Source: Chitinophaga vietnamensis
GTDB taxonomy: Bacteria; Bacteroidota; Bacteroidia; Chitinophagales; Chitinophagaceae
DNA length: 64,000 bases
Assembly (NCBI RefSeq): GCF_902167635.1
Contig: NZ_CABHMS010000007.1
Span: forward strand, 124,001 to 188,000
Direction of reading: 5' to 3'
Shown here: one piece after another, positions 1 to 64,000 of the stretch
How positions within the stretch are numbered: the first letter of the stretch is position 1
Layout: each line of letters opens with the position of its first letter
Program-made: the position numbers and the translations under genes
The notes under the pieces: generated by a model
What the model saw: only the letters and a program-made list of their open reading frames with translations
Told to the model about the DNA's origin: nothing
The model's database searches: none

Positions 1-495
1 CTCTTCAACCGTGCCTGGGTACAAGGCCTGGCCTTTGGCGCCCCAGTGAAACTGGCCAATGCCTATACGCCGGAATACACGCCCAAAGGGGAACGCACGC
101 TTACCGACGGACTTCCCGGCGGCAAAGATTTCAGCTATAATTGGCTGTACACTTATGATAAAGATATGATCGCTACCGTGGACCTCGGCAGCAGCAAAAA
201 GATACAGCAGGTAAGCATGAATTTCCTGTTCGATCCCCGGCATTATATTTTCCATCCGGCGCATGTGTTGGTGGAAACCTCCGCGGATGGCCAGCATTAC
301 ACGGTAGCGGGCCAGCAGGATATTCCTGTGCCCGCGGAAGATTACGAAGTGCAGATCAAACATTTTAATTTCCCGGTGAGTGCAAATGCCCGTTATATCA
401 GGGTGAGCGCGCAATGCCCCGCGGCCTTGCCGGCGTGGAGGCATGTGGCGGGTAAACGCCCCGCGATTTGTTGCGATGAGATTTTTGTGGAGTAG
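1..495 (+). CDS. C-terminal fragment of a discoidin (F5/8 type C) domain protein
   Basis: The reading frame is open from the first base and ends at a TAG at 493-495, so the gene begins upstream of the window. The roughly 164 visible residues look like one F5/8 type C (discoidin-like) jelly-roll: a Thr-Leu-Thr-Asp-Gly-Leu-Pro-Gly segment, then MIATVDLGSSKKIQQVSMNF, a middle with HVLVETSADGQHY, and a closing strand ARYIRVSA followed by an ICCDEIFVE end. Such domains close many secreted Bacteroidota glycosidases (GH20, GH29 and DUF4838 types) and bind carbohydrate. The catalytic part is not visible, so the enzyme cannot be named. The nearby repeat array starts only about 10 bases after the stop codon. 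Confidence 0.75.
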   Translation, partial: LFNRAWVQGLAFGAPVKLANAYTPEYTPKGERTLTDGLPGGKDFSYNWLYTYDKDMIATVDLGSSKKIQQVSMNFLFDPRHYIFHPAHVLVETSADGQHYTVAGQQDIPVPAEDYEVQIKHFNFPVSANARYIRVSAQCPAALPAWRHVAGKRPAICCDEIFVE

Positions 496-503
496 ATGAT
501 AGG

Positions 504-1010
504 CCCACCAATATGGCGCCCCGATGGGGCGCTGGCGCGGAGATGCACCAATGCTACCAATATTTCGCCCCTACGGGGCGGAACGTATATGCCCGTAGGG
601 GCGGCATAGCGGTAAAACACAAAGAACAAACATCAATATGCCCCGTAGGGGCAACATATTGGTAGAAACACGAATAACAAACACCATACGCCCCGTAGGG
701 GCAACATATTGGTAGAAACACAAAGAACAAATATCAATATGCCCCGTAGGGGCAACATATTGGTAGAAACACAAAGAACAAATATCAATATGCCCCGTAG
801 GGGCAACATATTGGTAGAAACACAAAGAACAAATATCAATATGCCCCGTAGGGGCAACATATTGGTAGAAACACAAAGAACAAATATCAATATGCCCCGT
901 AGGGCAACATATTGGTAGAAACACAAAGAGCAAATATCAATATGCCCCGTAGGGGCAACATATTGGTAGAAACACGAAGAACAAACACCATACGCCCCGT
1001 AGGGGCGGCA
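504..1010. repeat. Array of 50-51 bp repeats with a GCCCCGTAGGGGC palindromic core, flanked by inverted copies
   Basis: Eight regularly spaced cores begin at 640, 690, 741, 792, 843, 894, 944 and 994, giving periods of 50 or 51 bases; the core at 894 has lost one G. A variant unit begins at 591. The part between cores is also repeated (CAACATATTGGTAGAAACAC followed by a short A-rich stretch). Two copies in the opposite orientation lie upstream: about 554-579, where CTACCAATAT precedes a GCCCCTACGGGGC core, and about 504-532 with a GCCCCGATGGGGC core. Palindromic cores in inverted and direct arrangement in a noncoding gap resemble REP/BIME elements. Reading frames across it are artefacts. No transposase is in the window. 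Confidence 0.9.
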
Positions 1011-1089
1011 TATAACATTCTCCAAACCCGCGCCCCGCGCGATGTTCCGGCCCTGCCCGGGCCTTATTCTTCTCTTTCCCAAAAAAATA

Positions 1090-1122
1090 TTTGGAAATAA
1101 TAAACACCGTTCAGTATATTTG
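1090..1122 (+). promoter_or_regulatory. Promoter and operator of the TetR regulator gene
   Basis: A TTTG at 1090-1093 is followed after 21 bases by TATATTTG at 1115-1122, which matches the Bacteroidota -33 and -7 elements. Between and over them lies TAAACACCGTTCAGTATAT (1101-1119), an imperfect palindrome of the form TRAAC-N3-GTTYA. The same motif returns twice before the efflux operon. Transcription would start near 1129, which excludes the ATG at 1042 as the start of the regulator. Confidence 0.65.
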
Positions 1123-1140
1123 CACTGTAAACATTTCAAC

Positions 1141-1764
1141 GTGGGAATATCAGAAAGAAAAGAACGTGAGAAAGCAGAAATGCGGAGGCGTATCGTAGAT
1201 GCTGCCATCAAAATGTTTGTGGAAGAAGGATATGAAAAAGTATCTATCCGCAAGATAGCCGATGAGATTGAATACAGTCCGGCTACGCTGTATCTCTACT
1301 ATAAGGACAAAGACGAGCTGCTGTACGATGTGCAGCGCGAAGCCTTCGATTACCTGGCGGCATCTTTCCGCGAAAAAGTAACCGCCAAAGATCCTTTTAA
1401 ACGCCTGGAGCAATTGGGGATGGCCTATACACAGTTCTCCTACGATCATCCCGAGATGTATGATCTCATGTTCATCATCAAAGCGCCGATGAATACCGTA
1501 GAAGAAGAAGAGAGCTGGAAGAACGGAGAAGATGCCTTCTCCTTCCTGGAACAAACCGTTGCAGCGTGTATCAAGCAAAAACTTATCCGCTTCAAAGACC
1601 CGATGATGGCCTCTTTGTCGATATGGAGCTTCGTACACGGCCTGGTGAGCCTGAACCTCCGCTGCCGTATCAAAGTATCGCAGCTGGCGGAAGATCAGGT
1701 GCGGCCTTTCACAGAAGCCGCTGTTAAAGAATACCTCCGGATGATCAAAGCACCATCAGCATAA
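1141..1764 (+). CDS. TetR/AcrR family regulator of the adjacent efflux operon
   Basis: The N-terminus carries a typical TetR helix-turn-helix: RRRIVDAAIKMFVEEGYEKV, then IRKIADEIEYSPATLYLYYK. The remaining 130 residues form the variable ligand-binding part. An upstream ATG at 1042 keeps the frame open, but the promoter at 1090-1122 would lie inside that extension. The GTG at 1141 (VGISERKEREKAEM) therefore gives a normal-length 207-residue TetR protein. The gene lies directly before the TolC-adaptor-RND operon on the same strand. Three copies of one operator-like palindrome occur before this gene and before the operon, so autorepression and repression of the pump are the natural reading (inference). 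A terminator follows the stop codon. Confidence 0.9.
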   Translation: MGISERKEREKAEMRRRIVDAAIKMFVEEGYEKVSIRKIADEIEYSPATLYLYYKDKDELLYDVQREAFDYLAASFREKVTAKDPFKRLEQLGMAYTQFSYDHPEMYDLMFIIKAPMNTVEEEESWKNGEDAFSFLEQTVAACIKQKLIRFKDPMMASLSIWSFVHGLVSLNLRCRIKVSQLAEDQVRPFTEAAVKEYLRMIKAPSA

Positions 1765-1785
1765 AAAGCCCGCGGGCTTTTTTTT
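1764..1785 (+). terminator. Intrinsic terminator after the TetR gene
   Basis: A GC-rich palindrome (AAAGCCCGCGGGCTTT) runs into a T-tract and begins right at the stop codon. It would separate the regulator transcript from the efflux operon. Confidence 0.8.
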
Positions 1786-1796
1786 AGCGAGAGAAT

Positions 1797-1819
1797 TAAA
1801 CACCGTTCAGTATATCAAC
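1797..1819 (+). promoter_or_regulatory. Second copy of the TetR operator motif
   Basis: TAAACACCGTTCAGTATAT followed by CAAC is identical over 19 bases to the motif in the TetR promoter. It lies 63 bases before the tolC-type start codon. Confidence 0.65.
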
Positions 1820-1866
1820 AACGATTACGCCAAAGCCGCTACAGGCTTTATTTTTTTCGATATCAA

Positions 1867-1889
1867 TAAACACTGTTCATTATGTCAAC
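1867..1889 (+). promoter_or_regulatory. Third copy of the TetR operator motif, overlapping the tolC-type start codon
   Basis: TAAACACTGTTCATTATGT followed by CAAC differs from the other two copies at only three positions. It contains the ATG at 1882-1884, so a bound repressor would sit on the start of the coding region. Confidence 0.6.
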
Positions 1890-3243
1890 ATTAATTACAA
1901 AAGGAGCATTGTTAACAGGCCTGCTCATAGCCAGTTTCAGCACCTTTGCCCAGAACACTGTGTTGGACCAATACATACAGGAAGCCTTCAACAACAATAA
2001 AGGACTGAAAGAGCAACACTTTCAGCTCGACCGCTCGCTGTATGCATTGCAAGAAGCCAAAAGCCTCTTTGGCCCCAACGTAGCCATGCTGGCCAGTTAT
2101 ACCAAAGCGAAAGGCGGCCGCACCATCGATGTGCCGGTAGGCGATATGCTCAACCCGGTATACAATACCCTCAATCAGCTCACCAGCAGCCAGAAATTTC
2201 CGCAACTGGCAAACCAGTCCTTCCTGCTCAACCCCGACAATTTCTATGATGCGAAAGTAAGAGCGAGTCTGCCGCTGATCAACGCCGAAATTTACTACAA
2301 CAACAAAATAAAAAGAGAACAACTCTCCCAGCAACAAGCCGCGCTGAACGTTTACAAACGCCAGCTGGTACAAGATATCAAAACCGCGTACTTCCAGTAC
2401 TACCAGGCCTCTCAGGCAGTAGCCATTTATAACAGCGCCCTGGGCCTCATCGAAGAAAATATCCGGATCAACGAAAGCATGGTGCGCAACGGCGTGCGTA
2501 ATAACACCGCATTATACCGCTCGCAAACAGAGAAAGAAAAGATCAGCGCCGATATCACCCGCGCCAACAATACCCGCGACAATGCCCGCGCCTATTTCAA
2601 CTTTCTCCTGAACCGCACACTGGACAAGGATATCCAGCTGGACAGCACCCTGCTCAATATTCCTGTTGCCGCCAACAACGGCGACATCAATAGCCGGGAA
2701 GAATTGCAGCAATACAAATATGCTATCAGCGCCTGGCACCTCAATCAGCAGCTGCAACGCTCCTACCTCATCCCGAAACTCAGCACCTTCATCGATCTTG
2801 GCTCACAAGGCGCCATGGCACATTTCGATAACCAAACACGCTACTATCTCTTTGGCGTAAACCTGGAATGGAACCTCTTCGCCTCCAACAGGAACAAATA
2901 CAAAATAAAACAGGCGCAGATCGATGAACAGGCCACCATCACAGCTTCCGAGCGTACCGCCGATCAACTACGCTTACAGCTATACGAAGCTGTGAACAAC
3001 TATAGCGCCACCATCCGCAATTACCAGACAGCGCAAAGCCAGCTCTCCTTTGCAGAACGCTATTACCGCGATCAACTCAAAGTATACAAGGCCGGTCAGC
3101 TGCTCTACATCGAACTGCTGGATGCCCAGAACCAACTTACCCAGGCACGCCTGCAAACCTCCGTGGCACAGGCTTCCGTACAAACCGCCTTCGCCGCAGT
3201 AGAACGTGCGCAGGCATCTTACAACATCGATCTTAATAAATAA
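1882..3243 (+). CDS. TolC-family outer-membrane efflux protein
   Basis: 453 residues with a signal peptide ending near STFAQ, followed by two TolC (OEP) repeats rich in long helices, for example an N-terminal LDQYIQEAFNNNKGLKEQ segment and a C-terminal RYYRDQLKVYKAGQLLYIEL. These proteins form the trimeric outer-membrane channel of tripartite pumps. It is the first gene of an operon with the membrane-fusion adaptor (16-base gap) and the RND permease. Length and domain order are normal for the family. The substrate cannot be read from the sequence. The start codon lies inside an operator-like motif, which links its expression to the TetR regulator upstream. Confidence 0.92.
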   Translation: MSTLITKGALLTGLLIASFSTFAQNTVLDQYIQEAFNNNKGLKEQHFQLDRSLYALQEAKSLFGPNVAMLASYTKAKGGRTIDVPVGDMLNPVYNTLNQLTSSQKFPQLANQSFLLNPDNFYDAKVRASLPLINAEIYYNNKIKREQLSQQQAALNVYKRQLVQDIKTAYFQYYQASQAVAIYNSALGLIEENIRINESMVRNGVRNNTALYRSQTEKEKISADITRANNTRDNARAYFNFLLNRTLDKDIQLDSTLLNIPVAANNGDINSREELQQYKYAISAWHLNQQLQRSYLIPKLSTFIDLGSQGAMAHFDNQTRYYLFGVNLEWNLFASNRNKYKIKQAQIDEQATITASERTADQLRLQLYEAVNNYSATIRNYQTAQSQLSFAERYYRDQLKVYKAGQLLYIELLDAQNQLTQARLQTSVAQASVQTAFAAVERAQASYNIDLNK

Positions 3244-3258
3244 AAAATCGCTCTCTAT

Positions 3259-4305
3259 ATGAAACACACATGGCTCATTCTTCCGCTCTCTATATTGCTT
3301 TTCTCCTGCGGCCACAAGCCTGAGCAAAACACTACCGACTCCACCGAGATCATCCCGGTGAAAGTGATGGCACTGCAACGCCAGGGCGCAGGCCTCTCTA
3401 TCAATGCCTCCGGCCAGTTCACCACCGACGATGAAGTGTATCTCTCTTTCAAAACCGGCGGTATCATCAGCAATATCTTCGTGAAAGAAGGCGATCCTGT
3501 ACATACCGGACAGCTGCTCGCTACGCTCAACCTCACCGAAATAGATGCACAGGTGCAACAGGCGCAACTGGGCTTCGAAAAAGCGCAGCGCGACTATCAA
3601 CGCACGCAGAACCTGCACAACGACAGCGTAGCTACGCTGGAACAATTGCAGAACGCGAAAACCGCGCTGGATATGGCCCGCCAGCAACTCAGCACCGCAC
3701 AGTTCAACCGTAGCTACTCCGCCATCCATGCCACACAAGATGGTTATGTACTGCATAAACTTGCCAATACCGGTCAACTGGTAAATGCCGGCACGGCAGT
3801 GCTGCAAACCAACGGCGCCCGCAATGCCCACTGGCTGCTGCGCGTTGGCGTAAGCGACCATGAATGGGCCAGCGTAAAGACTGGCGACAAAGCCACCATC
3901 GAAACACAATCGCTGCCCGGCACCGTACTACCGGGAACGGTTACACGTAAATCAGAAGGCATCGATCCGCAAAGCGGCACCTTCATCATCGACGTACAAC
4001 TCACCGGCAGCAAGCCCGCCGCTATCGCGGCCGGCATGTTCGGCCGCTGTCATATCACCACGGCCAACACCAGCGGTAACACTTCCTGGAGCATTCCCTA
4101 TGCCGCATTACTTGACGGCAATGGCAGCACCGGCTTCGTTTTCGTGACCAACGACAACAAAACCGCAGAACGCATACCTGTTACCATCGCCGGCATGGAA
4201 AAAAATAATGTGCTCATCAGCGCCGGCATGGAACAGGCCAAAGCCCTCATCGTTTCCGGTAGCGCGTACCTGAAAGACCGCTCCCCTATTCGCATCATCC
4301 AATAA
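3259..4305 (+). CDS. RND efflux periplasmic adaptor (membrane-fusion protein), lipoprotein
   Basis: 348 residues. The leader ends in a lipobox (LLFSCGHKPE), so the protein is probably anchored by lipid. The barrel-sandwich (lipoyl) half-motif GGIISNIFVKEGDPVHTGQL is followed by a helical hairpin (VQQAQLGFEKAQRDYQRTQN onward) and the second lipoyl half containing DGYVLHKLANTGQLVNAG. A beta-barrel and membrane-proximal domain follow. The adaptor bridges the TolC channel and the inner-membrane permease. It is the middle gene of the operon, 11 bases before the permease. Confidence 0.92.
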   Translation: MKHTWLILPLSILLFSCGHKPEQNTTDSTEIIPVKVMALQRQGAGLSINASGQFTTDDEVYLSFKTGGIISNIFVKEGDPVHTGQLLATLNLTEIDAQVQQAQLGFEKAQRDYQRTQNLHNDSVATLEQLQNAKTALDMARQQLSTAQFNRSYSAIHATQDGYVLHKLANTGQLVNAGTAVLQTNGARNAHWLLRVGVSDHEWASVKTGDKATIETQSLPGTVLPGTVTRKSEGIDPQSGTFIIDVQLTGSKPAAIAAGMFGRCHITTANTSGNTSWSIPYAALLDGNGSTGFVFVTNDNKTAERIPVTIAGMEKNNVLISAGMEQAKALIVSGSAYLKDRSPIRIIQ

Positions 4306-4316
4306 TCTCCCGCATC

Positions 4317-7300
4317 ATGAAAATATCCAATTACGCCGTCAAGAATTACCAGTTCACGCTGGTGATATTCATCATGATCATCGTGCTCGGTATCTCCACC
4401 ATCCTCAATATGCCCCGCTCGGAAGATCCGGAAATGCGCGCCCCGCAATATACCGTGGTAGTGGTATATCCGGGTACCAGCCCGAAAGACATGGAAGATC
4501 TCGTGGTAGATCCACTAGAGAAAGATATCTATGCACTCGACGATATCAAACGCATACGTACCAATATCAGCGACGGGGTAGCCACCCTGCGCGTGGAATA
4601 TAAATACAGTTCCAACGTAGATCAGAAATACCAGGAGCTGGTGCGGGAAGTCAACAATAAACGGAAAGACCTGCCCGGCGATATCTATAGCATGGAAGTA
4701 CTGAAGAGTGAACCCTCTGATGTGAACGTGTTGCAGGTAGCCTTGATCTCTGAAAACGCTTCCCGCGACAAACTCCGATACTATGCAGAAAAATTGCAGG
4801 AAGACCTGGAAAAAGTACCCGCCCTCAAAAATGTAAAACTGCATGGCCTGCCGGATCAGCAGGTGCGGGTGGAATTGCAACTCGACAAAATGGCCCAGCT
4901 GAAAGTCCCTGTGAACGCGGTTTTGGGCGCATTGCAAAGCGAAATGGCCAACATCCCCGGCGGCAGCATTGAAGCCGGCGACAAGAGCTTCAACATCAAA
5001 ACCAGCGGCAATTTTCAGTCGCTCGATGAAATCAACAACACCATCGTATCTGCACAGAATGGCAAGAATATTTTCCTTCGTGACCTGGCCCGTGTATACT
5101 ATGGTTTCGATGATGAGAAGTATTTCGTAAGACTGAACGGCCACCGCAGCGTTATTGTTTCTGCTGCGCAGAAGACGGGCGAGAACATCACTAAAACGCA
5201 ACTGGCCTATCAGCCTGTGATCGCGCAGTTCAAAAAAACCTTGCCATCCAACATTGACGCCGTGCAATATTTTGATCAGGCCGAAGCCGTGAACCACCGG
5301 CTGAGCGGGCTTGGCAAGGATTTCCTCATCGCGATATTACTGGTAGCCATCACACTGCTGCCACTGGGGCAAAGGCCCGCCATCATCGTGATGATCTCCA
5401 TTCCTTTATCGCTCTCCATTGGCATCGTGTTATTGCAACTCTTCGGCTACAACCTCAACCAGCTGAGCATTGTAGGGCTGGTAGTAGCATTGGGGCTATT
5501 GGTAGATGACAGCATTGTTGTGGTAGAGAATATTGAACGATGGATGCTGGAAGGACATAGTCGCCTCGAAGCCACGCTGAAAGCCACTTCACAGATAGGC
5601 CTCGCCGTGATCGGTTGCACCGCCGCACTCATCATCGCCTTTATGCCTTTGGTGTTCATGCCGGAAGGCGCCGGTGATTTCATCCGCGGGTTACCGCTGG
5701 CGGTGATCTTCAGCGTACTGGCATCTATGGCGGTATCGCTCACTATTATCCCTTTTCTGTCCAGCCGTTTACTGAAAGAACATACCGGTAATCCTGAAGG
5801 CAATATTTTTATGCGTGCCCTTAAAAGGCTGATCCATGGCAGCTATGCGCGTTTGCTCGACAAAGCCCTGCAACGTCCGCTGATTACCATCGTGGTGTCT
5901 TTGTTCATCTTTGGCGGCGCATTGTTCTTATTCAAAGCAGTAGGGTTCAGCCTCTTTCCTTCTTCTGAAAAGCCGCAGTTCCTGGTGAATGTGATCGCGC
6001 CACCGCAATCTAATCTCGCCTATACCGATAACATCGTGAAGCAACTGGAAACGGAGCTGAAGAAAGAGAAGGCGGTGAAATATATTGCCAGCAACATCGG
6101 GAAAGGCAATCCCCGCATCTATTACAACGAGATACCGGAAAATGAGCACAGCGACTATGCACAGCTGTTTGTGCAGCTTGATCCGAATACCAGTCCGGCT
6201 ACGAAAACAGCACTCATTGAATCGCTGCGCAAAAAATGGACGCCTTTCCCTGGCGCCAAAGTAGAAGTGAAGAACTTTGAGCAAGGCCCGCCGGTAGCGG
6301 CTCCTGTTGAAGTGCGCCTCTTTGGTGATAACCTCGACACCTTGCGTTCGCAGGCCGCCATCGTGGAAAGTATGCTGGAAAAAACGCCTGGCACCATCTA
6401 TATCAATAACCCGGTGAGCAATCTTAAATCAGATATCCGTGTACACATCGATCGTGAAAAAGCGCAGCAGCTGGGCATTCCAACGGCCAACATCGATAAG
6501 GTAGTACGTTTGGCCATCGCCGGCGTGAACCTCGGCAAGTACAATGACAAGAACGATAACGACTACGATGTGCTGGTGACCAAAGAAAAAAATGGCAAGC
6601 CCACGATGGATGTGTTCCGTGATCTGTATGTCAACAACAGCGTTGGCACGGCTATTCCGCTCTCGCAGGTGGCGAGCCTGCAACTGGAAACCTCTCCGTT
6701 GAGTATCCGCCACCAGGAAAAGAACCGTGTAGTAGCCGTAACGGCATTTGTGAAGAAAGGTTTCCTGGTAGATAATGTGATCAAAGATGTGATCAAACAG
6801 ATGGATGCTTTGCACCTGCCCAATGGTTACAGTTATGAAATGGGGGGAGAGATCGAGAGCCGCAAAGATTCTTTCGGTGGCTTCCTCACGATCATCATCG
6901 TCACGGTATTTATGTTCATTGCGGTGCTGGTGCTGGAATTCAAGACTTTCAAAAGCACGCTGATCGTGCTGTCGGTAATACCTTTGGGCATTGTGGGCGC
7001 GGCTATCGCCTTGTGGATGACGGGCAATACTTTATCATTCGTGGCGATCATCGGTTTGATAGCGCTGGCGGGTATAGAGGTAAAGAATACGATCCTGCTG
7101 GTGGATTTCACTAATCAGCTGCGTGCGCAGGGGCACTCACTCGAAGCGGCTATACGCGAAGCGGGTGAGGTACGTTTCCTGCCGATCGTGCTCACCTCGC
7201 TCACGGCCATCGGCGGCCTGATTCCCATTGCCATCTCCACCAATCCGCTGATTGCGCCGCTGGCGATAGTGTTGATAGGCGGTTTGATCAGTTCTACTTT

Positions 7301-7412
7301 GCTATCACGTATTGTAACGCCGGTAGTGTATAAATTAATTCCGCCCAAAGTGGAAGTATTGGCTAAAAGCCGTGCGGCGGCACAACAACAACTGGAAGAG
7401 GCAATGATGTAG
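4317..7412 (+). CDS. RND-family inner-membrane efflux permease
   Basis: 1031 residues, the usual length for AcrB-type pumps. The N-terminal helix is followed by a large periplasmic loop, then TM helices 2-6 with the paired Asp397-Asp398 in GLLVDDSIVVVENIERWM, the proton-relay site of the family. The second half repeats this plan, with GLIALAGIEVKNTILLVDF and a C-terminal cluster of membrane helices. It uses the proton gradient to drive export through the adaptor and TolC partner. It ends the operon and is followed by a strong hairpin. The substrate is unknown. Confidence 0.93.
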   Translation: MKISNYAVKNYQFTLVIFIMIIVLGISTILNMPRSEDPEMRAPQYTVVVVYPGTSPKDMEDLVVDPLEKDIYALDDIKRIRTNISDGVATLRVEYKYSSNVDQKYQELVREVNNKRKDLPGDIYSMEVLKSEPSDVNVLQVALISENASRDKLRYYAEKLQEDLEKVPALKNVKLHGLPDQQVRVELQLDKMAQLKVPVNAVLGALQSEMANIPGGSIEAGDKSFNIKTSGNFQSLDEINNTIVSAQNGKNIFLRDLARVYYGFDDEKYFVRLNGHRSVIVSAAQKTGENITKTQLAYQPVIAQFKKTLPSNIDAVQYFDQAEAVNHRLSGLGKDFLIAILLVAITLLPLGQRPAIIVMISIPLSLSIGIVLLQLFGYNLNQLSIVGLVVALGLLVDDSIVVVENIERWMLEGHSRLEATLKATSQIGLAVIGCTAALIIAFMPLVFMPEGAGDFIRGLPLAVIFSVLASMAVSLTIIPFLSSRLLKEHTGNPEGNIFMRALKRLIHGSYARLLDKALQRPLITIVVSLFIFGGALFLFKAVGFSLFPSSEKPQFLVNVIAPPQSNLAYTDNIVKQLETELKKEKAVKYIASNIGKGNPRIYYNEIPENEHSDYAQLFVQLDPNTSPATKTALIESLRKKWTPFPGAKVEVKNFEQGPPVAAPVEVRLFGDNLDTLRSQAAIVESMLEKTPGTIYINNPVSNLKSDIRVHIDREKAQQLGIPTANIDKVVRLAIAGVNLGKYNDKNDNDYDVLVTKEKNGKPTMDVFRDLYVNNSVGTAIPLSQVASLQLETSPLSIRHQEKNRVVAVTAFVKKGFLVDNVIKDVIKQMDALHLPNGYSYEMGGEIESRKDSFGGFLTIIIVTVFMFIAVLVLEFKTFKSTLIVLSVIPLGIVGAAIALWMTGNTLSFVAIIGLIALAGIEVKNTILLVDFTNQLRAQGHSLEAAIREAGEVRFLPIVLTSLTAIGGLIPIAISTNPLIAPLAIVLIGGLISSTLLSRIVTPVVYKLIPPKVEVLAKSRAAAQQQLEEAMM

Positions 7413-7449
7413 ATATTTAAGCTCCCGCACAACGCGGGAGCTTAAATAT
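7413..7449 (+). terminator. Hairpin after the efflux operon
   Basis: A perfect 16-bp inverted repeat (ATATTTAAGCTCCCGC and its complement) with a 5-base loop starts at the base after the stop codon. The stem is strong but has no long T-tract, so it is either a terminator or a transcript-end stabiliser. Confidence 0.6.
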
Positions 7450-7513
7450 CAACTAATTATCAGTACATTTACCAATAATTAGTTCACCATTTCCTGTTGA
7501 AAAAATAGATCTT

Positions 7514-8032
7514 ATGAAAAAAATCATTCTGGTATCTTTCAGCCTGTTGCTGATGATCTGTGCGAGTGTGCAATCGTCGCAGGCGCAATTGAAAAGGTTT
7601 AGTATCGGTCCTTTTATTGAAGCGGGTTTTCCCACAGGGGATTTCAGCAATAGCCATCAAACGGGCTATGGCATTGGTTTGGGCGCCGATATTAAACTGG
7701 TGGCCGGCTTAACGGCAGTAGGTTCCGTCAGCTTTATGTATTTCAAAGGCAAGAAAGATGTGCCTACCGGTACTACCACTACCACTTATCCATCTGCCAA
7801 AGTGATTCCTATCCGTCTTGGTTTGAGATATAGTTTAGTAGGTCCGCTGTATGTAAAAGTAGAAGGCGGTACTGCGCAATTCACCGGCGACTACAACAAT
7901 GGCGTAGGTGCGCTGGTAGCTCCTGGTATCGGCGTCCGCTTGCTGGGCCTGGATGTAGAAGGCAAATACGAAGCCTGGTTCAAAGACGGCACCCATGGCT
8001 TCTGGGGCCTGAAGGCAGGGTATAATTTTTAA
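7514..8032 (+). CDS. Small outer-membrane beta-barrel protein
   Basis: 172 residues with a signal peptide (LMICASVQSSQAQ). Short alternating strands follow, such as YGIGLGADIKLVAGLTAVGS and VGPLYVKVEGGTAQF, ending in an aromatic C-terminal residue (GLKAGYNF). This is the pattern of small eight-stranded outer-membrane barrels of the OmpW/PorT-like kind. No specific function can be assigned. The gene stands alone behind the efflux terminator, and a long palindromic element starts two bases after its stop codon. Confidence 0.75.
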   Translation: MKKIILVSFSLLLMICASVQSSQAQLKRFSIGPFIEAGFPTGDFSNSHQTGYGIGLGADIKLVAGLTAVGSVSFMYFKGKKDVPTGTTTTTYPSAKVIPIRLGLRYSLVGPLYVKVEGGTAQFTGDYNNGVGALVAPGIGVRLLGLDVEGKYEAWFKDGTHGFWGLKAGYNF

Positions 8033-8033
8033 C

Positions 8034-8222
8034 GCGACGATTGTCTTGCTCAGGATTATTTTGATTTTAAGGATTACCAGGATTTTTTTCTGGAATAAAA
8101 AAGGATTCACGAAGATCATCTCGAAATGATCTTCGTGAATCCTTTTTTATTCTCATTAATCCTGATAAAAAAATCCTGGTAATCCTTAAAATCAAAATAA
8201 TCCTGAGCAAGACAACCTTCGC
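8034..8222. repeat. Long palindromic element, copy A
   Basis: The ends are complementary: GGTTGTCTTGCTCAGGATT read inward from the right end, and the same with small changes from the left. The arms stay complementary for about 80 bases, through a TTTTAAGGATTACCAGGAT stretch, to an inner perfect hairpin AAGGATTCACGAAGATCAT and its complement around 8101-8145. The left arm lacks about 10 bases present in the right. It fills the space between two convergent genes. Copies B and C share its ends. Confidence 0.88.
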
Positions 8223-8223
8223 A

Positions 8224-9093
8224 TCAATAGAATGTGGCTGTCCACGTTTTTTCAAATATTTCTCCGGGAGAGAGTGAATGGATGCCTTCTTTGGCGGCGA
8301 GTTCGCCGGTGGCGTTGACGTTGTCGGCGATGCCGCACCAGGGCTCGATGCAGACGAAGTCGGCATCTTTGGCGGCCCAGATGCCCATGTAAGGGAAGCC
8401 GTCGAAGGCGAGGGTGAGGCCGTGAGGCGTTTTGTGGCTACGGATGCTGATAGCGGTAGAAGCCAGCCCTTTGAATACTAAAGCATCTTCGTAGAACAGT
8501 GGTTTTGATAAAGGCAGCTCCTGCGTGTGTTGCAGCAAAGGAGCCGGCGCCATTTCGATCTGGCCTGCGGCAGATAAAGGCCAGCGGCCCGCGGTTTCCT
8601 CTTTATTGAAATGAAGATAATAATCGGTGTAAACGGTATCGGGCGTCAACGGCACCCGGAAGGCAGGATGCCCCCCTACAGAGAATAACATCACATCATG
8701 CCCCATATTCTTTACATGATAACTTACTTGCAGCTGGTCATCTTCCAGCATATATCTCACACTGAAAATAAAATGGAAAGGATATACTTTGAGCGTATGG
8801 TCGTTGTGCGCTAAGGCTAATACTACGTAGTTATCGCCTTGTTCTGTTACTACAAATGTTTCATCACGGGCGAAGCCATGGCGGCCCAGCGTGTAGTCAT
8901 GTCCGTTATAATGGTAAGTGTTGTTTTTCAGTCCGCCTACGATGGGGAACAGTACCGGGCTCTTCTTGCCCCAAAAGGCAGGGTCGCCGCTCCATAAGTA
9001 TTCGAGGTGGTTATCGTTGCGCACGATGCTTTGCAGCTCCGCGCCTTTTTCAGCGATGGCGACGGTGAGTTTTTCGTTGGAAATGCGAACCAT
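8224..9093 (-). CDS. Aldose 1-epimerase family protein (LacX-like)
   Basis: 289 residues of the galactose mutarotase-like fold. Visible marks are the N-terminal GAELQSI, LFPIVGGLKNNTY, GRHGFARDETF, a central GGHPAFRVP with a conserved His, and a C-terminal CIEPWCGIADNVN that carries the expected catalytic Glu. These are typical of the LacX/YihR-like branch, not of classical GalM. The likely role is interconversion of sugar anomers in the cytoplasm; no signal peptide is visible. Its stop codon is one base from palindromic element A. A TATCTTTG at 9118-9111 (minus strand) could serve as -7 element, with the preceding terminator in the -33 position. Confidence 0.85.
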   Translation of the reverse strand: MVRISNEKLTVAIAEKGAELQSIVRNDNHLEYLWSGDPAFWGKKSPVLFPIVGGLKNNTYHYNGHDYTLGRHGFARDETFVVTEQGDNYVVLALAHNDHTLKVYPFHFIFSVRYMLEDDQLQVSYHVKNMGHDVMLFSVGGHPAFRVPLTPDTVYTDYYLHFNKEETAGRWPLSAAGQIEMAPAPLLQHTQELPLSKPLFYEDALVFKGLASTAISIRSHKTPHGLTLAFDGFPYMGIWAAKDADFVCIEPWCGIADNVNATGELAAKEGIHSLSPGEIFEKTWTATFY

Positions 9094-9120
9094 GTGGATG
9101 GGTGTTTTAGCAAAGATAAT

Positions 9121-9163
9121 CTAAAAGCCCTTGAAGCGCTCCTGGCGTTTCAAGGGCTTTTAG
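9121..9163 (-). terminator. Terminator hairpin between the epimerase and PorT-like genes
   Basis: A 19-bp stem (CTAAAAGCCCTTGAAGCGC and a near-perfect complement, one mismatch) with a 5-base loop begins two bases downstream of the stop codon of the minus-strand barrel gene. Its core recurs at 36215-36243 and 63240-63275. Confidence 0.75.
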
Positions 9164-9165
9164 CC

Positions 9166-9942
9166 TTATTTACCTAAGCGATAGGCATATCCTAACACCA
9201 CGGTGGCGGCGCCGGTATTGTTCTTACCGTTGTCGTGCCCTTTCTGGATATTCAGGAAGCCGTAGTTACCGCCGCCTTCCACAAATATCTGGCTGCGGTT
9301 GAAATGATAGGCCAGTCCTATGTTTCCGCTGATGCCGAAGTTGAAAGTGTTCAACTGGTCTTTGATGTCCTTGGTGGCATCGAAGGACGGTGTACCTGCT
9401 GCCGTGATGGGTTGTTTACCCTCAGGATCGAGGAATACCGCGCTGCTGCCGCTGGTCACCTGTTTGGCAGAGAGCAGGAAGCCGAAGAACGGGCCTGCAT
9501 CTACGTATAGGCGCCAGGGTGATTGCTTGCCGAGGTCCCAGCCAAATTTAGCAAGGATGGGCACCATCAGGTAATTGAGCTTGGCTTCGCTCTTGAAATC
9601 AGCGTAAAGGTAGGTAGGCGCCGGATTGGGAGCGAAGTAAGGCTTCATCTCGTCGGGTGTGGGATAAGCCTGTAAACCGCTCTTCTGGCCGCCTTGCGAT
9701 GAATACTCTACCATGGCCTGTACGGAAAAAAGTTTACTCACATGATACTCTGCGAAAACGCCGAAATCAGGCCCCAGTCTTGAGCTATAGCCGCTGTTCA
9801 AAGGATTTTTTTCGTTACCTCCCGCGGAGAGTTTAGGAATGCTGATACCGCCTCTTGCGCCGATATCAACCTGTGCACTGGCTTCCATGCCGATCATCAA
9901 CAGGGATGCGGCCACGAGGAATTTAAATGAAGGGATTTTCAT
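9166..9942 (-). CDS. PorT-like outer-membrane beta-barrel protein
   Basis: 258 residues with a signal peptide (LLMIGMEASAQ). The mature start VDIGARGGISIPKLS, the mid-protein LNYLMVPILAKFGW and the end TVVLGYAYRLGK are typical of the PorT family (outer-membrane barrel, 8-10 strands) of Bacteroidota. Family members are usually of unknown function; the founding member is needed for type IX secretion, which this more generic paralogue need not share. It is transcribed alone, between the terminator at 9121-9163 and palindrome D. Confidence 0.8.
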   Translation of the reverse strand: MKIPSFKFLVAASLLMIGMEASAQVDIGARGGISIPKLSAGGNEKNPLNSGYSSRLGPDFGVFAEYHVSKLFSVQAMVEYSSQGGQKSGLQAYPTPDEMKPYFAPNPAPTYLYADFKSEAKLNYLMVPILAKFGWDLGKQSPWRLYVDAGPFFGFLLSAKQVTSGSSAVFLDPEGKQPITAAGTPSFDATKDIKDQLNTFNFGISGNIGLAYHFNRSQIFVEGGGNYGFLNIQKGHDNGKNNTGAATVVLGYAYRLGK

Positions 9943-9963
9943 AATGATGAATTAAGCCACAAA

Positions 9964-10062
9964 TGTAGGGATTTTCGAATTTTTTGATTTACGGATTTGA
10001 AGAGCGGTAGCGGGCCATCAAATCCGTAAATCAAAAAATCCATAAATCCATAAATCCCTACA
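9964..10062. repeat. Palindromic element D between two minus-strand genes
   Basis: Outer arms TGTAGGGATTT and AAATCCCTACA, and inner arms TTTTTTGATTTACGGATTTGA with its full complement, enclose a loop of about 17 bases. The right arm has an extra AATCCATA unit. Its right end supplies the stop codon of the hydrolase gene at 10058. It resembles copies A-C in build but its ends differ. Confidence 0.7.
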
Positions 10063-10873
10063 CATGTCTTAGCCATTCACAAATGAATTGTAACACTGCG
10101 GTTTTATTCGTTTCATTATGCAGTTCATGATAGCTGCCGGGCCATTCTTTGTAGGTGAGCAGCGTGGCGGGCGCGCGCAGCGCAAACAGCCGGGAGCCTT
10201 CTACCGCGGTAAAGGCGTCGGCATCGCCGTGGATGAGCAAAGATCTGGTGGTAAGTTCCTGCGCATGTTCCAGGCACCAGGCGCCGTTGCGGATCATATC
10301 GTTTGCGAGTCGGAGGCTCAGTTTATCATGCCGCAAAGGATCGCGCTGGAATAGTTGCACGGCATCGGGATCATGTGATATCTTGTTGATGTCAAGGCCT
10401 TGTTTGATGCGCAGGTTGGGCGCCAGCGCGCTGAGCACGCGCAGCAAGCCTTTCAGCAAGGGGCCCGGCCTCATGCCGATGATAAGCGCCGGCGCGGAGA
10501 TCACCGCCGCCAGCAGCTGCGGCTGACGCTGTAAGAGAAAACCGGTCAGTATCCCGCCGCCCATGCTGTGCCCGTACATCACTACCGGCTTGCCATACAG
10601 GTCTTTTACATGGGCCACAAAAGCCTGCAGATAATCGAAGGTAAATTCCATTCCGCGGGAGGCGCCCCTCCTGCCATCGCTCTTGCCATGGCCATAATGA
10701 TCGATGCCCGTTACCGCATAACCCTGCTGCATGAAGTATTCCGCTACATGACTGTAACGGCCCACATGCTCGCCAATGCCATGCACCATGATCATCACCC
10801 TGGAAAAATCTGCCGGTATCCAGTTGATACCATGAAAACGCGTGTTGTGGGAAGACCAGTAAAAATCGTTCAT
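10058..10873 (-). CDS. Alpha/beta hydrolase, monoacylglycerol lipase-like
   Basis: 271 residues. MIMVHGIGEHVGRYSHVAEY gives the oxyanion-loop region of the serine aminopeptidase S33 / lysophospholipase branch. GHSMGG (Ser103) is the nucleophile elbow, LLIHGDADAFT supplies the acid, and GSYHELHNE the catalytic His. No signal peptide is seen, so the enzyme is cytoplasmic. It probably hydrolyses monoacylglycerols or lysophospholipids (family inference). It is divergent from the small membrane protein gene. The TAG stop codon lies inside the end of palindrome D. Confidence 0.88.
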   Translation of the reverse strand: MNDFYWSSHNTRFHGINWIPADFSRVMIMVHGIGEHVGRYSHVAEYFMQQGYAVTGIDHYGHGKSDGRRGASRGMEFTFDYLQAFVAHVKDLYGKPVVMYGHSMGGGILTGFLLQRQPQLLAAVISAPALIIGMRPGPLLKGLLRVLSALAPNLRIKQGLDINKISHDPDAVQLFQRDPLRHDKLSLRLANDMIRNGAWCLEHAQELTTRSLLIHGDADAFTAVEGSRLFALRAPATLLTYKEWPGSYHELHNETNKTAVLQFICEWLRHV

Positions 10874-10882
10874 TGCTGATTA

Positions 10883-10914
10883 TTGGAACAAAACGAAGAT
10901 AAAGAATATCTTTG
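10883..10914 (+). promoter_or_regulatory. Promoter of the 10965 membrane-protein gene
   Basis: TTG at 10883-10885, 21 bases, then TATCTTTG at 10907-10914, a full match to TTG-N19-21-TAnnTTTG. Transcription would begin near 10921, which rules out the longer frame that opens at 10914. Confidence 0.6.
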
Positions 10915-10964
10915 TGCCCCGAGAGAAAGCAATCAACATTCAACCAATCCACCAATCTATCAAC

Positions 10965-11378
10965 ATGCGTGAAGACAAGCCTTCATCACCGGTTTACAGC
11001 ATTCCCTTAAGCTACCGCAAAATGGAGAACCTGCACATCGTTTTCTGGTTACTGAAAGATGTGAGCTGGTGTATGATCTGGAAGCCGCTGGGCATTGCCA
11101 TGATCTTCCCTACCCTCATCATCTCCATCGTGATCGCCTGGCGCACCCGGCAGTTTGTGGCGGAACTATGTCATAACCTGGCTATCACCGTATGGATCAG
11201 CGCCAACTCCTACTGGATGATCAGCGAATTTTTCCATTTCGATGAACACCATGTGTATGGCGGCATCACATACAAACACCTGGCGGTGATACCATTTACG
11301 ATCGGGGTATTGATATTGGCGTATTATTACCTGTACTATCAGCCCAGGCATAAAGAAGAGACAGAGGAGATCGTATAA
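10965..11378 (+). CDS. Small integral membrane protein of unknown function
   Basis: 137 residues from the ATG at 10965, chosen because the promoter lies at 10883-10914. It has about four hydrophobic segments: VFWLLKDVSWCMIWKPLGIA, FPTLIISIVIAWR, a central LAITVWISANSYWMI and a last IPFTIGVLILAYYYLYY. The C-terminus is charged. Bacteroidota carry similar short proteins annotated only as hypothetical. It may be co-transcribed with the peptidase-like hydrolase, whose start is 33 bases after its stop codon. No function can be given. Confidence 0.7.
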   Translation: MREDKPSSPVYSIPLSYRKMENLHIVFWLLKDVSWCMIWKPLGIAMIFPTLIISIVIAWRTRQFVAELCHNLAITVWISANSYWMISEFFHFDEHHVYGGITYKHLAVIPFTIGVLILAYYYLYYQPRHKEETEEIV

Positions 11379-11411
11379 TTTATTATATTCAGGAAGACAA
11401 TCCACCATCTC

Positions 11412-12851
11412 ATGCAACGCTCTTCTCTGTTAACATTGATCCTTATTGCTATTGCGACCAGTGTGGCAGCGCAGGGTTATACGCCAAAGATTGAATATGG
11501 CCCCTGCATGATAAAAATAGATAGCGGCGTAGTAGCGAAATGCGGCTATCTCATTGTACCGGAGAACCGGCAAGGTCCCCGTGGCCGCACGATTAAACTG
11601 CCTTTTGTTTTTATACGGAGAGACACGCAGGATGCGCACAAAAACATCGCGCTCCTATGTACCGGCGGCCCGGGATACAGTACTACCCGTCAAGTTACGC
11701 AAGTGAAGTATCGTTCCGATTATCTGAGCTACGGTGGATTTATTTTCCTCGATCAGCGCGGCACAAAAAATACCGTTCCCTGTCTTACTTGCGAAGAAGT
11801 GCAGCCTGCCATACAAAGGGCCTACCGGGAACGGCTATCCGTAGACAGCATGCGGCTACTGGCCCTGCGCGCCTGCCGCAAAAGGCTTGCCGGACAAGGC
11901 ATTGATCTCTCTGCCTATAATACTATCGAGAGTGCGGAAGATATCAATGATCTGCGCAAAGCGCTCACACTCGATTCACTCTACCTGGTAGGTATCTCCT
12001 ATAGCGGTGGATTGATGCTTACCGTGGCCAGAAATCATCCGGAAGCTGTGAAGGCGCTCCTCCTCAACTCCCCTTTACCAGGTTTTGTAAACTATGAAGA
12101 GCATGCACTTTTCAATATGAATGAAGCACTTGAACAGGTGTTCAGCCATTGTGAAAAAGACTCCGCACAGGCAGTATACAAAAACCTCCGGAACCGCTTC
12201 CATCAATACTTTACAGACATTACAGGTAAAACTTTCACGATGCATTACCTGGTAAAGAAAACGAATGAAGATATCTTGGTAGATTATACCAAGCAGCAAT
12301 TGATGGATGCAGTGATCGACCGCCTGAATGAAAGGCAGGTGAAAGAAGTGCCCTTCGTGATGCTGGAACTGATAAACGGCCATCATGAAGCCTATGTGAA
12401 AGAGAGCCTGGATAATGTATTTTCAGATAATACCCAGCTGGCCTATGGCATGCGCCTGTCGGTATATTGTTCGGAGCAGATCGCCTATTCCAGCGAAGAC
12501 CTTGTCCGGCGGCAATACGAGGTGCTGCCCTGGTTTGCAGGTTATGCCTTCAACAACGTGAATCATGCCATATGTAAATGTTGGGAAGTACAACCGGAGC
12601 CGGCAAGCGCTAAAACGCCGGTATATTCCAATGTGCCGGCATTGATCTCTGCGGGCGATATTGATCCCTGGTGCCCCTCGTTCTACAATGTGCTTATCAA
12701 ACGAACAATGCCTAACAGTCAGTTACTGCTGATCCACGACCGTGGCCATGGCCCAGGTTTTGGGGTGAAAGGGGCCAGTTTTCTTGATTTGTTTATGGCT
12801 GATCCTTATAAGAAGTTAGTCTCTCCGGTCGGGGAAGTGATAGTACAATAA
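11412..12851 (+). CDS. Secreted alpha/beta hydrolase, tripeptidyl/proline aminopeptidase-like
   Basis: 479 residues with a signal peptide (IATSVAAQGY). LLCTGGPGYSTT is the HGGPG-type oxyanion motif with Cys-Thr in place of His-Gly; FIFLDQRGTKN is the DQRG motif. GISYSGG (Ser198) is the nucleophile elbow. Near the C-terminus, ALISAGDIDPWCP (Asp) and DRGHGPGFG (His) complete the triad, in a TAP-like C-terminal domain. The family removes N-terminal residues or short peptides from substrates. The protein is probably periplasmic. It may form an operon with the preceding small membrane protein. Confidence 0.85.
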   Translation: MQRSSLLTLILIAIATSVAAQGYTPKIEYGPCMIKIDSGVVAKCGYLIVPENRQGPRGRTIKLPFVFIRRDTQDAHKNIALLCTGGPGYSTTRQVTQVKYRSDYLSYGGFIFLDQRGTKNTVPCLTCEEVQPAIQRAYRERLSVDSMRLLALRACRKRLAGQGIDLSAYNTIESAEDINDLRKALTLDSLYLVGISYSGGLMLTVARNHPEAVKALLLNSPLPGFVNYEEHALFNMNEALEQVFSHCEKDSAQAVYKNLRNRFHQYFTDITGKTFTMHYLVKKTNEDILVDYTKQQLMDAVIDRLNERQVKEVPFVMLELINGHHEAYVKESLDNVFSDNTQLAYGMRLSVYCSEQIAYSSEDLVRRQYEVLPWFAGYAFNNVNHAICKCWEVQPEPASAKTPVYSNVPALISAGDIDPWCPSFYNVLIKRTMPNSQLLLIHDRGHGPGFGVKGASFLDLFMADPYKKLVSPVGEVIVQ

Positions 12852-12884
12852 GTTTGGAACGCGCTGTAGCAGCACGTTCCAAAC
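12852..12884. terminator. Bidirectional terminator between convergent genes
   Basis: A 10-bp inverted repeat (GTTTGGAACG and its complement) with a 13-base loop sits between the stop codons of the hydrolase (plus) and TldE copy 1 (minus). Confidence 0.55.
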
Positions 12885-12892
12885 GTTGATAT

Positions 12893-14230
12893 TTATATAG
12901 CGTCGGACAGCGAAGTGAAAGTGAAATCGCGGATCTTCAGGGGCGGGATGAGCGCATGTGCATTGGATTCGCTACTCACGATGCGTTCCGGCCGGCCTAA
13001 TGCTTCGAGGTTATTGAGCATGATCACCGGGCTTTCGTTGAAGCGGAAGTTCTTCACCGGAAATTTGATCTCACCATTTTCGATATAGAAAGTCCCGTCG
13101 CGGGTGAGGCCTGTAAACAAGAGCGTTTGCGGATCTACCGGGCGGATGTACCAGAGGCGCGTTACGAGGATACCTTTCTCCGTGCTTTTGATCAGGTCTT
13201 CGAGGGAAGCGTCGCCGCCTGTCATGATCATGGCATCTGGTCCTGGTACGGCTTTCACATTATTCTTCTGCGCCCAGAAGCGGGAGTAGTACATATTTTT
13301 CACGACGCCTTTATCGATCCACACTGTTTTCTCCTGCGGGCGGCCATCGCCATTCCAGGGAGTGGTGGGAAGGCGTTTGTCCCAGGGATCAGAATAGATG
13401 GTGACCCTGTCGTCCATGATTTTCTCGCCCAGCTTTGTTTTGCCACCGGGTTTGCTGAGGAAGCTGCGGCCTTCATCGGCGCTGCGGGCATCCATGTTGA
13501 AAGCTAGTTGTTCCAGCAATACGACGCCGGCAGCGGGTTCCAGTATCACGGTATATTTGCCGGGTTCCAGTGCTTTCGCGCCTTTGGAGCCGGCGGCTTT
13601 TTTAGCGGCGATGCTGGTGGCGGCGGCTACATCGAGCTGGTTAACGTCGTTATAGCCGCGGGAAGCATAGCCGGAGCCGGTGCCATCTTCCGTGCGCAGG
13701 GTCACGTTGAAGTTGACATTGGTGCTGGTGCTGTAGGCAAACAGTCCTTTGGTGTTCATGATGGCGCTGTAGGCTGCATCGTTCTCGAGAAATCCGGCCG
13801 CGATGAGGTGGTTGCTTTTGGATATCTCCAGGCTCTTGCCTACGGCTTCTGCGCGGAATTTCGGATCGATGGCAGCAGTGGCTGCCTCAAAGGTGGGCGC
13901 TTCAGGACCATAATCCTGCGGGCCGAGGAAAGGCATGTATTCAGGATTTTCCGGGGCGAGGCGCGCCAGCTCTTCCGAGCGGCGGACTACCTTTTCCAGC
14001 GAAGCATCATCATATTCGTTGATGGTGGCTGTTCCCAGCCTTTTGCCGAAGGCGGAAGACACTTGCAGCTGTCCGCTGCTATTGCCACCGCTGGTAGATA
14101 CGGCGTTACGGGCGTAGCGTATATTGCCGCCGTCGATGCCATAGAGGTTGACCTGGCATTCATCTGCTTTGGAATAGGCAAGCACTTTCTTCAATAATGC
14201 CTGCGCTTCTTCTTTCGTGAGTAGAGGCAT
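12893..14230 (-). CDS. tldE: TldE/PmbA-type protein, copy 1
   Basis: 445 residues of the TldD/PmbA family, without the HExxxH metal site, so this is the non-catalytic TldE-like partner of the heterodimer. Visible marks are the N-terminal KADECQVNLYGIDGGNIRYA, TINEYDDASLEKVV, DARSADEGRSFLSKPGG and a C-terminal FTGLTRDGTFYIENGEIKFP. In E. coli, TldD and TldE form a protease that processes short peptides such as CcdA and microcin B17. It lies 2 bases after its TldD partner, which suggests translational coupling. A second, closely similar pair lies just upstream. Confidence 0.9.
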   Translation of the reverse strand: MPLLTKEEAQALLKKVLAYSKADECQVNLYGIDGGNIRYARNAVSTSGGNSSGQLQVSSAFGKRLGTATINEYDDASLEKVVRRSEELARLAPENPEYMPFLGPQDYGPEAPTFEAATAAIDPKFRAEAVGKSLEISKSNHLIAAGFLENDAAYSAIMNTKGLFAYSTSTNVNFNVTLRTEDGTGSGYASRGYNDVNQLDVAAATSIAAKKAAGSKGAKALEPGKYTVILEPAAGVVLLEQLAFNMDARSADEGRSFLSKPGGKTKLGEKIMDDRVTIYSDPWDKRLPTTPWNGDGRPQEKTVWIDKGVVKNMYYSRFWAQKNNVKAVPGPDAMIMTGGDASLEDLIKSTEKGILVTRLWYIRPVDPQTLLFTGLTRDGTFYIENGEIKFPVKNFRFNESPVIMLNNLEALGRPERIVSSESNAHALIPPLKIRDFTFTSLSDAI

Positions 14231-14232
14231 AA

Positions 14233-15867
14233 TTAAATTTTTCTGGCGGTGTTAATAACATTGATTCCATTGAAACGGGCGGTGGAAGAACCGTGTGACA
14301 CGGCGCTCACCTGCTGTGGCTGGCCTTTTCCATCGAAGAAAGAGCCGCCGAGGCGGTAGTCGCGGGCATCCGCGATCGCTTTGCAACTATTCCAGAACTC
14401 CTGTGTGTTGCTCTGGTAAGCTACATCTTTCAGCATGCCTACGATCTCGCCGTTTTTGATCTCGTAGAATATCTGTCCGCCAAACTGGAAATTATAACGT
14501 TGCTGATCGATGGAGAAAGAGCCATCGCCGGCGATGAAGATGCCTTTCTCTACATTCTTGATCATCTCCGCAGGCGTGAGTTTGGCGGCGCCGGGTTGCA
14601 GCGATACGTTGGGCATGCGCTGGAACTGCACATCCGACCAGCCTTGCGCGTAGCAGCAACCCTGCGAATGATCCAGGCCGATGATGTGCGCCTGATCGCG
14701 GATGGCCTGGTAGTTCACCAGTACGCCATTTTTAATGAGGTCCCATTTCTGGGTGCCTACGCCTTCATCGTCGTAGCCTACGGCGCCGAGAGAGCCGGGT
14801 TGCAGTTTATCTGCCACGATATTTACGATAGGGCTGCCGAAGTTGAATTTCTTCGATTCCCATTTGTCTAGCGTGAGGAAGCTGGTGCCGGCGAAGTTGG
14901 CTTCATAGCCCAGTACGCGGTCCAATTCTGTCGGGTGTCCTACCGATTCATGGATGGTAAGCCACAGGTGCGAAGGATCGAGGATGAGATCATATTTACC
15001 GGGTTCTACAGATTTGGCTTTGAGCTTCTGCCCTACCTGTGCGGCGCCCTGGCGGGCATCTTCCAGCATATCATAACGGTCACGGTACAACGTAGTGACG
15101 CCTTTGATCTTCTCGGATTCTTTCGGGATGAGGTATTCATAACCGAGGCCGCGGGGTGCGCTGAGCGCACGCCTGGTTTCAAACTTGCCGGTGGCGGCAT
15201 CGATCTTGGTGATCTGGAAGGTAGGCCAGATGCGGTGTACATCCTGATCGATATAAGAGCCGTCGCTGCTGGCGAAATATTTCTGTTCATTCACCAGGAA
15301 GAGATAAGAACCGCAATAGTTAGCGCCGCCTTTGAGGGCTGCATCATTGACAGACAACAGCAGGTCGGCTTTTTCTTTCACGGGTACCTCGAAAGCATTT
15401 TTTTCGATAGGCGCTTTCCAGCTCACTTCGCCGTAACCCTTCTGTGGCGCGAGTTGTACGGGGGTGGTAAGCAACCTGGCATTTTCTTTTGCGATGGCCA
15501 CTGCGAGGGCAGCGGTTTTAGCGATGTTATCACGATCCAGCTGGTCGGTGGCAGCAAAGCCCCAGCTGCCATTGGCGATCACACGGATACCGATACCAAA
15601 GGATTCGGTATTCACGATGTTCTCTACCTTGTCTTCCCGGGTGATGATATACTGGTTGAGATACCTGCCAATTCGTACATCCGTGTACGTAGCGCCTTTG
15701 CTGCGGGCGGCATTCAGGGCAATATCGGCCATCTCCTTTTTCTTCGAGGTATCTACATTATACCATGGAGTTTCCAAGGGGATCGCCTTTCCGACGATGG
15801 GTATCTGCGAAAGCATTCCTGCCCCGATGCCCATGCCGGCGTAATGTAAGAAGTCTCTTCTTTTCAT
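14233..15867 (-). CDS. tldD: TldD-type metalloprotease, copy 1, with Tat-like signal
   Basis: 544 residues. The N-terminus MKRRDFLHYAGMGIGAGM has a twin-arginine pattern (RRDFL) before a hydrophobic stretch, so export of the folded protein by Tat is likely; E. coli TldD is cytoplasmic. The metal site is HESVGH (His306, Glu307, His311) in WLTIHESVGHPTELDRV. A Cys pair in HSQGCCYAQ is the candidate third ligand region. The C-terminal IFYEIKNGEIVGMLKDVAYQ is typical of TldD. It pairs with TldE copy 1 directly downstream. Confidence 0.92.
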   Translation of the reverse strand: MKRRDFLHYAGMGIGAGMLSQIPIVGKAIPLETPWYNVDTSKKKEMADIALNAARSKGATYTDVRIGRYLNQYIITREDKVENIVNTESFGIGIRVIANGSWGFAATDQLDRDNIAKTAALAVAIAKENARLLTTPVQLAPQKGYGEVSWKAPIEKNAFEVPVKEKADLLLSVNDAALKGGANYCGSYLFLVNEQKYFASSDGSYIDQDVHRIWPTFQITKIDAATGKFETRRALSAPRGLGYEYLIPKESEKIKGVTTLYRDRYDMLEDARQGAAQVGQKLKAKSVEPGKYDLILDPSHLWLTIHESVGHPTELDRVLGYEANFAGTSFLTLDKWESKKFNFGSPIVNIVADKLQPGSLGAVGYDDEGVGTQKWDLIKNGVLVNYQAIRDQAHIIGLDHSQGCCYAQGWSDVQFQRMPNVSLQPGAAKLTPAEMIKNVEKGIFIAGDGSFSIDQQRYNFQFGGQIFYEIKNGEIVGMLKDVAYQSNTQEFWNSCKAIADARDYRLGGSFFDGKGQPQQVSAVSHGSSTARFNGINVINTARKI

Positions 15868-15903
15868 TGCGGCAACTTTTTTGTTGGTTTTTAGAATGAC
15901 GAT

Positions 15904-17238
15904 TTATACGGCATCCGACAATGATGTGAATGTAAAGTCACGGATTTTCATTGGCGGTATGAGATAGCTTCTGTAAGATTCCACGCTCACGCTTCTTTCT
16001 GCCTTGCCCAGGGCTTCTACGTTGTTAAGCATGATCACCGGGCTTTCATTAAATCGGAAATTTTTAACGGGATGTTTGATCTGCCCGTTTTCGATGTAGA
16101 AAGTTCCGTCGCGGGTGAGGCCCGTCAGCAGCAGGGTCTGGGCATCCACCAGGCGGATGTACCACAGCCTGGATACAAGTATCCCTTTCTCGGTGCTTTT
16201 GATCAGCTCTTCGAGGGAGGCATCACCGCCCTGCATGATGATATTGGAAGGCATGGGCACGGGGGCTACGCCTTTTTTCTCTGCCCAGTAGCGGGAGTAC
16301 ATCAGGTTTTTAACTTTGCCATTCTCGATCCAGTTGATCTTTTCCAGCGCTTGTCCTTCGCGGCTCCAGGTAGACGATGGCAGTTCCGGATGAAAGGGAT
16401 CGGAGTAGATGGTTACTTTTTCATCCATGAGCTGTTCGCCCAAACGGTTGCCGCCGCCGGGTTTGCTCATGAAGCTGCGACCTTCGTCGGCGCTGCGGGC
16501 ATCGAGGCCGCGGAACATATTTTCCAGCATGTAGGTAGCGGCTACGGGTTCGAGGATCACGGTGTATTTGCCTGGTTCCAGCGCTTTGGCGGCGGCGGAG
16601 CTGTTCGCTTTGGCAGCGGCTATTTTCGTGGCCTCGTAAGTATCCAGTTTGGATACGTCGTTGAAGCCGCGCGCGGCATAGCCTGAGCCGGTGCCGGCGC
16701 TGTTGCGGGTGGTGATGGTGAACACCACGCCGGTATCTGCATCGTATGCGAAAAGTCCTTTGGAATTGAGCACGGCATTGAAGGCCGTGGTATTTTCGAT
16801 AAAGCCGGCGGCTTCAAGGTTGGCGCCTTTGGCCACCTCGATGCTCTTTGCTACAGCATCCGCGCGGTTATCCGGTGTGATAGCGGCGGTAGCCGGCACG
16901 AATGCGATGGACTCTTTGAAAGTGGCTGGCCCTAAAAGCGGCATGTATTCCGGGTTTTCGGGGGCGAGCTTCGCGAGTTCTTCGGCGCGTTGCACCACGC
17001 GCTGCAGGGCCGCATCGTTAAATTCATTGATGGTGGCGCTGCCGGAGCGTTTGCCAAAGGTAGAGGTAACAGACAGCGTGAGGGTGCTGATATCTCCTGC
17101 AGTGGAGATGGCGTTGCGCGCATAGCGGATATTACCGCCTTCCGTGCCACGGAGGCTCACTTCGCATTCGTCTGCTTTAGAGTAAGAAAGCACTTTTTGC
17201 AGCAGCGCTTTCGCTTCTTCTTTATGTAGTATAGCCAT
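15904..17238 (-). CDS. tldE: TldE/PmbA-type protein, copy 2
   Basis: 444 residues, colinear with copy 1 along the whole length: KADECEVSLRGTEGGNIRYA at the N-terminus, DARSADEGRSFMSKPGG in the middle, and a C-terminal LTGLTRDGTFYIENGQIKHP. No HExxxH site is present. It starts 10 bases after TldD copy 2 and its stop codon is 36 bases before the start of TldD copy 1. It is probably the partner of TldD copy 2, though exchange between pairs is possible. Confidence 0.9.
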   Translation of the reverse strand: MAILHKEEAKALLQKVLSYSKADECEVSLRGTEGGNIRYARNAISTAGDISTLTLSVTSTFGKRSGSATINEFNDAALQRVVQRAEELAKLAPENPEYMPLLGPATFKESIAFVPATAAITPDNRADAVAKSIEVAKGANLEAAGFIENTTAFNAVLNSKGLFAYDADTGVVFTITTRNSAGTGSGYAARGFNDVSKLDTYEATKIAAAKANSSAAAKALEPGKYTVILEPVAATYMLENMFRGLDARSADEGRSFMSKPGGGNRLGEQLMDEKVTIYSDPFHPELPSSTWSREGQALEKINWIENGKVKNLMYSRYWAEKKGVAPVPMPSNIIMQGGDASLEELIKSTEKGILVSRLWYIRLVDAQTLLLTGLTRDGTFYIENGQIKHPVKNFRFNESPVIMLNNVEALGKAERSVSVESYRSYLIPPMKIRDFTFTSLSDAV

Positions 17239-17248
17239 TGTGCTTGAA

Positions 17249-18886
17249 TCAGATTTTTCTTGCAGTATTGATTACGTTTACACCATTGAAGCGGGTGGTG
17301 GCGCTGCCGTGCGATACGGCGTTCGACTGGCCCGGCTGGCCTTTGCCATCATTGAAAGCGCCGCCAAGGCGGTAGTCGCTCTTGTCGGCGATCGCGGTAC
17401 AACTATTCCAGAACTCCTGTGTATTGGCCTGGTAGGCTACATCTTTGAGCATACCGGTGATTTTTCCGTTCCTGACTTCATAGAATGTTTGTCCGCCGAA
17501 CTGGAAATTATATCGTTGTTGATCGATGGAGAAAGAGCCGTCGCCGATGATGTAAATGCCTTTCTCTACATTTTTGATCATATCATCTACACTTAATTTT
17601 TCTTTTCCGGGTTGCAGGGAGACGTTGGGCATGCGCTGGAACTGCACATCCGCCCAGCTTTGGGCGTAGCAGCAGCCTTGCGAATGTTTCAACCCGATGA
17701 TATGTGCCTGGTCGCGGATGGCCTGGTAATTAACCAGCACTCCTTCTTTGATGAGGTCCCACTGGCCGCATTTCACGCCTTCATCGTCATAGCCTACCGC
17801 GCCAAGGGATCCGGGTTGGAGTTTGTCGGCCACGATGTTCACCAGTTTGCTGCCGAAGTTAAATTTGCCTGATCTCCATTTATCCAGCGTAAGGAAACTG
17901 GTGCCGGCGTAGTTGGCTTCATAGCCGAGCACACGGTCCAGCTCTGTGGGGTGCGCCACGGATTCATGGATGGTAAGCCAGAGGTGTGAAGGATCGAGGA
18001 TGAGATCGTATTTGCCCGGCTCTACTGATTTAGCTTTCAGCTTCTGTTCTACATCCGCGGTGGCGTTCTTCACATCTTCCAGCATATCGTAGCGGTTGCG
18101 GTAGCGTGTTACTACACCGCTCACTTTATCCGCGGCGGAGGCAGTGAGGTATTCGTATCCCATGCCTACCGGTGAGCTGAGCGATTTACGTGTTTCGAAC
18201 TTGCCGGTGCTACGATCTGTTTTCGTGACGGTGAAGGTGGGGAAGATGCGATGAATATCCTGATCGATGTAGGAGCCATCGGTGGAAGCGAAATATTTCT
18301 GTTCGTTGACGGCGAGTATCACAGAATTGACGAAGTTAGCGCCGCCTTTGAGGGCTGCGTCATTCACCGACAGGAGCAAGTCTACTTTGTCTTTCACGGG
18401 GATGGCGAAGGTATTTTGCAGGATGGGCGTTTTCCACGCTACTTCGCCATAGCCTTCTTGTGGCGCGAGTTGCACGGGATCGGCCTTCACGCGGGAGTTG
18501 GCTTTGGCCACTGCTACGGCGCGTTCGGCGGCTTTGGCGATCTCTTCTTTCGTCACGTTGTTGGTGGCGGCGAAGCCCCAGCAGCCATTGGCAATTACGC
18601 GGATGCCTACCCCGAAAGATTCTGTGTTGGCAATGTTCTGCACACGATTTTCGCGGGTAACGATGAACTGGTTGAGATAGCGTCCTATGCGAACGTCTGC
18701 ATAGGTGGCGCCCTTAGCGCGGGCTGCGTTGAGCGCTACATCCGCCAGTTGTTTCTTCACCTTTACGTCGATGCCATCATTCAGAAAACGGGATGGATCA
18801 ACAGGGTTGCCGAATGCAGCGAATTTCGGCATCATGAGGGCGCCCAGTCCCATTGCGGAAAGCTGGATAAAGTCTTTACGTTTCAA
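17249..18886 (-). CDS. tldD: TldD-type metalloprotease, copy 2
   Basis: 545 residues, colinear with copy 1, with the metal site HESVAH in WLTIHESVAHPTELDRV near residue 307. The N-terminus MKRKDFIQLSAMGLGALMM resembles a Tat signal but has Arg-Lys where copy 1 has Arg-Arg, so export may be weaker or use another route. The Gly of the canonical HESVGH is Ala here. It is the first gene of the TldD2-TldE2-TldD1-TldE1 series. A gap of 153 bases separates it from the preceding Bat-type operon, with no obvious terminator. Confidence 0.92.
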   Translation of the reverse strand: MKRKDFIQLSAMGLGALMMPKFAAFGNPVDPSRFLNDGIDVKVKKQLADVALNAARAKGATYADVRIGRYLNQFIVTRENRVQNIANTESFGVGIRVIANGCWGFAATNNVTKEEIAKAAERAVAVAKANSRVKADPVQLAPQEGYGEVAWKTPILQNTFAIPVKDKVDLLLSVNDAALKGGANFVNSVILAVNEQKYFASTDGSYIDQDIHRIFPTFTVTKTDRSTGKFETRKSLSSPVGMGYEYLTASAADKVSGVVTRYRNRYDMLEDVKNATADVEQKLKAKSVEPGKYDLILDPSHLWLTIHESVAHPTELDRVLGYEANYAGTSFLTLDKWRSGKFNFGSKLVNIVADKLQPGSLGAVGYDDEGVKCGQWDLIKEGVLVNYQAIRDQAHIIGLKHSQGCCYAQSWADVQFQRMPNVSLQPGKEKLSVDDMIKNVEKGIYIIGDGSFSIDQQRYNFQFGGQTFYEVRNGKITGMLKDVAYQANTQEFWNSCTAIADKSDYRLGGAFNDGKGQPGQSNAVSHGSATTRFNGVNVINTARKI

Positions 18887-19039
18887 TAGAAAGTCCTCCG
18901 GTTTAGATTTGATTTAGATTAAGTTGATACGGCAAAGGTTTGCAAACAATACAGCAACACACATAACGGAGATGTGTTCTCATAGCTTCAAACCATTGTC
19001 CTAAGCTATATTTTTTTTCTGTTTATTTTAAACCGTTTG

Positions 19040-20485
19040 TCACAATTTCCGCTCTATCCACAGCCCTGCGCAGGAAAGTACCAGGGCAAGGGCAAAGTAC
19101 CACAGGGGCAAACGTTTCCGGGCCGCATTGGCAGTGGCGGCAGGCATTTCCGCTTTTTCCGGCATCAATTCCGGCCAATCGCTCGCTTGGTAAATATAGC
19201 CATGCGTGGTTTGTCCGGCCACCGTGAAACTTTGCCAGCCGCTTTGCAAGGGCCAGTAGCGGCCCGTCCATACGCCGGGCAGCAACAGGTGCTGTGCGAG
19301 GTAAACATTCCCGTTCTTAGTGGCTACCACCGGCGCTGCTACAGTATCTGTGGTGGCGAGGGTAATGGTTACCGGTTCATTTACCCTTGGCAGTTGAGGC
19401 GAAAGGGTAATAGCGGCGGGCGTTTCCTCGCTGCGCATAGCGGCGTTGATCAGGGCCGACCAGTAATGGCTATAGGCGCGCTCCTCTCCTGCCAGTTGCC
19501 AGGTATAGGTGTTGTTGATATGCGACTGCAAACGTTTTCCTGCTCCTTCCATCGTCATGCTCACGTATATGTTACCGGCGCTGTCTTTCACCAAGGGTAC
19601 CTTTGTATTGCCGGAACGCCCTGCCAGTGCGGGATCTGCGGCAATGGGCGGTAGCCGTTCGCCACCACTCAGTTGCAGGCTCACGGCGCGACTGCCGGCG
19701 CCGGCGCTGTCGCCGCGGATGATAAGGCCCAGGTCGTGCGTACGCGTGTAGGCGTTCACGTTATTCCACTCCGTGGCGGTCAATGCTTGTTTATCGGCGA
19801 TCACCAGGGCGAACTGGTCGAGCAGGGCGGCATTAACGTCTATCGGTATCGTTTTCCTGTTGAAGAAGCGCGTGGCATATTTTCCTTTCGACACCAAGGT
19901 GCGCATGGCTACCTCCTGCTGTCCTTTTCCGAGCCAGTCGGCCAGGAAGCGGTTTTCAAAATCCGGCGATGCGGCGAGGAACAGTATGCCAAAACGCTTT
20001 ACCGGCAATACTTCCACAGGCACGGGCGCGCTGCGCTTGCCTGCCCTCAGCTCGAATTCGCCTGGCCCCAGGAATGGCGGAAACGTTTGCAGGGAAAAAG
20101 TAGTATCTGTTTGTGCAGGTATTTTCAGCGAGTCTTGCGTAAGGCCTGCATAGCGCAGTTGCAGCCATACTGCGGCATTGCTGCCATTGCGGTAACGGCC
20201 GCTTATCTGCAAAGGTTTGCCATAAGCGAGGCGCTGTGGCCAGTTGCAGGCGATGAACCCATTTTTCGATGCCTGCTCCGGAGTACGGACATTATTTGCG
20301 GGCCTTGTATTTTTTTTGGGAAGATAAACAGGCCATGCTAACATCACGAGACTGCCTACCGCGATGGTGGTGGCTATCAGCCGGAAGAGAAGGCGCCGTT
20401 TACCGGGCCGCCGGTATTCCTGCCGCAGCAACACCAGCAGTAGCACTATGCCGGCGCCCATCACGATATCGTTCCAATAGTTCAT
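19040..20485 (-). CDS. Membrane protein with glutamine-amidotransferase-like fold, Bat operon
   Basis: About 481 residues from the ATG at 20485, whose ATG overlaps the TGA of the gene before it, a sign of translational coupling; an ATG at 20515 is also in frame. Two N-terminal hydrophobic segments (GAGIVLLLVLL and LIATTIAVGSLVMLAWPVYL) and one at the C-terminus (YFALALVLSCAGLWIE) frame a large periplasmic part. The stretch FGILFLAASPDFENRFLADW and later LVIADKQALT is typical of the class I amidotransferase-like domain found in Bat-operon membrane proteins. It has no known enzymatic role. It is the last gene of the MoxR/DUF58/Bat series. Confidence 0.7.
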   Translation of the reverse strand: MNYWNDIVMGAGIVLLLVLLRQEYRRPGKRRLLFRLIATTIAVGSLVMLAWPVYLPKKNTRPANNVRTPEQASKNGFIACNWPQRLAYGKPLQISGRYRNGSNAAVWLQLRYAGLTQDSLKIPAQTDTTFSLQTFPPFLGPGEFELRAGKRSAPVPVEVLPVKRFGILFLAASPDFENRFLADWLGKGQQEVAMRTLVSKGKYATRFFNRKTIPIDVNAALLDQFALVIADKQALTATEWNNVNAYTRTHDLGLIIRGDSAGAGSRAVSLQLSGGERLPPIAADPALAGRSGNTKVPLVKDSAGNIYVSMTMEGAGKRLQSHINNTYTWQLAGEERAYSHYWSALINAAMRSEETPAAITLSPQLPRVNEPVTITLATTDTVAAPVVATKNGNVYLAQHLLLPGVWTGRYWPLQSGWQSFTVAGQTTHGYIYQASDWPELMPEKAEMPAATANAARKRLPLWYFALALVLSCAGLWIERKL

Positions 20486-22587
20486 GTTCCTTTGCGCTGA
20501 TAAAGGTTTTTCCAATAGTATTGTTGCAGGCGGTTTTGCGGCGTGCGCGTATCCGGCTGCGGCGCAAGCGGCGCCGGCAACATTTTCAAAAGCCCCCGCT
20601 GTGCGGCGGCGGCATCCGTCGCACTTTTGCTTTTGCCCTGCACGATGCGCGACAGCGCCTCCATGGCTGGCAGGAAGGCTGCCGGCTCCGCCGCTGCGCG
20701 ACTGCCGAGCGCCGGCAATGCCTGCTGCAATACGGCCAGCGAAGCCGCATCGTACGGACCTGTATGATCTAACACGGACAAGGCTATACGTAGTATGTGC
20801 TTATCGTCTTTTACCTGCATTTCATCTTTCAATACCAACGGGTCTATTTTATCCAGCTCGCCGCTGAGGCGCTTCTCCGGTTTCAGCGGTGTGGTTTTCA
20901 CGCCTGTTTTAGCAACGTATGCGCGTGACTTCTGTTGCAGGTCCTTGAGCAGGCGCAGGGCTTTGTATTCAAAAGGCAGGGCGTCCTGCGGTTTGAAGAG
21001 ACGCAATTGCAATTCGGCTTTCCACATTTCATTGAGCGTGGCTTTGAGCTGCTGCTTTACGGCTGGCTCAAAGAAAGATGCATCTTCGGCATTGTCGTGC
21101 TTGTCTGTAAACTCGTCCAGTATTTTAGCGGCATTACCGAAATCGCTGGCATCATTTTTTTCCGGCGCATGCTGACCGTGGTCGTGATCGTCTTCTTCCG
21201 CTACACGGGAATCGCCTACATTAGATTCCGACTCTTCGCCCAGGAATTTGCCGTAGCGCAGGCGGAGCAGCTTCTGATCTGTGCCGAGGCCATTGCTGCG
21301 GTCTTTGAATTTCTCTACCGGCAAACTGTCTCTCTCCCTTATCAATTGTTCTGTTTCAATAATGATCTGCCGCTGGCTGCGGAAATATTCCGGTTTGATG
21401 TTAACGCCGTTGGCCACTCCTTCGAGATTGAACAATTGGGCCGTATCTGGCAGGGTAACGATATAAACGTCTGACAGGGTTTGCTGGCGGCGGCTATCGG
21501 TAACGGCTATATGAAAATAAAGCTCATCGCCGGGTTGGAGGTGCAATGCGCCGAGGTTGAGCTGACGGCTCAGTTCATAACGCGGCAGGTGGGCATTCAG
21601 TGACTGGTCAAATACGAACTGGGTATCGCGGAAGCGTATGGCTTCCCCGCTGCCGCTGGTAATAGTGGCGTGGAGCACGGCATCGCGGATGCCGTAGTCG
21701 TCGGCAATGGCGGCTTTCACTGCTACCTTTAATGGCATGCCAAAGTCGATGACGGTATAAGGTTGTGGCGATGAGATCTTCACGGTGGGCGGCTGATCGG
21801 GGATCATTTCCAGCTGATAAAATTCGGAGAGATCTTTGTCCAGCTGCACCTGGTAAAAGCCGGGATGTTGCAGCAGGCGTGTAGCCGTCCACGTAGTGCT
21901 GTCGGCATCGGGTTGCAGATTAATACGGGTGCTGTCGCTGAAAAGCAATGCCAGCTGCTTCACGGCGTGGTTGGTATGCAGCTCCCAGCGCAGTTGGGCA
22001 CTATCTTCCGCCCTGATATGAAAAGCGGCCTGTTCGCGGGCAGGTAGTTTCGTATATGCGGGTGGTATGATCCGCACTTTCACCTGCGTGATGCCGGGCA
22101 ATATTTTTTCGGGGATAGTTGTTTGGTCAGCAGCAGCGGCCCGCTGCTGCCATGATGGCCGCCAGTAGCGGATCGCCGCGCTTGCAACCATGGCTGCCAG
22201 TAATACTACGGCAGCACGCAGCAGCGGTTTATAGAAACTGCGGGGTAGCAATAGTTGCTCCATTGGCCCGGTTGTTTTTTCCAGCTGCAAACGTTGCAAC
22301 ATGTTCAACGCTGCCGATGGGAGCAGGTGAAGTGCGGAACTGTCTTCCAGCTGCGGAAACGTTTGATCCAGGTAACGCGCTACCTCTTCCCTTTGCAAAG
22401 GTTTGCGCCGGAAAAGATACAGCAGCAAGGCCAGTGCGACTATACTCGCCCATATGCCCCGGGCGCCGAACAGCGACCAGCCGAGCGCCGCTACAGCCAA
22501 GGATTGCAGCAGGATGGCCAGCAGTTTGATGATGTTCCAGCGGCGGCGGACGCTTTCTATCTTCGTATATCCTCTTGCGTTATTCAT
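20482..22587 (-). CDS. Large membrane protein of the Bat operon, DUF4175-like
   Basis: About 701 residues. Two hydrophobic hairpins lie near the N-terminus (ILLQSLAVAALGWSLFGA onward, and LLRAAVVLLAAMVASAAI). A periplasmic domain follows, with an immunoglobulin-like part containing PPTVKISSPQPYTVIDFGMP. The C-terminal half is helical and charged, ending in a coiled-coil-like region with an Asp/His-rich stretch (EEDDHDHGQH). Proteins like this stand between BatA and the last gene in many Bacteroidota MoxR operons and are often called DUF4175. The ATG at 22587 overlaps the end of the BatA-like gene by 8 bases; an ATG at 22593 is also possible. Confidence 0.7.
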   Translation of the reverse strand: MNNARGYTKIESVRRRWNIIKLLAILLQSLAVAALGWSLFGARGIWASIVALALLLYLFRRKPLQREEVARYLDQTFPQLEDSSALHLLPSAALNMLQRLQLEKTTGPMEQLLLPRSFYKPLLRAAVVLLAAMVASAAIRYWRPSWQQRAAAADQTTIPEKILPGITQVKVRIIPPAYTKLPAREQAAFHIRAEDSAQLRWELHTNHAVKQLALLFSDSTRINLQPDADSTTWTATRLLQHPGFYQVQLDKDLSEFYQLEMIPDQPPTVKISSPQPYTVIDFGMPLKVAVKAAIADDYGIRDAVLHATITSGSGEAIRFRDTQFVFDQSLNAHLPRYELSRQLNLGALHLQPGDELYFHIAVTDSRRQQTLSDVYIVTLPDTAQLFNLEGVANGVNIKPEYFRSQRQIIIETEQLIRERDSLPVEKFKDRSNGLGTDQKLLRLRYGKFLGEESESNVGDSRVAEEDDHDHGQHAPEKNDASDFGNAAKILDEFTDKHDNAEDASFFEPAVKQQLKATLNEMWKAELQLRLFKPQDALPFEYKALRLLKDLQQKSRAYVAKTGVKTTPLKPEKRLSGELDKIDPLVLKDEMQVKDDKHILRIALSVLDHTGPYDAASLAVLQQALPALGSRAAAEPAAFLPAMEALSRIVQGKSKSATDAAAAQRGLLKMLPAPLAPQPDTRTPQNRLQQYYWKNLYQRKGT

Positions 22588-23914
22588 GTGCATCCTCCTT
22601 TTTCCGTCTGGCAGACAGATATCTTTCCATGCAAAAAACCAGCAGGAGAAGTATCCAGCAGGGCTGTTCCAGGGAGCTAAGCACCGTGAATGACTTGTTG
22701 GTATTACCGGGCTCTTTTTGTGCCGGCATTATTTGGTCCGGCGCTATCTGGCGGCGGTCTTGCAGCAGGGTATCCTGTTCCGGGAAGAAAAGCGGCAGCA
22801 GGTATTGCGGAAATACGCTGCTCCAGGGCATTTCAGTCCATGAGGGATGGATATGGGTATATAACGTATAATCGTTTCCGTTAGCAGACAAAAGGGAATT
22901 ACCGTAGCTGTCGCGCCATAAGGCAGCGCTATCGTTTGCAGGGATATGCGCATTTACGGCGATGTCCGAACCTTGTAAATAAGCGTGGTAATACTGTGGT
23001 TTGCCAGGTGCATAGCGCACGGTATGCAAGGCTTTGACACCGGGCGGCAGGGACTTTTCTGACAGCCACCAGAGCCAGTTTGGCGAAGGCGGTAATTGCG
23101 CCGCTGCCGTAACCACTTCCACCTGCATGTTCCGCCGGGTGTATTGCTGCAAGGCTTGCAATGCCGCAGCCACATAAGCTGCGTCGGCGTTATTATCTGC
23201 GAAGATGCTGATGCGGCAGATGCCGCTATCGCTGCCTGCAGCCGTTTTGCCGGTATAAGTCACACCGGTGGGTGTAGCGGCGCCGGTAATCGTATAAACG
23301 CTATCCTTGCTAACAGGATACGTATAGGCGTTCCAGTGAGTAATGGAGTCTGCGGGAGTGTAGGTGCTCCAATGCAGTTGCAGGGCCAGTTCCGGGCGTG
23401 CGCCGGAGAAGCGGCTGAGGCGATTGCCGGTAAAGAGGTAAAGCGGCAGGTCGGGCGGCACTTTCTCTTGCAAGAGAGTTAACAGCTGCCAATAGGGTAT
23501 TTGCGCGGTATCTATGCCTGACAAGGATTGCACATTGGTGCTGCCGAAAGAAGTGTCCCAGTTATGCAAACGATAGCCTGCCTGCAACAGCGAATCTACT
23601 GTATGTTGAAAATGAGGATAGGCGCCTTTCTCCACCAGTACCCAGCCGCGTTGTGAGCGGGCATCGATGGATTGCTGCCATACGGGCGCCGACAAGAGCA
23701 ATGCCAGCAGCAGGATCAGCAGGCAACGCAGCAGTAAGAGCCACCATTCTGAAATACGTGTGCTGCGCGCATGCCGTACAGATGCCGCCTGTAACAGCTG
23801 TACGCTGCCTACTTTGAGCACTTTGCCGGGGCGGCGGCGCCACAAATGAATGAACACCGGAACAGCGATCCCGGCAGTCATCAGCATCCATATGGGTTGT
23901 AGCAATTGCAGCAA
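22580..23914 (-). CDS. BatA-like membrane protein (aerotolerance N-terminal domain)
   Basis: 444 residues. The first 80 residues match the BatA N-terminal domain: a membrane helix (WMLMTAGIAVPVFIHLWRRR), a basic stretch, then WWLLLLRCLLILLLALLLSAPVW. A long periplasmic part follows and a final helix near the C-terminus (WILLLLVFCMERYL). Such proteins sit in MoxR-DUF58 operons and are thought to assemble with them at the inner membrane. It starts 3 bases after the DUF58 gene. Confidence 0.82.
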   Translation of the reverse strand: MLQLLQPIWMLMTAGIAVPVFIHLWRRRPGKVLKVGSVQLLQAASVRHARSTRISEWWLLLLRCLLILLLALLLSAPVWQQSIDARSQRGWVLVEKGAYPHFQHTVDSLLQAGYRLHNWDTSFGSTNVQSLSGIDTAQIPYWQLLTLLQEKVPPDLPLYLFTGNRLSRFSGARPELALQLHWSTYTPADSITHWNAYTYPVSKDSVYTITGAATPTGVTYTGKTAAGSDSGICRISIFADNNADAAYVAAALQALQQYTRRNMQVEVVTAAAQLPPSPNWLWWLSEKSLPPGVKALHTVRYAPGKPQYYHAYLQGSDIAVNAHIPANDSAALWRDSYGNSLLSANGNDYTLYTHIHPSWTEMPWSSVFPQYLLPLFFPEQDTLLQDRRQIAPDQIMPAQKEPGNTNKSFTVLSSLEQPCWILLLLVFCMERYLSARRKKEDAHE

Positions 23915-23917
23915 TAC

Positions 23918-24805
23918 TTATCTCCTCATTTTATTGCGCTGGTTCAGCACATCGCGCAGGGCGGTATCCAGCGGTTCCTGTAGCCACAGCTGCCTGTACC
24001 AGATATTCTTTTCCAGCAGGCGGCTGCGCAAGGCGTTAATATATTGATTGAAATTATTCGTATAGTCTTCCCCGTTAGCGATATTATCTATCGCCATGAT
24101 CTCTCCTGTCTCCAGGTCTTCCACTGCCTGATACCCGGTAAAATGCCCTTCTCTCTCCTGCCGGCCCAGTAGCTGGAACACCATTACCTCATGGCGTTGC
24201 GCTGCCAGTGTTTGCAGCAGCGCGGTGATCTCTCCCTCCCGCTCGTAATAATCGGTAATGAAAATAATCAGCTGGCGTGTATTCGTTCCCGTTATCAGAT
24301 CACGATAATGTGCGGGCGCGGCAAAGCGTCCACCGGAGCTGATCTGTTCTAACTGGTAGTAGAAGCGGGCCATCTGTTGCGCTTCGCGGCGTGGGTCCAT
24401 ATTGACGAGCTGTCCCTGTTGCAGCACGGACAGTCCGGTGGCATCTCCCTGTAAATGGGAAAGATAGCCCAGGGCAGCCGCAAGGTAGCGGGCATATTCG
24501 ATCTTCACGATCCCCTCTTCCTGGTGGCGCATGGAGTTGCTCGCATCGATCACCAGGCGTACCGCGATACTTGTTTCCATTTCGGATTCGCGGATATAGT
24601 AGCGGTCGGACCGTGCGTACATTTTCCAATCGAGCCAACGTAGGTCATCTCCGGGCTGATAGCTGCGGTACTGGCTGAATTCCAGTCCGGCGCCTTTCAT
24701 CCTGCTGGTATGGATGCCTGCCATGAAGCCATCCACCACTGTTCTTGCGGCGAGTGGCAGGTCTTTGATGGCCAGTATCGTTTTCGGGTCCAGCAGGCGG
24801 CTCAT
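23918..24805 (-). CDS. DUF58 domain protein with von Willebrand A-like fold
   Basis: 295 residues. The DUF58 signature YQPGDDLRWLDWKMYARSD is followed by a VWA-type metal-ion site, VIDASNSM (DxSxS), and a second Asp in IIFITDYYERE. In MoxR systems the DUF58/VWA protein is the partner on which the AAA+ ATPase acts. It lies 5 bases after moxR and 3 bases before the BatA-like gene, which points to one operon. The length is normal. Confidence 0.88.
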   Translation of the reverse strand: MSRLLDPKTILAIKDLPLAARTVVDGFMAGIHTSRMKGAGLEFSQYRSYQPGDDLRWLDWKMYARSDRYYIRESEMETSIAVRLVIDASNSMRHQEEGIVKIEYARYLAAALGYLSHLQGDATGLSVLQQGQLVNMDPRREAQQMARFYYQLEQISSGGRFAAPAHYRDLITGTNTRQLIIFITDYYEREGEITALLQTLAAQRHEVMVFQLLGRQEREGHFTGYQAVEDLETGEIMAIDNIANGEDYTNNFNQYINALRSRLLEKNIWYRQLWLQEPLDTALRDVLNQRNKMRR

Positions 24806-24810
24806 AATGA

Positions 24811-25809
24811 TCAGGATAAGCGGGTGGCAGTTCTTTCGATCTGTTGTAACAAGGTGGCGGTTACCTGGTCGGGCGTTACGCCTTCGGCTTCGGCCCTGAA
24901 GTTCATCAGGATGCGATGGCGCAGCACAGGAAAGGCCATTGCTTTAATATCATCTATCGTGACGGTATAACGGCCACGGCACAACGAAAATGCTTTGGCG
25001 GTTAGGATGAGCGCTTGTCCGGCACGTGGGCCGGCGCCCCATCTCACCCATTCTTTCACATAGGCGTTGACGGTAGTATCCGGACGGGTGGCACGCACCA
25101 GGCGACTTACATAACTGACCAGGTCGGCATCGATGGACACCTCGCGCACAAGTTGTTGCAGCTGGCGGATCTCCTCGCCATCGAGCACAGGCTGTATCAC
25201 AGTTTGTTGTGTGCCGGTGGTACCTGTGAGGATCGCAGTTTCTTCCTGCTCGGAAGGGTAGCCGATCTTTATGTACAGAAGAAAGCGGTCGAGCTGCGCT
25301 TCCGGCAAAGGATAGGTGCCGGATTGCTCTATCGGGTTCTGTGTAGCGAGAATAAAAAATGGCTTGTCGAGCGCATACGTTTGCCCTGCATAAGTCACTT
25401 CAAATTCCTGCATCGCCTCCAGCAGGGCCGATTGTGTTTTCGGCGGCGTACGATTGATCTCATCAGCAAGGATGATATTAGCGAAGAGCGGTCCTTTGTT
25501 GAATTTGAAAAAACGTTTGCCGGTAGCATGATCTTCTTCCAGCACTTCCGTACCGATGATATCCGTAGGCATGAGATCGGGGGTGAATTGTATGCGGCGG
25601 AAAGGCAGGTGCAGCGCTTGCGACAGCGTGCGTACCAGCAATGTTTTGGCCAGCCCCGGCACGCCTTCGAGCAGGCAATGGCCACCCGCCAGCAAGGCTA
25701 CCAGCACTTCATCCAGCACGGCTTCCTGTCCTACGATCACCTTACGTATCTCTTGTTTCAGCCGCGGCAGTTTGTCCAGCAACTGTTGCAACGTTTTCTC
25801 ATTAAGCAT
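24811..25809 (-). CDS. MoxR family AAA+ ATPase
   Basis: 332 residues. Walker A is GVPGLAKT (residues 49-56), Walker B ILADEINRTPPKTQSALLEA, and sensor 1 FILATQNPIEQSGTYPLPEA; a C-terminal AAA lid follows. MoxR ATPases help to assemble or activate metal-cofactor or VWA-domain proteins. It is the first gene of the five-gene series with DUF58, BatA-like, DUF4175-like and the final membrane protein. It is divergent from the DUF4159 gene, so the 104-base gap should carry both promoters. I could not place these with confidence. Confidence 0.92.
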   Translation of the reverse strand: MLNEKTLQQLLDKLPRLKQEIRKVIVGQEAVLDEVLVALLAGGHCLLEGVPGLAKTLLVRTLSQALHLPFRRIQFTPDLMPTDIIGTEVLEEDHATGKRFFKFNKGPLFANIILADEINRTPPKTQSALLEAMQEFEVTYAGQTYALDKPFFILATQNPIEQSGTYPLPEAQLDRFLLYIKIGYPSEQEETAILTGTTGTQQTVIQPVLDGEEIRQLQQLVREVSIDADLVSYVSRLVRATRPDTTVNAYVKEWVRWGAGPRAGQALILTAKAFSLCRGRYTVTIDDIKAMAFPVLRHRILMNFRAEAEGVTPDQVTATLLQQIERTATRLS

Positions 25810-25913
25810 ATAGTAACGCGTTAGCTGTTAGAAAGCTATTGTTTTAAATTTGAAATAAAAAGATGAAATTTAAAAAATAAATTAGATTGACGGTAACAGC
25901 CAAGGATAAGCGC

Positions 25914-26534
25914 ATGCAAGGGAACGTATTTACTTTTGTAAGACTAAGATACCGGTCGGGCGACTGGGACACCGATCAGCGGATGCCTTCCAACATCCTC
26001 AATTCGCTGATCGAATACACCACTATTCCTGTAGCGCCACAAGAGAAGGTGATCGACCTTGGCAGTGCAGAGATATTTCAGTATCCCTTCTGTTATCTCA
26101 GTGGCCATAAGCTCGTACAATTTGATGCGCAGGAAGCCAATAATTTCAAACAATATGTGCTGCGTGGCGGTTTTGTTTTTGTAGACGATTGCAACCATGA
26201 TATCGACGGGCTTTTTGCCCGCTCCTTTGAAACGCAGATGGCTAGCCTGTTTGGCAAAGGCGCGCTTAAAAAGATACCACAGCACCACCCTATCTATCAT
26301 TCCTTTTTCCGTTTCGAGCAAGGTCCGCCCAATACCAGCTTTGAACTCAATGGCTGGGGAGATGACCTTGTACATGAATACCTCAAGGCGATTGAGGTGA
26401 ATGGCCGCATCGGTGTGCTGTACAGCAATAAAGACTATGGCTGCGAATGGGATTATGATTTCAGGAACAAGCGTTTTATGGCAGAGGATAATACGAAGTT
26501 CGGGGTGAATATTGTGGTGTATGCGATGCAGTAG
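25914..26534 (+). CDS. DUF4159 domain protein
   Basis: About 206 residues from the ATG at 25914 (MQGNVFTFVRLRYRSGDW); an in-frame TTG at 25887 gives nine more residues that are not typical. VFTFVRLRY, QFDAQEANNFKQYVLRGGFVF and DDCNH are recognisable DUF4159 segments, and the fold is related to class I amidotransferase-like domains. No signal peptide is seen, although DUF4159 proteins are often exported. DUF4159 genes commonly accompany MoxR/DUF58/Bat operons, so it probably belongs to the same system although divergent from it. Its last 59 bases overlap the end of the exosortase gene on the other strand. Confidence 0.82.
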   Translation: MQGNVFTFVRLRYRSGDWDTDQRMPSNILNSLIEYTTIPVAPQEKVIDLGSAEIFQYPFCYLSGHKLVQFDAQEANNFKQYVLRGGFVFVDDCNHDIDGLFARSFETQMASLFGKGALKKIPQHHPIYHSFFRFEQGPPNTSFELNGWGDDLVHEYLKAIEVNGRIGVLYSNKDYGCEWDYDFRNKRFMAEDNTKFGVNIVVYAMQ

Positions 26535-27834
26535 GGATGCGGCAGATATGGAGAAAATCATGAACTTTCTCCCGCAATAATGTTTCCGACGCTGTGGTGA
26601 TATTTACGAGATAATAATGACGGCCGCTGCGAAGCGCATCCCATCTCCATTCCAGCTGACTGATACTTCTGTGAAAACCATTCTCATACCACCAGGCTGT
26701 GTATAATCTCTCTTTATTACGTTGTAATATGCCGGTATATACATCTACGCCATCTATATTGTCTTGTTGCATTTGCCTGCATTCAAACCCGCTTCCTTTC
26801 CAGCATATCATAGGTTGATGATCCGTAAAATAAAATCCTGGTATAGGTTTGATATAGATGAGCGCCTCCTGGGAATAGAGGCGGGTAATGCCTGTTGTCA
26901 ACTGTGTGCTTTCATAGCCAGGCAATGAAAACGTTTTCATATTGCTCTTTTCTGTCAGCTTTTTGGGCAGGAGTATTGTGGCCGGCGCCAGGCATAATAG
27001 CCACCATTGCCTACTGCGGCGGGCATACGTTTGCGTTACCGGCGGTTTGCCGTAACGATACAGCAGGCATTTTACGAGAAAGGCCATGGGAGCGATGGTA
27101 TAAATACCCAGCGAAACAAGCCCTACAAACTCATGAGCCATTGTTCCCGGGGGTAATGCAAACATCACTAAAACGATAATCCGGCAAAGATTGGCGACCA
27201 GGTCCAGCAACAATACCACGCCGATCAGCGCCAGCAACGGCATCCACGGCAAGCTCCGCTGGCAGCGGCGTTGATAAATCGCTACTGCCATGAGGCAGCA
27301 AAGCAGCGAGGTAATGGTCAGCTGTAAACCCATGCAGGCGGGGTCCACCGCAAACTCCCTGTCGCCACGGATGATCAGATTGCCCGCAGTATGTACCTGT
27401 GGATCTGTCCAGCTGATCATCTTTCCTGCCACAGCCGTCAACCACAATCTCACCGGAAAGCTGAAAACGTTTGCAGCATATTCCATTACCGGGGCGATGA
27501 ATAACGCCGCCAGGATCAGGAGTTTGTCTATTCTGCCGAAAAACGTTTCCACAATAAAAAACAGGCCGGTTACCAAGGCTGCATATTGTAAAGTATATAC
27601 TGGCAGTAGAAAGGCCAGCAGCAAGCATATCGCAGATATCCATCCAAAACGGAAACTGCCGGCGCTTTGCCGCTCAACTCTCCAAACAACAGCCACTGTA
27701 AGCATTCCCAATGCAAAGGCGGCGCTCCGCCATTGGAAATAATCCGATAAACGCTGGATCATCATTATAGCGTATAAGACTATCAGCAAGCCGCCTGTAA
27801 TCATCCGGTAGCGTATATACATTAACGTTATCAT
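26476..27834 (-). CDS. xrtN: Exosortase N (XrtN) with EpsI-like C-terminal domain
   Basis: About 452 residues from the ATG at 27834, which overlaps the TGA of the VIT gene (ATGA); the longer frame to 27909 would run into that gene. Many membrane helices carry the exosortase catalytic residues: Cys167 in VDPACMGLQL, Arg218 in LCRIIVLVMF and His234 in MAHEFVGL. After residue 300 there is a soluble part with ICWKGSGFEC and TAWWYENG, similar to the EpsI-like domain found in exosortase operons, so both parts are fused here. Exosortases cleave C-terminal PEP-type sorting signals at the inner membrane. The likely substrate is the neighbouring VIT protein. Confidence 0.88.
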   Translation of the reverse strand: MITLMYIRYRMITGGLLIVLYAIMMIQRLSDYFQWRSAAFALGMLTVAVVWRVERQSAGSFRFGWISAICLLLAFLLPVYTLQYAALVTGLFFIVETFFGRIDKLLILAALFIAPVMEYAANVFSFPVRLWLTAVAGKMISWTDPQVHTAGNLIIRGDREFAVDPACMGLQLTITSLLCCLMAVAIYQRRCQRSLPWMPLLALIGVVLLLDLVANLCRIIVLVMFALPPGTMAHEFVGLVSLGIYTIAPMAFLVKCLLYRYGKPPVTQTYARRSRQWWLLCLAPATILLPKKLTEKSNMKTFSLPGYESTQLTTGITRLYSQEALIYIKPIPGFYFTDHQPMICWKGSGFECRQMQQDNIDGVDVYTGILQRNKERLYTAWWYENGFHRSISQLEWRWDALRSGRHYYLVNITTASETLLREKVHDFLHICRIPTASHTPQYSPRTSYYPLP

Positions 27835-30326
27835 GCTTCTTTTTTGATGATCAGTTTGCCATAACGCACATACCCCAGGAAGCACAGCGCTACGATAAAT
27901 AACGCCCACTCATGCGGCTCCGGTACCGCTCCATGGCCCCGCAGCGCTGCATTCTTCAAACTATTGATGCTTTCGGAAATATTGAAGTGCTCATAGTCCT
28001 GCTGCGTTTCCAGTACTATGAGACTCGAAACAGGCGACACCACATTGGCCTGTTGCGCCTCTGCCAACAATGCCGGATCAAAAGCAGGATGATCGTCCGT
28101 AGCTTTCGGCCCCAGCTGCTGCATTACATGATTGAAAGCAAACAGCCGGGCCAGGTGGTCGGGCGCCGTACAAGCAGGCAGCGTTGTATCGGCTGTTTGT
28201 ACAATGCTGATACCGGCGGCAGGTAAAGTAACTTCGGTGGCATTGTCCTGCAACCGAAGGAAAATGCCCTGACTCATTTGTGCAAGCAGGGCGCGCAGAT
28301 CGCCACTGTCGTATATCAGCGACCTGGTATCCCACAAGGCTGCCAGATAGGGAGAAGGGCGAGCGGCCAGGTCGAATACCCGCACCCGGCGCTGCGAGAA
28401 GAAAGCGCGGACATCGTTGCGGAATTGCGATGAATCCAGGTCACTCAGCTGTGGAGCATATTTCCCCGAACTGGTGATCACCAGCGACTTTTCAGGCGAA
28501 AGCAATAACTGGAAAGGGAATAAAGAGAAACGGTTACGGTGCAGTTCATCGAACAACTGCTGCTTGTTATCGGCGCTGATCAGTGTTTTGCCTTTTACCG
28601 GATGGAAAACATACGCCGGCTTTTTGCCCAGGGCCTGCAATAGTGTTGTATATGCTGCATATGTCCAGTTGTTACTGATATCAAGATAAACTTCATCCGG
28701 GATGAAATGTTCGAAGGCAGGTTGGTAAGACAAGATACTATAACGTTGACCACTAAACGTAAAAGTGCCGCGTGGTGGTTTCTCGTTGCTGAAACGCAGC
28801 TCCCAGTCATTACTATAACTACCACTGTAGTCAATTTCATTATTGGTGCGGCCGAAACCGTAAGGCAGGCTTATATATTGCGGAGTGGAGGCCAGCATCA
28901 CTTTTACCCGTTCCGGTGCGCCGTGCCAGTCGGGGCCTTCAAACCAGCCTGGTTGGTATACAAGCTGGTTATTATCCAACTGTAAGGGCGAGGTGATACC
29001 GATCCTGAACTTGCGTTCTGCTTCTCCACGTGTAACAGGGAATACCCGCAATGTAACACGGTTGCCTTCCTGCCAATGCACGACGGCCGGATCACGCCTC
29101 TCTCTCCGTACTATCTGCGTGTAAGCCTTAACAGCGGTATCTTTTGTGGTGAGCAAGGCTTTCTCCTCCTTGCCATTGATCCACAGGGAAAGCGATGTGA
29201 CGGTCGCGCCGGGAGGAAGATAAAATGTATAGAGCGCTTCTCCCGTATTGCTCCAGCCTTCGCTGTTATTTCTTACACTGATCGTGCGTTCCGTATAAGC
29301 CACATGCTGGTCGGGCCACACCTCCGCACGGGTTTGTACGTCAGTGGTGTGCAAGCCGTCGCCGCTCCACAATTGCTCAGTAGCTTGATGGCGCTTGTCG
29401 TACATTACTTCCAGCAAACGGATACGGTCTTCTTCATTGATAATGGAGCGGCCGCCAAAAAATGCGGCGATCATTAATAAAGGATCATGCATCCGTTTTT
29501 CGTTGTAGCGTTTTGGCACCCAATCCAGTTCGCCAAAATCAGCTACCGGTGCGCTATAAGTAATACCGCATTTCAGCACCAGCTCCGCCATGCGGCCGCT
29601 TGGCATACGTTGCGCCACCGGCACCCAGGCTGGTACGCTCATTTGTTGATTGTTGACTGGCATGGAATAAATGCGTTCCATCCCGTTCTTGTCGATCACG
29701 TAACCAATGGAAAATATGCCCGTCCATAACGCTGCGGCCGCGATCGTACCCAAACAGGCATAGCGGCAATATTTATCTCTCCATATAAATCTTTTTATCG
29801 CCACTACATTCAACCACAGATAAAAAAGAGGACAAAAGGTAACAATTGAAAAAAGGAAAAGGATACAGCCAATTACACTGAGCGGGTACAAGGGGAGCAA
29901 GAAGATAGAGAGATAGCACAACAAGCTAACCGATAATCCAGTAACAATACTCAGTAGTATCCTTATCCATTGAGGCCACTGCCCCGAAAAGGGCAACAGG
30001 ATGGCATTTACACAGATGAGTACATTCATAATGGTAAACCAGGGTACCGGCGTGTCAAACACTTTCATCTCCCTGTTCATCAACCATGCGTCGATCATCA
30101 ACATGCCCAGCAATAATGACAGGTGAGTAATTCCACCTCTCCCTCTTCGCCATTTACCAGATGCCAGATAGATGACAAGGTAAATACCAGTGAAGATATG
30201 TACCGCAAGGAAGAGAGAAAATTCATCGCTGACAATAACGCCGGTGCAGAACACGCCGAACGCCATCAGCAGCAAACCAAGGCCTATCCACCAGATGCTG
30301 TCCGGCTTTGAAACAGTGCTTTCCAT
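27831..30326 (-). CDS. XrtN system VIT domain protein with PEP-CTERM-like tail
   Basis: About 831 residues from the ATG at 30326, just downstream of the predicted transcription start; an ATG at 30377 is in frame but lies inside the promoter. The N-terminal 220 residues hold several membrane helices. A VIT domain follows, around residues 330-460 (TISVRNNSEGWSNTGEALYTFYLPPG). The C-terminus is PEPHEWALFIVALCFLGYV followed by RYGKLIIKKEA: a PEP motif, a membrane helix and a basic end, which is an exosortase sorting signal. No other such tail is in the window, so XrtN may serve this one protein. Family knowledge places the two genes together in XrtN genomes. Confidence 0.87.
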   Translation of the reverse strand: MESTVSKPDSIWWIGLGLLLMAFGVFCTGVIVSDEFSLFLAVHIFTGIYLVIYLASGKWRRGRGGITHLSLLLGMLMIDAWLMNREMKVFDTPVPWFTIMNVLICVNAILLPFSGQWPQWIRILLSIVTGLSVSLLCYLSIFLLPLYPLSVIGCILFLFSIVTFCPLFYLWLNVVAIKRFIWRDKYCRYACLGTIAAAALWTGIFSIGYVIDKNGMERIYSMPVNNQQMSVPAWVPVAQRMPSGRMAELVLKCGITYSAPVADFGELDWVPKRYNEKRMHDPLLMIAAFFGGRSIINEEDRIRLLEVMYDKRHQATEQLWSGDGLHTTDVQTRAEVWPDQHVAYTERTISVRNNSEGWSNTGEALYTFYLPPGATVTSLSLWINGKEEKALLTTKDTAVKAYTQIVRRERRDPAVVHWQEGNRVTLRVFPVTRGEAERKFRIGITSPLQLDNNQLVYQPGWFEGPDWHGAPERVKVMLASTPQYISLPYGFGRTNNEIDYSGSYSNDWELRFSNEKPPRGTFTFSGQRYSILSYQPAFEHFIPDEVYLDISNNWTYAAYTTLLQALGKKPAYVFHPVKGKTLISADNKQQLFDELHRNRFSLFPFQLLLSPEKSLVITSSGKYAPQLSDLDSSQFRNDVRAFFSQRRVRVFDLAARPSPYLAALWDTRSLIYDSGDLRALLAQMSQGIFLRLQDNATEVTLPAAGISIVQTADTTLPACTAPDHLARLFAFNHVMQQLGPKATDDHPAFDPALLAEAQQANVVSPVSSLIVLETQQDYEHFNISESINSLKNAALRGHGAVPEPHEWALFIVALCFLGYVRYGKLIIKKEA

Positions 30327-30347
30327 GATACAGGGTTTAGAACAGCA

Positions 30348-30386
30348 CAAAACTATAAAATAAAAAGTACTTTGCAATACAAAGTA
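30348..30386 (-). promoter_or_regulatory. Promoter of the VIT-xrtN operon with a palindromic site over -33
   Basis: On the minus strand a TTG (30377-30375), 19 bases, and TAGTTTTG (30355-30348) match the Bacteroidota promoter. The perfect 7-bp inverted repeat TACTTTGCAATACAAAGTA (30368-30386) covers the -33 element and is a candidate operator. Confidence 0.55.
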
Positions 30387-30609
30387 TATTTTATTTTTTG
30401 GAGTAGATAAGCAGAACAGAAAGAAAAAATAACTCCCCTCCCCCTACTACCATTCATCAAAAATATTATCTTTCGTCCGAGAATATGAAAAACGTGTAGC
30501 TATTATCACCATTTGCTCAATCGATTTAGTTCTAACGAAAAACCAACACCTACCAGCGATTCATTCCAGTCAACACACACACTTTCATTCACCTTTTATC
30601 TATTTCCTT

Positions 30610-33600
30610 ATGAGGCTATCACTCTTTTACAGAAAAGGCTTGCTGCTGCTCACGCTATTATTTGCAGCCACCGCCGCCTTCGCCCAGAAGACCATCACCG
30701 GCAAGGTCACCAGTGCTGATGATGGTAACGGACTACCGGGCGTAACTGTCACCGCAGCTGGCACCGGGGCCGGCACCAGCACCGATGCCAAAGGCGCCTT
30801 CAGCATCAAAGTACCGGAAACCGCCACCAACCTGTCTTTCACCTATGTGGGCTATCAGGCGCAAACCATCGCCATCAACGGCCAGCAGGTGATCAATGTA
30901 TCCTTACAGGCCAGCACTAAAGGTCTTGGCGAAGTAGTGGTAGTAGGCTATGGCGTGCAGAACAAACGCGACGTAACCGGTACCATCTCGTCTGTAAAAG
31001 GCAGCGATATCAAAAACCTGCCCGTAAGTGATGCCGCACAGGCCATTCAGGGCCGCGTAAGCGGCGTAGACATCGTCCGCTCCGACGGCTCTCCCGGCAC
31101 TACCCCCAGTATTCGTATACGCGGTACCGGTACCATCAACAATTCCGAACCACTCGTGATCATCGACGGCGTGCCCGCCAGCGGCATCAGTGACGTAAGC
31201 CCGAATGATATCGCCTCCATGGAGATACTCAAAGATGCCTCCTCTTCCGCCATCTACGGTACCCGCGCCGCCAACGGCGTAGTGATCATCACCACTAAAA
31301 AAGGTACCTATGGCGAAAAGCTCAAAGCCACCGTGAACGTATATCGCGGCGTTTCCAATACCGTCCGCTATGTAGACCTGCTCACCGCACCCGACCTGGC
31401 CATGCTCAAACGCGAACGCTATACTAACGATGGCGTGCCCGTAGATCCGCTCTGGCAGGACCCTTACTACAGCACGCAACGCACCGACTGGCAACGTGCC
31501 CTGCTCCGCAGCGGCAGCGTTACCAACGCAGATGCCAGCTTGCGCGGTGGCAACGCCCGCTCCAACTATATGTTCAGCGCAGGATATTATGATGAGAAAG
31601 GATTGATCGTTAACACCTATTTCAAAAGATACTCTGTGCGCATCAACTCAGAACACAAGCTGGGCAAGCGTTTCAAGATAGGAGAAAACCTGCAGCTCAC
31701 CTACCGCGAAAACAACGGCTTCGATACCTACTCTTCGCAAACAGGCCTTATCTTCAGCGCGCTGCGCTTCAACCCTGCCATCCCGGTACATAATCCTGAT
31801 GGCAGCTGGGGCTCTTCCAAAGCCAGCAATGAACTCGGCGATATCAACAACCCGGTGTATACCGCTGAAACGTCTGATGGCTGGATCAAAAACTACCGCA
31901 TGCTCGGCAACGTATATGCCGAACTTGAGATCATCGACGGCCTCACCCTGCGTGGCAACTACGCCTATGATGGCAGCATCATCAACCAATATAGCTGGAG
32001 CCCTAAAGTGCTCGACCAGACCCGCACCCGCGACCATGCCGAACTCTGGAACCGCAGCGAAACCAATGGCTCGCAGCTCGAAGAGGTTTTCCTCACCTAC
32101 AACAAAATACTGGCACAGAAACATCATATCACCGTTACCGGCGGTTACTCTCAGCAAACTTTCAATGGCTATTTCTTCCGTGCCGACCGTTGGGGCTTCA
32201 ACGATGAATCGCCCGACCAGCGCGTACTTAGCAATGGTAATGATATCCACGACGCCACCGGCAACTTCAATCCTGCCAGCGCCATCGCATCAGGATTTGT
32301 AAGAGGCTTCTATGGCTATAAAGATAAATACCTCCTCACCCTCACCTTCCGTGCAGACGGCTCCTCCCGCTTCCCGCCGGATAAACGCTGGGGCTATTTC
32401 CCCGCTTTCTCCGCAGGGTGGCGCGTTTCAGACGAAGACTTCTTCCGCAATAATGTGAAATTTGTAAGCAACCTGAAGATCACCGGTGGATGGGGACAGC
32501 TGGGTAATCAGAATGTGGCCGATTTCCAATTCCTCGCGCCAGTGAATAAAGATCGCCGCTATGCTTTCGGTGATAACCCTTACACCGGCGTGTGGAATGC
32601 CCGTCTCGCCAATCCCGCCATCACCTGGGAGAAAGCAGAGATGACCAACATCAGCGTTGAAGCGGGCTTCTTCCAGAATAAACTCAATGCCACTGTTACC
32701 TGGTTCAACAAAAATACCACCGACATGCTGGTACCCGCGCCAGAACTGGATCTGCACGGCACCGCCGATATCCCCGACCGGAACATCGGCGCACTGAATA
32801 ACAAAGGATGGGAAGTGGAACTGAGCTACAATGGCGGCAATGGCGATTTCCATTACAACATCGGCGCCAATGCTTCCTTCATCAAAAACCGCGTTACACG
32901 CTTGTATGAAGCGGGCAGCTATATCTCTTCTTCATTGTATGGCCGCCAGGGACAAGAGATATCACGCACCTACGAAGGCCAGCCCATCGCTTCTTTCTAT
33001 GGCTGGAAAACCGATGGCATCTATCAAACACAGGCTGATATCGACAAAGATCCCAACATCGCGAAAGACCCGAACAAAGGCAGCATCAAGCCTGGCGACG
33101 TGCGTTTCCTGGATACAAATGGGGATGGCGTGATCGATGAAAAAGACCGCGTGTACCTCGGCGATCCCAACCCGAAAATGGTGTACGGCATACAGGCAGG
33201 CGCCAGCTGGAAAGGCTTCGACCTTAGTCTGTCTTTCGCAGGCGTAAGCGGCGTAAAACTTTTCAATGCCGACAAAATGCAAGGCATGGATGCTAACTAT
33301 CCATATAACCTTTATGCAGACGCCCTTCAACGTTGGCATGGCCCCGGCACCAGCAACACCGTGCCGCGCATGACGCTCGGCAATGCCAACCAGAATAACC
33401 GCACCTCCGACCGCTTCGTTGAAAACGGCAACTATTTCACGCTGCGCAATGTGGCGCTGGGATACACCATCCCCGCGAAAGTATGGGGCCACTCCGGCAT
33501 CTCCGATATTCGTGTATACGTGGCTGCACAAAATCTCTTCATCCTCACCCACTACAGCGGATTGACGCCAGAACTGGGTTTCAGCGGCAACGGTTCCAGC

Positions 33601-33693
33601 GGTACCAGCGACGGCAACCGCCAACGCGGCGTGGATGTAGCGGCCTACCCGCAAGCCAGGACTTTCACCTTCGGTGCTACTCTCAACTTCTAA
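30610..33693 (+). CDS. SusC/RagA-type TonB-linked outer-membrane transporter
   Basis: 1027 residues. The signal peptide ends near AFAQ, and a carboxypeptidase-regulatory-like domain follows (KTITGKVTSADDGNGLPGVT). The linker GEVVVVGYG leads to the plug: GRVSGVDIVRSDGSPG, then IRIRGTGTINNSEPLVIIDG and LKDASSSAIYGTRAANGV. The barrel runs to a terminal aromatic (TFGATLNF). It imports oligosaccharides or other large nutrients with the SusD lipoprotein, whose ATG is 10 bases downstream. A long leader of about 230 bases precedes it, with a weak TATCTTTC at 30470-30477. An AraC regulator and an arabinose operon lie beyond, so pectic arabinan is a possible substrate (inference). Confidence 0.93.
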   Translation: MRLSLFYRKGLLLLTLLFAATAAFAQKTITGKVTSADDGNGLPGVTVTAAGTGAGTSTDAKGAFSIKVPETATNLSFTYVGYQAQTIAINGQQVINVSLQASTKGLGEVVVVGYGVQNKRDVTGTISSVKGSDIKNLPVSDAAQAIQGRVSGVDIVRSDGSPGTTPSIRIRGTGTINNSEPLVIIDGVPASGISDVSPNDIASMEILKDASSSAIYGTRAANGVVIITTKKGTYGEKLKATVNVYRGVSNTVRYVDLLTAPDLAMLKRERYTNDGVPVDPLWQDPYYSTQRTDWQRALLRSGSVTNADASLRGGNARSNYMFSAGYYDEKGLIVNTYFKRYSVRINSEHKLGKRFKIGENLQLTYRENNGFDTYSSQTGLIFSALRFNPAIPVHNPDGSWGSSKASNELGDINNPVYTAETSDGWIKNYRMLGNVYAELEIIDGLTLRGNYAYDGSIINQYSWSPKVLDQTRTRDHAELWNRSETNGSQLEEVFLTYNKILAQKHHITVTGGYSQQTFNGYFFRADRWGFNDESPDQRVLSNGNDIHDATGNFNPASAIASGFVRGFYGYKDKYLLTLTFRADGSSRFPPDKRWGYFPAFSAGWRVSDEDFFRNNVKFVSNLKITGGWGQLGNQNVADFQFLAPVNKDRRYAFGDNPYTGVWNARLANPAITWEKAEMTNISVEAGFFQNKLNATVTWFNKNTTDMLVPAPELDLHGTADIPDRNIGALNNKGWEVELSYNGGNGDFHYNIGANASFIKNRVTRLYEAGSYISSSLYGRQGQEISRTYEGQPIASFYGWKTDGIYQTQADIDKDPNIAKDPNKGSIKPGDVRFLDTNGDGVIDEKDRVYLGDPNPKMVYGIQAGASWKGFDLSLSFAGVSGVKLFNADKMQGMDANYPYNLYADALQRWHGPGTSNTVPRMTLGNANQNNRTSDRFVENGNYFTLRNVALGYTIPAKVWGHSGISDIRVYVAAQNLFILTHYSGLTPELGFSGNGSSGTSDGNRQRGVDVAAYPQARTFTFGATLNF

Positions 33694-33703
33694 ACATCAA
33701 ACC

Positions 33704-35179
33704 ATGCAAAGGATAAAACTATCTCATATATTATTGCTCGCAGCACTGTCACTGTCTGCCTGCAAAAGCGTGCTGGACGTACAACCCAAAGGTAACTACA
33801 CCACCGGCAACTACTGGCGTAACCAGAGCGATGCCGTCGACGGCATCACCGGCATCTACAACGTTTTACTGGAAGAAGATTATACCGGCTTCAACGAATT
33901 TGTATTCGATAACTGCTCGGACGACCAGGTAAGAGGTGGCGACCACGATTACGATGCGGTGATAGAAGATTTCACCTACGACCCTTCTACCTACAGCGTA
34001 AGAGTGGGATGGAGATGGAAATATGAGACGATCAACCGCGCCAACAATGCCCTGATGTACATTCCGAAGATCACAGACATCGACCCCGCCATCAAGAGCC
34101 GCTGCCTGGGCGAAGCGCATTTCTTCCGCGCCTTCTCCTACTGGCGCCTGCTGCTGATCTATGGCGAAGCGCCGATGATCACGGAAGATGATGTAGCGAA
34201 AGGCAATTATAATAAACCGAAAGTAAACGCAGATACTTTACGTGCACAGATAGAGCGCGACCTGCTCGCTGCCGCCGACCTGCTGCCTGAAAGCTATGGC
34301 AGCGCCGACAAAGGCCGCGTGAGCAAAGGTACCGCCTGGGGCTTCCTCTGTAAATTATATATGAACTGGGAAAAGCTCGATAAAGCAATAGCATTCGGCT
34401 CCAAAGTAATTAGCAATCCTAACTATGCATTAGCGGCCAATTATGCAGATAATTTCAGTCCGGCCACCGGCAACAATTCAGAGATGCTCTTTGCCGTGCA
34501 AACGCTGGATGGCGGCGGCTATTCCGACTTCATCACCTATCATGCGCCCCGTAAATGGAACGGTTGGAGCTTCTTCTACCCTACCAAAGGGCTGGTAGAT
34601 GAATTTGAAACCGGCGATCCGCGCAAAGATGTCTGCATCATGAAGCCTGGCGACAAGATAGACATCGGCACCGAGATCGCTACCTATACTGCCGATCTCT
34701 CCTGGTCGGGCTATCACTATAAGAAGTTCTGTTCCTGGAAACCTTCCGGTGGTCTTAACTACTCACTGAAAACGCCGCTGCTCCGTTCCGCCGATATCTA
34801 CCTGCTGGTAGCGGAGGCCAAGATCCGCACGGGTGGCCCGGGCGCTGGCGATGCCGAGATCAGGGCCGTACGCCGCCGCGCCTCCGCCGCATTACCGGAT
34901 ATCAAAGGCGCCGATATGAAAGCGCTCATGCACGAACGCCGCGTAGAGCTCTGTGGCGAAAATGAACGCCACCAGGACCTCCTCCGCTGGGACAAGGCCA
35001 AACTGATCGATATTGTATCGCTGTATAATCAGCCCAAACTCGATTACGCCGGCAACGTCATCACGCGGGGCGGCGCTCCGCGCACCTTTGCCCGGCCTAA
35101 AAACTACTATTTCCCCATACCTCAACAGGAAATAGACCGAAGCAAAGGGGTGATCATCCAGAATCCAAATTTCAAATAA
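33704..35179 (+). CDS. SusD/RagB-type outer-membrane lipoprotein
   Basis: About 491 residues. The lipobox LSLSACKSVLDV follows a short leader. Family marks are QPKGNYTTGNYWRNQSDAVD, the TPR-like core around CLGEAHFFRAFSYWRLLLIYG, LLRSADIYLLVAEAKIRTGG and the C-terminal ALMHERRVELCGENERHQDLLRW. It is the substrate-capturing lid of the SusC transporter. The start at 33704 is chosen over 33674 because the longer frame would overlap the SusC end and spoil the leader peptide. A terminator follows. Confidence 0.93.
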   Translation: MQRIKLSHILLLAALSLSACKSVLDVQPKGNYTTGNYWRNQSDAVDGITGIYNVLLEEDYTGFNEFVFDNCSDDQVRGGDHDYDAVIEDFTYDPSTYSVRVGWRWKYETINRANNALMYIPKITDIDPAIKSRCLGEAHFFRAFSYWRLLLIYGEAPMITEDDVAKGNYNKPKVNADTLRAQIERDLLAAADLLPESYGSADKGRVSKGTAWGFLCKLYMNWEKLDKAIAFGSKVISNPNYALAANYADNFSPATGNNSEMLFAVQTLDGGGYSDFITYHAPRKWNGWSFFYPTKGLVDEFETGDPRKDVCIMKPGDKIDIGTEIATYTADLSWSGYHYKKFCSWKPSGGLNYSLKTPLLRSADIYLLVAEAKIRTGGPGAGDAEIRAVRRRASAALPDIKGADMKALMHERRVELCGENERHQDLLRWDKAKLIDIVSLYNQPKLDYAGNVITRGGAPRTFARPKNYYFPIPQQEIDRSKGVIIQNPNFK

Positions 35180-35183
35180 CAGC

Positions 35184-35213
35184 AAGAGGCGGGCTAGCCC
35201 CGCCTCTTTTTTT
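35184..35213 (+). terminator. Intrinsic terminator after the SusC/SusD pair
   Basis: GAGGCGGG, a short loop and CCCGCCTC are followed by a run of T residues, starting 5 bases after the SusD stop codon. Confidence 0.85.
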
Positions 35214-35242
35214 GTTATCTTTCAGGCGGAGAATACCACGCA

Positions 35243-36109
35243 ATGAAAGTATTACAGTTTACGATACCTGTAGCGCATGACAAAACGATCATTACGCAGA
35301 AAGACCAGCTGCCCTATTTCTACCCGCACCTGCACCGGCATGAAGAGATTCAGCTCACCTGGGTACAGCGCGGCGAAGGCACGCTGATCGTGGAAAATAA
35401 CATGCATACCTTCCGGCCTGATGAAATCTACTGGATCGGCAGCAATCAGCCGCATGTATTCAAAAGCAGCGACACCGCTACCAACGTCAAAAATAAAAAG
35501 AACGCCGAAGCCCTCACCGTATTCTTCAACCCGGAAGGCAAGCTGAAACCCTTGCTGGACCTGCCCGAATTTAAAAAGGTACGATCCCTGATAGAACAAT
35601 GCCGCAATGGCTGCAAGATTCCCGCAGCCCATGCCGCCGCCGTAGCCGCACATATGCGCAAGATCCACACTACACAAGGTATTGCGCAGTTCCTCGCCTT
35701 CACAGAGCTGTTGCACCGTTTCCTGACCATGAAAGATCTGCAACCCCTGATCACCGGCTCCAAACTGGCCGTCACCAATGAACAGGAAGGTATCCGCATC
35801 GGCGCGATCTATAACTATATCATGCAGCACTTCGACAATGAGATACGCCTGGAAGATATTGCCCGCGAAGCCCATATGACGCCCCAGGCCTTCTGCCGCT
35901 ATTTCAAAAAGCACACGCGCCTCACTTTTGTCTCCTTCCTGAACGAAGTACGCGTAAACGAAGCCTGCAAAGCCCTCACCAATGGCTCTTTCGACAGCAT
36001 CGCCGATGTAGCCTACCGCTGCGGCTTCAATAGCATCGCCAACTTCAACCGCGTATTCAAAAGCGTCACCGGAAAGGCCCCGCGGAGTTACGCGAAGGAT
36101 TTAGCGTAG
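35243..36109 (+). CDS. AraC family transcriptional regulator with cupin N-terminus
   Basis: 288 residues. The N-terminal half is a cupin-like sugar-binding domain (YPHLHRHEEIQLTWVQRGEG). The C-terminal two helix-turn-helix motifs are clear: IRLEDIAREAHMTPQAFCRY, then SIADVAYRCGFNSIANFNRV and FKSVTGKAPRSYAKD. A TATCTTTC lies at 35216-35223. It stands between the SusC/SusD pair and the convergent arabinose operon and probably controls one of them. Its TAG stop codon lies within the left end of palindromic element B. Confidence 0.9.
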   Translation: MKVLQFTIPVAHDKTIITQKDQLPYFYPHLHRHEEIQLTWVQRGEGTLIVENNMHTFRPDEIYWIGSNQPHVFKSSDTATNVKNKKNAEALTVFFNPEGKLKPLLDLPEFKKVRSLIEQCRNGCKIPAAHAAAVAAHMRKIHTTQGIAQFLAFTELLHRFLTMKDLQPLITGSKLAVTNEQEGIRIGAIYNYIMQHFDNEIRLEDIAREAHMTPQAFCRYFKKHTRLTFVSFLNEVRVNEACKALTNGSFDSIADVAYRCGFNSIANFNRVFKSVTGKAPRSYAKDLA

Positions 36110-36353
36110 GTTGTCTTGCTCAGGATTATAAATGATTGAAAGGATTAGCAGGATTTTTTTTACAGGATTAATAAAGATTGAAGGAGATTGATGGGGAGAT
36201 CTTTTCGACGATAGCTCTTGAAGCGCCCAAAGCGCTTCAAGAGGTGGAACCTCGTTGATCTTCCCGCCAATCTCCTTCAATCTTTATTAATCCCGTAAAA
36301 AAATCCTGCTAATCCTTTCAATCATTTATAATCCTGAGCAAGACAACCTTCGC
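36104..36353. repeat. Long palindromic element, copy B
   Basis: 250 bases with complementary ends (GGTTGTCTTGCTCAGGATT at both ends, in opposite orientation) and arms through ATGATTGAAAGGATTAGCAG and AATAAAGATTGAAGGAGATT with their complements. The centre holds a second hairpin, CTCTTGAAGCGC and its complement (36215-36243). It lies between the convergent AraC and aldose-epimerase genes. Its left end includes the AraC stop codon. Confidence 0.9.
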
Positions 36354-36356
36354 GTG

Positions 36357-37502
36357 CTACTTCACACTAAACCTGTACACTGTTGTTTGTGTGTATGTTT
36401 CGCCGGGTTTGAGGATGACATTTGGAAAAGTAGGCTGGTTGGGAGAGTCCGGGAAATGCTGTGTTTCGAGGCAAAGGCCTGCATGTTGCGGGTATTTGCG
36501 GTTACCGGTGTGGGTGAGGGTACCATCAAGGAAGTTACCGGAATAGAACTGGATGCCGGGTTCTGTGGTGAGCACTTCCATGAAACGCCCGCTGCCAGGA
36601 TGATAGAGGGTGGCTGCTGTTTCGAGGGCGCCTGCTTTTTTATCAAGGACCCAGTTGTGATCGAAGCCGCCTTTTACTTTGTCGATGTCGGCGCCCACTT
36701 TTTTGGCGGTGGTGAAGTCCATCGGCGTGCCTTTCACGGGGAGCTGGCGGCCGTCGGGAATGAGTTTGTCGTTAACGGGCGTGTATTTGCTGGCATTGAG
36801 TTGCAGCTCATGACCGAGGATGGTGCTATCGCTGCCGGCAGAGAGATTGAAATAACTGTGATTGGTGAGATTCACCGGTGTGGGTTTGTCGGCAGTAGCT
36901 TTGTAGGCGATCTGCAGGGCATTGTCGGGAGTGAGCGTGTACACTACCGTTGCCTGCAAGGCGCCAGGGTAGCCTTCTTCACCGTCTTTGCTGGTGTAGG
37001 AAAGCGTGAGGCTGCTGTCGCCACGCAGGGTGGCGTTCCAGATCACTTTATCGAAACCTTTAAGACCGCCATGCAGCGTGTTGCCGTGGTCGTTAGGCGC
37101 GAGTTTGTATTCTTTGCCATCCAGTTTGAAGGCGGCGTTGGCGATGCGGTTGGCATAACGGCCGATGAGGGCGCCGAAGTAAGGCTGTCCTTTCTGCTGG
37201 TAGCCGGCCAGTGTGTCGTAGTTGAGCACCACATTGCCTTTGTTGCCATTTTTATCGGCGGTAATGATATCGGTGACGATGCCGCCATAGTTCAATATTT
37301 TTACGATGGTGCCTTGCTGGTTTTGCAGGGTGTATTGCAATACTTCCTGCCCGTCTGTTTCGCCATAGTGGCGCGGATTGGCGGTGGTGGTCATGGTCGT
37401 GTCTTTCGTGTTTTCCGTCGAAGTGGAGTGGTTGTTACAGGAACCCAGCACTGCGGCGCCGGTTACAAAGAGAGCAGCTATTGCCCTGGTTTTCATTTCC
37501 AT
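36357..37502 (-). CDS. galM: Aldose epimerase (GalM-type), lipoprotein
   Basis: 381 residues. The leader ends in a lipobox (AAVLGSCNNHS), so the protein is exported and lipid-anchored, unlike cytoplasmic GalM. Mutarotase marks are LNYGGIVTDI, FGALIGRYANRIANA, NDHGNTLHGGLKGFDKVIW, VNLTNHSYFNL (with the catalytic His) and a C-terminal TEPGIQFYSGNFLDGT (with the catalytic Glu). It interconverts anomers of arabinose, galactose or glucose, here probably in the periplasm. It is the last gene of the GH51-Nudix-epimerase operon. Confidence 0.9.
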   Translation of the reverse strand: MEMKTRAIAALFVTGAAVLGSCNNHSTSTENTKDTTMTTTANPRHYGETDGQEVLQYTLQNQQGTIVKILNYGGIVTDIITADKNGNKGNVVLNYDTLAGYQQKGQPYFGALIGRYANRIANAAFKLDGKEYKLAPNDHGNTLHGGLKGFDKVIWNATLRGDSSLTLSYTSKDGEEGYPGALQATVVYTLTPDNALQIAYKATADKPTPVNLTNHSYFNLSAGSDSTILGHELQLNASKYTPVNDKLIPDGRQLPVKGTPMDFTTAKKVGADIDKVKGGFDHNWVLDKKAGALETAATLYHPGSGRFMEVLTTEPGIQFYSGNFLDGTLTHTGNRKYPQHAGLCLETQHFPDSPNQPTFPNVILKPGETYTQTTVYRFSVK

Positions 37503-37561
37503 AACGTATACTATTTTGGTATTTAACGATCGATGAATATAGGCAATTTTCTGCTTTCAGA

Positions 37562-38230
37562 TCAAAAGCGGAAAACATCCCTATACTTCTTGCGATCGAT
37601 GCGGTAGTAGAAGGCGCCTTTCCGTGATCCTTCCATGTCTTTATCATTGAGTTTTACGAGCAGGCCGGAGGCGAGCATCTTGCGGCTGAAGTTCCCTTTG
37701 TCGAGGGCGGTATCATACACGCTTTCGTATAGTTGTTGCAGTTGTGGCATGGTGAAGCGGGTGGGCAGCAGTTCCATGAGCAGCGGTTGTATGGCCGCTT
37801 TGAGTCGCAGCTGTGTGATGGCTGTTTGCACCATTTCGTTGTGATCGAAGATCAGTTCCGGGTGATGATGTATGGAGAACCATTCTGCATGGAAATCGGT
37901 GCGCAGCGGCTGTTGGTATTTGCGGATATCTATCAATGCAAAATATGCCAGCGATACGGTGCGCTCTACGCTATCGCGGCCAGGGGCGCTGAACAGCTGC
38001 AATTGTTCCATGTAGATGTCATCGAGGCCGCTCAGGTCTTTGAGCACGCGGGCGGCGGCATCATCGGCGCTTTCTTCTTCCTGCACGAAACCGCCCATCA
38101 GGCTCCAGCGGCCTTTGCAGGGCTCGAAGCCGCGCCTGATGAGCAGCACTTTCAGATCCTGGCCATCGAAGCCAAAGAGGATACAATCTACAGCGAGTAA
38201 CAATCTTGTCTGGTGGGCATATCTTTTCAT
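37562..38230 (-). CDS. Nudix-fold transcriptional regulator (AraR/NrtR-like)
   Basis: 222 residues: an N-terminal Nudix fold (LLLAVDCILFGFDG onward) and a C-terminal winged-helix part (TMPQLQQLYESVYDTALDKG, then FSRKMLASGLLVKL). The Nudix box is broken: after Gly and the first Glu, the REUxEE core reads RVLKDL, so pyrophosphatase activity is unlikely and ligand sensing likely. In Bacteroides thetaiotaomicron a Nudix-type AraR represses arabinose genes. The setting here, 13 bases after a GH51 arabinofuranosidase and before an aldose epimerase, fits the same role (inference). Confidence 0.85.
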   Translation of the reverse strand: MKRYAHQTRLLLAVDCILFGFDGQDLKVLLIRRGFEPCKGRWSLMGGFVQEEESADDAAARVLKDLSGLDDIYMEQLQLFSAPGRDSVERTVSLAYFALIDIRKYQQPLRTDFHAEWFSIHHHPELIFDHNEMVQTAITQLRLKAAIQPLLMELLPTRFTMPQLQQLYESVYDTALDKGNFSRKMLASGLLVKLNDKDMEGSRKGAFYYRIDRKKYRDVFRF

Positions 38231-38243
38231 AACCTGGTTGTGT

Positions 38244-39788
38244 TTACTGCAGCTCCAGCACTACTACAGAAAATGGAGGCAGTTTTACCTGTATGCTGCT
38301 TCCCAAGGTAACATCTTTAAAGGAAGCAGGCTTGATCCTGTCAGGTTTCGCAAAGGTATTATAATCCTGCAATTTTGCAGCGCGAAGTATGCGGCCGCTC
38401 ACTTTATGGTACTGCTGGCCGCCGGTGTTGATGCTGATCTCCTGCGGGCGGCTGGCATCGATATTCACCAGCGAGATATGTGTGATGCCTGCTTTGTTCT
38501 TTGAAGCGGATACGGAAACGGCCGGCAGCGATTCTCCCTGGTACGTGTATACGTTTACGTTAGCCTGTACGGGTATCAGGGTGGCGTCCTGGTGCACATT
38601 GTACATCTCCATCACATGATAGGTAGGCGTCAGCAGCATGGAATCGCCTTTGGTGAGGATCACGGATTGCAGCACATTTATGGCTTGTGCGAGGTTGGCC
38701 ATCCGCACGCGGTCGGCGTGGTTATTGAAGATGTTGAGGGTAACGCCGGCGATCATGGCGTCGCGCATGGTGTTTTGCTGGTACAGGAAACCCGGGTTGG
38801 TACCGGCTTCCACATTATACCATCCTCCCCACTCATCTACCACCAGCGCTATTTTCTTCCCTGGGTCATATTTATCCATGATGGCGGAATGCTTGTTGAT
38901 CAGCTCTTCCATGCGCAGTGCCGATTGCATGGTACGGAAATATTCCTGCTCGGAATAGTTGACGGCATCGCTTTTATTGTCCCAGTTGATTACGGCATAG
39001 TGATGCAGCGCGATACCTTCCAGCATATGATGCGGGATGTTCTTCATGAGCACTTCTGTCCAGTTATAATCGGAAGAGTTGGCGCCGGAGGCAATGCGGA
39101 AAAGCTTTCCGCCGGCGGGCGCCGCGCTCATGAAGGTGGCGTATTTGCGGTACACGTCCGCGTAGTATTCGGGGCGCATGTTGCCGCCACAGCCCCAGGC
39201 TTCGTTGCCTACGCCCCAGAAATGTACTTTCCAGGCATCTTTACGGCCATTTTTCTCCCGAAGCTGCGACATCGGGCTTTGACCGCTGAAGTTCACGTAC
39301 TGTACCCAGTCGGCCAGCTCCTGCACGGTGCCGCTGCCTACATTGCCCGCCAGGTAAGGCTCTGCGCCGAGGCGCTCGCACATGTCGAGGAAGTCGTGGG
39401 TGCCGAAACTATTATTCTCTGTAACGCCGCCCCACCAGGCGTTTACAATAGCGGGCCGCTTGTCTTTCGGACCGATGCCATCTTTCCAGTGATAGGTATC
39501 GGCAAAGCAGCCACCTGGCCAGCGCAGGTTAGGTATCTTCAGATTGCGCAATGCGGCGATCACATCATTGCGTACGCCGGCGGTATTGGGAATATGCGCG
39601 GTGTCGCCTACGTAAAAGCCGCCATAGATGCAGTGTCCGAGGTGCTCGGCAAAATGTCCGTAGATGTTACGGCTGATCACCGGCGCTGCGGCGTCCTGAC
39701 GGAGAGAAACAGTATTTTGCGCAGCCGTGCGCTGTGTCAGTAACAACAGGCACATGAGCGCCTGTATCAAAAAACGTGGTTGTTGCAT
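38244..39788 (-). CDS. Alpha-L-arabinofuranosidase, GH51
   Basis: 514 residues from the ATG at 39788, which gives a good signal peptide (LMCLLLLTQRTAAQ); a start at 39812 adds eight residues. GH51 marks are IYGHFAEHLGHCIYGGFYVG, NLRWPGGCFADTYHWKDGIG, GVGNEAWGCGG with acid/base Glu196, and LVVDEWGGWYN with nucleophile Glu319. The enzyme removes arabinofuranosyl groups from arabinan or arabinoxylan pieces, in the periplasm or at the surface. It is the first gene of the operon with the Nudix regulator and the epimerase. Confidence 0.93.
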   Translation of the reverse strand: MQQPRFLIQALMCLLLLTQRTAAQNTVSLRQDAAAPVISRNIYGHFAEHLGHCIYGGFYVGDTAHIPNTAGVRNDVIAALRNLKIPNLRWPGGCFADTYHWKDGIGPKDKRPAIVNAWWGGVTENNSFGTHDFLDMCERLGAEPYLAGNVGSGTVQELADWVQYVNFSGQSPMSQLREKNGRKDAWKVHFWGVGNEAWGCGGNMRPEYYADVYRKYATFMSAAPAGGKLFRIASGANSSDYNWTEVLMKNIPHHMLEGIALHHYAVINWDNKSDAVNYSEQEYFRTMQSALRMEELINKHSAIMDKYDPGKKIALVVDEWGGWYNVEAGTNPGFLYQQNTMRDAMIAGVTLNIFNNHADRVRMANLAQAINVLQSVILTKGDSMLLTPTYHVMEMYNVHQDATLIPVQANVNVYTYQGESLPAVSVSASKNKAGITHISLVNIDASRPQEISINTGGQQYHKVSGRILRAAKLQDYNTFAKPDRIKPASFKDVTLGSSIQVKLPPFSVVVLELQ

Positions 39789-39823
39789 AACGGGAATGTA
39801 TATCTCTCCCAAAAAAAAGAAAT

Positions 39824-39842
39824 AATTGTCATTTATACAATT
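39824..39842. promoter_or_regulatory. Palindrome upstream of the arabinofuranosidase operon
   Basis: AATTGTCATTTATACAATT has 6-bp perfect arms around 7 bases and lies about 35 bases before the start codon of the GH51 gene. It is a candidate binding site for the Nudix-type regulator encoded in the same operon. No reference motif could be compared here. Confidence 0.4.
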
Positions 39843-39854
39843 AAAATCTTTCGA

Positions 39855-40007
39855 AACGGATTAATTTGTTTTGGAAAACGAGGCATTCGCCAATTTATCT
39901 ACGACTGGTTCCCGAACTACGGCACAGATGCCAACGCGCATCTTCAGCTGATCCGCAAAAGTTTACCGGGCCACCACCCCGGCGAGGCGGTAACCCGGAT
40001 CAAATAA
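39855..40007 (+). other. Short reading frame of doubtful status, possible gene remnant
   Basis: A frame on the plus strand ends at 40007, with a protein-like last part (FIYDWFPNYGTDANAHLQLI followed by a basic HHPGEAVTRIK end). Upstream, towards an ATG at 39780, it runs through the control region of the GH51 gene, so that part is not coding. The base composition rises from AT-rich to GC-rich near 39875, as if a gene end had been left here. I recognise no family. It could be a remnant or chance. Confidence 0.2.
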
Positions 40008-40011
40008 TATT

Positions 40012-41751
40012 TTACTTGTTCCCAACAATCCTCAACCAGCTCTTGCCAGCGGGCTTGTCGTTGCCCTGCAATGTAATACCGATCCAGTCCATAATAGATG
40101 GCACCACATCAAAGATAGACGGGGCCGGATCTGTCTTATCCAGCGCAGCGCCCACAAAATCCCAGCTGTAATTGCCTACGATGGTGAAATCTTTCTTTGA
40201 AGGACTGCTGTCTTTGAGCTTGTTGCCGCTCTTGTCATTACTGCGCCAGTTACCGATCAGGTTTTTATAGTTCGGATGTGCCGCGTCGATATCGGTGATG
40301 AAAGCATACTTCTTCACCACATCTGCCGGCAGCGCAGCGTTCCAGATGCGTACATTGGCCATGTACATGTCCACTACGTTATCGGGGTACCATACTTCAG
40401 GGTTATAGCCGATAATAAGCGGACTGGGCGACTCCAGTGTTGGCGCGCCATGCAGGATCTTGCCGGTACCGGCAGGAATACCGTCCATGTACACATTTGC
40501 CGTATATACGTGACCGTTAGTTGCATCGTTGGTATGTGTGATAGTAGCGGCTATCGAATGGAAATTACCATCGTTGATGCCCTGCGACATCTCTGTTTCG
40601 GTAGCGTTGGCGCCATCCTGCATCACGAATACTACTTTATCATAACTGCGGTAAAAAGACCAGCCCGGGATCGTTCCATCCAGGCGTACACACTTGGTGA
40701 GGAAAGGCGGAAAGGTAAATTGATAGTTGCCATTAGGCCCTTTGTTGAATTTCACCTGCGCCTCTATTGTCATGTTGCCGCTGCCGGGGTTGTAAAGGCC
40801 GCCGTCATTGTTTTCCGCACGCACATAGCCCGGATCGCCGCCATGATAGCGCACGCCATAGTCCATCATACGAGGCCCGTCTACTTTGCCGGGCACGATG
40901 AGCGGACTGTAAAATACCGTGAAAGTACTACGTTCCATTTCCGATTTGCCCCCCATCTGTTGGGCGTAACCGCCACTGGTAGATTGTATCACCACGAGCC
41001 AGTCTTCATTGGCGGTATCTTTACGCGCCTTCAGGGCGTCCATCATCTTCCCGATATAACTATCCACATCGGTGATGGCTTGCCGGTACACCGGATTATC
41101 GCTGAAACCCGCTTGCAGTCCCGCTTTAGCAGGGCTGCTGAAATTTGCGATCACAACTTGCTCGCTGCCGTTCGCAAGTTGTGCAATGGCGGCATTGGCC
41201 ACGCCTTTGTCGCCATCCGTACGACTTACATTGATCACTTTATCGGCCTGGTTGAGCAGGAAGTTGTTAAGATCTTCCCATTGTGTGATGGCAGTCACTT
41301 TCGTCTTGCTGTCATCTGCTTTCAGGTAGTGAATAAAGCTCTCGTAGTATTTGATATCGCTATGGCCACCCTCGACAGATTTGGGTATGAGCGTGCTGTC
41401 GCCGATCTGGTGCTTGAGATAAGGCATACCAGTGGTGAGCCCTGCCCAGCCGGCGGCGACAGTAGATACGGTATCATTTACGCCGCTCCACGTATATACG
41501 CTATGTGGCAGCAGGCTGGCGATCACGGAAGGGTTGATACTTTGCACCAGCTTGCCCGGTGCGCCATCGATGCCGATCAGCAGCACCTTTTTCTTGCGCA
41601 ACCTGGCGCCACCGAAAGTTTGATCAACCGAGTCGCGGTCGTAATGCGCCAGCGAGGGCGCCTCTTTCTTGCAGGCGCTGAAACCTGCCGCCAGTGCCAC
41701 TGCCACCGCTATCACGCCACCGCGTATATGTCCTGATATTAATTTCTGCAT
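40012..41751 (-). CDS. Phosphodiesterase-like/LamG lipoprotein, paralogue 1
   Basis: 579 residues. The lipobox is FSACKK (Cys27). Residues 54-285 resemble the alkaline-phosphatase superfamily (type I phosphodiesterase): first metal Asp62 in VLLIGIDGAPG, and the GWAGLTTG loop. The later metal sites are lost: the usual D-x-x-GH region reads IANFSSPAKAG and the DHGG site reads QSTSGG (residues 256-261). From about residue 320 a LamG/concanavalin-like domain follows (MTIEAQVKFNKGPNGNYQF, WSFYRSYDKVVFVMQDG). The end, with LIGNWRSNDKSGNKLKDSSP, is of the DUF4983 type. It is the last gene of the 12-gene operon, 17 bases after paralogue 2. Confidence 0.75.
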   Translation of the reverse strand: MQKLISGHIRGGVIAVAVALAAGFSACKKEAPSLAHYDRDSVDQTFGGARLRKKKVLLIGIDGAPGKLVQSINPSVIASLLPHSVYTWSGVNDTVSTVAAGWAGLTTGMPYLKHQIGDSTLIPKSVEGGHSDIKYYESFIHYLKADDSKTKVTAITQWEDLNNFLLNQADKVINVSRTDGDKGVANAAIAQLANGSEQVVIANFSSPAKAGLQAGFSDNPVYRQAITDVDSYIGKMMDALKARKDTANEDWLVVIQSTSGGYAQQMGGKSEMERSTFTVFYSPLIVPGKVDGPRMMDYGVRYHGGDPGYVRAENNDGGLYNPGSGNMTIEAQVKFNKGPNGNYQFTFPPFLTKCVRLDGTIPGWSFYRSYDKVVFVMQDGANATETEMSQGINDGNFHSIAATITHTNDATNGHVYTANVYMDGIPAGTGKILHGAPTLESPSPLIIGYNPEVWYPDNVVDMYMANVRIWNAALPADVVKKYAFITDIDAAHPNYKNLIGNWRSNDKSGNKLKDSSPSKKDFTIVGNYSWDFVGAALDKTDPAPSIFDVVPSIMDWIGITLQGNDKPAGKSWLRIVGNK

Positions 41752-41768
41752 AATGCGATCATTTAAGG

Positions 41769-43445
41769 TTAGAAGAATTTAAGCCACAGGCGGCCGCTGA
41801 CCTCCCACTCGGGATTGATCTGCAAATTGAGCCAGTAGGCGATCTGGTAAAATACTTCGGAACTATAGGGTGGTGTTTGCAGATCGATGTTACCGGCGCA
41901 GGGCAACACATAATCCAGCAGGTCCCAGGTATAGCCGCCTTGTAACGCGAAATCCTTACCCCTGGCGCCCGGCGCCATATTGCGGAATACGCCGCCTTTA
42001 CGCTCCTTGCAAGGCCAGTAGCCGATCAATTTACCGTAGTAAGGATGCGAGGCATCGATCACATTGGTGCAGGAATATTTCGTGATCACATCTTCTGCCA
42101 GCGAATCTGCCCAGATGCGTACGTCTGTCATATACATGTTTTCCGGCGTACCCAGCGACCCCGGGATATACCCCATCGTGAGTGGCGCTGTAGTAGTTAC
42201 ATCGCCGATGGCCGTGATCTCCTTACGGTTGTTGAAAACACCATCGGTAAAGGTTTTCACCCATCGCTTCTTGTTGGCATCTGTATAGATCACCGCCGTA
42301 AGCTGATGCCAGAGCGCATTGTTCATATTAGCTCCCTTGCATTGGATATTGCCGCCGGATTTACGGCCGAAATTAATTTGCCAGTAGCTGCCTTCCTGGA
42401 AGAAACACCAGCCAGGCACGCCGCCATCAAAGGAGGCACGCTTGGACAGGAACGCAGGATAGTTGGCGGTAAAGCCCGCGGTAGCAGTACGCATCTTACA
42501 CTCTATGGTATAGTTACCCGTGCTGCCGAAATTATACATGCTCTTATCTCCCAACACCGCATTTACTGCTGATGCGCCCTGGTCATACATGCGCACACCG
42601 TATTTGATGGCCTGTGGCATATCGACCTGGTGCCTGAACAGATCCGGGCAATAGAACAGGGAGAAACAATTCATCTCCTCGTTAGAGTCGCCACCATAGC
42701 TGTTATCGATACCGCCATGTGTGGACTGCACGATCACGAGCCAGTTCTCATTCGCAAAATCAGGGCGGCTTTTCATCGCATCAATGAGGCTGCCAATATA
42801 GCCGTCCACCTTAGTGATGGCAGCAGCATAGGCCGGCGAAGATGCGCTGAAGGCCGAAGCGCGACCGGCTTTGTTGATGCTGTTGAAATGTGCGAACATC
42901 AGGTCCAGGCTATCTTTTTTCAGATGTGCAACTGCAGAGTCGCGCACTACGGCATCATCATCTTTCGTAGTCACTTTCGTTACCACATCGGCCAGCAAAG
43001 TTTTGTGCAATTGTTCCCAACCCGTTACAGATACGGTTTTGAGGTTACGCTGCCCCGATTTTTTCACCAGCGACAAAAAAGGCGCATAACGCGCGCCACT
43101 GGCGGATCGCGGCGTGAGCGTGCTATCACGGATATTATTTTTAGCCACGCTTACACCGGTCAGGATATTGGCCCAGGAGGCGCCATCGTTGGTGACGCTG
43201 TCGGCCAGCGATTCATAACTATAGGTACTGTGTTCCATCATCCCCTGAAGCACAGGCGGTACGGCCTTTTTCAGCTCCAGGCCCGACAGTCCGTCCACTA
43301 TGATCACCAGCACCTTACTTTTGTCGGAGAACTTCGGTTGCGGTGTATTATCGCTGGATACCAGCCCCACCTTTGTACAGGCCGCCAGCAGCATGGTGGC
43401 GGCGAGTGTACATCTCCTCAGATATTTTACAGAGATCATGCGCAT
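41769..43445 (-). CDS. Phosphodiesterase-like/LamG lipoprotein, paralogue 2
   Basis: 558 residues. The lipobox is LLAACTK (Cys23). The phosphodiesterase-like part has Asp51 in VLVIIVDGLSG and WANILTG. The expected D-x-x-GH site reads FAHFNSINKAG, and the DHGG site STHGG (residues 241-245), so one His is kept and the Asp is lost. The LamG-like half includes YTIECKMRTA and GVPGWCFFQEGSYWQINFG, and the C-terminal part has LIGYWPCKERKGGVFRNMAP. It lies between the M60 peptidase gene and paralogue 1. It is probably a surface-exposed binding protein rather than an enzyme (inference). Confidence 0.75.
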   Translation of the reverse strand: MRMISVKYLRRCTLAATMLLAACTKVGLVSSDNTPQPKFSDKSKVLVIIVDGLSGLELKKAVPPVLQGMMEHSTYSYESLADSVTNDGASWANILTGVSVAKNNIRDSTLTPRSASGARYAPFLSLVKKSGQRNLKTVSVTGWEQLHKTLLADVVTKVTTKDDDAVVRDSAVAHLKKDSLDLMFAHFNSINKAGRASAFSASSPAYAAAITKVDGYIGSLIDAMKSRPDFANENWLVIVQSTHGGIDNSYGGDSNEEMNCFSLFYCPDLFRHQVDMPQAIKYGVRMYDQGASAVNAVLGDKSMYNFGSTGNYTIECKMRTATAGFTANYPAFLSKRASFDGGVPGWCFFQEGSYWQINFGRKSGGNIQCKGANMNNALWHQLTAVIYTDANKKRWVKTFTDGVFNNRKEITAIGDVTTTAPLTMGYIPGSLGTPENMYMTDVRIWADSLAEDVITKYSCTNVIDASHPYYGKLIGYWPCKERKGGVFRNMAPGARGKDFALQGGYTWDLLDYVLPCAGNIDLQTPPYSSEVFYQIAYWLNLQINPEWEVSGRLWLKFF

Positions 43446-43462
43446 AATTTTTTTCTAGATAA

Positions 43463-44926
43463 TTACCTGATATCGTTCTTCCATATCTCTTCTGTCAGCA
43501 GCGGCAGGTCGCTTACATCGGCCTGTGCCGCGGCGGACACGTTAATGCCCCAATGCGTGAAGAAAGGCTTCAGGTTCACACCTGCGTAGCGACTGGCTTT
43601 TACGTAGAAGAAATTTTTCTTCACTTCGTTGATGTATGACAACCTTTGTTCGTGGCGGGCTTCTTTACAGATATATCCCATCATGCCATAGCCGTAACGT
43701 TGGAACAGCTGTACAAAGGGCACGAGGCGCTGAAACACATCGGTGATCTGTGAAAAGGGCCGGGTGGTATCGCCTTTGTTCACCCAGTCGAGCGCGCTGC
43801 CAACGAAGTTCTGGACCGGGTCATACACGCGTGGCGGTTTTAATCCATGACGTTGTGCGATCTGGAAAACGAAAAGGTTGTTGGAAGTTTCGCCAAGGCC
43901 ATCGGGGCCGCTCCAGCTCCACATGTCATTCATCTGGAAGTTGTGGCCTACCTCGTGGAAAGGCCCCCAGCTGGCGCCGTGGTTGATGGCAGCTGTATCG
44001 AGGAACTCACTGTGCCAGTCGAGGTACGCCATGCAAGGATAGCCATTATGGCCGCTCCCCGCCGATATCTGGATATCGAGCACAAAGCGGTGCGGCGTGC
44101 CTGGCGCCTGGTCTATCGGATCAGCAGGATTATCAGAGAGGCCGTACCATTCGTGGTAATCTTTCTCTATCACCTCGTCCCATTTTCTCACCACGGCATC
44201 GGCGCTGAAATTATCCAACATGCCTATCAGCACTTTGCGGTAAAGGGTCATGATGAAGCGTTTGCCGCGCAATTCCAATACCGGCACCTGTGAGTGGCGT
44301 ACCTGCTCTTTCCAGGTGGCATCAGCGCTTTCACCGAGCACGAAGTCGGGCGATTTGCACACATTACTGAGTGTTACGGTGATCTTTTTGTTAGAAGGGC
44401 CTGTGGGGATCAGGTAGATAAGCCCTCCGTAGATATTGCGGATATAGTTCACGCCGGGCAGTACGGTCTTGTTGGTAACGATCACGCCTGCACGTAGTTG
44501 CGGATATTTGCCGTTTATATTATCTGTATGCGATCCTACCTGTACGGTCATGCCTTCGGCGCCTTGTGGCATTTCAATCTTCACCAGTTCGCCGGGAGCG
44601 GCGTAGTAGCCGGTGCTGAGCCACTGGCCGGGCGGTACGCTGATACGTATCTGCGGGGAGGCGATCTTGTAATTGAGATCGAGGGTCACTTGAACGTTCT
44701 GCAAGCGCGGCTCTACTACAGATACCAGCCCCGGGAATTTGCGCGCGTCGGGAAACCCGCTGCTGTCGATCCTGAGCATGCTGGTATCCACGCCGCCGAG
44801 GCCAGTGGTATCTTTTTTCAGCGGCGTATTGTAGCCATCTTTATAATTATAATCTTTCTTACAGGCCGAGATCATCAGCAGCAACAACGATATACCTGCA
44901 ACGGTCCTGGTAATGGATATTTTCAT
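43463..44926 (-). CDS. M60-type metallopeptidase, lipoprotein
   Basis: 487 residues. The lipobox is MISACKKD (Cys22). A beta-rich N-terminal half comes first (RISVPPGQWLSTGYYAAPGE), as in M60/enhancin-like proteins. The gluzincin site is HEVGH (His324, Glu325, His328) in WGPFHEVGHNFQMND, and the downstream Glu346 in LGETSNN is 18 residues away, within the HExxH-8/28-E spacing of M60. Known relatives cut mucin-like O-glycoproteins at the cell surface. It is the only clear hydrolase in the 12-gene operon. Confidence 0.88.
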   Translation of the reverse strand: MKISITRTVAGISLLLLMISACKKDYNYKDGYNTPLKKDTTGLGGVDTSMLRIDSSGFPDARKFPGLVSVVEPRLQNVQVTLDLNYKIASPQIRISVPPGQWLSTGYYAAPGELVKIEMPQGAEGMTVQVGSHTDNINGKYPQLRAGVIVTNKTVLPGVNYIRNIYGGLIYLIPTGPSNKKITVTLSNVCKSPDFVLGESADATWKEQVRHSQVPVLELRGKRFIMTLYRKVLIGMLDNFSADAVVRKWDEVIEKDYHEWYGLSDNPADPIDQAPGTPHRFVLDIQISAGSGHNGYPCMAYLDWHSEFLDTAAINHGASWGPFHEVGHNFQMNDMWSWSGPDGLGETSNNLFVFQIAQRHGLKPPRVYDPVQNFVGSALDWVNKGDTTRPFSQITDVFQRLVPFVQLFQRYGYGMMGYICKEARHEQRLSYINEVKKNFFYVKASRYAGVNLKPFFTHWGINVSAAAQADVSDLPLLTEEIWKNDIR

Positions 44927-44956
44927 TGATCAGTGTTTTAAGTTGAATGCCTTTGA

Positions 44957-46693
44957 TTATTTCGTGGTGTTCGGAAAATCGCGGTAGCGGGCGGGCCAGG
45001 CTTTGCCGTCGAGGCCCCAATCCGCCTGTACCGGTATATGCAGCCAGTCGAAGATCGCGAAGGGAATATCTGCCGGGTTGGGCACATATTTTTCCTGGAA
45101 GGGTATTACCGGGAAGAGGTATCCGCTGGCATCGCTGAAGGCTTCCCACTTGTATTTTCCGAGCAGCGAGAAATTCTTTTTCGATGGGCTCTTGTCGGCA
45201 AATACAGCGCCTTGTCCATCCAGGCAGGGCCAGTAGCCGATCAGGTTATTGAAGTTGGGATGCGAGGCGTTCACATAGGTGCGGGACGCCCAGCGTTTGA
45301 TGTTCTCATCAGAAACTACGGTATTGAATATACGAACATCAGACACGTACATATCGATGTACTGTGTAGAGAACACGGCTTCAAAGTAGCCCAGCACGGT
45401 ATTTTTGGTGGTGGAGAGACCGGCGATATTCGCATTCACGATCTGGCCGGTTGCTTTGTTATCGCCATCTATGAACAGCGCGGTTTTCACGGTGGTACCG
45501 CTGATCTCCACGGTGCCGCTGATGGTATGCCAGCTGCCGTCAGCATAATCACCCCCGCCTATTTCTGCTTTCTGTGAGCCATCCGCTACATAGAAGGAGA
45601 TGTTACGGCCATTGCGGAAGAAGGCCCAGCCCGGGTTTGTGCCGGAACGTTGCGTACATTTCCCGAAGAACGGCGGCCAGGTGTAGGTATAGTTATTATT
45701 AGGCCCGGGCATGAACTTCACTTTGGCTTCGAAGGTCATGTTACGGCCGTTGATGTTATAAAAATTACCATCGTTGATCTCTGCGCGCACGTTATTATCC
45801 GGAGGACCAAAGAGGCGTACTTCGCTGCCTTCATAGGGCACACGGATATTTTCCGGACGTACGATCACCTGGCTTTCAAAGCGCGGGTTGAAGAAGAAGG
45901 TGAAAGTATTTTGTACCGGGTTGGAGAACGGTGTGCCGTCATTATCTTCCGGGCGTACCGGCCAGGGGCCGCCGTGGTTGGAGGTGACCACCACCAGCCA
46001 GTTTTCATTACCGATATTTTTGCGGGCGCGCAGGGCGGTCATGATATCACCGATACGTGCATCGGCCTGGTAGATGGCATCAGTGTATTGCGATACCGAT
46101 TCATCGTAACCATATTGTTTACCGGCGGCATCTACGCCGTTAAATTCAGCGAATACGATACCGGCATTGTCATTACCCAGTTCATTGATCACGGCGGCGC
46201 TAACGGCATCGTCGGAGGCGAGCAGTTTGTTTTCATCCATGTTGTTACCCACGACTTGCTGGCTCAGCGCGGCGGAGGCGCAAAAGGCCGCCGTGCGGAT
46301 ATTAGCGCCGGCATCTTTCAGTCTTTTACTGAACACGGGATAGGTAGCCAGGTCAGCATGCGTGTAGTCGTTACCGTTAACCTTGTGTTTGGCGCTGGTA
46401 ACGCCGGTCAATATATCGGCCCATCCGGCGCCGTTGGCGCCGGATGTATCGGAAATACCATTCCAGGAGAACACGGCGCTGTCGCGCAGGTTCCAGATCA
46501 CCGGCGGCTTGATGGATTGCAGCGTAAGGCCTCTGGCGCCATCTACCACCAGCACCAGCACTTTAGGCTTGCCCGACAGCTTGCCGGGATCGTTGTTATA
46601 TTCCTGTTCCCGCAACACGCCCTGGCTATCCTTGTTACAAGCGCCGAAAGCGAGCATCGCGGCAACACCCAGTAGCGGAATCATCTTTTTCAT
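44957..46693 (-). CDS. Phosphodiesterase-like/LamG lipoprotein, paralogue 3
   Basis: 578 residues. The lipobox is LAFGACNK (Cys19). Of the three paralogues it is closest to an active phosphodiesterase-like domain: Asp51 in VLVLVVDGARG, GWADILTGVTSAKH, FAEFNGVDAAGKQYG (Asp kept, but Lys where the usual GH has His) and TSNHGGPW (Asn where Asp is usual; His240 kept). The LamG-like part includes NMTFEAKVKFMPGPNNNYTY and GTNPGWAFFRNGRNISFYV. The end has LIGYWPCLDGQGAVFADKSP. It lies 30 bases before the M60 peptidase gene. Confidence 0.75.
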   Translation of the reverse strand: MKKMIPLLGVAAMLAFGACNKDSQGVLREQEYNNDPGKLSGKPKVLVLVVDGARGLTLQSIKPPVIWNLRDSAVFSWNGISDTSGANGAGWADILTGVTSAKHKVNGNDYTHADLATYPVFSKRLKDAGANIRTAAFCASAALSQQVVGNNMDENKLLASDDAVSAAVINELGNDNAGIVFAEFNGVDAAGKQYGYDESVSQYTDAIYQADARIGDIMTALRARKNIGNENWLVVVTSNHGGPWPVRPEDNDGTPFSNPVQNTFTFFFNPRFESQVIVRPENIRVPYEGSEVRLFGPPDNNVRAEINDGNFYNINGRNMTFEAKVKFMPGPNNNYTYTWPPFFGKCTQRSGTNPGWAFFRNGRNISFYVADGSQKAEIGGGDYADGSWHTISGTVEISGTTVKTALFIDGDNKATGQIVNANIAGLSTTKNTVLGYFEAVFSTQYIDMYVSDVRIFNTVVSDENIKRWASRTYVNASHPNFNNLIGYWPCLDGQGAVFADKSPSKKNFSLLGKYKWEAFSDASGYLFPVIPFQEKYVPNPADIPFAIFDWLHIPVQADWGLDGKAWPARYRDFPNTTK

Positions 46694-46722
46694 ACTATGA
46701 TCTGATTGTGGTGATTACTGAA

Positions 46723-48351
46723 TTATTTCTCTAAAACCAGCCTGAAAATATTGCCCACACTGGTGTTGTCGAAGGCGACGATGCTGCCGTATATGATCAC
46801 GGCGGGCTCTCCTTCCGCGGATACTGATTCTACCATACCGTTTACAAAACCTGCCAGCATACCGGTGTTATTATAACCGGCGGCCAGCGAGCCATCAGGG
46901 TTGAGGATCATCAGCCCGCGGCGCACATAGCCGTCATATTTCTCGAAATTGCCTGCCACCACCAGTTTGCCGTTGTTCAGCTGGATGGCGTGATTAGGTA
47001 CGCCGCCGGTGAAGGTGCGTGACTGGAAGCTGGTCACCATCGATCCATCTTCATTCAACATCACGATACCATTGCAAGGCACCCCGTTGAAAGTGGTGAA
47101 GTTGCCGGTAACGATGATCTTCTTCGTATTCTTGTTGTAGCGAAGGGAATAGATCCTGTCATTCGCACCGGTACCTGCTTTGAACGATCCGTCTATATTA
47201 CCATTAACATCCAGGCAGGCAATGTTAGCAGCGGATACATTGTCGAACTTGTTGAAAAAGCCGCCTACCACCAGCCTGCCATCGGGCAGCAGGGCGCCGT
47301 CTGTTAGGAAGCCGGCAGCGCCGGGTTTACCCCTGTGCATGTTAAGATCATAGTGGTAGGTAGAATCGAGATTGCCATTCCGGTCGATAGCCGCTACACT
47401 GTTGATATCGCGGCGGTCGATGGTGCGCTGCGTTTTAGTGGAGTTCTTGTAGAAGTACTGCACATAGCCGTAGAAGTTACCCAGCATCAGCACGCGGTTG
47501 CCCGATTGATACATATTACTCACCTGGCCTGTAACGCCGCCATTCAGGGCTGATACGGTATCTTTCGAGCGGTTCTCCTGCTGGGCAGGATCTGTGCTGC
47601 CAGCGGCATCGTCGGCAGGAATGATCTGCACAACTGCGGTATCTATCAATCCGGCAGGATGTATGCGCACCACATTGTTCAGTTCTTTGCGGTAGCCATA
47701 GCGGTCAAAGAATCCACCGAGGATGAATTTATTATCGGAGAGCTGGATACCGCTGGATATCATGCCTGTGCGGCCTACCGCCGAATCGGTCTTGAACGCG
47801 GCAACAAAATCACCATGCTTTTCAATCATCGCGATACCATTGAGCGGGTTGCCGATGCCATTGCTGTTATACACTTTAAAAGCGCCCAGCAGCAGGTAGC
47901 GGTTATCAGACGTAGCTATGAGCTGGTTGATACTTTGATCGGTGCCGGTGCCCGATTTGAATGTATTATCTATCCTGGCTTTCCCTTTTACCTTGAATAC
48001 AGCTGTATAAAATGTTTGCTGGCCGATATTCACCGATCCGGTGCCGGAGCTGGCGGCAGGCGGCACCACTACAGTGATGCTGTTATCTGTCACCGATGTT
48101 ACCTGCGCCTGCTGGCCGGAAAGGAAAAAATGCAGGGAGTCTTTATAAGGCAACAGTCCTGTTACCTTGAAAGTCACTTTATCACCGGAAGAGCCTACGG
48201 CCGGCGATGGCAGCTCCGTGCTGAACACCACGCCCAGCGGTGGTTTGCCGCCGGCATACGGATCGGGGTATACCGTTTCGTTATCTTTTTTACAAGCGGC
48301 TGCCAAGGCAACTAACAGCAGCAGGTACATATGTTTTTTGATCATTTGCAT
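46723..48351 (-). CDS. DUF5008-type lipoprotein with IPT and beta-propeller repeats
   Basis: 542 residues. The lipobox is ALAAACKKD. An IPT/TIG-like domain is at about residues 40-115 (AVGSSGDKVTFKVTGLLPYK). At least five propeller-type repeats follow, with phrases such as GAFKVYNSNG, GGFFDRYGY, GNFYGYVQYF, GGFFNKFDNVS, GNFTTFNGVPC and GNFEKYDGYV, the form of delta-60 (DUF5122) repeats. It resembles DUF5008 proteins, which occur with SusC/SusD and fasciclin proteins. The likely role is surface binding. It lies between fasciclin protein 1 and phosphodiesterase-like paralogue 3. Confidence 0.72.
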   Translation of the reverse strand: MQMIKKHMYLLLLVALAAACKKDNETVYPDPYAGGKPPLGVVFSTELPSPAVGSSGDKVTFKVTGLLPYKDSLHFFLSGQQAQVTSVTDNSITVVVPPAASSGTGSVNIGQQTFYTAVFKVKGKARIDNTFKSGTGTDQSINQLIATSDNRYLLLGAFKVYNSNGIGNPLNGIAMIEKHGDFVAAFKTDSAVGRTGMISSGIQLSDNKFILGGFFDRYGYRKELNNVVRIHPAGLIDTAVVQIIPADDAAGSTDPAQQENRSKDTVSALNGGVTGQVSNMYQSGNRVLMLGNFYGYVQYFYKNSTKTQRTIDRRDINSVAAIDRNGNLDSTYHYDLNMHRGKPGAAGFLTDGALLPDGRLVVGGFFNKFDNVSAANIACLDVNGNIDGSFKAGTGANDRIYSLRYNKNTKKIIVTGNFTTFNGVPCNGIVMLNEDGSMVTSFQSRTFTGGVPNHAIQLNNGKLVVAGNFEKYDGYVRRGLMILNPDGSLAAGYNNTGMLAGFVNGMVESVSAEGEPAVIIYGSIVAFDNTSVGNIFRLVLEK

Positions 48352-48375
48352 TAGCTGGATATTTTAGGTAGATGA

Positions 48376-49092
48376 TCATTTTCCCAACAAGCCGTATTGA
48401 TTGATACGGGAGAGAAATTCAAACCAGGAGAACCCGAACGGATGCCGCGTAAATGCCAGGGCATGTACTACGCCGTTCGTTGGCTCAATATTCACCGAGG
48501 CTACGGGCGCACGGTAAGGCGGCGGGCTCGTTTGCGCCGGGCTGGGATCATACGAGATATGCAGCTGCCGATAGCCTACATATTGTGCGCCGCCTTCACT
48601 GTTGTACACTACGCCGAGGTGCATGGTTTGCCCGTCATACGTGCGCGTATACACGCCGTTGTAGGTTTTGAAATTGGTGAAATCTACCTGTGGAATATCA
48701 TTGAGCATCAGCTTCCCTTTGAAGATGTAACGACCGAGCATCTCGCGCCAGATCACTGGCGGCACCTGTTCCAGCGTTTTGATCGTATCTTTTCCCATGA
48801 GGAACAGTTGCGCATTCACATACTTCAGGGTAGTATCGAAACAGGGATTGGCCGGTGCAAAGAAGGTGATGTTCTCTTTCTGGAAAATATCTTCCATACC
48901 TGCCAGCTTGATCACTTTCAACAAGTCGCTGAAATATTCCGGTTTGGCTTGCAGGTATTGCAGCACGGTGCCATTGAACTTGCCATTGGCGTGGCCGGTA
49001 TCCTGGTAATAATCTTTTTTACAGGCGGTGAGCAGCATCACTACTACTGCGAAACCCGCCATGAGCGGCAAAGCATATTTTTTCATGTTCAT
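48376..49092 (-). CDS. Fasciclin (FAS1) domain lipoprotein 1
   Basis: 238 residues. The lipobox is LLTACKKDY. One FAS1 domain follows: ITFFAPANPCFDTTLKYVN is the H1-type motif, and GRYIFKGKLMLNDIP and a NGVVHAL end part give the second. The C-terminal tail (FGFSWFEFLSRINQ) is shared in form with fasciclin protein 2. FAS1 domains mediate adhesion to proteins or glycans. It starts 12 bases after SusD 1 in the same operon. Confidence 0.85.
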   Translation of the reverse strand: MNMKKYALPLMAGFAVVVMLLTACKKDYYQDTGHANGKFNGTVLQYLQAKPEYFSDLLKVIKLAGMEDIFQKENITFFAPANPCFDTTLKYVNAQLFLMGKDTIKTLEQVPPVIWREMLGRYIFKGKLMLNDIPQVDFTNFKTYNGVYTRTYDGQTMHLGVVYNSEGGAQYVGYRQLHISYDPSPAQTSPPPYRAPVASVNIEPTNGVVHALAFTRHPFGFSWFEFLSRINQYGLLGK

Positions 49093-49104
49093 ACAGCTTT
49101 AAGT

Positions 49105-50601
49105 TTAACGCCAGTATTCATTCAGTTTCATCAGTGGATTGTTGGTCAGCGCGCTCTCCGCGATGGGCCAGGTCCAGGCGCCGCGCTGGAATGCCGATTG
49201 CGAAATGGGCGCCGTGCAGTATTCAGAGTTGAGGATGCGGTGCGTGCGTACCAGGTCATAGAAGGCATGGCCCTCTCCCATCAGTTCTTTGGCGCGTTCC
49301 CAGAAGATGGCGTCTTTCAGTTCGGTGCCGCCACCGCCGGTGTAGGGCGCTGTTTCCGCACGTGCGCGGATGATGTTGAGCAGGCGTGTGGCCTCTCCTT
49401 CATCGCCCAGTTCTGCGTTGGCTTCTGCTGCCAGCAGGATGGCATCTGCATAACGGAATACGATAAGGTTACCATCAAAGGCAATGTTACTGCCTGTGTT
49501 GCCGATGAACTTGCGGAACTCTACCAGGTTGCCTTCGCGGTACATGGTGTTGGCGTCAAACCAGAGGTCTTTGCGTTTGTCGGCCACGCCGGGTGGATAC
49601 ATTTTTTCCATGAACTTGCCTACATAGTTCACGTAAGAGTAGCCACCACCGGCATGTTCCAGCACATTGTCATTGAGGTACTGGTAGCCGAGGCCGCGTA
49701 CTTCGCCATAGTTCACGTTCTGTGTGAGCTCAAATATGCCTTCCTGTGATCCACCCCTGAACAGCTGCCGGAACTCTGATACAGTAAGCAGCCGGTGTGC
49801 GCCGCCGTTCTGTTCGATCAGCTCTTTGCCGAGCGCGGCTACCGCTTTGTAGTACTTATCCTTGTTACCTTCGTCGAAGCCGGCATTCCACATGTTCATG
49901 TGCATCATCAGTACGATGGCGGCGCCACGGGTGGGGCGTACGGCCTTCATCTTCGGATCGGTATAAGCCCAGGGCAGATCGTCTTTATACTGCGCCATAT
50001 CTGCGATGCAGGCATTGAGCACATCGGTGAATCTCGTACGGCCGATGATCTCATTGAAATAAGGCTTGTTGTAATAAGGCACATCGCCATAGAGACGTAC
50101 CATCACGAAGTACAGGAAGTTCCTTACCCATACTGCTTCGGCCTTGTATCTTCGTTTATCCGTTGCCGATATTTCCGAGCCGGGGATATCATCGATACGG
50201 TCGGTGAGGATACCGGCGGATTGTATTACGCGGTAGTATCCCTGCCAGTTGGGAATATCGTTGAAATGGAACCACTGGTTCCAATAGTCCTGCATGAGCG
50301 CCTTGAGGTTGTTGTACACGAGGTAATCGTAGTACGGACGGCCCCAGATCGAGCGGGAACGGGCGGTTTGACGGTAGATGCCACAACGGAACTCCGCCGC
50401 CAGGAAGAAAGAGTTATTGAGCAACACATCCGCGATCTCACCATAGAGGTTGTTGGTGAAACGCTCCACATCCGACCTCGTTTTCCAGAAACTGGCGCCG
50501 GATTCTTTGGTGGGCGATTCTGCATCCAGGAATTTCTTGCATCCTGTATTGCTGGTGCACAGCAAGGCTGCCATTCCTATCACCATAACAAAACGCTTCA
50601 T
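49105..50601 (-). CDS. SusD/RagB-type lipoprotein 1 of the 12-gene operon
   Basis: 498 residues. The lipobox is LLCTSNTGCKKF. SusD marks are FLDAESPTKESGASFWKTRS, a TPR region with RYKAEAVWVRNFLYFVMVRL, and YADAILLAAEANAELGDEGE. The end, FWERAKELMGEGHAFYDLVR, is also typical. It pairs with the SusC-type transporter 34 bases upstream. The N-terminal half is rich in aromatic residues, as expected for a glycan- or peptide-binding lid. The substrate is unknown. Confidence 0.92.
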   Translation of the reverse strand: MKRFVMVIGMAALLCTSNTGCKKFLDAESPTKESGASFWKTRSDVERFTNNLYGEIADVLLNNSFFLAAEFRCGIYRQTARSRSIWGRPYYDYLVYNNLKALMQDYWNQWFHFNDIPNWQGYYRVIQSAGILTDRIDDIPGSEISATDKRRYKAEAVWVRNFLYFVMVRLYGDVPYYNKPYFNEIIGRTRFTDVLNACIADMAQYKDDLPWAYTDPKMKAVRPTRGAAIVLMMHMNMWNAGFDEGNKDKYYKAVAALGKELIEQNGGAHRLLTVSEFRQLFRGGSQEGIFELTQNVNYGEVRGLGYQYLNDNVLEHAGGGYSYVNYVGKFMEKMYPPGVADKRKDLWFDANTMYREGNLVEFRKFIGNTGSNIAFDGNLIVFRYADAILLAAEANAELGDEGEATRLLNIIRARAETAPYTGGGGTELKDAIFWERAKELMGEGHAFYDLVRTHRILNSEYCTAPISQSAFQRGAWTWPIAESALTNNPLMKLNEYWR

Positions 50602-50635
50602 ATATCTCAGTTTAATTGCTTGAATAATTGTTTAA

Positions 50636-53600
50636 CTAGAACTGTACATTCAACCCGAGGGTCACTGTTTTCCGGATCGGGTAACCATCTGCCTGGTCCC
50701 TGCCCAGCCCGGACACATTCTCCGGGTTAGGCCCGCTGTAGCGGGTGAAGAGCCAGGGATTAGTAACGGTCACGTATGTACGGCAGGAGGTGATGCCCCA
50801 GCGGATGGTACGGTCGCGCGGGATGGTGTAGGCCACCGTGATGTACTGTATCTTGAAATAAGAACCGTCTTCTTCAAACAGGGTCTGGTCCACCCGGTAA
50901 GGGCGCACCTTTCCAAAACGCGTATAGTCGTAAGGGTTAGGATACTGCGCTTTGTCGCCCGGCTTGGTCCAGTAATTATAATCATCGATGGGTACGAGCC
51001 CGGAGAGGATACCATCACTGTTTTTAGTCAGGGGTGTAGAGAAGCTCGCAAACCTGGCGGCAGTGGCATTGGTAAGGATATCACGGATAGCGGTGTATGA
51101 TGCCACCACGTTGAGCGACCAGGCCTTGTATTGCAGGAAGGAGTTCAAACCACCGGTGATCAGCGGTTGTGAGTTACCTGCATAAATATAGTCGTTACCG
51201 TTAATGATGTAATTGCCGTCGAGGTCTACCCAGCGCGGATCGCCGGGGCGCATGGGATAGAAGTTCTGTCCTTTGGCGTCTGCCACGAGTATCGGGCGGC
51301 CGGTAGCGGGATCAACGGGCACGCTGGCGGCATCGGCGTATACACCGCGGTTATAGAGCAATACGTTTGTAAGGCTGTTGCGGCCTACCCGGTACAGGAT
51401 GCTCTGGTTGTTGGCATCATCATATTTTATCAGTTCCCTGGCGCCTCCGGGCAGGTAAGTGAGATAGTCTCTGTTAAGCGCGCCATTGAAGCCGATGGTC
51501 CAGTTAAACTTGCTGGTGGCGGGCAGCGGGCGGTAGGTGAAGGTCCATTCGAAGCCTACGTCCATCAGGCCTGCATCATTGGTTTGCACTTTGCTGAACC
51601 CGCTGCTGGTAGGCAATGCAAGGTCCATCAGCATATTGTCCACATGTTTCACATAGGCGTCAAACTCCGCCTGCAGCTTGCCTCTCCAGAGGCCTAGTTC
51701 AAGACCGCCATTGAGCTGCGTGGTGGTAGCGGGTTTCATGTTGGCATTCGGTAACCAGTCGTATTCAATACCACTCATCGGACGGTCGTTATAACGGCCG
51801 CCGTTACGGTCGTTGTATACGCCGTAGGCATCGAAGATGGTGCCCTGCGGCGTTACGTTGCGGCCCCAGCTCGCGCGGAGAGAGCCGTAATCGAGCCACG
51901 ACAGGTCTTTCAGCGTATTCTCCTTATTAAAGTTCCACCTCACGCCAACAGAAGGGTTGTTGGAATAAGGCGTGCTCTTACCTGTGGTGGAAGAAGCATC
52001 GCGACGGAACGAGAGGTCCAGCATGTACTTCTGAATGTAGTTGTAGCTGAAGGAGGCGGCGAAAGAAGCGCTGCGGAAATCTTTGGCATTATCCAGGATG
52101 CCGCCGGCATCTGAAAATCCGCCGGAGCCGATAGGCCCGTGCAGGTTATCATTCGGCGTACCGCGCATACGCAGCATGGTGGCCTGATAGCCCACTTTGT
52201 TCAGCTCATTGAAGGCCGACAGCGTGAAGTTATGTTTATCGTTATACGATTTGAAATAAGAGATGCCGCTGCGGCTGTACAGCGAAGTATTACGGTCGTT
52301 GAATGCCCGTACTTCGGAGTAGTTGTTGTTGATGGCGGCCGGTATGAAATTATCTTCCGTACCCGTTGTATTCTCATAAGAGAAAGTACTGGTGAGGTGT
52401 AAGCCCCTGTACAGTTCATAATCCACATCCACATTGGTGCGCACGTTGGCCGTTTTGTTGGTATTATCATTGCGCAGGGCCGATATGGCGCTGGCAGAAG
52501 AGGAATAGAAACCTGGCGGCGGCAATAAGGACGACTGCCGGCCGGCCTTGCCCACGTCTGATTGTGTGATACCGTTACCACTGCCTTTGCTGTTCTGCCC
52601 CAAACTGGTAGTGATGGCGGCAAATATCTTCAAACGCGGCGTGGGCCTGTATTGCATGTTGGTGCTGAGGCTGTAGCGGTTGAAGTCTGTATTCTTCAGG
52701 ATACCTTTTTCATTATAGTAACCGAGGTTCACTTTATAATTGAAACGGTCGTCGCCACCGGATACCTGTACGTTGTGCGTTTGGTTGTAGGTGTATTTGT
52801 AGAACAATCCCTGCCAGTTGGTAGAGTTGTTGTAATACGGGTTAAGACTATCTGCCAGGAAGGGCGTGTTGTTGATATCTGCCTGCGCATATTTCAGGGA
52901 GTCGGTATAATTGAGCACTTGCCAGATGCGCTGGCGTCTTTCTTCATTACCACCAATTACTTTACGCAAAGTAGGCGGTATGCTGATGAAGAAGTTACCG
53001 CTATACTGCACAATAGGCACTTTGGATTTACCACGCTTGGTGTTGATGAGCATGACGCCATAAGCGCCACGGGAGCCATATAGCGAGGTGGCCTGCGCAT
53101 CTTTCAGCACTTGTATGCTTTCGATATCTTCCGGCGGGATGAGTGAGAGCGGATTCAATCCCGGGCCTGCCTGGTTGAAACCATATTCATAACCGGAATT
53201 AGGATCGATGGGTACGCCATCGATCACATACAAAGGTGAAGTGGGGCTGAGGAAGGCGTTATCACCGGAGCCGGAGATACGCAGGGATGAAAGGCCACGC
53301 ATCTGTATGGTGCCGGCATAACCGGGTGCGCCGGTGTTGTTCTGAATGTTCATACCGGCTACTCTGCCTTGCAGCAGTTCGAGTACGTTCGATACTGGTA
53401 CGTTCTGCAGGTCTTTACCGCTGATGAGCACAGTGGAACCGGTGGTGGTTTCTTTTGTTTTGCGCTGATAGCCGATCACCACCTGTTCATTGAGTTTATT
53501 TTCTTTTACGGAGAGATAGATGCGCATCATCTCTCCGGCTTTGGCTTTCACGGTCATAGCGCCGAAGCCCATGGCCTGGAAGCTGATATCGGCGCCCTCC

Positions 53601-53800
53601 GGCACATTTACGGTGAAGGAGCCATCGCCGCCGCTGGCGCCCACGCCTTTCGGCGGTTTGCCGGTGAAGATGACCACACCAGGGATAGGATTGCTGTTAC
53701 CTTTTTCATAGACAACACCTTTCACCGTCACCGTGTTTGTTTGCGCAGATGCGCTACCCGCCAGCATGAGCGCCAGCAACAGGTAAAGCAACCGCTTCAT
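50636..53800 (-). CDS. SusC/RagA-type transporter 1 of the 12-gene operon
   Basis: About 1054 residues from the ATG at 53800, which opens directly on a signal peptide (LLYLLLALMLAGSASAQ); an ATG at 53830 is also in frame. A carboxypeptidase-regulatory-like domain (VTVKGVVYEKGNSNPIPGVV) is followed by LNEQVVIGYQRKTKE, the plug (LQGRVAGMNIQNNTGAPG, IESIQVLKDAQATSLYGSRG) and the 22-strand barrel, which ends in TLGLNVQF. It starts the second module of the operon, 78 bases after the DUF5007-type gene. Confidence 0.93.
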   Translation of the reverse strand: MKRLLYLLLALMLAGSASAQTNTVTVKGVVYEKGNSNPIPGVVIFTGKPPKGVGASGGDGSFTVNVPEGADISFQAMGFGAMTVKAKAGEMMRIYLSVKENKLNEQVVIGYQRKTKETTTGSTVLISGKDLQNVPVSNVLELLQGRVAGMNIQNNTGAPGYAGTIQMRGLSSLRISGSGDNAFLSPTSPLYVIDGVPIDPNSGYEYGFNQAGPGLNPLSLIPPEDIESIQVLKDAQATSLYGSRGAYGVMLINTKRGKSKVPIVQYSGNFFISIPPTLRKVIGGNEERRQRIWQVLNYTDSLKYAQADINNTPFLADSLNPYYNNSTNWQGLFYKYTYNQTHNVQVSGGDDRFNYKVNLGYYNEKGILKNTDFNRYSLSTNMQYRPTPRLKIFAAITTSLGQNSKGSGNGITQSDVGKAGRQSSLLPPPGFYSSSASAISALRNDNTNKTANVRTNVDVDYELYRGLHLTSTFSYENTTGTEDNFIPAAINNNYSEVRAFNDRNTSLYSRSGISYFKSYNDKHNFTLSAFNELNKVGYQATMLRMRGTPNDNLHGPIGSGGFSDAGGILDNAKDFRSASFAASFSYNYIQKYMLDLSFRRDASSTTGKSTPYSNNPSVGVRWNFNKENTLKDLSWLDYGSLRASWGRNVTPQGTIFDAYGVYNDRNGGRYNDRPMSGIEYDWLPNANMKPATTTQLNGGLELGLWRGKLQAEFDAYVKHVDNMLMDLALPTSSGFSKVQTNDAGLMDVGFEWTFTYRPLPATSKFNWTIGFNGALNRDYLTYLPGGARELIKYDDANNQSILYRVGRNSLTNVLLYNRGVYADAASVPVDPATGRPILVADAKGQNFYPMRPGDPRWVDLDGNYIINGNDYIYAGNSQPLITGGLNSFLQYKAWSLNVVASYTAIRDILTNATAARFASFSTPLTKNSDGILSGLVPIDDYNYWTKPGDKAQYPNPYDYTRFGKVRPYRVDQTLFEEDGSYFKIQYITVAYTIPRDRTIRWGITSCRTYVTVTNPWLFTRYSGPNPENVSGLGRDQADGYPIRKTVTLGLNVQF

Positions 53801-53878
53801 CTTCCCTGGTATAAAAGTATACTTATACATGAAGGTCTGATTTTATCATTGATGATATTATTTGTATCTCTCCTGTGG

Positions 53879-54916
53879 TCAATTGTTTGAGAAATCAGGA
53901 TTTCTTGCCCAGAACCAGAAGATCACGCGCCAGTTGCCCGGCTCATAGATGGCGAGGTCGGTGCCCAGCAAAGCTGTTTCCCGTATACCGGCCACGCCTA
54001 TACGACTGTAGCTGAACTGCACATGCGCGCGGTTGCCCAGGTTATTCGTATAGCGTGTAGGCAAGGGCGTTAGTGGAACGGGATAAGCCACGTCGTAGGT
54101 AACGCCATCCGGCGCAAACTGCGCGGCGCCAAAGTGATGCACTACTTCTTCCCATTTGGTATCGCCGAACATTTTCGGATCGATGGGATTGTAGGAAGAA
54201 TCGCGGAACTCGAACGTAAGGCTGTTGCCGGTCGATTTCGGATCCTTGTAGAAGATCAGTTTGATAGCGCTGTTGCCCATATAGTAGTCCGAGTTCTTTG
54301 CTTTGATGTTGACCACGAGGTTGGGGTTGTTGGTACCATAGGAATTGCCTGTTACCGGATCGATGGTGTTCGGCTCGTAAGGCTGCTGCCGCAAAGGTTT
54401 CAGCTCCATGTTACGGATCATTTTAGTACCGCCGCTGTTGGATACTTCCACATCGAACCTATACCCGGGGTCTGGCTGCACTTTTACGGCATTGAGATAA
54501 GCAGGATCGATGGGCGTCCACATCACGAACTGCCCGGAATGCTCCCGCACTTCAAAGAGATGGTGCTCTTCTATCGTACGTTTTTTCTCTATCTCTTCCC
54601 TTGTTTTTTCCAGTCCGGTATAGGCTTCTTTCCACACCAGCACCGGAAATGTTTTATTGAAGATATCTACCGGCTCTCCTGCTGCCGTGCGCACGTTCAT
54701 CACTTTGAACGTGAGCGGCAAGGTGGAGTGGTCGGCATTGAAGATATTGGTTTGCGGATCGCCGGGCAGGAGCGATGTTCTGCCCAATACCGGCTCAAAG
54801 GTGGTCTGGTTGTAGCCTGCGCCCGGGCTGATGTAATCCACATCAGCAGGCACTTTCACACAGGCCTGTGTGCCTATCAGGCCGGCTGCTGCCAACAGTA
54901 GCTGCAATCTTTTCAT
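53879..54916 (-). CDS. DUF5007-type lipoprotein
   Basis: 345 residues. The lipobox is GLIGTQACVKV. The first mature part reads VPADVDYISPGAGYNQTTFE, then LGRTSLLPGDPQTNIFNADH and STLPLTFKVMNVR. The rest is beta-rich, with a charged helix near residue 105 (EEIEKKRTIEEHH). It resembles DUF5007 proteins, which in related genomes accompany SusC/SusD and fasciclin genes. No enzymatic motif is seen. It lies 11 bases after fasciclin protein 2 and ends the first module of the operon. Confidence 0.7.
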   Translation of the reverse strand: MKRLQLLLAAAGLIGTQACVKVPADVDYISPGAGYNQTTFEPVLGRTSLLPGDPQTNIFNADHSTLPLTFKVMNVRTAAGEPVDIFNKTFPVLVWKEAYTGLEKTREEIEKKRTIEEHHLFEVREHSGQFVMWTPIDPAYLNAVKVQPDPGYRFDVEVSNSGGTKMIRNMELKPLRQQPYEPNTIDPVTGNSYGTNNPNLVVNIKAKNSDYYMGNSAIKLIFYKDPKSTGNSLTFEFRDSSYNPIDPKMFGDTKWEEVVHHFGAAQFAPDGVTYDVAYPVPLTPLPTRYTNNLGNRAHVQFSYSRIGVAGIRETALLGTDLAIYEPGNWRVIFWFWARNPDFSNN

Positions 54917-54927
54917 GGTAAATCAAT

Positions 54928-55599
54928 TTATTTGTCAAACCTGCTGATGAACTCATTGAATCCGAACTCGTGATCTCCGCTCAGGATGTGCAATACGCCA
55001 TTCCTCACGTAAGTGTCCATCGACATCGTGTTGGCCCTTACCCATTTGCTGATGTAGAAGGAGCCCTTGGTATCGCTGTAGATGATGTACTTCGGGCCGC
55101 CGCCGGAGAACCCGGAGGCGGATTGTGTGAACAGCTGCAAATTCACCTCCCTGCTGTATTTGAGCGAATTGATACCGCGTCCGTCGGGGAACTCGCGCAA
55201 ACTGTCGGCCGGGTATACGCCAGGCACCACATAACGGCAGAAGAGCGTATCCAGGTTTTTGAGATCGATGGTATTAAGCGATACAGGAGCCAGGCCCTGC
55301 TTGCGGCGCAGCACATTCAGGTTGCCCAGGGCCGTAGCGAAGCTGGTATTGGTAGCGCCGAACACAGTGATCTGTGTGTTGCTCATCACACGTTTCAGCC
55401 CGAGGCGGTCCATCACTACCACCATCGAGTCAAATACGCCGGTCTTACTTTTCAGATAGTCGTACATGTTAGCATCCACCTGGGTAACACCCTTTGAATA
55501 TTCTTTGTAGCCGCCATCTTTCTGGCAGCCTGCCAGCAGCCATGCTGCCAGCAGCGAAAAGCACAGTATGCTATAGATATTTCGTTTCTGCATTGCCAT
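54928..55599 (-). CDS. Fasciclin (FAS1) domain lipoprotein 2
   Basis: 223 residues from the ATG at 55599 or, with equal likelihood, the one at 55593. The lipobox is WLLAGCQKD. The FAS1 domain is clear: QITVFGATNTSFATALGNLN and RYVVPGVYPADSLREFPDG, with a NGVLHILSGD part near the end. The tail HEFGFNEFISRFDK resembles that of fasciclin protein 1, which supports duplication of a module. It starts 2 bases after SusD 2. Confidence 0.85.
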   Translation of the reverse strand: MAMQKRNIYSILCFSLLAAWLLAGCQKDGGYKEYSKGVTQVDANMYDYLKSKTGVFDSMVVVMDRLGLKRVMSNTQITVFGATNTSFATALGNLNVLRRKQGLAPVSLNTIDLKNLDTLFCRYVVPGVYPADSLREFPDGRGINSLKYSREVNLQLFTQSASGFSGGGPKYIIYSDTKGSFYISKWVRANTMSMDTYVRNGVLHILSGDHEFGFNEFISRFDK

Positions 55600-55601
55600 G
55601 A

Positions 55602-57146
55602 TTATTTAAGCCAATAAGAATTTTGTACGAGCTTGGGATTGGCCGCCAGCACTTCATCGGCGAGTGGCCAGTAGATACCGCCATTGTTCAGCAAAGGCGC
55701 CAGGGCGCTCCTGCCGGGCCGCAGGCGTGCATAGCGTACCTGGTCGTACCAGCGCCATCCCTCTCCCATCAACTCTCTCCTTCTCTCCCTGAAAATTTCG
55801 TCGAGCATATCTTTGCCTTTGAAAGACGGGCTTACAATCCCCCGGCTCACCATCACCGCCGATAGCCACTGGTTTGCTTCCACAGGATTGTTGGTTACCA
55901 CGGCAGCTTCTGCGCGGAGCAACATCAACTCTTCCATGCGTGAAAACATCATGGTAGCATTATACATGCGGAAGATGCCTTTGTCGGCCTTTCCATCTTC
56001 AATGATCTTGATCTTGCTGAACACCGGTGTAGTGGTATTGTAGTTGGTGAAATAATATTCTGTGAGCGGATAGCCGGTATTCAGGTTGATGCTGAAACGC
56101 TCATCGCCGGGCCAGTTGAAATAAGACAGGATAGAATCGCGCGGTACATACATCGCCGGCAAACGGTTGCTGGTAATGGGTTGCGCGAGGGTATACTCCT
56201 GCAAATGCCCTTCGGTTACGCCTTCTGAATTGTTATAATCGAAAGCGAAATTGAGTATCTGACTGGGGCCTGTGCGTGCAAAAAATCCGCTGTCGCTCCT
56301 GCACAGCTCTTCTGTTTTTGGTGTGAAGGTGGTACCGGCTTGCGTGTAATTGTCGAGGATGAATTGTGTATAGGACATTACATCGGTGTAATGCTGCTGC
56401 CAGGCTGCGATGTGCGCCAGCACGGCATAGGCGCTGATCTTGTTCACCAGCGTGCCTTTCCAGAAACCGTATCCCTGATTGAAATACAGCTCGCCGGGCA
56501 TCTGTGGATCGCCGCTCTGGTAGATAAAGGGCAGATCTTTCGCAGCAGCTACCAGTTCTTTCTCTGCAAAATCGAGCACGGTGGCCTGCGGTGTGCGCGG
56601 CAACTGCGGAAACTGGCCATCATAAGAAGTGACGATCAGCGGCACATCTCCCCACACACGCACCATATAAAAATAGAGGAATGCCCGCAAAGCCCTTGCC
56701 TGCGCTATGTCCAGGCGATGGTTGGCCGCGGTATAAAAAGCGTCCTTCGCTACAATATTACCCGAACGTTCGATGAACAGGTTAGCAGCGTTGATAGCGG
56801 CATAAAAACGGCGCCAGCTTTTCAACGATTGCAATTGCGGAAAAGATACATTCAGCTCGTTGTTCACTACCGCCTTGAGATCGGCACGTGACACCGGCAC
56901 AAAATCGCCTTTACGAAACTCGCCATACATCCAGAAGGCGGCATTGTCGGCGAGGGCGGCACGGGTGAGGCCATATACGCCAATGAGACTGCTACGTGCA
57001 TCCTGCACGGTAGACCAGAAATCTTTATCGGTCACCAGCCGGGTGGACTTTACATCCAGTATCTTGCTGCACGACACGCCCGTGGCCGTGAGTGCCAATG
57101 CCAGGGCGGCTTTTCTTACTGAACGAAATATATTATTCATACGCAT
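55602..57146 (-). CDS. SusD/RagB-type lipoprotein 2 of the 12-gene operon
   Basis: 514 residues. The lipobox is TGVSCSKILD. Family marks are KSTRLVTDKDFWSTVQDARS, DIAQARALRAFLYFYMVRVWGD, MEELMLLRAEAAVVTNNPVE and the terminal FRERRRELMGEGWRWYDQVR. It starts 14 bases after the SusC-type transporter 2 and is followed by the fasciclin gene after 2 bases, which suggests strong translational coupling. Confidence 0.92.
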   Translation of the reverse strand: MRMNNIFRSVRKAALALALTATGVSCSKILDVKSTRLVTDKDFWSTVQDARSSLIGVYGLTRAALADNAAFWMYGEFRKGDFVPVSRADLKAVVNNELNVSFPQLQSLKSWRRFYAAINAANLFIERSGNIVAKDAFYTAANHRLDIAQARALRAFLYFYMVRVWGDVPLIVTSYDGQFPQLPRTPQATVLDFAEKELVAAAKDLPFIYQSGDPQMPGELYFNQGYGFWKGTLVNKISAYAVLAHIAAWQQHYTDVMSYTQFILDNYTQAGTTFTPKTEELCRSDSGFFARTGPSQILNFAFDYNNSEGVTEGHLQEYTLAQPITSNRLPAMYVPRDSILSYFNWPGDERFSINLNTGYPLTEYYFTNYNTTTPVFSKIKIIEDGKADKGIFRMYNATMMFSRMEELMLLRAEAAVVTNNPVEANQWLSAVMVSRGIVSPSFKGKDMLDEIFRERRRELMGEGWRWYDQVRYARLRPGRSALAPLLNNGGIYWPLADEVLAANPKLVQNSYWLK

Positions 57147-57160
57147 GAGATGACAAATGA

Positions 57161-60100
57161 TTAAAGATCCAGTTTCAATCCTACGGTATACGTTTTCGGA
57201 ATAGGGATCGTATAGCCGTTATCGTAGCCATTGTAGTAGCTCAGCTCGGGATCGCCGCCACTGTAGCCGCTGAACGTAAGCAGGTTATTACCGGTGGCAT
57301 ATACGTAGCAGCGTTTGACGCCTGGCGCTACCCTGCTTAACCACTTGCTGCCGGCGAGGTCATATCCCAGCGATATGCTGCGCAACTTCACGAAAGTGGC
57401 GCGCTCGAGGAACAGGTCCTGGTCTGCCCGGTATGGGATCACCGCGCTCCACGGATTATACAGCGGATAGCTTTTCATATTTTCCGGACGTTGCCAGTAA
57501 GTGATATCCTTCACCGACTCTATGTTGGATTGTCCGTCGTGGTTGATGAAATCCAGCCGTGTAGCGGTTTTGCTGTTGAGGATACTATGGCCTCCGGCGA
57601 AGTAGAAAGAGAAGGAGAGGTCCACTTGTTTATAACGGAATGTATTGCAGAAGTTGCCGGTATACACGGGCATGCTGTGGCCGGTCATCGTTTTATCTTT
57701 ATCATCGATGATATAATCTCCGTTCACATCGCGCCACCTGGCATCGCCGGCAGTGAAAGCCACGCCTTTGAAACTCAGCGGCATATTGGTTTTCGGGTTG
57801 ATGGGCACTTCGCTGTTGCTGTTGTAGATGCCCTGGTTTTCGTATAGCCAGAACTGATCTACCGCTTTGCCCACTTCAAATTTCCGGTCGCCGATGATGA
57901 GCTCTCTGGCCCCATTGGGCAAGGCTTTCAGCTCATTTTTGTTGTATGCTGCACTGAAGCTGGGTGTCCACTGGAAATTTTTACTGCGGATCACCTCTCC
58001 CGCGATGCCGAGTTCCACGCCGCTGTTGTTTACCTGCATGCCGCTCATATATGCGCTGATGTAGCCAGATTCTGCTACCACCGGCATCGGCAGCAGCATG
58101 TTCTTGTCGTTCTTCGAATAATAGTCTGCTTCGATGCGGAGGCGGTTGTTGAAGAAGGCGGTGTTGGCGCCGATGGTGAGGATATCTGCATAGGACCATC
58201 CTACGTTCTCTCCTACCCATCCATAAGAGTAAGGCCGTGAGATGCCCGCTACGCCTGCGTAAGAGTACATGTTGGGATTGCCGCTGGTGCCGAGGTCCAC
58301 TTTATATTGGGGGCCTGCAGCGAATCGGTCGTCGCCGGGCAGCCGGCCTATGCGGCCCCAGGAGGCATGTACGCTAAGGTCACTGATCGCTGGCTGATCC
58401 TGCAGGAAATGTTGTTTCATATTCCACTCCGCGCCGATGGCAGGCGTGAACAGCCATCGCCTGGAAGACGCTACCAGTGAGGATCCGTCGCTACGCAGGG
58501 TGAGTGAGAGACGGAAGATATCGCGATAGTTGTATTTCACATGGCCGTAGAAAGACAGCAGCCTTTGTTTTTCATTATCGATATAACGGTAAACGAGTTG
58601 ATTGGCGAAGAACAGTGGTGCGAGATAGTTGGCTTTATTCGCATCGCTTTCCACGATATTTACTTTGATACGGTCGCTGATACCTTTGTAAGCGCGCTCG
58701 TAGGTATATTTATAGAGGTCTGCCTGTAATGATTGTCCTGCCTCAAAGCTGAAGCGATGATCCCTGGAGGGGCTGTATTCATAGTCTACGACGTTTTCGA
58801 AGCCTACGCGCTGGTTGCCGCCATAATAGTTGGAGGCGTAATTGGCGCCATCCATGAGGGTGCCGGGCCAGAACACATCGCGGCGGTTTTCGTTGTAGTC
58901 GTAGAGAAGACGGGAAGTATAACGGAAACGGTTAAACGCAAATGCGAGAGAGAAGGTACCCTGTATGCTGTTTACATGATTCTTATCGAATCCTTTGTTA
59001 AAGTTACTGAGATAGTCGCCATAGGCGCTTTTGTCGGGCGACAGCGGGCTGCTGATATCCGGGATGTAGGCCGTTTCATCGAAGCGGTCCTGCATAGCGG
59101 TATTGCGTTGCCGGTCGAGGCGTGTGGCATTGACCATGGCGGAGGCCATGAGCCACTTGATGGGCGACATATTTACGATGAACGACGCGGAGTATTTATC
59201 GAGCCGGGTATTATCCGCGATGCCGTTGGCCCTTGTTTCGTCGCCATAGAAGCGGAAGTTAGCTCTTTCGGAGCCGCCGGAGATGCTGGCATTCACGGTA
59301 TGTTGTGTGGTATTGCGGAAGTAGAGATCTGTCCAGTTGGAGCGGCCGAAATAGCTCGCATTGGAAGAGTCGCGGAGCCAGGAAGGGAAGCTGAGCGAGT
59401 CGCCGGTTTTCGCATACTTTTCATAGTACGGTTTGCGGAAGCGATTTTCATATTGGCCGTTCGTGGTGAATACAGGATCATAGAGGTTGATGCCGAAGTA
59501 GCTGTTCACGCTGATACGGCGTTGCCCGCTGGAAGCGTTTTTGGTGATGATGTTGATCACGCCGTTGGCGCCGCGTGGGCCGAAGAGGCTGATGGCGCTG
59601 GCATCTTTAAACACCTGTATCTCCTGTATATTGTCAGGGTTCACGGCGGCCAACAGGTTGGTGGCGGGCCCCAGGCGATTGCGTTCGCTGCGTTGGATAT
59701 CGAAGATAATCGTATTATCCTGGACGAGCGGCACGCCATTTACGTATACTGCAGGTTGCACCTGGTATACTTCTCTTTTGGATAGCAGTGGCATGGCCGT
59801 ACCGCGTACATACATGAATTGTTCTGTTCCAGGTTCGCCACTGGGCTCTTGCACGTAAAGGCCCCTGATATTACCTTTCATCATCTGTTGTACAGAGGTA
59901 TAGGGATAAAGGGCAGTTTGGCCAAGGGCCAGCGTATCATTGTTCCTGAATACAGTTGGGGCTGTTCTTCTGTTGATGGTGCGTATCACATCATATTCGG
60001 AGATAACAGTGGAATCTCCTGTGGCGGGAACGGAGTCCCGGGCCGCAGCAGGTGTTTGTTGAGGCGCTGCCATGGCCTGTTGCGGGCCGGCGCAACAGAT

Positions 60101-60187
60101 AACAGGCAGCACGCAACAGGCAGTTAGCAGCGAAAAGATCCGGCGCCGCTTCTTTTCCCGTAAGCGCGTGGAAAGGTGATCTCTCAT
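57161..60187 (-). CDS. SusC-type transporter 2 of the 12-gene operon, lacking the usual N-terminal domain
   Basis: About 1008 residues from the ATG at 60187, which gives a basic n-region and hydrophobic signal (RRIFSLLTACCVLPVICC); ATGs at 60214 and 60223 are in frame. The carboxypeptidase-regulatory-like domain of normal SusC proteins is missing: after the signal peptide there are only about 60 residues, with a low-complexity Ala/Gln part, before the plug (MMKGNIRGLYVQEPSGEPG, IQEIQVFKDASAISLFGPRG). The barrel ends in TVGLKLDL. It is the first gene of the operon. Ordinary TonB-dependent uptake is expected. Confidence 0.88.
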   Translation of the reverse strand: MRDHLSTRLREKKRRRIFSLLTACCVLPVICCAGPQQAMAAPQQTPAAARDSVPATGDSTVISEYDVIRTINRRTAPTVFRNNDTLALGQTALYPYTSVQQMMKGNIRGLYVQEPSGEPGTEQFMYVRGTAMPLLSKREVYQVQPAVYVNGVPLVQDNTIIFDIQRSERNRLGPATNLLAAVNPDNIQEIQVFKDASAISLFGPRGANGVINIITKNASSGQRRISVNSYFGINLYDPVFTTNGQYENRFRKPYYEKYAKTGDSLSFPSWLRDSSNASYFGRSNWTDLYFRNTTQHTVNASISGGSERANFRFYGDETRANGIADNTRLDKYSASFIVNMSPIKWLMASAMVNATRLDRQRNTAMQDRFDETAYIPDISSPLSPDKSAYGDYLSNFNKGFDKNHVNSIQGTFSLAFAFNRFRYTSRLLYDYNENRRDVFWPGTLMDGANYASNYYGGNQRVGFENVVDYEYSPSRDHRFSFEAGQSLQADLYKYTYERAYKGISDRIKVNIVESDANKANYLAPLFFANQLVYRYIDNEKQRLLSFYGHVKYNYRDIFRLSLTLRSDGSSLVASSRRWLFTPAIGAEWNMKQHFLQDQPAISDLSVHASWGRIGRLPGDDRFAAGPQYKVDLGTSGNPNMYSYAGVAGISRPYSYGWVGENVGWSYADILTIGANTAFFNNRLRIEADYYSKNDKNMLLPMPVVAESGYISAYMSGMQVNNSGVELGIAGEVIRSKNFQWTPSFSAAYNKNELKALPNGARELIIGDRKFEVGKAVDQFWLYENQGIYNSNSEVPINPKTNMPLSFKGVAFTAGDARWRDVNGDYIIDDKDKTMTGHSMPVYTGNFCNTFRYKQVDLSFSFYFAGGHSILNSKTATRLDFINHDGQSNIESVKDITYWQRPENMKSYPLYNPWSAVIPYRADQDLFLERATFVKLRSISLGYDLAGSKWLSRVAPGVKRCYVYATGNNLLTFSGYSGGDPELSYYNGYDNGYTIPIPKTYTVGLKLDL

Positions 60188-60866
60188 GGCTATTACATAT
60201 TTAAAATGATTCATGGTAGGCAACAGTGTCCTATTCAGGCATTTTGCAATGTCTGTGCACAGGCGGAACGCCGCCGTTTTTCAGCTATATGTTGTTATGA
60301 AACCCGCGAAGGCACGGTGGTAAAATCCGGTATGGGCGCAGCTTTGCGCGGCATACGTTTTTCGTAACGCTTTTTCATTGTTCTCATATTTTTAGAATGA
60401 CAAATACACATAGCTCTCCCTGGCGGGTGCGGCGCCGCCAACGTGTTCATACAGGCAGGTATATACGCATGTTGCGCAGATACACTACGAGGCATGATAT
60501 GTTCTCTTGAATTTCCAGCTACTACTACAGCTCCTTTGCTACACGTTGATTTTGGGTCTGGTTTTGATAGGGATGTTGTTACATCACAATCGTGGTTACT
60601 ACAATCGTTAATTTACTGGTTGATAAAAATTTTCATTGTTCCTTTTTCACTTCACTATCGTACACAAAATAATAAGCGTAAAACCGACGTCAATATGCCT
60701 CTTTAATTTTTGAAAAATTTATGACAATCTTTTTTAGTGTTGGCTTCATTTACCCTATGCTACCGACAAAAAAATGACATGGCCCGAATAGTGCACTCAT
60801 TATGGTTCCGTATCAAATATAATTTTTTTCCGGAGCTTCACTTACTTTTGATAAATTTTTTTTCGC
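60188..60866. other. Long upstream region of the 12-gene operon and the peptidase E gene
   Basis: About 680 bases without a clear gene. The part next to the operon is GC-rich, while 60560-60866 is AT-rich with T-tracts. A minus-strand frame of 30 codons (60387-60295, MRTMKKRYEKRMPRKAAPIP and an end in TTVPSRVS) could encode a small basic peptide; its longer form begins at 60495. A seven-codon frame at 60635-60612 (minus strand, MKIFINQ) follows an AAGGA. No clear TTG/TAnnTTTG pair was found for the operon. No ECF sigma or anti-sigma gene is present. Confidence 0.4.
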
Positions 60867-61595
60867 ATGAAGCATATTGTACTGGCCAGTACTTCCACTT
60901 TATTTGGGGAAGAATACCTGGCTTACCTGCAACCGGTAATGCAAACCTTATATGCGGGCATCACGGAGATCATTTTCATTCCATATGCCCGTCCAGGCGG
61001 CATTTCACACGACGACTACACCGCAAAGGCGGCAGCGGCTTTTGCCAGGATCGGCATCCATGTACGTGGCTTACATACTTTTCAAGATAAAAAGACAGCC
61101 TTGCAACAGGCACAGGGATTTTTCACTGGCGGCGGTAACACCTTCCTCCTGGTAAAACAACTTCATGAGCAAGACCTGATGCTGCCGCTGAAATCCGCTG
61201 TAGAAGCGGGCAAACCTTATATGGGCTGTAGCGCTGGCAGCAACATTGGCGGCGTGAACATGCAAACCACCAACGATATGCCCATCGTATATCCGCCCAG
61301 TTTCACTACTATGAGGCTCATTCCCTTCAACCTCAACCCGCATTACCTCGATCCTCTTCCCGGCTCACAGCACATGGGTGAAACGCGCGAAACCCGTATC
61401 CGTGAGTTTCATACACAAAACAATATCCCTGTGCTCGGCCTCCGCGAAGGCAGCTGGCTCGAGATCAAAGGCGATCACATCACCTTGCAAGGCACACTTA
61501 GCGCACGTGTATTCCTTCCCGGCAAAGAAGCGTATGAACTGGCGGCCGGAAGCGAAGTTTGTCTTACTCAGGATTATAAAGATTTAAAGGATTAG
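60867..61595 (+). CDS. pepE: Peptidase E (alpha-aspartyl dipeptidase, S51)
   Basis: 242 residues. The nucleophile motif GCSAGSNIGG (Ser122), Asp137 in TTNDMPIV and His159 in FNLNPHYLDP have the spacing of the Salmonella PepE triad (Ser120, Asp135, His157), shifted by two. FIPYARPGG and GFFTGGGNTFLLVKQL are family marks. It splits Asp-Xaa dipeptides in the cytoplasm. The last 14 residues (SEVCLTQDYKDLKD) and the stop codon are encoded by the left arm of palindromic element C, so the original end of the protein may have been replaced. Confidence 0.93.
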   Translation: MKHIVLASTSTLFGEEYLAYLQPVMQTLYAGITEIIFIPYARPGGISHDDYTAKAAAAFARIGIHVRGLHTFQDKKTALQQAQGFFTGGGNTFLLVKQLHEQDLMLPLKSAVEAGKPYMGCSAGSNIGGVNMQTTNDMPIVYPPSFTTMRLIPFNLNPHYLDPLPGSQHMGETRETRIREFHTQNNIPVLGLREGSWLEIKGDHITLQGTLSARVFLPGKEAYELAAGSEVCLTQDYKDLKD

Positions 61596-61672
61596 CAGGT
61601 TTTTTTTTACAGGATTAAAAAAAACCTGCTAATCCTTTAAATCTTTATAATCCTGAGTAAGACAAACCTCGC
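61552..61672. repeat. Long palindromic element, copy C
   Basis: 121 bases with ends GTTTGTCTTACTCAGGATT in opposite orientation and arms TATAAAGATTTAAAGGATTA and complement, up to a small centre. The ends carry TTACTC where copies A and B have TTGCTC, on both arms. It overlaps the end of pepE and stops 17 bases before the operator of the TetR gene downstream. Confidence 0.9.
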
Positions 61673-61688
61673 TAAAATCCACTTAAAA

Positions 61689-61711
61689 GAACAATTATTC
61701 GTTTATATTTG
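61689..61711 (+). promoter_or_regulatory. Promoter and operator of the second TetR gene
   Basis: GAACAATTATTCGTT (61689-61703) agrees at 12 of 15 positions with the site before the VOC gene. TATATTTG at 61704-61711 is a full -7 match, only 4 bases from the ATG at 61716, so the transcript may be leaderless or nearly so. Confidence 0.55.
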
Positions 61712-61715
61712 CATC

Positions 61716-62303
61716 ATGAGAACAAGAGATGAACAGAAAGAAGCTGCGATCCGGGAGCGGGCGATTGCGATGATTGTGGAGGAGGGCTTTGATGGCCTGA
61801 GCATGCATAAGCTGGCGAAGGCGGTGGGTATTTCTGTATCTACGATCTACATTTATTTCAAGAACCGGGAAGATCTGCTCAATCAGCTCTATGCGGAGGT
61901 GTCGGCGGTATTTGCAACGGAAACGCTGCGCAATTTTGATCCGGAAATGGACTTTGAAGCGGGCCTCTGGCTGCAATGGAAGAACCGTTTGAAATATGTG
62001 GCCAGGCATCCTATGCACTTCCACTTTTCGGAACAATTCCGCAACTCGCCACTGATCCATCAGCAGATCGTAAAGGAAGAGGTGTTCCGCAATGCCATGC
62101 GCCGCTTTGTGAAGAACGCCGTGAAAAAGAAACAGCTCGCCGATCTGCCGGTAGAAGTGTTCTGGGCCCTGGCTTACGGACCTTTTTATGTACTGGTGAA
62201 ATTTCACCTGGATAATAGTAATATGTCGGGCAAACCCTTCTCGCTCAGCGAACAGAAATTGAAACAGGCCTTTGAACGCGTGATTAAAGCATTGAAACCT
62301 TAA
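61716..62303 (+). CDS. TetR/AcrR family regulator 2
   Basis: 195 residues. The N-terminal helix-turn-helix is clear (REQ-like start, AIAMIVEEGFDGLSMHKLAK, then VGISVSTIYIYFKNREDLL). The ligand-binding part contains LWLQWKNRLKYVARHPMHFH. It lies directly before a VOC-family gene on the same strand, and both have a related palindromic site upstream. Autorepression and control of the VOC gene are likely (inference). The ligand is unknown. Confidence 0.9.
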   Translation: MRTRDEQKEAAIRERAIAMIVEEGFDGLSMHKLAKAVGISVSTIYIYFKNREDLLNQLYAEVSAVFATETLRNFDPEMDFEAGLWLQWKNRLKYVARHPMHFHFSEQFRNSPLIHQQIVKEEVFRNAMRRFVKNAVKKKQLADLPVEVFWALAYGPFYVLVKFHLDNSNMSGKPFSLSEQKLKQAFERVIKALKP

Positions 62304-62320
62304 AAAATTTTTATCATAAA

Positions 62321-62338
62321 AACGAACGAATGTTCGTT
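62321..62338 (+). promoter_or_regulatory. Operator before the VOC gene
   Basis: AACGAAC, four bases and GTTCGTT form a perfect 7-bp inverted repeat, 15 bases before the start codon of the VOC gene. It contains GAACGAATGTTCGTT, which matches the site before the second TetR gene at 12 of 15 positions. Confidence 0.6.
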
Positions 62339-62353
62339 AATTAAAAACATACT

Positions 62354-62716
62354 ATGACTATCAATCATCTTAACCTGCCGCTGGCCGATGTACCAGCCGC
62401 AACTGACATCTTCACCCGCTGCCTCGGTTTCCGCACTATCGAAACCAAAGGCAATAATGATATTGTGGTGCTAGCCAATGAGGCGGGCTTCACCCTCGTG
62501 CTCATGGCCAACAGAAAGGCTACGCCCATGTATCCTGATAACTTCCACTTCGGATTTTTCCTGGACTCCACCGAGGCGGTGGATGCATGTTTCCGGCAAC
62601 TACAAAACAGCTCCGTGCAGGCGGATCGCGCACCCGGGAAGATACGCAACAGCTATACCTTTTATTGCTTTCTCGAACCTGGTGTGATGATGGAAGTGAG
62701 TTATCAGTATCCTTAA
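62354..62716 (+). CDS. VOC (glyoxalase/bleomycin-resistance) family protein
   Basis: 120 residues, a single VOC protein of two beta-alpha-beta-beta-beta units: INHLNLPLADVPAATDIFTR and CLGFRTIETKG, then FHFGFFLDSTEAVDACFRQL and the end EPGVMMEVSYQYP. His5 and the Glu near the C-terminus are candidate metal ligands. Members include glyoxalases, dioxygenases and drug-binding proteins, so the reaction cannot be stated. It is probably controlled by the TetR protein upstream. Confidence 0.82.
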   Translation: MTINHLNLPLADVPAATDIFTRCLGFRTIETKGNNDIVVLANEAGFTLVLMANRKATPMYPDNFHFGFFLDSTEAVDACFRQLQNSSVQADRAPGKIRNSYTFYCFLEPGVMMEVSYQYP

Positions 62717-62739
62717 TGGAATAAGATTATCTTTCAGGT

Positions 62740-63249
62740 ATGAAACGATTGCTCACCATCCTATTCGTACTGGCGTCAACGTTATACAGCGGACAGGCGG
62801 CCAACCGGCTGCAAGTGCTGAAAGCCGCCTCCCCTGCCCAACACAGGCCTACCGCCCGGCAAACGGATAGCCTTAGAAAGCAATGGATGCATCAACAAGC
62901 CATGGTGAATATCATAGATAGCGCAAAGCCGCCATTGATCACCACCTGCGAAGCGCATGAACAATGGCTGCACACCTTACAGCAATGTCCTCCACAGCAA
63001 CAGCTGGAAATGCTTACTGACAGATACTGCCACCTGCCTGCAACAGCCAATGCCGGATCGTATCATACTGCGCGCAGACACAAACAGGCAGCGTGTTTGT
63101 TGCAAACCAATAATTATTATCGACGGAAAGCCCGTAGACCAGGACCTGAGCAGCCAAGCGGCTTTGCAGCTGGTACGCCGGCTGAGGAAAAGAAAAACAG
63201 TGATCTCAATAGCTGCACCCACAACCAAAGTAGTAGCTTAAGCCCTTGA
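62740..63249 (+). CDS. Short secreted protein of unknown function, possibly frameshifted
   Basis: The frame of 169 residues has a signal peptide (LLTILFVLASTLYSGQAAN). After about residue 95 the sequence becomes low in hydrophobic residues and atypical. A second frame (62957-63241, +1) reads well there: CKPIIIIDGKPVDQDLSSQ, then ALQLVRRLRKRKTVISIAAP, and ends at a TAA just before the terminator. The IDG phrase recalls the plug of TonB-linked receptors. A one-base slip between about 63020 and 63090 would join both good parts. A TATCTTTC at 62728-62735 may be its -7 element. The family is not recognised. Confidence 0.45.
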   Translation: MKRLLTILFVLASTLYSGQAANRLQVLKAASPAQHRPTARQTDSLRKQWMHQQAMVNIIDSAKPPLITTCEAHEQWLHTLQQCPPQQQLEMLTDRYCHLPATANAGSYHTARRHKQAACLLQTNNYYRRKARRPGPEQPSGFAAGTPAEEKKNSDLNSCTHNQSSSLSP

Positions 63250-63275
63250 AGCGCTTAAAGCGCTTCAAGGGCTTA
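63240..63275. terminator. Bidirectional terminator between convergent genes
   Basis: AAGCCCTTGAAGCGCTT and its full complement form a stem of about 17 bp between the short secreted protein gene and the SDR gene. The core is shared with 9121-9163 and the centre of palindrome B. Confidence 0.75.
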
Positions 63276-63281
63276 AGCATT

Positions 63282-64000
63282 TTAAAGATGCAAACCGCCA
63301 TCGCAACGTATAACCGTTCCAGTTATATTACCATTCCGCATCAGGAACACAATGGCATCGGCCACTTCTTCAGGCTGCCCTACCCTGCCTACGGCAGTTT
63401 GACTGGCAAACTGTCCGAAAGCCTCTTTCCTGGCTGCTTCGGGGAGGAAATCCCACCAGGGAGTATCTACTACGCCAGGTGAAACAGCGTTTATCCGTAA
63501 GGGTTGTATCTCTTTGGCGATGCCAGGCACCATCAGCTCCAGCGCGCCGTTGATAGCAGCCAGACCGGAAGTGCCGGGCAAAGCAGCCACGGAAGAAATA
63601 GCACTGATAAGCGTAATACTACCATTCTTTTGCAGATAAGGCAATGCCGCCTGTATAGTGTTCAGCTGCGGCCAGAACTTGCCTTCGAAGCCTTCGCGCA
63701 GTTCGTCTAAAGAGAGATCGGCAAACAGGCCACCACCCTTGGCGCCGCTGAGCGCCACCACCAGGTGATCTACCGGGCCATAGCCTGCAAAGAAACTATC
63801 AATAGCTGCACGGTTGCAGCTGTCGAGCACCGCTGATTGTAAGCCCTCCACCTCCCTGGTGGCGGCTTCCAGCCTGTCTGCCGATCTGCCGGTGATGGTT
63901 ACTGCCGCTTTCTCTTTGGCCAACAATTTTGCGGTGGCCAGGCCAATGCCTGAAGAGCCGCCAGCGATCACTACTTTCCTGTTTTCAAATGAGGTGCTCA
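63282..64000 (-). CDS. SDR-fold protein with altered active site (start codon at window edge)
   Basis: At least 239 residues. The frame runs to the window end, where the last two bases read TG on the minus strand, so the ATG is probably cut by a single base and the protein begins STSFENRKVVIAGGSSGIG. The dinucleotide loop GGSSGIG is intact. The catalytic YxxxK is not: the aligned segment SGLAAINGALEL has Leu for Tyr and Asn for Lys. The usual PG-x-V-x-T segment is present (VSPGVVDTPWW). It may be an atypical oxidoreductase or an NAD(P)-binding regulator. Confidence 0.85.
   Translation of the reverse strand, partial: STSFENRKVVIAGGSSGIGLATAKLLAKEKAAVTITGRSADRLEAATREVEGLQSAVLDSCNRAAIDSFFAGYGPVDHLVVALSGAKGGGLFADLSLDELREGFEGKFWPQLNTIQAALPYLQKNGSITLISAISSVAALPGTSGLAAINGALELMVPGIAKEIQPLRINAVSPGVVDTPWWDFLPEAARKEAFGQFASQTAVGRVGQPEEVADAIVFLMRNGNITGTVIRCDGGLHL

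Follow-up and report, generated by a model that had tools for sequence, protein, structure and literature searches.

The closest described relative of the locus reported here is the arabinogalactan locus of Bacteroides thetaiotaomicron, BT0262-90 (PUL5). Published work gives arabinogalactan as its primary substrate and growth without BT0267 as 78.9% of wild type (PMC3243724), and BT0268 is treated as the susC gene of a locus that responds to arabinogalactan (PMC6874557, PMC5061871). The gene list of PMC10434189 names BT0269-75 as SusD, hypothetical, DUF5007, SusD and DUF5124 proteins, and BT0277-79 as carbohydrate-binding, alkaline phosphatase family and hypothetical proteins. A second point of comparison is the B. 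thetaiotaomicron mucin locus BT4240-50, in which an M60 lipoprotein, BT4244, likewise belongs to a polysaccharide utilisation locus and acts on mucin; going by the description in PMC3267712, from which this likeness is drawn, that locus has GH2 and GH109 enzymes, unlike the operon studied here. Among the matches listed, we found no description of what DUF5007, DUF5008, DUF4983 or FAS1 proteins do in loci of the SusCD type.

Here we analyse a window of 64,000 nucleotides from the 6.3 Mb genome of Chitinophaga vietnamensis, which carries a twelve-gene operon of transporters and lipoproteins. The operon is a real, strongly conserved and recurring system, and its nine-gene core very probably has its ortholog in the central genes of BT0262-90. 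If so, a nine-protein surface machine can be named, including families still called DUFs, and tied to a plant-glycan locus with a known inducer.

Twelve genes without a carbohydrase

Twelve open genes, all on the minus strand, fill positions 40012-60187 of the window (Table 1). The earlier note was right about the single direction and put the gaps at up to about 78 bases; they measure 14, 2, 11, 48, 34, 12, 24, 29, 30, 17 and 17 bases, a range of 2-48. We infer that the genes are co-transcribed. Pfam bears out the family order first read from the sequence: SusC, SusD, (FAS1), DUF5007, SusC, SusD, FAS1, DUF5008 with a propeller, PDE/DUF4983, M60, PDE/DUF4983, PDE/DUF4983, the first FAS1 entering through its 24% identity to the second. 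That almost all products are lipoproteins or outer-membrane proteins also agrees with our reading. By eye, all ten non-SusC products have a cysteine behind an N-terminal hydrophobic stretch, and a simple lipobox pattern matches eight of the ten, missing both SusDs. These lipoproteins would be displayed at the cell surface.

Of two marks of a polysaccharide utilisation locus, the operon has one twice over, with two adjacent SusC/SusD pairs; Pfam detects no carbohydrate-active enzyme among the twelve genes. The earlier claim of an operon free of carbohydrases, with the M60 peptidase as its only evident enzyme, therefore stands. Such an operon could also serve to scavenge peptides or metal with no glycan substrate, in a RagAB-like or iron-responsive way, and the iron-dependent genes listed in PMC10434189 do include BT0269-75 and BT0277-79. 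However, the likely B. thetaiotaomicron orthologs are described as responding to arabinogalactan (PMC6874557), and we regard scavenging as hardly likely at all.

A GH51 gene begins 223 bases past the last operon stop, on the same strand and beyond a terminator-like hairpin. The folded stretch has a z score of -3.68, and none of 200 shuffles folds as well; its T tail is short. This hairpin after PDE3 suggests that the GH51 unit is separate and makes GH51 unlikely as a thirteenth operon gene. The hairpin is absent from the sites of a consensus terminator scan, and promoter and terminator scans of the window gave no more sites than shuffled sequence. Neither a tRNA nor an Rfam match that reaches the gathering score occurs in the window. 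At the other end of the operon, the 144-base stretch resembling Chitinophaga niastensis reaches into the start of the SusC1 gene. Divergent peptidase S51 and TetR-family genes (60867-62303) lie upstream. Elsewhere in the window are four adjacent PmbA/TldD-type genes in one direction, arranged as two pairs (12893-18886), and a run of BatA-like, MoxR-type AAA, exosortase-family and VIT-domain genes, also in one direction (22580-30377), possibly an exosortase system.

Table 1. Operon genes and adjacent features, in window coordinates
Feature	Position	Strand	Evidence
SusC1, TonB-dependent transporter	57161..60187	-	Plug domain (Pfam); no CarboxypepD_reg extension found
SusD1, surface lipoprotein (predicted)	55602..57146	-	Pfam
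FAS1a, fasciclin-like lipoprotein	54928..55599	-	Homology to FAS1b; no Pfam match
DUF5007 lipoprotein, probable surface binding subunit	53879..54916	-	Pfam DUF5007, E 2.9e-67
SusC2, TonB-dependent transporter	50636..53830	-	N-terminal CarboxypepD_reg-like domain just below Pfam cut-off
SusD2, surface lipoprotein (predicted)	49105..50601	-	Pfam
FAS1b, fasciclin lipoprotein	48376..49092	-	PF02469, E 7.5e-6
DUF5008/TIG domain and DUF5122 propeller lipoprotein	46723..48351	-	Pfam
PDE1, alkaline-phosphatase-fold probable pseudoenzyme, DUF4983 and LamG-like stretch	44957..46693	-	2 of 4 ligands kept
M60 metallopeptidase lipoprotein (predicted)	43463..44926	-	PF13402, E 1.8e-45; HEVGH intact
PDE2, probable pseudoenzyme with DUF4983	41769..43445	-	Pfam and ligand residues
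PDE3, probable pseudoenzyme with DUF4983	40012..41751	-	Pfam and ligand residues; Phosphodiest just below cut-off
15-bp hairpin, terminator-like, directly 3' of last stop	39966..39998	-	Folding against shuffles
Upstream intergenic region, presumably promoter region	60188..60866	-	About 80% identity to C. niastensis over 144 bases
GH51 alpha-L-arabinofuranosidase, exported, adjacent, probably separate unit	38244..39788	-	Pfam; export signal by eye
AraR/NrtR-type Nudix regulator, adjacent	37562..38230	-	PF21906, PF19368
Aldose 1-epimerase, adjacent	36357..37502	-	PF01263

A nine-gene core recurs across genera

Nine of the twelve genes form a core whose order is almost invariable. We searched one genome per species, 84,980 species in all, with a profile built from four DUF5007 proteins and kept the best 80 of at least 165 confirmed relatives. 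In 77 of these 80 loci, SusC1-SusD1-FAS1-DUF5007-SusC2-SusD2-FAS1-DUF5008-PDE/DUF4983 are contiguous on the same strand and in the same order, split open frames having been merged for scoring. The three exceptions are one locus that lacks the PDE (L026) and two that run into a contig end (L027, L075). This order is far beyond chance. In 686 of 701 pairs of neighbouring genes of the system, the two overlap or lie no more than 100 bases from each other. Conservation beyond one strain, on which the earlier note had made its proposal depend, is thus borne out: among the best 80 of at least 165 relatives, the core occurs in Chitinophaga, Niabella, Flavisolibacter, Pedobacter, Mucilaginibacter, Sphingobacterium, one Bacteroides and others. 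In C. niastensis (L097) the same twelve genes are followed by GH51 and the same type of regulator. Pedobacter frigoris has two core copies (L047, L021) on one contig within about 45 kb, two tandem M60 genes after one of them, and nine M60 matches in its genome.

A sample of the phylum places DUF5008 with DUF5007. DUF5007 is matched in five of 395 sampled genomes, strongly in three, and the same three are those with DUF5008 over cut-off, every such match lying within the core; a fourth genome has DUF5008 below cut-off. The two genomes with weak DUF5007 matches (L013, L014) show a single-module form, SusC-SusD-DUF5007-like, with FAS1 recognisable in one.

The two modules within the core differ widely in sequence. 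SusC1 and SusC2 are 27% identical, SusD1 and SusD2 24%, and FAS1a and FAS1b 24%, the last pair matching at E 1e-12. The proposed doubling of a four-gene module accordingly holds for SusC-SusD-FAS1 and fails for the accessory lipoprotein, since sequence comparison detects no relationship between the DUF5007 and DUF5008 proteins. In a tree, 84 SusD1 rows form one clade across genera (support 0.994), and SusD2 is not set apart from four outgroup SusDs. These identities and the single SusD1 clade give no support to a recent duplication. FAS1b is assigned by a direct Fasciclin profile match and FAS1a only through homology to FAS1b; a joint profile of the two matches solved FAS1 domains (best E 2.9e-10). 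SusC homologs are the PDB chains nearest to SusC1, and because both SusC1 and SusC2 match glycan-type and RagA-type chains alike, sequence does not decide the ligand type. Against PDB sequences, DUF5007 gave no convincing match, with one borderline sandwich match by fold, and the DUF5008 protein gave none.

The Bacteroides version lies beside a regulator and GH43 enzymes

Three Bacteroides loci probably connect the core to arabinogalactan. DUF5007 was found in three of 80 genomes of the genus, a sample drawn from a larger group. In each (L090/L095/L096 from B. acidifaciens; L108/L109; L110/L111), an M60 homolog and then a PDE come after the nine genes, so the order from SusC1 to the PDE, then M60 homolog and PDE, is common to the window and all three loci. 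SusC1 of the window is 39% identical over 986 columns to SusC1 of L109. By Pfam, an HTCS regulator and three flanking genes stand beside the core in two of the three loci (L090 and L109); the third stretch ends at a contig edge. In B. acidifaciens two of the three flanking genes are GH43. A flanking GH43 with a RicinB domain in L109 matches PDB 6euf, which we take to be BT0265, end to end over 475 residues (1116.8 bits).

The published gene names point the same way. Those of the core agree with BT0269-75 and BT0277-79, as given in PMC10434189, except that DUF5124 stands in the place of DUF5008. B. thetaiotaomicron BT0262-90 would thus have the same nine-gene order, M60 homolog and PDE, an order that we read in three other Bacteroides genomes. 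The earlier note knew of no described system with this set; one exists, the same order standing in Bacteroides beside HTCS and GH43, evidently BT0262-90.

The two versions differ in their surroundings and in the peptidase. In the window the M60 motif is intact, the operon includes three PDEs and no HTCS adjoins it, whereas in Bacteroides the M60 homolog lacks HExxH in all three loci examined and HTCS and GH43 adjoin the core in two of three. Pfam of the genes neighbouring the window operon finds neither an HTCS nor a GH43 exo-galactanase.

These comparisons bear on the target, which had been guessed from M60 relatives to be a glycoprotein or glycopeptide, mucin included. A glycoprotein or glycopeptide is plausible; mucin is disfavoured by the arabinogalactan comparison. 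A system for mucin or another animal O-glycoprotein would have a precedent in BT4244, yet in Bacteroides the operon seems to correspond to the arabinogalactan locus and its M60 homolog has no zinc motif, Pfam finds no GH2 or GH109 in the operon, and most relatives belong to soil- or plant-associated genera. We set the analogy with BT4244 aside and consider a mucin system very unlikely.

The M60 peptidase is a variable partner of the core

Window gene 10 encodes a predicted active peptidase, with the HEVGH zinc motif, the PF13402 domain and the M60 N-terminal domain. Its position varies among loci. Across 77 loci among the best 80 of at least 165 relatives, gene 10 is M60 in 49, another same-strand gene in 26 and an opposite-strand gene in two; with another gene in its place in 28 of 77, the M60 peptidase falls outside the core. 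HExxH is present in 39 of the 49 M60 homologs. Of the other ten, nine end or break before reaching the site; the last, from B. acidifaciens, is without the motif in its full-length form (L095). Set side by side, soil and gut relatives of the operon apparently show an enzyme becoming a non-enzyme. Sixteen downstream stretches were read for the system's gene families only. A PDE follows the first M60 downstream of the core in all 15 loci read past M60, once after a second M60; in L127 an additional, more distant M60 lacks a following PDE. Of ten M60-lacking loci scanned, four (L028, L051, L065, L078) have a BT_3987-like_N lipoprotein as gene 10, perhaps an M60 counterpart, and one has a gene with a GH65/GH95-type N-terminal domain.

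Such variation would suit a core that is a general-purpose dual-SusCD chassis, re-targeted in each lineage, with the paralog and the tail genes (M60-PDE, BT_3987-like lipoproteins, GH95 and others) setting the substrate, which here need not be a plant glycoprotein. The inconstant gene 10, including the alternatives seen in M60-lacking loci, is one argument for this. Another is paralogy, as genomes hold up to five DUF5007 matches (17 genomes) or up to six (11 more), some of them weak and partial. A third is the range of neighbouring enzymes, GH95, GH51, GH2, GH29, PL8 and GH97. Many of these enzymes, however, remain compatible with plant polymers that carry arabinose, galactose or fucose, and the almost invariable nine-gene order favours a complex under constraint whose ligands are of a similar class. 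We treat lineage-wise re-targeting as a serious possibility that is on balance doubtful.

The phosphodiesterase-like proteins have lost most of their active site

The PDE proteins of the operon look like pseudoenzymes. At most one of four metal ligands is kept in 94 of 96 distinct operon-type proteins, the exceptions being PDE1 of the window, with two, and the protein of L089, with three. All three stand-alone PDE controls keep all four. His363 of Xac NPP is presumably one further ligand, outside the four scored. Loss of activity is likely and not proven, because PDE1 and the L089 protein retain two and three ligands; from the ligand counts with this positive control, we judged active phosphodiesterases unlikely. 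The family assignment made at first sight agrees with Pfam, while most of the active site is gone. Compared with NPP-type phosphodiesterases of the alkaline phosphatase superfamily, the operon proteins have mostly lost the nucleophile and the other ligands checked, and carry extra LamG-like and DUF4983 parts. Together they would be a family of proteins that are probably pseudo-phosphodiesterases and may serve to bind glycans.

DUF4983 is matched in eight of the 395 phylum genomes and therefore has other homes than the nine-gene core. Stand-alone PDE-DUF4983 proteins with intact ligands occur at L132:8563-10245, L133:9749-11434 and L134:9147-11000; by eye, their genes adjoin HAD-like, FAD-oxidoreductase-like and MFS-like genes, perhaps for phosphonate catabolism.

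A model of dual uptake and a proposed substrate

We propose that the operon encodes a capture-and-uptake system for glycoconjugates. At the cell surface, two SusC/SusD pairs and the FAS1 lipoprotein belonging to each would capture a large glycoconjugate, helped by the DUF5007, DUF5008-propeller and probably dead phosphodiesterase-LamG lipoproteins. The M60 metallopeptidase would cut the glycosylated polypeptide, both transporters would bring glycopeptides or oligosaccharides into the periplasm, and periplasmic enzymes encoded elsewhere would finish them. As a general mechanism, uptake through two SusCD pairs with surface lipoproteins as helpers is likely. The whole reading, which adds to conserved dual uptake an M60 peptidase step and a plant-glycoprotein substrate, we hold to be an even call. 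We hypothesise that the substrate is an arabinose/galactose-rich plant glycoprotein of the arabinogalactan protein or extensin type; if this guess is right, the M60 protein is a plant-glycoprotein peptidase.

A bolder version would make the operon a widespread, carbohydrase-free machine for whole plant hydroxyproline-rich glycoproteins, in which M60, as a surface O-glycopeptidase, opens the protein, the dead PDE-LamG proteins, three of them here, are receptors, and gut Bacteroides, having inherited the machine, lost the peptidase on turning to free arabinogalactan. We think this version unlikely.

Neighbouring genes bear on the plant-glycoprotein hypothesis in both directions. Both the window and C. 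niastensis have GH51 and AraR-like genes next to the operon, an adjacency that, seen in these two related genomes only, may be chance. Inverted repeats occur upstream of the operon; with no consensus string taken from PMC4666351, none of them was recognised as an AraR site. Used as a query, the Bacteroides exo-galactanase finds matches in 17 of the 27 genomes that bear the core, with E < 1e-30 in 11, and none in the window's own genome or in that of C. niastensis; with this hallmark galactanase missing from the genome, the plant-glycoprotein reading is weakened. Only B. acidifaciens and Mucilaginibacter L046, two of the 17, have the galactanase match within 20 kb of a DUF5007 gene. Upstream of SusC1, the Mucilaginibacter locus has GH97, ROK and LacI-type genes and, at a distance of about 5 kb, a GH43 that shares 38% identity with the query; GH95 lies downstream, and there is no M60. 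This set (L135/L046: GH97, GH43, ROK, LacI-type, GH95) is the fullest array of enzymes seen outside Bacteroides. In the window itself, one more SusC/SusD pair, with an AraC-type regulator after it (30610-36109), stands just before the arabinose genes.
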